From NCBI GenBank assembly GCA_002887195.1, contig PJAB01000871.1:1-19642 (forward strand): DNA of 19,642 nucleotides. Direction: 5' to 3'. Under the pieces are notes generated by a model. The model saw nothing but the letters and a program-made list of their open reading frames with translations. It made no database searches and had not been told where the DNA came from. Below are positions 1 through 19,642 of this stretch, piece after piece. The first letter of the stretch is position 1; every line of letters begins with the position of its first letter. Source of the stretch: Chrysochromulina parva. Taxonomy: Eukaryota > Haptophyta > Prymnesiales > Chrysochromulinaceae. Both the position numbers and the translations under genes were made by a program.

Positions 1-120
1 CTGCCAGCAGCGTCGGGCCCCGCGCGTTCTCGTGCGAGCTTCCCTTGCGCGCGTGCTTCGGCTTGGAATCGTGTGGCGCTGACTTGGGCTCGGGGTCGCG
101 GGTGTGCTGCCCCGCCGCAG

Positions 121-1609
121 GGAACGACATCGGCGGCGACGTGAAGCAGGCTGTGGATCTTCTTTTGAAGAGGAACGCGAAGATGGCGGCCGAGAAGGCG
201 GCGGCCGAGAAGGAGCTGGCGGAGAAGGCAGCGGCGGCCAAGAAGGCAGCCCACGAGAAGGCCGAAGCGGAGAAGGTTGCAGCGGCAAAGGCGGAGAAGG
301 AGAAGGCCGAAAGAGAGAAGGCCGCAGCAGCGACTGAGGCCCGAGTACACGAGCTGGAGAAGCAGCTCGCCGCCACGCTAGCCACGGCAAAGGCGATGGC
401 AGAGGCATCTTGGTGGCCTTGGAAACAAGGAGCGGCGGAGTCGCCGGAAGGGTCCGAGAAGGCACCGCCTTCTGAGAGACTCAACTCGGAGAGGGCTAGA
501 GCTTCTCATAGGAACGCGCCCGATCCGAAGGCGGCGGAGCTTTTCTGGAAGTCGAGGTACCGCTTCTCAGTGCCGCACGCTATCACTGAGCAGACGACGA
601 ACTACGTCAAGGGCATAGTGCGCTCGCGACTGCCAACGGGCGTGCCGTTCGAGGACGTCTACCCCAAAGTGGTCATCTCGTACGCGTCGGGTCGCCGTCC
701 GCAGGACTGCGAAGGCGCCGGCCCAGGCATGTTCTATGCGGCGGATTTCCTTGAGTTCCTCCACGAGCGCCGCGTGCCAGCCTTCAGCGGGCTGCACGTC
801 CCTGCCGGAAAAGAATGGACGGTGTTCATGCTGCGTCTCGAAATTGCCTCCCTACTTGCATGCTGATTGCCTCCCTACTTGTATGCTGGATTGCCTTTCT
901 AATTGCATGCTGATTGCCTCCCTGATTGCATGCTGGAAGGTGTTCATGCTGCGTCTCGAAATTGCCTCCCTAATTGCATGCTGATTGCCTCCCTAATTGC
1001 ATGCGGATTGCCTCCCTAATTGCATGCTGGAAGGTGTTCATGCTGCGTCTCGACGGCCGAAGGGCACAGGCTAAGGTATTGGTCGTCCTGCTGACGGCGG
1101 CGCTCTACCAGTCCAAGCCCTGCCTCGAAGAGATTAACGCGGCCGTCGTCAAACACATCCCGCTGCTACCCAGTGCGTCGCTCTCCTGATCCCCTGCTCT
1201 CCTCCTCCCTGATCCCCGCTGGCCCTGGTGATCCTCTGTTGCTGACCACGGATCGACACCTGCCCCCGCAGTACGATTTGAAGCAAAGTTACCCGACGAG
1301 AGGAATCAGTGGCCGCATCTTACTGACGAAGCTTCGGAGGTGATGATCTCGCGTGTGCAGAAGACCCTCGGCAAGGCCAATGACTTCCCAAACCCGGGCA
1401 CGATGCTCACGATGCCTTCTGCTTTGGACGATGTCCTGGGGATGATCAAGCACATTGTAGATCCGCATGGCACGAACGCAGACACGCAAGATGCGGATAC
1501 GCATCACCATGGGTACTCTGCAGAGACGCAAGATGCGGATACGCATCACCATGGGTACTCTGCAGACACGCAAGATGCGGATACGCATCACCATGGGTAC
1601 TCTGCATGA
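121..1609 (+). CDS. TIR-domain protein with coiled-coil N-terminus, 5' partial
   Basis: Modelled exons are 121-821, 1034-1172 and 1272-1609; phases agree throughout (phase 0, then phase 1). No ATG precedes the first exon, which starts after a CCCGCCGCAG acceptor, so the 5' end lies outside the window. The first part is an Ala/Glu/Lys-rich coiled coil (about nt 170-400). A TIR-like domain follows: a strand KVVISYA, a BB-loop-like stretch PAFSGLHVPAGKEW, a hydrophobic strand AKVLVVLLTAALY, then SKPCLEEI. The last corresponds to the TIR alpha-C segment that carries the conserved Cys and the catalytic Glu of NAD-cleaving TIRs. Splicing at 1172/1272 restores IPLLPIRFEAKLPDE, matching the usual TIR end, which supports the model. 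The role could be signalling, scaffold or NADase; only the fold is supported. The 3' end is uncertain: the frame ends in a His-rich 42-bp repeat that may instead be intronic, with an alternative exon at 1613 onward (WQEAQAATSSPRFKL). Confidence 0.68.
822..1033 (+). repeat. Repeat-filled intron bounded by exon copies (TIR gene)
   Basis: This intron has donor ACG|GTGTTC and acceptor GGAAG|GTGTTC. A 20-bp exon segment beginning GTGTTCATGCTGCG occurs three times: at 822, 940 and 1034. Between copies lie units of ATTGCATGCTG and ATTGCCTCCCTAATTGC. The outer two copies act as donor side and true exon start. The middle copy could serve as an alternative acceptor, but it runs back into repeat sequence. 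Confidence 0.75.
1481..1606 (+). repeat. 42-bp tandem repeat, three copies
   Basis: Three copies of a 42-bp unit start at 1481, 1523 and 1565. Read in the TIR frame, each encodes DTQDADTHHHGYSA. Each unit also ends near TACTCTGCAG, a possible 3' splice site, and GTAGAT at 1458 could be a donor. The array may therefore be coding or the body of an intron. Confidence 0.85.
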
Positions 1610-2400
1610 GTGGCAAGAAGCCCAGGCGGCAACGTCGTCGCCCCGCTTCAAGCTTCGTACCGATTTGGAGTGCGGCGTCCCTAATTTGGCAATGGCGAGC
1701 TGGAAGGCGTCCCGATTTGGAGTGCGGCGTCCCTAATTTGGCAATGGCGAGCTGGAAGGCGTCCGGATTTGGAGTGCGGCGTCCCTAATTTGGCAATGGC
1801 GAGCTGGAAGGCGTCCCGATTTGGAGTGCGGCGTGGCATTCAAGCTCCTCGCGGTCTACCTGCTCTACCTGCTCTACCGGCTCTACCTGCTCTACCTGCT
1901 CTACCTGCTCTACCTGCTCTACCGGCGATGTTCCAGCTCCGGTCGTCCAGCCGACGGAGGAGGTGCTCTCGGGGGAGGTGCTCTCGGAGGAGGTGCTCTC
2001 GGAGGAGGTGCCGAGGAGGAGGTGCCGAGGAGGAGGTGCTCTCGTTGCCCCATGCACTGTGGGGACACGCTCTGAATGGGGGTTCCGATGTGCGGGCTCT
2101 CGACATGAAAGGATGGGGTGAAATCTGGTTGACGTGGTGCGTGTGTGCGCCATCTGTGGCCGCGCGTGCGGCAGACGAGATGAGAGATATTGTGTGAGAT
2201 TTTGTGTATTAATTATACAAACACAATCGTGCTGAAAAATCGCTCGGCAGGCTCTCCATTTAACCCTGCAATGACGTCCAATTTGCCCCTGCAATTTGCC
2301 CTTCGCTTTTTCATAAATTTCCAAAAACACGTTCTAACCTCGTTGGCTCTCGCGCCTCACCCGTCAGGCCGGTCAGCCATCTCAGAGGCGAGCCCGACGC
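1610..2400. repeat. Repeat-rich flank and AT-rich spacer between convergent genes
   Basis: A 52-bp unit with CGATTTGGAGTGCGGCGTCC and CCTAATTTGG repeats four times (starts 1661, 1713, 1765, 1817; last partial). A 9-bp unit CTACCTGCT follows at 1857-1925. Then come 14-15 bp units of GGAGGAGGTGCTCTC at about 1960-2045. One frame at 1927 onward reads an acidic stretch, DVPAPVVQPTEEVLSGEV, that could be a last TIR exon, but all three frames are open. From about 2195 to 2340 the sequence is AT-rich (TGTATTAATTATACAAAC) and looks intergenic. Confidence 0.7.
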
Positions 2401-2414
2401 CGTCGTGGGCGCGG

Positions 2415-2572
2415 TTCAGCGGCCGTCGGCAGTGTACGGCCGTTGGCTCTCCATGATTGCGTTCCTCATCAGCGGCCATCGGCAGTGTACGGCCGCCGGC
2501 TCTCCTCCATGATTGCGTTCCTCATCAGCGGCCGTCGGCAGTGTACGGCCGTTGGCTCTCGCCCGTCGGCGG
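2415..2572. repeat. Tandem repeat, about 60-bp unit, three copies
   Basis: The unit contains CAGCGGCCGTCGGCAGTGTA and ends with CATGATTGCGTTCCTCAT. It is seen three times with small indels. On the minus strand it reads like an intron or 3' flank downstream of the candidate exons at 2914-2560. Confidence 0.75.
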
Positions 2573-2914
2573 CTGTGCTTTGACAGAGGCCAGCCAAACG
2601 CTGCACGGCACGGCGAGAGCGGTCGACGGGATGCGAGAGAACATATGGGTGCCGTGCTCCGTCGGCCAGGGGTTCTCCCACCTGTGGGGGGAGGGAAAAG
2701 GCGCCGTGGTGAGCACTTGCATGCAGCGGAGGGACGGGTGGAGCCAGGGGTTCTCCCACCTGTGGGGAGAGGGATAGGGCGCCGTTGTGAGCACTTGCAT
2801 GCAGCTGAGGGACGGGGTGGAGCCAGGGGTTCTCCCATACCCATGGTCCCACTCCATTGCATAGGGGGGTGCCGTGGTGGGCGCATCGGCGTCTCGACCT
2901 TCGATGAATACGAA
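2560..2914 (-). CDS. Candidate 3' exons, gene assignment uncertain
   Basis: On the minus strand, a CCTCAG acceptor opens an exon at 2914-2841 reading FVFIEGRDADAPTTAPPYAM and then EWDHG, ending at a GTATGG donor in phase 2. The next exon starts at 2681 after CCCCACAG and continues in phase as WENPWPTEHGTHMFSRIPST. Between them lie two tandem copies of exon start plus intron end (see the repeated acceptor element). I do not recognise the peptide. It may be the C-terminus of the ATP-grasp gene or a separate small gene; its end is not fixed. Confidence 0.35.
2682..2716 (-). repeat. Recurrent intron 3'-end element, copy 1
   Basis: On the minus strand this reads GTGCTCACCACGGCGC, a pyrimidine/C-rich tract, then CACAG. 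It is preceded by GCATGCAA and followed by exon sequence GTGGGAGAAC. It matches elements on the plus strand ending at 12954, 13342 and 17594. Confidence 0.75.
2760..2794 (-). repeat. Recurrent intron 3'-end element, copy 2
   Basis: This is a tandem second copy of the minus-strand element, with GTGCTCACAACGGCGC, a C-rich tract and CCACAG, again preceded by GCATGCAA and followed by GTGGGAGAACCCCTGG. The two copies sit in a tandem unit of about 78 bp that includes the start of the following exon. Confidence 0.75.
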
Positions 2915-2937
2915 CTGAGGCGGGAGTGAGCGGTCCG

Positions 2938-3435
2938 GTGTCGCGGCCGCCGCGACCACCGCCGCTGCCGCCGCTGCCGCCGCCGCCGCCGCCACCGTCG
3001 TCGCCGCCGCCGCCGCCTCGATGGCCACTGCGGCGAAGGTGAGGGCCGTCGCGGCGGTCGCGGCGGTCGTGGCGGCCGAGGTGACGTGGACGCTCGTCAT
3101 TGCCAAATTTGGGACGCTCGCGACCGACGCGGCGGCCGCGGTAACGACTGTGGCCGCACCTACCGGTATAGCATTCGCGGCGGCAAAGGAAGTGGCGGCC
3201 GTCGCGGCAGAGGCGGCGGCCGCGGCGGCCGCCGCGGCGGCGGGATCAGGTACGGCGGCGGCGGCGGCGACGGCGTCGGCAGCGGCGACGGCGGCGGCGG
3301 CGGCGGCGGCAGCGACGGCGGCGGCAGCGACGGCGGTGGTCGCGAGCGTCCCTAATTTGGAAAAGGCGAGCGTCCACGACGGCGAGGTCGCGGCAGAAGC
3401 GATCTGCGACGGCGAGGTCGCGGCAGATGCGATCT
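2938..3435. repeat. GCC/GCG triplet-rich low-complexity tract
   Basis: Imperfect GCC/GCG triplets dominate and keep several frames open on both strands as poly-Ala. At 3100 and 3350 the tract holds copies of the CCAAATTTGGGACGC / GCGTCCCTAATTTGG motif. At 3370-3435 a 30-bp unit GACGGCGAGGTCGCGGCAGA is doubled. It may be low-complexity C-terminal coding of the ATP-grasp gene or an intron; composition alone cannot decide. Confidence 0.6.
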
Positions 3436-5999
3436 GCGCGAACCGTCGGCGCTGTGCCACGTCACCACCGAGCGCCCACGAGCGCATCGCATAGTCCGTC
3501 AGCGGCATGCCAAACCAGGCCAGCATGCGCCCCGCGCCGAACCCATGCTCGATCTCGTTCAAGTGGAGCGTCGCGAGAGCATTCTCCGCACCTGGTCATT
3601 AGAGGTCATTAGAGGTCATTAGAGGTCATTAGAGGTCATTAGAGGTCGCGAGAGTATTCTCCGCACCGGGTTTGGGCCAACGGATGAAAAAGTCCGCACG
3701 GAACGCGGAGGAGCCCAGCGCCGTCGCGAGCACGCGCAGCGTCGCGCGCACCTGATGAGGGAGGCAATCAAGAGCGGCCGTCAAGAGCCATCGGGAGCGC
3801 CGTCACGAGCGCGCGCAGCGTCGCACGCACCACCTCTACGACGGTCCGGTTCATCAGTAGTCATCAGTGGTCATCAGTGGTCATCAGAGGCACGCACCAC
3901 CTCTACGACGGTCCGGTTCATCAGTGGTCATCAGTGGTCATCAGTGGTCATCAGAGGCACGCACCACCTCTACGACGGTCCGGTTCATCAGTGGTCATCA
4001 GTGGTCATCAGTGGTCATCAGAGGCACGCACCACCTCCACGACGGTCCGCCCCAGCGCATCGCCCGCGACGACGCTCTCGAGCACCATGGACGTGTGGCG
4101 CGCGCGCGCCGGTGGGCTGTGAACGTCGTGTGAACGTCGTGATTTGCATGGAGGGCGGTGTGAGGTGTGAGGTCGGGCACAGCACTCGATGTCGGTGTGA
4201 AGGCCGTGTGAAGGCGGGTGTGAGGTCGGGCACAGCGAATCCATGGCACTCAATGACACTCAAAAAGCATTCAAAGGGCATTCAATGGCACTCAACGGCA
4301 AGCACCTGTGCACGTGCGCGTTACATGAGGGCGGTGTGAAGTCGGACACGGCCACCAGAGCCTCATGTCCCTCGAGCAACAGCAGCCGCTCCATGCAGTT
4401 GGTGCGTGCCGCGAGCACCTGCACGCGCCCGCCGTTGATGCAGAGCACTGCGAGCTCCTGATCATATGGCACCTGGTCATTAGAGGTCATTAGAGGTCAT
4501 TAGAGGTCATTGGAGGTCACTTTAGGTCATTAGAGCTCCTGATCATATGGCACCTGACCCTCAATGATGAGCGTGCGGGATCCGCCCGCGGCAGCGCGAC
4601 CCGACTTGAAGATGGACTCGGCCTGCGTGAGGATGAGCTCCTCGAACCAACGGTCGCGGCTCACCTGCCAAGCTCAGAGGTCATTAGAGGTCATTAGAGG
4701 TCATTAGAGGTCATTAGAGGTCATTAGTGGTCATTAGTGGTCATTAGTGGTCATTAGTGGTCATTAGGATGAGCTCCTCGAACCAACGGGCACTGCGCAC
4801 CTCACGCACTGTCGCATCACCCGCGCTGAGAGCCTTCACGGGCGCATAGGCCCACAAGGAGCCATTCGAGAGATTGGGAGGGTTGGCAAGACGAGGCCTG
4901 GGCTCGCCGCTCGGCATTGGTACGAACCGCAGCGGCTCGATCTGGTCGAGGCTCAGGCAGAGCAGAGGTCATTAGAGGCAATTAGAGGTCATCAGAGGTC
5001 ATCAGTGGTCATCAGTGGTCATCACACCTGGTCGAGGCTCAGGCAGAGCAGGCCGCCGCTGTTGGTACCCATCGTGGGCTTGAGGACAAGGCGCTTGTGG
5101 TGGCGCAGGAGCACCTGAATGTCCGCAGAGGCCATCAAGGGCACTTCAAAGTCCGCAGAGGCCATCAGGGGCACTTCAAAGTCCGCAGAGGCCATCGGGG
5201 GCACTTCAAAGTCCGCAGAGGCCATCGGGGGCACTTCAAAGTCCGCAGAGGCCATCGGGGGCACTTCAGTCCGCAGAGGCCATCGGGGGCACTTCAGTCC
5301 GCAGAGGCCATCAGGGGCACTTCAGTCCGCAGAGGCCATCTGCGGCGCAGCGAGGGGAGAATGGCAAGGCGCCGTGGCGAGCGACTCGTAGCCGCCGCCG
5401 CGGCCGCCGCCGCTGAGCATCGTGCTGCTGGCGCCCAAGCCGAGGGTGCCACTAGCCGTGGTGGGTACAGATGCGATCGGGCTGGTACGCTTCTTCGTCT
5501 TATCGGGAGGCGATAGTCATCAGAGGTCATCAGAAGGGGATCACACCTCCAGTCGCAGCTCACAGCACGGGTCTGAGGGCGCGAGGAGCGTGCGCGAGGT
5601 CGTCAGAACGGGCACGTACTGCCCGTCGTCGTCCACCGCAAAGTCGGCCTCCGCGCCCACGTCGACGCCACCCATCGGGTCGTCGACGAAGGAGCACGTG
5701 TGCAGAGTCGGTACGATGAGCGCGATCGGCACTCCCAGCCCCACCCAGTGCTCCTTGCGCAGGGCCTTGTCGTCCGACCAAGCCCCCGCATCGCACCGGA
5801 AGGACGCTCGCTTCTGGGCCGCGTGAAAGCATCCAATCAGCTGGGACAGAGAGCTCGCGTAGTTGGCTCCTTCCGCGCTGCTCGGCCCCTTCCACGACGC
5901 ATCAGCCAGCCCAAACAGCAGGCTATGGCGATTGGCGCAAAGGTCCTCCTCGAATTGGTCCGCGGCCGTTTTCGGCGACGCAGCGCCGTCAGTGAGCAT
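3434..5999 (-). CDS. ATP-grasp domain protein, multi-exon
   Basis: Exons traced on the minus strand: 5999-5547 (ATG start), 5498-5337, 5114-5028, 4941-4801, 4664-4554, 4472-4356, one near 4130-4032, 3751-3667, and 3591 to about 3434. Phases agree at every junction except those around 5337 and 4356, which are uncertain. ATP-grasp signs in order: LVLKPTMGTNSGG (nucleotide-binding Lys and Gly/Ser loop), RTLIIEGQVPYDQELAVLCI with INGGRVQVL, then FRADFFIRW followed by LHLNEIEHG, the R-x-D-F and N-E-I-E metal-binding signature at the end of the fold. This predicts a carboxylate-amine or thiol ligase; the substrate is unknown. The first exon (151 codons) is a preceding domain that I do not recognise. 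Nearly every intron carries TGATGACC-type arrays in the sense orientation. The 3' end is unresolved beyond an Ala-rich tract. Confidence 0.62.
3592..3666 (-). repeat. Intron array of TAATGACCTC units with exon copy
   Basis: The plus strand shows about five units of GGTCATTAGA, which is TAATGACCTC in the sense of the host gene. The segment GTGCGGAGAATNCTCTCGCG occurs at the donor (from 3666 down) and again at the next exon start (from 3591 down), so the array is bounded by direct repeats. Confidence 0.8.
3752..4031 (-). repeat. 67-bp tandem repeat in intron, carrying an exon-edge copy
   Basis: A 67-bp unit starts at 3823, 3890, 3957 and 4024. Each holds the exon edge GTCGTNGAGGTGGTGCGTGC (minus sense) and several TGATGACCAC units. 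The copy nearest 4032 is the real exon end and donor. The others are intronic duplicates. Confidence 0.82.
4130..4355 (-). repeat. Degenerate repeat intron with TCACAC and CATTGAATG-type units
   Basis: In minus sense this stretch holds CCTTTGAATG/GAGTGCCATTGA units and repeated CCCGACCTCACACC and CACACCGCC segments. It separates the exon ending at 4356 from the one containing TSMVLESVVAGDALG. The acceptor is probably TTCACAG near 4130, but the phase match is only tentative. Confidence 0.5.
4473..4553 (-). repeat. Intron array of TAATGACC units with 21-bp exon copy
   Basis: The donor side (4553 down) and the next exon start (4472 down) share a perfect GTGCCATATGATCAGGAGCT segment. Between them are TAATGACCTC and variant units. 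Both junctions read CAG|GTGCCA, so the spliced product is the same wherever the joint falls within the repeat. Confidence 0.85.
4665..4800 (-). repeat. Intron array of TAATGACC units with exon copy
   Basis: Nine or so GGTCATTAG(A/T) units lie on the plus strand. The exon sequence CGTTGGTTCGAGGAGCTCAT follows the GTGCGC donor inside the intron and also stands in the next exon, starting at 4664. The intron is therefore flanked by near-identical segments. Confidence 0.83.
4942..5027 (-). repeat. Intron array of TGATGACC / TAATGACC units
   Basis: This intron lies between CTCGACCAG|GTGTGA and CTCGACCAG|ATCGAG. The segment CTGCCTGAGCCTCGACCAG ends the upstream exon and is repeated just before the acceptor, so the 3' splice site is a copy of the upstream exon's end. 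Confidence 0.85.
5115..5340 (-). repeat. 28/30-bp tandem repeat with ATGGCCTCTGCGGAC
   Basis: About eight units are present. The five nearest 5115 are 30 bp and stay in frame as MASADFEVPP. The three nearest 5340 are 28 bp (lacking TT) and carry an in-frame stop. They lie between the exon ending AAPQM and the one starting VLLRHH. An intron with a GC donor (ATG|GCCTCT) and acceptor CATTCAG at 5115 is the simplest reading. Confidence 0.75.
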
Positions 6000-6257
6000 G
6001 TTCGAGTGCTGCCCAGCGGGCGCGCGCGCGCCGCGCGCGGGGAGTGAAGGCGCCCCTCGCCGACGTCCCTGCGTGGGGCCTTCCTATTCGGGACATGTTG
6101 CAGATTTCCAGATTTATCAAGTTCGAGTTCCAATGAAGTCAGCGCGCTCTGTTGAGGCTTTACGGTTGTTAACAACTTTCGGCCCATCAGTCAGTTGGTG
6201 AAGCTCCGTAGTCTCGCATCCCGAAACAAACTTTGCGCGTTGTTATGAGCGTTGACG
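6000..6257. promoter_or_regulatory. Divergent intergenic region, probable bidirectional promoter
   Basis: These 258 bp separate the start codons of the ATP-grasp gene (minus) and the GT10 gene (plus). They contain a CG-alternating tract at about 6019-6042, but I see no clear TATA box. The assignment rests on gene orientation only. Confidence 0.4.
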
Positions 6258-7672
6258 ATGCATCCCGCCGTGGACGTCCGGCTCGGGCAGCTGCGCTGGG
6301 CCGCGTTGCATGTGCATCCCGCATTCGACGCCGATCATCCGAATTGGGACGAAGCCAACTGCTCGGGACTGTTGCTCACGCACGTGGCCGTGCCGACGGC
6401 CATCCAGCCCATCTGGCACGGCTCCACCACGGGCTCGCTCCGGCGGTTGCTCCAACCGTGCCGCCGCGCGTGCTCCCTCGGCCAGGTCGGCTGCACCACT
6501 CGGCAAGGGAGCGTCATCGGACGTTGCAATGCGACACACGGCGTCGAGTACGCCCACCGTCTCCCGCGGCCGGGCGAGCCGGCCGTTGTGAGCTTCAACA
6601 TGCCATCGCCGAAGCACGTTGAGGCAGTGCTTGCAGCGATCGCGGACGCGCGACCGCGGTTGTACTTTGAGTTTGAGGCGGCAGGGCACGCGCGCGTGCC
6701 ACGAGATACCATCCTCAAGGGCGTCGATGGCATGATGTCGTTTCAGCGCGATGCGCTCGTGCCGTACCCGTACTTGAGCGCCTCGCAGCTTTGGGAAACC
6801 TCGCTGCGCCGTCCAGAGCGTGGGTTTCATGAGCGCCGACCCGCCGTGGCCGCATTCGTGTCCAACTGTGGCTCCCGGTATCGCAACGAGGTGGTCGAAT
6901 TCTTACGAAACGCGTCGATCGAGGTCCACTCATACGGCGCGTGCTACCGGCCACGCCGCGCGCAGCAGGACGGAGGTGCCAACAGCTCCACGTTTGACGC
7001 TCGCGAGTTCCGCAAGTCTCAGGGCTTTGAGTCCGGGGTGAAGCCCGAATGCTTGCACTATCGCGCGATCCTTGCGGTGGAGAACTCGGCGTGCACGGAC
7101 TACGTGACCGAGAAGCTCATACAGGTGGTCGGGTGCGGGGCGGTGCCGATCGTACGCACAGTTAATGGGCTGCCGGATTACAACGGCCTGTACGGCAGGT
7201 TCCCCATGCTGGATGGAGCACGTCTTGATGCAGCGTTTGCGTCCTCCGTGCGCCAAGTGCTGACGGACCAGCGCACCTTTGAGAGCTACATGCCGTGGCA
7301 CACTCGGACGTGGGTGCCCAGCCACGAGGTCATCGTCCAAAAGGACATGCGGAACCCGCACTGCACGCTACTTGATCTTATCACCAAGAGTCGCGAGACG
7401 TCGGGGGCTCTGTCGCCCTCGCACCTCGCGTCGGACGCACCAGGTGTGTCCTCTGATGACCCCTTGAGGCCCTCTTCATCACCCTTTGTTGACCCCTTGA
7501 TTACCCTTGATGACCGCAACGCCTCGCGTCCGTTTCGCCAGGTGGCGGCGGAAGGTGTGAGACGGGCTCCAAGATGCACACGCCACGGCCCCAGCAAAGG
7601 TTTGCACGCTCGTTTGCGGGTGGCTCCTACGCGACAGCGGAAGAGGTTGCGCGGAATGGCTCGCTCGGGTGA
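6258..7672 (+). CDS. GT10-family alpha-1,3-fucosyltransferase
   Basis: Exons are 6258-7443 and 7542-7672, joined in phase 1 (438 aa). The first ATG in the open frame is at 6258. GT10 signs: FVSNCGSRYRNEVVEFL near residue 200, IEVHSYGAC just after it, then YRAILAVENSACTDYVTEKL with GAVPIV near 270-300, the conserved GDP-fucose-binding block of the family. It should transfer fucose from GDP-fucose to a glycan, normally in the Golgi. No N-terminal membrane anchor is visible, so an upstream exon may be missing, or the start may be wrong. The 98-bp intron holds CTCTGATGACC-type units. Its removal replaces a long basic read-through tail with GSKMHTPRPQQRFARSFAGG and a stop at 7670. Confidence 0.84.
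7444..7541 (+). other. Intron of the GT10 gene
   Basis: The boundaries are CAG|GTGTGT and GCCAG|GTGGCG. The interior has short degenerate units (CTGATGACCCC, TTGATGACC). Unlike most introns here, I see no exon-edge duplication except the shared GTG. Confidence 0.7.
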
Positions 7673-8130
7673 AAGGGACGCGCGAACCCCGCGTCCCAGT
7701 TTACGCATGACCGATTACCGGGTTTAAGTCGTTAACCGATGAACCTTGAACGTACTACATGTGTAAATGCCAAGCTTGTCTATATCACAAACAGTCATCC
7801 TTGCCCCCTCTGGCCACCGCCTGGCTCACATCCCGAATCGCCTCGCTAATTGAGTCACGCTACGAATAGGTACTAGGTAGGGCCGGCGGGTTGTAACAAC
7901 GCCTCCCGGGTCCACTCGGGTCTCGGAGGTGATTGAGCATTGACCTACCCGTGTTCTGAGGCCCGGGATCCCTGCTTTTTTAGGGCAGGGCGGGTGGTTC
8001 CTGAATCGCCTCCGCTCACGGTTGTTTCTTTTTATTTCTAGTACGAAATTCAATTAAATTCAATGTTCACATGACACTGACACCATGTAAACCAATCAAT
8101 GAGCCGATGACCATGCGGTCGTTAGTCGCG
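7673..8130. other. Intergenic spacer between convergent genes
   Basis: This mixed-composition stretch has no convincing ORF. It contains a short hairpin-like CCCTGC...GCAGGG around a T run near 7971-7991, and AT-rich sequence near 8025-8065. No tRNA-like cloverleaf was seen. Confidence 0.5.
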
Positions 8131-9105
8131 TTACCGCGTACGGTTACGGATCATTTCCGATTCAGTTGTAATGGCAACACCGTACGTAGTCGTCGACTGC
8201 GGATATCCCGGAAATGTACAGCAGCCAAACATGCTCCTACACCTCGCGACTTGTCCATGGATTCGCGACCGATCCGAGTACGATTGTCCATGGTTGCGAC
8301 ATTTGGCGGAGACCTGAACAAATGAGTGGTTGGCGCTGACTTGTGCGGCTCTGGGGTGGCGTTTGTGAACGTATGCAGTATCCGTGTATCCGATGGTCTT
8401 TGCATAAAGATAGCCATGCTGAAAGAGTCGCGAGTTTAAGTCAGGAGGAGGTCGTTCGATGGTGAGAGTCAGGAAGATGATTTCTTCCCATGGAAAAGTT
8501 GATGGTAGAACGGAAGACTCGGCTCCCTCAACGTCGAGGCTGAGATAATCGATGACATTTGGCGCCGATGCGGAACGTAAGGCTCTGTGCAGCGGAATAG
8601 CTCGTATATAGCTATTACCTCGTGACGGCTGACGCGTGTTGGATTCAACATCTTGATTGTCAAATCGACGATCGATTATACCACCCATAGGGCCACGGCT
8701 AAATGCAAATGAGACATTACGTTCCGCGTCATCGATTGCGACGTCCACTACTTGGCATCGTCGTCGTGTACGCAAAAGAGGCACATACGCAGGATTTGGC
8801 TCTATGCAAAGGCCATTCCAACCATTCTTTTCCAGCTCATTAGTAGAGCTTCCATCCTGAGGATGGTTTGCAGCAAGATCGACAAAGTATCGCGTGGAGC
8901 TCACGGGCAACGTGTCTTCAAACGTCGCCAGCACCCATCTGGCATGCTCTGAACTCGGTAGAATAGAGCTGAACGCGGCCGATACAAAGATATGGTTTGC
9001 CATCCTTGGTTTTTTGGAAATCTGGGGCGATTCCTCATGCTGGTTTGGGAAGATTTGGCGGTCTCGCGTCCAAATGTAAGTTTCTGTCTTTCTTTCTTTC
9101 TGCAT
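8131..9105 (-). CDS. FkbM-type (Methyltransf_21) SAM-dependent methyltransferase
   Basis: A single uninterrupted 324-aa frame starts at ATG 9105; an internal Met at 9003 (MANHIF) is an alternative start. SAM-binding features: YFVDLAANHPQDGS (residues 73-86), NGWNGLCIEPNP (about 94-105), a CQVVDVAIDD strand, then IDYLSLDVEGAE (185-196), the hallmark acidic strand of FkbM methyltransferases. LTIERPPPDLNSRLFQHGY follows. Family members O-methylate sugars or other small molecules; the substrate here cannot be read. The last 60 or so residues look less family-like, so the true stop could lie after an unseen intron. The gene has no minisatellite intron and is visibly lower in GC than its neighbours. 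Confidence 0.8.
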   Translation of the reverse strand: MQKERKTETYIWTRDRQIFPNQHEESPQISKKPRMANHIFVSAAFSSILPSSEHARWVLATFEDTLPVSSTRYFVDLAANHPQDGSSTNELEKNGWNGLCIEPNPAYVPLLRTRRRCQVVDVAIDDAERNVSFAFSRGPMGGIIDRRFDNQDVESNTRQPSRGNSYIRAIPLHRALRSASAPNVIDYLSLDVEGAESSVLPSTFPWEEIIFLTLTIERPPPDLNSRLFQHGYLYAKTIGYTDTAYVHKRHPRAAQVSANHSFVQVSAKCRNHGQSYSDRSRIHGQVARCRSMFGCCTFPGYPQSTTTYGVAITTESEMIRNRTR

Positions 9106-9604
9106 GCACTCAACTCAACTAGCAAGCACAAAATGTACGAACGCGGAATGGTCAGGTGATTTTTCCCCGTTTTGACCAGCATAATCAATAAATCATAACA
9201 TACAACATAGTAAATCTCCGAGATGTCATCGGAACATGATATGTACGCGGTACAAGTACGTCTAAACAACTGCTCTCGAGTTCTCTATCGTAGCCAGCCT
9301 AAAAAGGGGGAGAGTGGGCGGAGAAGAGGAGATGTATAGGCCCAGCCGCCCGCTCATACGCGCCGCAGTGCCAGTGAAGAAGCTTGCTGCCAGCGTTCAC
9401 GCTCCCCAACAACGTGAAGCGCCGCTCGATCGTGAAGCGTGCCCAATGGACCGCCCGCTGAAAAGGTCAACTCATGACCTCTAAATGACCTCTAATGACC
9501 TTAGAAATGACCTCTAATGACCACTAATGACCTCTACTGACGCCCATGGGCCTTCATGGGCCGCCCATGCTCTGAAAGGGTGGGCGCCTCTGGTGCGTTA
9601 TCCG
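9106..9604. other. Intergenic region upstream of the FkbM gene
   Basis: It begins with CTTTCTTTCTTTC near 9088-9100 and is AT-rich to about 9270. A G-rich run follows at about 9300-9335. The stretch 9468-9545 holds about seven TAATGACCTC units on the plus strand. No gene is seen. Confidence 0.5.
9468..9545 (+). repeat. TAATGACCTC array outside any modelled intron
   Basis: About seven units with variants (AAATGACCTC, TAATGACCAC, TACTGACGCC) lie on the plus strand. The nearest ORFs on both sides are on the minus strand, so this is the one cluster whose orientation does not follow a modelled gene. It could mark an unseen plus-strand exon or intron. Confidence 0.7.
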
Positions 9605-10438
9605 TCACCGTCGAGGGTGGCTGCCCGAAGCCTTTCCATGCGGCGGCGGTCCGACACCCGCTACGACGCCCGGGGCGGCCTGTTGGTCACCTGCGGCGGC
9701 GGCCTGTTTACCGGAGGATTTACCGGAGGTCAGGTCAGCATCAGCATCCGCCGCACCGCTGAGCATCCGCTTACGCAGCGCCATGAGCGCCAAGGCGACG
9801 ACCACATCGGCAAACTCGACGGACTCGCGGTGCGACTGCGTCGACTCCGCCGCCTCGGCCGACGCAGCTTGCAGCAAGGGATCCACCAAGTCACGCAAGT
9901 GGCGGCGCTCGGCCGGCAGCGCGAAGGGTGGTGCGCCCAGCACGGCGCCCGTCGCCCTGACGACGAGGCGCGCGCGCCAGAGCTCCATCAAGAGGAATTG
10001 GACGGCAGCGCCCAGCGCGCGCGCGCACTTGCCTTGCTCGCGCGTCCAAAACGCTTGGAAGAAACCCTCGACGGTGTGGCATCGTTTGGATGACGAGACG
10101 CCCACGGGCTGGAGGTATGCCTGCAGCGCCGGTCGCAGCAAGAGGTGGCGGCGCTCGAATGTTTGCACCATCCACGAGGACGCCTCCTTCCAAGGCTGCT
10201 CGGCTGATGGCGGCGGTGGTGAGTCGGACAGGCGATGCTTCCGCTGGCTCGGCCGGTGCCGTGGCCCACTGCTGCTGTGGACGATGGGCTCCGAAACAAA
10301 GAATTCGCGAGCAGGCAGAGGCGGCGGAGGTGGCGGCAGCGGTGGCGGTAACTCGTGGCCGCCCTCGAGTGGTGGGAGGTCTAAGTCGTCGACCCTCGCG
10401 TCGGCATGGAGGTCGACGAGCGCTTTGCGTTTCATCAT
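9605..10438 (-). CDS. Unrecognised protein, Pro-rich N-terminus and helical core
   Basis: This 277-aa frame runs from ATG 10438 to a stop at 9605. The N-terminus has a proline run (PPPLPPPPPPLP, near residue 35). A hydrophobic helical stretch follows, with FFQAFWTREQGKCARALG and AAVQFLLMELWRARLVVR, then an Ala/Gly-rich tail. Its composition is more protein-like than the plus-strand frames over the same DNA, which are Arg/Ser-rich shadows. I do not recognise a family. It diverges from the ShKT-TPR-cupin gene, with 218 bp between the start codons. Extra exons at either end are possible. Confidence 0.45.
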   Translation of the reverse strand: MMKRKALVDLHADARVDDLDLPPLEGGHELPPPLPPPPPPLPAREFFVSEPIVHSSSGPRHRPSQRKHRLSDSPPPPSAEQPWKEASSWMVQTFERRHLLLRPALQAYLQPVGVSSSKRCHTVEGFFQAFWTREQGKCARALGAAVQFLLMELWRARLVVRATGAVLGAPPFALPAERRHLRDLVDPLLQAASAEAAESTQSHRESVEFADVVVALALMALRKRMLSGAADADADLTSGKSSGKQAAAAGDQQAAPGVVAGVGPPPHGKASGSHPRR

Positions 10439-10656
10439 GCGGTTCCGGCATTCCGCAGAAAACGCTCACCCTCGCGCGCTTGATGTGTTCACACACGACG
10501 TTTGACTGTCGTCCAGTTGCCATGAATTCGGAGCGCTTGTGTGGGGCTTCAGTGCTTCGCAAAACCAAAACACGCGGGGAACGCCAACCACGATCGGGTC
10601 AGCGAGCGGCTCGGCCATCACATCACAATCACCGCCGACGCGGAGAGAAGTGCACA
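10439..10656. promoter_or_regulatory. Divergent intergenic region
   Basis: This 218-bp stretch lies between the start of the minus-strand ORF and the ATG of the ShKT-TPR-cupin gene. It could hold a shared promoter. I see no TATA box or other named site. Confidence 0.35.
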
Positions 10657-13600
10657 ATGTCACTGGCGCTCGCGTTCGTGCTCGTCGCCCTCGGCCAGTC
10701 GTGCACCGACCGCTCGAACGAGTGTGCCACATGGGCGGCCCTTGGCAAGTGCTCCAAGGATCGGAGCCACATGTCCCAGGAGTGTCCCTACTCGTGCAAA
10801 ACGTCGTGCGGTGGCAAGGGCGCGGCGCTGGTGGCTGCGATTGCGCTCGAACCGGTGCCGAAGGCCGACCAGTATAGACAGCTGGGCGACATTTACGCGA
10901 TCGAAGGCAAGATGGTGGCGTCCGAGCAGGCGCTACGCCTGGCCACCGAGATCGCACCCACCGACAGCGAGATCCATCGGCTTCTCGGCACGGTCGTGAA
11001 GCGATTGGGCGACGCCGAGGGAGCGCTCGCTTTGTTCCGCAAGGCTGTGCAGCTCAACCATTCGAACGCATGGGCGCACGTCAACATCGGCAACGCGCTC
11101 ACTCCGGGCGATGAGTGCTTCGCAGCGTACCGCGAGGCCATCCGTGTCGACCCGACCATGACGAACGCGTACATCAGCCTGGGCGACAAGCTCCTCATGG
11201 GAGGCCGCGCGGAGGAGGGCTTCGCGACCCTACGCTCCCTCGCGGCCTTCTCGGCGCAGCATGATCCCGGCCGTCTCTATGAGAAGCTCGCCGAACATCA
11301 AAGGGTCGTCGAGGCTGCCTATGCCCAGACCCTCGCTGACGCCAGGCGCGGCCCTCAGACCTCTGCAGTGGCTCGCAATTGGATGGAGTATGCACGAGAG
11401 GCGCTGGGCGACGACAAGTGCCACAACCCGCGCACTCGGATGGAGTGTGAAGAGAAGTGCCTTACGCCCGCATGCATTGAAGGACTCGAAGAGGCACTTC
11501 AACATGTCACCACCCATGTGCGCGTGGACGAAGCGCCGCATGGCGAGGAGTACATGTATGTACCGCCGCTCTGACGACCTCTGAGGACCTCTGACGACCT
11601 CTGACGACCTCTGACGACCTCTGATGACCTCTGATGACTTCTGATGACCTCTGATGACCTCTGATGAGCTCTGATGAGCTCTGATGAGCTCTGATGAGCT
11701 CTGATGAGCTCTGATGAGCTCTGATTGCGACGGATGAGCCCTTGATTGCGTCCTTCATCAGGTATCGCGTCATCGGCCAGTCCGAGAGCCAACCTTCCCT
11801 GATTGCGACTGATGACCCTTGATTGCCGCCTTCATCAGGTATCGCATCATCGGCCAGTCCGAGAGGCAACCTTCCCGTGCGCCGCTCGAGCCGGCGGTTC
11901 TCAAAGGAGCCGTTGATGAGGCGTGGGCGCCGTACCGGTGGGGCGCGTCGTCTCGGGCGCTCACCGAGGCAGCGGGCGAGGACGAAGTCAAAGTGACGGT
12001 GACACAGCGCGGCAAATTTGAGGTGTGAATAGATTAGATGAGCCCTTGATTGCCGCCCTCATCAGGTGTCGGAGAACGCAACCACTCGAGCTCATCTCCA
12101 TTCCCTGATTGCAACTGATGACCCTTGATTGCGTCCTCCATCAGGTGTCGGAGAACGCAATCACGCGAGCTCCGACGAGCTCCATTCGCGTCGCGGATCT
12201 GGTCGCGCTGCTCCACTCGAAGCGCGCGCTCAATACGACGCTCTACACGCGCCAGGTTCGTCAATTGCATGCTGATCGGCCGCCCCTGCGATGGATGGCC
12301 TCTCGCCTTGCATGCTGATGGCCTCCCTCATTGCATGCTGATGGCCTCTCGCCGTGCATGCTGATGGCCTCTCGCCTTGCATGCTGATGGCCTCCCTGAT
12401 TGCATGCTGATGGCCTCTCGCCGTGCATGCTGATGGCGCGCGCTGTGCTCAACACGACGCTTCGTCCAACCCTTATTTGCAGGCGACTCTCGACATGATG
12501 CCGCGCTTGCTTTCGACGGTGGCGTCCACGCCGTGGCTGGCGAACTTGCGACTGCAGGCGAGCCTGATTGCATCCCTCATTGCGAGCCTGATTGCATCCC
12601 TCATTGCATGCTGATTGCGCTCCAGCATCGTCGGCTAGTTGCATGCTGATGGCCTCCCTCATTGCATGCTGACACATGGTTGCATGCTGGCACCGCAGAC
12701 CATCACCATGTGGCTGGGCGACGGCCATTTCCACAACACGCTCCACAACGACCCATGGGACAATTTCCTCTGCCAGCTCCAAGGCACGCAACGGATGACC
12801 TTAGATGACCTCTGATGACCTATGATGACCTCTGATGACCTCTGATGACCTCTGATGACCTCTGATGACCTCTGATGACCTCTGCCAGCTCAAAGGTACT
12901 CTGCTCGGGCCGCCCGCGTGCGAGTGCTCACCACGGCGCACTTACCCCACACAGGTACGAAACACGTACTGCTCTGGCCGCCCGATGCGCGCCCTCTCCT
13001 GTATTATGCCAAGCGCCAAAATACGTTCGCCGAGTACGCGCCCTCGACGGGGGAGAAGCGCCACCGTCGTGTCATCGAGACTGACAACACCGCCGGAGTC
13101 AACATCGCCAAGGTCCTAATGACGCCCTGATGACGCCCTGATGACGCCCTAATGACGCCCTAATGACGCCCTAATGACGCCGGAGTCAACATCGCCAAGG
13201 TCGCCTTTGCACAGATGGCCTCTGATCGCCTCTGATCGCCTCGGATCGCCTCGGATCGCCTCTGATGGCCGACTGAAGGCAGTTGCCGCTCTTTCGGGAC
13301 GCCTTCACATGCCAGTGCTCATCACGGCGCCCTGTCCCACAGGTCGACTTTGGACAGTTCCCGCTCTTTCGGGACGCTTTGAAGCAGATGCGGTACGCGA
13401 AGCTCGAGCGCGGCGACTGCTTCTTCCTCCCTCGCGGCTGGCACCACGTCGTCTTCTCCGTGGTGGGGACGCCGGCGAATTTCAACTTGGCGATCAACTT
13501 CTGGTTCAATCGCGAAGCTACCCTCAAGGGCGCGAAAGAGGGCGCGGACGCAGCGCAGGCCAAGGTGGGATCGGGCGGCGCCTTGAAGCGCATCCAGGAA

Positions 13601-13735
13601 CGGGAGGGGTTCACATTCACACTGGATGAGCTTCACAGCGCCCTCGCCGAAGCGAGAGCGGAGGGGCAAGCGTGCGCCGCGGGGGAGGCTGGAGCGGTGG
13701 AGGCGGAGCGAGCTCCGATGGCTGAGAGACCCTAA
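10657..13735 (+). CDS. Secreted ShKT-TPR-Cupin_8/JmjC-like 2-oxoglutarate oxygenase
   Basis: Seven exons are modelled: 10657-11555, 11839-12022, 12145-12255, 12483-12557, 12699-12783, 12955-13112 and 13343-13735, giving 634 aa with all phases consistent. Residues 1-15 form a hydrophobic signal peptide. Residues 16-51 are a six-Cys ShKT-like module (CTDRSNECATW ... CPYSCKTSC). TPR-like helices follow at about 65-190, then a Cys-containing linker. A Cupin_8 domain begins near 310 (PAVLKGAVDEAW). The iron ligands appear as H439-x-D441 (TLHNDPWDNF) and a distal His in RGWHHVVF (about 538); K454 in GTKHVLLWPP fits the 2-oxoglutarate lysine. A hydroxylase acting in the secretory pathway is inferred; the substrate is unknown. 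Two introns appear to use GC donors (at 12558 and 12784). The last coding bases lie in a hairpin. Confidence 0.85.
11556..11838 (+). repeat. Intron 1 of the cupin gene: 10-bp array plus exon-edge copy
   Basis: The donor is CAT|GTATGT and the acceptor TTCATCAG|GTATCG. About fifteen 10-bp units run from TGACGACCTC through TGATGACCTC to TGATGAGCTC. The start of exon 2 (GTATCGCATCATCGGCCAGT) has a near-identical copy 77 bp upstream at 11762, with its own CATCAG acceptor. Using that copy would shift the frame. Confidence 0.85.
12023..12144 (+). repeat. Intron 2 of the cupin gene with duplicated exon start
   Basis: The donor is GAG|GTGTGA and the acceptor CATCAG|GTGTCG. The segment TCAGGTGTCGGAGAACGCAA occurs at 12063 and at 12142, 79 bp apart. 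The first copy decays into TGATTGCAACTGATGACC. Confidence 0.83.
12256..12482 (+). repeat. Intron 3 of the cupin gene: GCATGCTGATGGCCTC units
   Basis: The donor is CAG|GTTCGT and the acceptor TTTGCAG|GCGACT. Eight or so units of about 22 bp alternate TTGCATGCTGATGGCCTC with CCGTGCATGCTGATGGCC. Each unit carries CTGAT. Confidence 0.8.
12558..12698 (+). repeat. Intron 4 of the cupin gene, probable GC-AG intron
   Basis: No GT donor fits the frame. CTGCAG|GCGAGC does (GC in place of GT), joining to ACCGCAG|ACC in phase 0 to give RLQTITMWLGDG, the expected cupin sequence. The interior has GCCTGATTGCATCCCTCATT units and GCATGCTGATTGC. Confidence 0.65.
12784..12954 (+). repeat. Intron 5 of the cupin gene: array, duplicated exon end and acceptor element
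   Basis: The exon end CCTCTGCCAGCTCCAAGG at 12767-12784 is copied at 12879-12896, where it is followed by a GT. The true junction would be GC (AAG|GCACGC). Between them are nine TGATGACCTC units. From 12924 the intron ends with the recurrent GTGCTCACCACGGCGC element and CACACAG. Confidence 0.75.
13113..13342 (+). repeat. Intron 6 of the cupin gene with both exon edges duplicated
   Basis: The upstream exon end CGCCGGAGTCAACATCGCCA (13091) recurs at 13178. The downstream exon start CCGCTCTTTCGGGACGC recurs inside the intron near 13286, before the true copy near 13363. TAATGACGCC and TGATCGCCTC 10-bp units fill the space. The 3' end is the recurrent GTGCTCATCACGGCGC element with CCCACAG. Confidence 0.85.
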
Positions 13736-13773
13736 TTTGGGAGGCGAGCTTTTACTCTCGATCCCAAATTAGG
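13731..13773. terminator. Inverted repeat at the 3' end of the cupin gene
   Basis: CCTAATTTGGGA (13731-13742) and its exact complement TCCCAAATTAGG (13762-13773) can form a 12-bp stem with a 19-nt loop. The stop codon TAA lies inside the left arm. The arm sequence belongs to the CCTAATTTGG motif family scattered through the window. A role in 3' end formation is a guess. Confidence 0.5.
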
Positions 13774-14091
13774 CAAGTGGGCTTCTCCGCGATGGCTGCG
13801 AGATGGATGCTCATTTGATAGGCCATGGAGTCAGACCTGGGTAGTAACCTGGGGGCTGCGGCTAGCCAGCTTGCCAGGGCGCTCTAGCCATGGGACTAGC
13901 CACTTGGCGGCACTGAGGCCTGAGTGACTTCGCGGCACACTGAGGCATGCAGGAATTCTTCTGTCTTACATGTATCTTTTTATGGACACTTAGTCACTGA
14001 GTTTTGAATCGTGAACGAATCTCGTGGTTCTTCACAGAGGTGACTTCACACCAGTTCTAACATGAGTCTCGTCTGTTCCTCTTAGGCATAG
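13774..14091. other. Intergenic spacer
   Basis: This mixed-composition region is AT-rich at about 13960-14070. No repeats of the intron families are seen. TTCCTCTTAG and GCATAG just before ATG 14092 could be 3' splice sites, so a 5' UTR intron or an upstream exon cannot be excluded. Confidence 0.5.
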
Positions 14092-15192
14092 ATGTCGCCG
14101 CCCAGCCTGAAGGCTGAGGCGTTCCCCCCGCCCGTGCTCGACGCCATGCGCAAGCTCGACACGAAGAGCAACGAGCCCAGCCTCGTTCGCCAGCTATACG
14201 TGCTGGCGCTGCTCAACCGCGACGAAGCGATGCGGCGGATGCACTTCGGGCTACCACCCGACGTGGTGCTCGCGCAGCAGCCACCCTCGCTGCTCGCGCT
14301 CGCGCGCCCGCCGGCACCCTCCAGCTTCCAGTCGGCCGGCTTTCACCTTAAGCCGTCCACGTCCACGGGAGTGCGCCCTCGGCGCAGCCGCGTCTTCGGC
14401 GCGATGAGCGGCGCGGCCGAGAAGGGCGCCGACGCCGTCCAGGCCATCAGCGCGGCCCGCGAGCGCGCGATCCCGCACTTTCCGCCCGGGTACGGCGTGC
14501 CGCCCATCGGCCACGAGCGTGTGTCCACCCGCGCGCAAACCGCCGACCCGTTCTCGTCATCGTCAGCGCCCACACGCGCGCCCACGTTCACAGCGCCCAC
14601 ATCGGCATCAGGGTCTGGGCTCCACTCCACGTCTCCGAGCGCCCTGCTCGCTCGACCGCCGCTGCGCCCCGCCGACCTGGAGAATGCGTACCCCGTGCGC
14701 CTGAGCCTCTATGAGCCGCCGTCGCCCGAGCACCGATTGGGAGCCTCATCAGGCTCATCAGGCAGAGGGAAGCCCAGGCTGCCCACCATGGCGCTACCGG
14801 TACGCGAGCTGCTCGCCACGCCTCCGATGCGAGCTCCGACGCCCGGCAAGGCGCCTCTCGTCGGGTACGCGAGCTACGCCTCCCTCGCGTCTCTCGAGGC
14901 CGCCGCGAGTGAGAGCGCCGCCGTGGGCGCCGGCCGGCCGATGGCCTCGCTCAGCCAGGAGCAGCGCCAGCAGTTGAGCGGCAGCGGCGGCGGCGCCGGT
15001 CGCGCGGGCTTCTCCTTTGGCGGCGCGTCGACGGCTCCTAATATGGGTGGCGCGCAGAAGCCGAGCTTCGACGCGTGGGCGGCGGCCGAGGAGGACCTCA
15101 AGTATCGAGCTGAGCAGGAGTCGCGACGGGAGGAGATGCGCACTGTGAAGACCTCGATCGGCCGTGATGACGTGGGCACGATCGGCTTCTGA
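14092..15192 (+). CDS. Unrecognised Ser/Pro/Ala-rich protein
   Basis: A 366-aa uninterrupted frame runs from ATG to TGA. The N-terminal 50 or so residues look folded and helical (PPVLDAMRKLDTKSNEPSLV, RQLYVLALLNRDEAMRRMHF). The middle is low-complexity Ser/Pro/Ala, likely disordered. The C-terminus is a charged helix with AEEDLKYRAEQESRREEM, ending in VKTSIGRDDVGTIGF. No catalytic motif, signal peptide or membrane segment is visible. The frame has strong third-position GC and no internal repeats, which supports real coding. The function is unknown. Confidence 0.62.
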   Translation: MSPPSLKAEAFPPPVLDAMRKLDTKSNEPSLVRQLYVLALLNRDEAMRRMHFGLPPDVVLAQQPPSLLALARPPAPSSFQSAGFHLKPSTSTGVRPRRSRVFGAMSGAAEKGADAVQAISAARERAIPHFPPGYGVPPIGHERVSTRAQTADPFSSSSAPTRAPTFTAPTSASGSGLHSTSPSALLARPPLRPADLENAYPVRLSLYEPPSPEHRLGASSGSSGRGKPRLPTMALPVRELLATPPMRAPTPGKAPLVGYASYASLASLEAAASESAAVGAGRPMASLSQEQRQQLSGSGGGAGRAGFSFGGASTAPNMGGAQKPSFDAWAAAEEDLKYRAEQESRREEMRTVKTSIGRDDVGTIGF

Positions 15193-15448
15193 CGAAACTA
15201 CCAGATCGCGTGATCTCAAAGCGTCTGAGGTGATGCCGTGGCATCCTTGGATGGCGGTGAATGTGATGTGTGTCTCTGTCAACTATCTTAATCATATAAC
15301 TCAAACTGTCTCTGTCTGTGATTTCTAACACAGCACAACCGTCGCCCTTCTAAACCGCCCCCGTGCGATACCCGCCATGGTGGTACAGTGTCTGTGTCTG
15401 TGTGAATGTGCGTCTGTGTGATTTCTTAACACAGCCGTCCCATCGGGA
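15193..15448. other. Intergenic spacer with GTCTGTGTCTGTG repeats
   Basis: It contains GTCTGTG-type simple repeats and two near-copies of TGTGATTTCTNAACACAGC, at about 15317 and 15417. The second could be a 5' UTR splice acceptor or a duplicated promoter element. Confidence 0.45.
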
Positions 15449-15722
15449 ATGCCGCGAGTTTGGAGTTTGCAAGTTTGTCGCGCCGCGCAAGCGTGGGCCG
15501 TCGCGCGCTCGAGGCTTATGAAGAACTTCTTTGGCGGCGCGAAAGGGCAAGAGGGCTACGCCACGTACAAAGAGCCGCCCAAGCCCAAAGCTGCAGCACC
15601 GGCACCGGCCGTGCCACCGCCACGTCCGTCCGCGCCAATCACCGCAGAAAAGGTAAAGTCGCCCTTCGCATACCCTCCAGCAGCCGGCGCCGCCGAACCG
15701 TCGGGGTTGGACTCTTGGACGC

Positions 15723-15771
<49 letters not shown>

Positions 15772-18700
15772 AGCCGATCCGCAGATGGAGAAGGCCATCG
15801 CCGCGCAAGCGGAGATGCGAAAGCTTCGTCACCTGAACGAAGCGGGGCCAGCGCATCGGCGGCTTGGGGAGGCGCATCCCGAGTTGCATCCGCAGCGGCT
15901 GCAGACGGAGCGTGAGATCCTTGCGGATCTGGAGGCCGAGATCCTCGATCGAGAGTGCCTGGAGAGCGAGGCCGCGAACGCCAAAGTGGAGTACGAGAAC
16001 GAGCTGCGCGATCTTCTGGCCGAGGCCGCAGGCGCTTTTGAGGCGTTGCGGGCGCAGCTGCCACCTGGGGCGCTGCCCGATCCGGCGCCTACACCCGCCG
16101 TCACACCCGCCATGCCCGCCGCAGCGCCGGTCGCACCGCCAGACCTTCTCCGCGGCTTGGGCGCTCAGTACGACGCCCCGACCGCGACTCCGGTGCTCGG
16201 GACAGCGCCTCCGGCTGCGGCGGCTCCGCTCGGAGATATGTTCGGAGATATGTTCGGAGATTTGCTGGGCGGCGGCATGGGCGGCGGCATGGGTGGGGGC
16301 ATGGGCGGCGGCATGCCCAGCGGCATGGGCGGCGGCATGGGCGGTGGCACTGGTGGCGGCATGGGTGGTGGCATGGGTGGGGGCATGGGTGGGGGCATGG
16401 GTGGGGGCTTCGGAGGGGGCTGGAGTGGTATGGCAGGCGCTGAGATGGGCGGCATGGGTGCTTCTATGGGCGGCATTGGCGGGGCCCAGCAACCGAGCGT
16501 GCTGCCACGTGGCACGCCCGTCACGGCGCCTATGCCCACGACGGCGCCCATGCTGCCACGTGGCACGCCCGTCAGCGTCCACAGCCTTCGCGGCGCGGCA
16601 CATCACAACGGCAAGTCAGGCACCGTCGAAGAGTATGACTGTGCTTCGGATCGGTACATCGTCCGCCTCGCCGACGGGGAAGTCTTGCGCATCAAGCTCG
16701 AGAATCTGCACTGCGTGCAACAAGGGCAGCCGGGCGGCAGCGCGGGCGGCAGCGCGGGCGGCAGCGCGGGCGCCGTGATGGGCGGCAGCGCCGGCGCTGT
16801 GATGGGCGGAAGCTCCGGCGCCGTGATGGGCGGCGGCGCGGGCGCCGTGATGGGCGGCATGGGCATCGGCATACCCGGCGGCATGGGCGGCGGCATGGGT
16901 GGGGACATGGGTGGGGGCGTGGGTGGGGGCATGGGCGGGGGCTTCGGTGGGGGTTGGGGTGGTATGGCGCGCGCTGAGATGGGCGGCATGGGTGCGCCTA
17001 TGGGCGTCATGGGGGGCGGCATGGGCGGCGGCACTTCCGCCATGCCGACGGCGCCCCTCCTTTCGGATCTCTTTGCACGCGAAACGAAGCCCATCGCGAC
17101 GCCCGCCACGGCGCCTTTGCCCACGACGGCGCCCGCTCGAGCGCCTCCATTGGCGTCGTCCAGTGGCGGCGGCGGCGGCGGCGGCGGCGGCGCGGTGGAC
17201 AGTGACGATCCATTCGCAGGGCTCTTCGCAGGCATAGCGCCGCCGCCGGCTACGTCACCGTCGGTCCCGCGGCGAGTTTCGTTAGACCCGCCGGCTACGT
17301 CACCGTCGGTCCCGCGGCGAGTTTCGTCACCGTCGGTCCCGCGGCGAGTCTCGTTAGACCGTCCCGCGAGTAGCAGCAGCGGCACTGGCGGGCTCGATCC
17401 AAATTTGGAAGGTCGGGCCGATCTCATCGCACCTACCAAATTTGGGTCAGAGATGGTCGTCAGTCGGTCGGAGGAGGCACATACGATCACGTGTGTCGAG
17501 CAGATGGCGCCGGCGGCGCAGGTACCGACCTACCTTCCCAAGCCCTTTGCGACTGCATGCATGTGCTCACCACGGCGCGTCCTCTTCCCCACAGGAGGCC
17601 ATCCGAATGCTCCAAAAGGGGTGTCAGGCTCTCAAGTTTGGCAGGCAGGGCAAGCCTCACTCGGTGCGACATAGTGCATGCTGATTGCCTGCCCCATTGC
17701 ATGCTGATTGCCTCCCTCATTGCATGCTGATTGCCTCCCCCATTGCATGCAGGTGCTCTTCCGCCTGTCCGAGGACCTCCAGACGTTATCCTCATTGCAT
17801 GCTGATTGCCTCCCTCATTGCATGCAGGTGCTCTTCCGCCTGTCCGAGGACCTCCAGACGTTATCCTGGGAGAAGAAGGGCCTGCAGGGTCTCGGCAAGG
17901 ACATGGCGATGGGTTTCGGCAAGATGATGGGCGGTGGGTTCGCGAAGAGCGCCGACACGGCGCGCCGAGTCGACCTGAGTACTTTGGTGGAGGTGCTGCA
18001 GGTGCGTGCTTGCCCTGATGGCATCTGATGGCGTCTGATGGCGTCTGATGGCGTCTGATGGCGTCTGATGGCGTCTGATGGCGTCTGATGGCGTCTGAGT
18101 GCGTCTCTCATCAACTGCTCGTCGTGATGGCGTCTGATTGCGTCTCTCATCAACTGCTCGTCGTGATGGCGTCTGAGTGCGTCTCTCATCAACTGCTCGT
18201 CGTGCTTCAGGGCCCTGAGAGCAATGTCATTCGACGCAACCGCGGCGAGAAGCCGATTTCGTCCGCGGACGCGGGTGGCGGCACGGTGGAGGGCGACTAC
18301 TCGTCATACAAGGAGGCCAAGGAGAACTTGTGCCTCTCGCTGCTCTTCGTGAGCAACGAGAAGGATGCCGACCGTGACTCGCTCGACATCCAGTGAGAGA
18401 GCGACGAGGGCTTTGCATGCTGATTGCATGCTGATTGCATGCTGATTGCATACTGATTGCATGCTGATTGAATCTTTGAGCACATTCTGATTGCACCCTT
18501 CATCAGATGCGAGAGCGACGAAGCATTCATCAGCTGGGTCGTGGGGTTCCAAGCCCTCATGGCGCTGCATGAGGCGCTGAGCGGTGGGTTCGATGCGCTC
18601 TCGAGCGTGCTGCATGCTGATTGCATGCTGATTGCATGCTGATTGCATGCATGCTGAGCGGTGGGTTCGATGCGCTCTCGAGCGTGCTCTCTGAGTGCAT

Positions 18701-19642
18701 GCTGATTGCATCTCTGAGGACGTGCTGATGGCCCCCTTCATCAGGTGGGGCTGAGGGGCTTGCGAGTGTCCGTGTCGAGCGCGAGGCCGCCCGTGCGCGG
18801 GCCCTCGCGCGGAGTGCGCCGCAGGTACGCAACTGATGACCTCTGATGACCTCTGATGACCTCTAATGACCTCTGATGACCTCTAATGACCTCTGATGAC
18901 CTCTGATGGCCTCTAATGACCTCTGATGACCTCTGATGACCTCTGATGACCTCTGATGACCTCTGATGACCTCTGATGACCTCTGAAGGCCTCTGAGGAC
19001 CTCTGAGGACCTCTGAGGACCTCTGAGGACCTCTGAAGACCTCTGAGGACCTCTGAGGACCTCTGATGACCTCTGATGACCTCTGAAGGCCTCTGAGGAC
19101 CTCTGAGGACCTCTGAGGACCTCTGAAGACCTCTGATGACCTCTGAAGGCCTCTGAGGACCTCTGAGGACCTCTGAGGACCTCTGAGGACCTCTGAAGAC
19201 CTCTGAGGACCTCTGAGGACCTCTGAGGACCTCTGATGACCTCTGAAGGCCTCTGAGGACCTCTGAGGACCTCTGAGGACCTCTGAAGACCTCTGATGAC
19301 CTCTGAAGGCCTCTGAGGACCTCTGAGGACCTCTGAGGACCTCTGAAGACCTCTGAGGACCTCTGAGGACCTCTGATGACGTACGAGGGCCCTCGCTCGG
19401 AATGCGCCGCAGCTCTACCAAGCGATGCTGGAGCGCGAGGAGAAGCAGATGCAGCAGATGATGCGAGAGGCTGAAGAGGAAGCCAACCGGCAGTATGAGG
19501 CCTCGCGTGCGCGTGCAGAAGCGGCGGATCGTCAAGCTTTCGAAGCGAGGGTGAGTTCCGATGATGACATCTGATTGCATCTGATTGCATCTGATGGCGG
19601 ATCGTCAAGCTTTCGAAGCGAGGGTGAGTTCCGATGATGACA
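15449..19642 (+). CDS. Coiled-coil, Gly/Met-rich, KOW/SH3-like and PRAF-type PH domain protein, 3' partial
   Basis: Exons are 15449-17521, 17595-17663, 17828-18001, 18211-18392, 18507-18583, 18745-18824 and 19413-19550, continuing off the window; all junction phases agree. The start may instead be Met 15518 (MKNFFGGAKGQ). Order of parts: Pro/Ala-rich start with an (AP)n run; coiled coil (about residues 110-205); two Gly/Gly/Gly/Met tracts; an SH3/KOW-like module (VSVHSLRG ... HHNGKSGTVEEYD ... RYIVRLADG ... LENLH, about 372-425); a disordered Ser/Pro stretch; then a PH-like domain over exons 2-5. It has AIRMLQKGCQALKFGRQGKP, FRLSEDLQTLSWEKKG, SLDIQCESDEAFISW and VVGFQALMAL, closely resembling the PH domain of plant PRAF (PH-RCC1-FYVE) proteins. 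A Glu/Gln/Arg coiled coil follows (LEREEKQMQQMMREAEEE). A membrane or trafficking adaptor is inferred. Confidence 0.75.
16264..17040 (+). repeat. Coding Gly-Gly-Gly-Met repeat tracts
   Basis: Two blocks of GGCGGCATGGGC-type units (about 16264-16425 and 16876-17035) encode (GGGM)n. They flank the KOW/SH3-like module, and a GGSAG/GAVMGG block precedes the second. The two blocks share the nearly identical tail GGMGASMGG / GGMGAPMGV, so one probably arose from the other. Confidence 0.85.
17522..17594 (+). repeat. Short intron ending in the recurrent acceptor element
   Basis: This 73-bp intron runs from CAG|GTACCG to CCCCACAG|GAGGCC in phase 0. Its 3' half (from 17563) is GTGCTCACCACGGCGC plus a C/T-rich tract, preceded by GCATGCAT. 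It is the most compact example of the element. Confidence 0.8.
17664..17827 (+). repeat. ATTGCATGCTG array intron with duplicated exon start
   Basis: The donor is TCG|GTGCGA and the acceptor GCATGCAG|GTGCTC. Units of about 23 bp (CATTGCATGCTGATTGCCTC) fill it. A 39-bp copy of the next exon's start stands at 17753, 75 bp before the true start at 17828 and with its own GCATGCAG acceptor. The 75-bp insert is in frame and free of stops. Confidence 0.87.
18002..18210 (+). repeat. TGATGGCGTC array intron with a 44-bp higher unit
   Basis: About eight perfect TGATGGCGTC units are followed by three units of about 44 bp containing CTCATCAACTGCTCGTCGTG. The last of these leads into the acceptor TGCTTCAG. 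Confidence 0.83.
18393..18506 (+). repeat. TGATTGCATGC array intron
   Basis: Five TGATTGCATGC units (one TGATTGCATAC) run over about 18417-18470. The donor region GTGAGAGAGCGACGAG and the acceptor-side exon start ATGCGAGAGCGACGAAG are diverged copies of each other. Confidence 0.8.
18584..18744 (+). repeat. TGATTGCATGC array intron with duplicated donor region
   Basis: The junction GCTGAGCG|GTGGGTTCGATG with its following sequence occurs at 18577 and again at 18653. The acceptor TTCATCAG|GTGGGG joins in phase 1 to give ALSGGAEGLASVRVEREAAR, a coherent helical sequence. Confidence 0.78.
18825..19412 (+). repeat. Large 10-bp minisatellite intron with higher-order structure
   Basis: Positions 18841-19380 are 54 consecutive units of exactly 10 bp (CTCTGATGAC and variants CTCTGAGGAC, CTCTGAAGAC, CTCTGAAGGC, CTCTAATGAC) without one indel. 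From 18981 they form five blocks of 10, 6, 10, 6 and 8 units, each starting with CTCTGAAGGC and ending with CTCTGATGAC. The acceptor region GGGCCCTCGCTCGGAATGCG repeats the upstream exon's end at about 18799-18824. Confidence 0.9.
19524..19642 (+). repeat. 46-bp direct repeat across an exon-intron junction
   Basis: Bases 19524-19569 and 19597-19642 are identical, including 27 coding bases, the donor AGG|GTGAGT and the start of the intron. They are separated by TGATTGCATC units. The window ends at the last base of the second copy that can be seen. Confidence 0.88.

What the first reader, a model, noticed from the sequence alone, without database searches (positions are those of the whole stretch)
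822..19642. Introns bounded by direct repeats of exon-edge sequence
At least ten introns in three genes on both strands contain an extra copy of 15-46 bp of adjoining exon or splice-junction sequence: TIR 822/940/1034; ATP-grasp near 3591, 3823-4024, 4472, 4664 and 4941; cupin 11762/11839, 12066/12145, 12767/12879, 13091/13178 and 13286/13363; PH gene 17753/17828, 18577/18653, 18799/19386 and 19524/19597. Many acceptors read AG|GT. This is what intron gain or growth by tandem duplication of an AGGT-containing segment predicts. Seeing it in most introns of one window suggests an active process, not a single event.
Basis: partly seen in the sequence, partly recalled or inferred. Interest (0 to 1): 0.85.

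Follow-up and report, generated by a model that had tools for sequence, protein, structure and literature searches.

The report
Introns born from duplicated exon edges
In what appears to be a haptophyte alga, many introns consist of a short copy of a neighbouring exon edge plus a small repeated cassette that carries the branch point and the 3' splice site, which suggests that cassettes inserted with unusually long target-site duplications have been making new introns across the genome.

Summary
Shuffled sequence gives almost none (36 pairs observed, shuffle mean 0.07). But simple tandem duplication of an AGGT exon segment is not the best reading. Between the exon copies lies a dispersed 36-77 bp cassette with a CTNAY branch-point-like motif, pyrimidines and a CAG end, in two genome-wide families. 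In the window's genes the cassette motifs are sense. Removing DR plus cassette puts a conserved domain across the junction in 6 of 8 proteins tested. I read the DR as a target-site duplication of about 25 bp (44 cases, 15-48 bp, 97% identical) that supplies the 5' splice site, while the cassette supplies branch point and 3' splice site: a new variant of introner. Tandem duplication of DR + cassette units is a second, real process. About half of the sampled cassettes show no significant long DR. No RNA or close strain was available. The host is probably a haptophyte (one gene of the assembly). By my inference, the main published survey's method would miss this kind.

The parts
822..1033 (+). 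Intron of the TIR-like gene: donor GTGTTC at 822, acceptor GAAG before 1034; exon-start DR in three copies (816-841, 934-959, 1028-1053) separated by CTGATTGC-type cassettes
3592..3666 (-).
3834..4034 (-). Intron: 26-bp exon segment in four copies (3823-4049, 67-bp unit x 3.4), AG|GT inside each copy; secondary tandem duplication of DR + cassette
4473..4553 (-). Intron: DR 4452-4475 / 4533-4556 (24 bp, identical), cassette 57 bp, CAG|GT in both copies
4665..4800 (-). Intron: DR 4630-4666 / 4766-4802 (37 bp, 4 mismatches), TAATGACC array
4942..5027 (-). Intron: DR 4942-4965 / 5028-5051 (24 bp, identical); [quoted passage not shown]
7444..7541 (+). Intron of the GT10 fucosyltransferase gene with TGATGACCCC units, no long DR; 9 of 10 homologues at 49-70% identity run uninterrupted past this position to the conserved tail
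11556..11838 (+). Cupin intron 1: TGATGACCTC array; acceptor + exon start duplicated in tandem (11739-11799 / 11816-11876)
12023..12144 (+). Cupin intron 2: acceptor + exon start duplicated (12043-12093 / 12122-12172)
   Evidence: homologue P0001 gap-free at the junction
12256..12482 (+). Cupin intron 3: TTGCATGCTGATGGCCTC arrays, no long exon-edge DR found
12558..12698 (+). Cupin intron 4: GC-AG, CTGATTGCATCCCTCATT units, no long exon-edge DR found
12784..12954 (+). Cupin intron 5: GC-AG; upstream exon end copied (12767-12784 / 12879-12896), then a GTGCTCACCACGGCGC...CACAG cassette
13113..13342 (+). Cupin intron 6: copy of the upstream exon end (13091-13115 / 13178-13202) and of the downstream exon (13280-13302 / 13355-13377) in one intron; ends GTGCTCATCACGGCGCCCTGTCCCACAG
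17522..17594 (+). PH-gene intron 1, 73 nt: GTGCTCACCACGGCGC cassette, no long DR
17664..17827 (+). PH-gene intron 2: GCATGCTGATTGC arrays, acceptor + exon start duplicated (17715-17792 / 17790-17867)
18002..18210 (+). PH-gene intron 3: CTGATGGCGT array and 39-bp repeats
18393..18506 (+). PH-gene intron 4: TTGCATGCTGA array ending CATCAG; short copy of GAGAGCGACGA at both edges (seen by eye)
18825..19412 (+). Probable PH-gene intron of 588 nt (not in the 844-aa model, which stops at 18611): 55-copy CTGAGGACCT array; upstream exon end duplicated (18792-18824 / 19380-19412, 4 mismatches)

Best explanation
These are introners: intron-making cassettes inserted into exons with a long target-site duplication (TSD; about 25 bp, 15-48 bp). 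The cassette (36-77 bp when single) carries a branch point of CTNAY type (CTGAT, CTAAT or CTCAC), a pyrimidine stretch and a 3' splice site CAG. As a rule it has no 5' splice site. The duplicated exon segment provides that: its first bases, GT, become the donor in copy 1, and the CAG at the cassette's end stands directly before the same GT in copy 2. Splicing from GT of copy 1 to AG before copy 2 removes copy 1 plus the cassette and restores the coding sequence exactly, so the insertion is silent. In a minority the AG|GT lies inside the DR or at its right edge. Afterwards DR + cassette units, or acceptor + exon-start units, are duplicated in tandem and lengthen the intron. Shown here: anatomy, register, genome-wide recurrence, restoration of conserved domains in tested cases, and intron length more constant than its parts. 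Inferred: that splicing happens at these sites, that the DR is a TSD, and the insertion chemistry (staggered-nick or break repair, or target-primed reverse transcription).
For: 1) Family 2: the first 20 loci in the list of pattern matches (pattern includes CCACAG|GT, so GT after the acceptor is by construction; the DR was not used), 21 elements. The start of the downstream exon recurs upstream of the cassette with a score above the maximum (16) of 400 grafted controls in 12 of 21; one ties. Two of the 12 are tandem duplicates that include the cassette (L077, L085), one (L082) has GG for GT in copy 1. 2) Family 1: 23 of 45 array clusters are spanned by a non-periodic DR of at least 14 bp, against 53 of 900 random positions; sense GT...AG across the DR in 16 of 45 (antisense 3 of 45; control 17 of 900). 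3) Excision gives open frames of at least 200 nt on both sides in 11 of 16 cases; unspliced, 10 of those 11 are closed within 200 nt on at least one side of the donor, L057 is open anyway. Of 8 spliced proteins given to Pfam, a domain spans the junction in 6: RRM, CCHC knuckle, UCH, chalcone-synthase C, MutS_III, TPM. 4) The cupin gene with 6 introns removed reads 634 aa with Cupin_8 (E 5.6e-35) over 5 of 6 junctions; P0001 (49% identity) is gap-free at the same 5. 5) 44 DR introns: mean 25.5, SD 6.4; junction within 4 nt of the left edge in 30 of 44. 6) DR and cassette lengths are negatively correlated (33 single-cassette introns r -0.53, p 0.001; family 2 r -0.71, n 17; family 1 r -0.46, p 0.08, n 16); family-2 introns are 78.6 +/- 5.7 nt; donor to branch A 48.8 +/- 5.8 nt (n 13). 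This fits selection for spliceable geometry among many insertions. 7) In my gene intervals the 10-bp motif is sense 65 times, antisense 0, GCATGCTGAT 24 to 0. 8) Inverted matches between cassette ends are 3-5 bp in 9 family-2 cassettes, shuffle means 3.1-4.1.
Against: 22 of 45 family-1 clusters have no spanning DR and 8 of 21 family-2 elements do not reach the control maximum; they may be old, or made otherwise. The random-position control is not matched for repeat density. No RNA data: splice sites rest on frames, domains and homologues. No empty site for a DR intron was seen in DNA of a close strain; the clearest presence/absence case (GT10) has no long DR. The 44 cases were picked for having a DR; three (L074, L079, L083) do not exceed the control maximum. 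Junction 4-mers: AGGT only about twofold over local windows (21 against 11.2 random, 32 against 17.0 targeted, 10 against 6.0 window). A strand test by frame restoration did not separate strands (sense/antisense 9/9 of 27 random, 8/6 of 17 targeted, 3/1 of 5 window). Antisense GT-AG in 4 of 15 window DRs. Only 1 of 20 untargeted stretches holds the 10-bp motif, so family 1 is unevenly spread or the assembly is mixed.
Confidence: 0.7

Rival explanations
1. Rogers-type intron gain: tandem duplication of an exon segment with AGGT makes both splice sites; the minisatellites grew inside afterwards.
For: GT or GC...AG in register in 12 of 15 window sites; tandem units containing junctions exist.
Against: The intron interior is a dispersed cassette with hundreds of motif copies genome-wide, not local exon sequence; single-cassette introns have two exon copies but one cassette; in L033 and L073 no DR base lies upstream of the junction, so the AG came with the cassette.
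Confidence: 0.1
2. Staggered double-strand-break repair with filler: a break with overhangs of about 25 nt is filled in (making the DR) and patched with copied intron 3'-end DNA.
For: Variable DR length, no clear terminal inverted repeats, non-conserved filler of up to about 23 nt between DR and the family-2 core; Daphnia neointrons show the same topology with 4-12 bp repeats (PMC4202315, passages read).
Against: Filler would have to be drawn again and again from two cassette families; selection for working 3' splice sites can explain only part of that. This is a sub-mechanism of the best explanation rather than an exclusive rival.
Confidence: 0.35
3. Growth only: old introns with minisatellites copied their exon edges by replication slippage or gene conversion; no gain took place.
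For: Tandem duplication of acceptor + exon start at 11762, 12066, 17753 and in L048, L067, L077, L085.
Against: Slippage duplicates the cassette together with the exon edge; it does not give exon copy - one cassette - exon copy. Distant relatives lack introns at five cupin positions (P0001) and at the GT10 position (9 of 10), though loss in them is not excluded.
Confidence: 0.14
4. Assembly artefact: repeats created or misplaced by the assembler.
For: The 47-bp repeat at 19523-19642 ends at the contig end; repeat-rich DNA assembles badly.
Against: The anatomy recurs on other contigs (23 of 45 family-1 clusters, 12 of 21 family-2 elements, 6 of 20 untargeted stretches) and fits reading frames and domains; DR lengths vary from 15 to 48.
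Confidence: 0.05

Closest known systems
Introners that carry the 3' splice site and take the 5' splice site from the TSD (Symbiodinium type, Gozashti et al. 2022, PMC9860276, Fig. 2B legend)
   Same: Dispersed family, the same division of labour between element and TSD, coding sequence restored
   Different: There 4-bp TSDs with terminal inverted repeats (3-9 bp is given for families characterised earlier; I did not see TSD lengths of all families of that survey). Here about 25 bp (15-48), no clear inverted repeats, short cassettes often expanded into 10-23 bp arrays. Their search required similarity to begin within ten intronic bases of both boundaries and removed low-complexity families (sections read); that it would miss this kind is my inference
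Daphnia neointrons from staggered breaks (PMC4202315)
   Same: [quoted passage not shown] internal repeats in 55 of 90
   Different: Exon-edge repeats 4-12 bp there; no shared cassette family in the passages I read
Tandem genomic duplication (Rogers 1989 model; potato RdRp, PMC4974935)
   Same: AGGT duplication; in potato a unit of intron 3' side + exon start is duplicated, as at 11762, 12066 and 17753 here
   Different: Single-cassette introns here contain inserted dispersed sequence
Rogers and Bendich 2025, direct repeats at 213 introns (PMC11782384)
   Same: Proposes that introns are insertions flanked by DRs
   Different: 4-30 bp, mean 11.4 bp, similarity 71-100% as stated in the text; here mean 25.5 bp at 97% and in splice register
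Amoebophrya introner elements (PMC7789003)
   Same: Repeated introns with DRs at the boundaries
   Different: DR 3-5 nt, inverted repeats, mostly non-canonical splice sites

Membership tests
Introner | Many introns of one genome share sequence from unrelated genes | tested here: met
   513, 730 and 1621 exact motif copies, reversed controls 0; unrelated domains at the junctions. How many of the copies lie in introns was not tested
Introner | Similarity begins close to both intron boundaries (Gozashti search criterion) | tested here: not met
   In 35 of 44 DR introns the first 14-47 intron bases are locus-specific exon copy
Introner | Presence/absence at orthologous sites shows gain by insertion | tested here: inconclusive
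   Uninterrupted homologues: P0001 (cupin, 49%) and 9 of 10 for GT10 (49-70%); gain not separated from loss, no close strain
DNA-transposon (MITE-like) introner | Terminal inverted repeats and short fixed TSD | tested here: not met
   Inverted matches 3-5 bp in 9 family-2 cassettes, shuffle means 3.1-4.1; DR 15-48 bp. Family 1 not tested for inverted repeats
Tandem genomic duplication intron | Intron interior is a copy of the adjacent exon | tested here: not met
   Only the DR part is exon copy; the 36-77 bp core is dispersed sequence
Tandem genomic duplication intron | AG|GT duplicated in register | tested here: met
   12 of 15 window sites with GT or GC; 16 of 45 family-1 clusters
Staggered-break (DSBR) intron | DR of the terminal bases of the adjacent exon at the opposite intron end | tested here: met
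   in about half of the sampled cassettes
Retrotransposition by TPRT | Fixed 3' end, 5' truncation, variable TSD | tested here: inconclusive
   CAG end and variable DR seen, filler before the core, but the family-2 core usually starts at the same GCATGCA; 5 RVT_1 places found, a lower bound
Spliceosomal intron | Removed from mRNA | not testable with these tools
   No transcripts; inferred from frames, domains and homologues

The most novel reading that the evidence does not exclude
A mobile '3' splice-site cassette' spreads through an RNA intermediate: excised intron RNA, with its 3'-OH after CAG, primes or templates insertion at nicked exon DNA (target-primed reverse transcription or reverse splicing), leaving TSDs of about 25 bp whose GT becomes the donor. 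Intron birth would then need only half an intron, the target supplying the rest, and the donor-branch spacing rule would filter the survivors.
Probability: 0.26. Interest if true: 0.88.

Novelty: new variant of a known kind. Interest (0 to 1): 0.67.

Why it matters
How introns arise in bulk is an old question. Here one genome shows many introns whose duplicated exon edge still records the insertion, so insertion point, duplicated length, splice geometry and survival can be read off directly. If my reading of the survey method is right, the type lies in the blind spot of the main introner survey (similarity had to reach both intron ends, low-complexity families were dropped), so such introns may be common and uncounted. 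The inverse relation between duplicate and cassette length offers a natural measurement of the spacing a spliceosome accepts.

Tried and rejected
Ab initio gene finding with a small self-trained model was too weak for splice calls; I used frames, domains and homologues instead. A frame-restoration test on both strands was uninformative, because antisense frames are open in this G+C-rich genome (sense/antisense 9/9 of 27, 8/6 of 17, 3/1 of 5). The junction 4-mer test gave weak enrichment. The motif TCATCAG counts 7 sense and 55 antisense in the window's genes, because its complement CTGATGA is part of the array unit; I do not use it for orientation. Naming the host from cupin and GT10 homologues failed; CTP synthase of an untargeted contig of the same assembly pointed to haptophytes (Haptolina 76%, Calcidiscus 64%), but that stretch (L015) holds neither of the two family-1 motifs counted, so the placement assumes that the assembly is one organism. 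Scans of IMG/VR for three motifs gave 0, 14 and 2 stretches: of the 14, one has the full cassette (L095) and 13 lack its flanks; the 2 are low-G+C records without further likeness. Of 31 rows for untargeted stretches I kept 12 with a family core for the length statistics; the 19 dropped are coding repeats, antisense readings, tandem duplicates or other cores. From the 16 family-1 sense cases L048 and L067 were dropped as secondary duplications. Eleven of the 44 were left out as multi-cassette introns. Four of twelve spliced proteins (L040, L044, L052, L056) were not given to Pfam. Paper searches; I saw no introner with TSDs of this length in those listings or in the passages read, but the library holds only open papers.

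Full report
WHAT WAS CLAIMED AND WHAT IS THERE. The window is contig C871 of an unnamed 45.07-Mb, 2199-contig assembly. A CTP synthase on another of its contigs (L015) is closest among named records to Haptolina brevifila (76%) and Calcidiscus leptoporus (64%), so the host is probably a haptophyte (that these genera are haptophytes is recalled). This assumes that the assembly is one organism: of 20 untargeted stretches only L018 holds the 10-bp motif, though family-2 cassettes occur in L009, L017, L023 and L027. Non-periodic repeat pairs of at least 15 bp at 35-420 bp distance number 36 in the window against a mean of 0.07 in 100 dinucleotide shuffles. In 12 of 15 sites a GT (11) or GC (1) in copy 1 pairs with an AG before the same position in copy 2; on the opposite strand GT-AG occurs in 4 of 15. 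13286, 18577 and 19524 lack the pair, and 19523-19642 stops at the contig end.

THE INTRONS ARE PLAUSIBLY REAL. Removing six introns from the cupin gene gives a 634-aa frame ending at a stop, with Cupin_8 at E 5.6e-35 over five of the six junctions. P0001, a metagenomic homologue at 49% identity in one uninterrupted frame, aligns gap-free at the same five; the sixth falls in a gap. Its contig is 2150 bp and could come from RNA. Four of the six cupin introns hold an exon-edge copy. The PH gene reads 844 aa without a stop after removal of four introns, with a PH-like domain in its spliced part (PF25406, E 5.4e-7). In the GT10 gene the 100%-identical metagenomic protein P0050 runs into the intron at 7444, while 9 of 10 proteins at 49-70% identity run through to the conserved tail. 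That intron has family-1 units but no long DR.

ANATOMY. Single-cassette introns mostly read: exon ... [DR copy 1, beginning GT] - cassette ending CAG - [DR copy 2, continuing as exon]. Two cassette families recur. Family 1 is made of CTGAT or CTAAT units of 10, 11 or 23 bp (TGATGACCTC, TGCATGCTGAT, TTGCATGCTGATTGCCTCCCTCA) and often ends CTCCCTCATCAG. Family 2 is GCATGCAAGTGCTCACCACGGCGCC followed by pyrimidines and CACAG. Exact copies in the assembly: TRATGACCTCTRATGACC 1621, TTGCATGCTGATTGC 588, TGATTGCCTCCCTCATCAG 730, GTGCTCACCACGGCGCC 513; 276 places fit the family-2 pattern with CCACAGGT within 2-26 bases. The reversed patterns gave 0 in each. In my gene intervals of the window the 10-bp motif is sense 65 times and antisense never (3 more outside), GCATGCTGAT 24 to 0, with genes on both DNA strands.

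HOW OFTEN A DR IS THERE. Family 1: 40 stretches taken from the listed motif places, without regard to DRs, hold 45 array clusters. A non-periodic DR of at least 14 bp spans the array in 23 of 45, against 53 of 900 random positions; GT...AG in register in sense 16 of 45, antisense 3 of 45, control 17 of 900. Family 2: the first 20 loci of the pattern list (the pattern itself demands CCACAG|GT) hold 21 elements. The match between the downstream exon start and the sequence before the cassette beats all 400 grafted controls in 12 of 21 and ties in one; two of the 12 are tandem duplications that include the cassette, one (L082) has GG in place of GT; 8 do not reach the control maximum. In 20 untargeted 10-kb stretches I count 12 DR introns with a family core, in 6 of the 20 (picked by hand from 31 rows). 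Scaled, that is some thousands per genome, a crude figure.

FUNCTIONAL CONSISTENCY. In 11 of 16 family-1 cases excision across the DR leaves at least 200 nt open on both sides; unspliced, 10 of these are closed within 200 nt on at least one side of the donor, while L057 is open anyway. Of eight such spliced proteins given to Pfam (of twelve translated), a domain spans the junction in six: RRM_1 (L033), CCHC knuckle (L034, zf-CCHC_4 stretch 140-155), UCH (L054), chalcone-synthase C (L055), MutS_III (L057) and TPM (L065). In L030 and L060 the junction lies outside the domains.

MEASUREMENTS. Over 44 DR introns (14 family-1 targeted, 12 family-2 targeted, 12 untargeted, 6 window) the DR is 25.5 +/- 6.4 bp, range 15-48, with 37 mismatches in 1120 positions. 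The splice junction lies within 4 nt of the left DR edge in 30, at the right edge in 5. These were chosen for having a DR, so they describe length, not frequency; L074, L079 and L083 do not exceed the control maximum. In the 33 single-cassette introns DR and cassette lengths are negatively correlated (r -0.53, p 0.001; family 2 r -0.71, n 17; family 1 r -0.46, p 0.08, n 16), and intron length varies less than under independence (permutation p 0.0005 all, 0.0008 family 2, 0.036 family 1). In family 2 the distance donor to branch A is 48.8 +/- 5.8 nt and branch A to 3' splice site 27.2 +/- 2.5 nt (n 13). The branch point is assigned from the CTCAC motif, recalled as a general consensus.

READING. 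Two exon copies around one dispersed cassette is the signature of insertion with target-site duplication. The cassette is half an intron: branch point, pyrimidines and CAG. The target gives the donor. Where the target lacks AG before GT (L033, L073: no DR base upstream of the junction) the AG must come from the cassette; where AG lies inside the DR (L034, L050, L055, 3823-4049) the target gives both. The variety of junction positions argues for selection among many insertions rather than one exact targeting rule, and the length relation fits selection for a workable donor-branch distance. Later tandem duplication explains 822-1053, 3823-4049, 11739-11876, 12043-12172, 17715-17867, L054, L056, L065, L048, L067, L077 and L085.

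MECHANISM. A classical cut-and-paste element is disfavoured: no clear terminal inverted repeats in 9 family-2 cassettes, long and variable DR. Staggered-break repair with copied filler and target-primed reverse transcription of intron RNA both fit. The constant CAG end favours the second but may be selection; the usual family-2 core start (GCATGCA) is against random truncation; and only five reverse-transcriptase places were found, a lower bound.

RESULTS AGAINST. About half of the sampled cassettes have no significant long DR; the AGGT enrichment at DR junctions is about twofold; the frame test did not separate strands; no RNA and no close strain were at hand.

LITERATURE. Gozashti et al. 2022 (PMC9860276; [quoted passage not shown] Their search asked for similarity within ten intronic bases of both boundaries and removed low-complexity families; I infer that introns beginning with about 25 bp of locus-specific exon copy would be missed. 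Daphnia neointrons have exon-edge repeats of 4-12 bp (PMC4202315, passages). Rogers and Bendich (PMC11782384; abstract and first part of the results) report DRs of 4-30 bp, mean 11.4, at 213 introns. Amoebophrya introners have 3-5 nt DRs (PMC7789003, passages). The tandem-duplication model and the potato case are in PMC4974935 (passages) and PMC3443670 (passages). Mirusvirus candidate introners are in PMC12768974 (passages).

VERDICT. It is a new variant of introner-type intron gain.

Noticed in passing
   Followed up: partly
window 5121-5340, minus strand: Exon-derived 30-bp repeat (about 7.5 copies) in which some units are 28 bp and break the frame, so part of the array must be intronic or the gene is damaged
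   Followed up: no
window 19523-19642: 47-bp identical repeat ending exactly at the contig end, possibly an assembly-graph effect
   Followed up: no
L095:4368-4554: IMG/VR contig that otherwise looks like a prophage carries at its end the exact 25-bp family-2 core with CACAGGT and a repeat with a 10-bp spacer array; probably a chimeric contig
   Followed up: partly
window 12558 and 12784: Two cupin introns begin with GC instead of GT
   Followed up: no
window 9474-9541: An AATGACCTCT array outside any called gene
   Followed up: no
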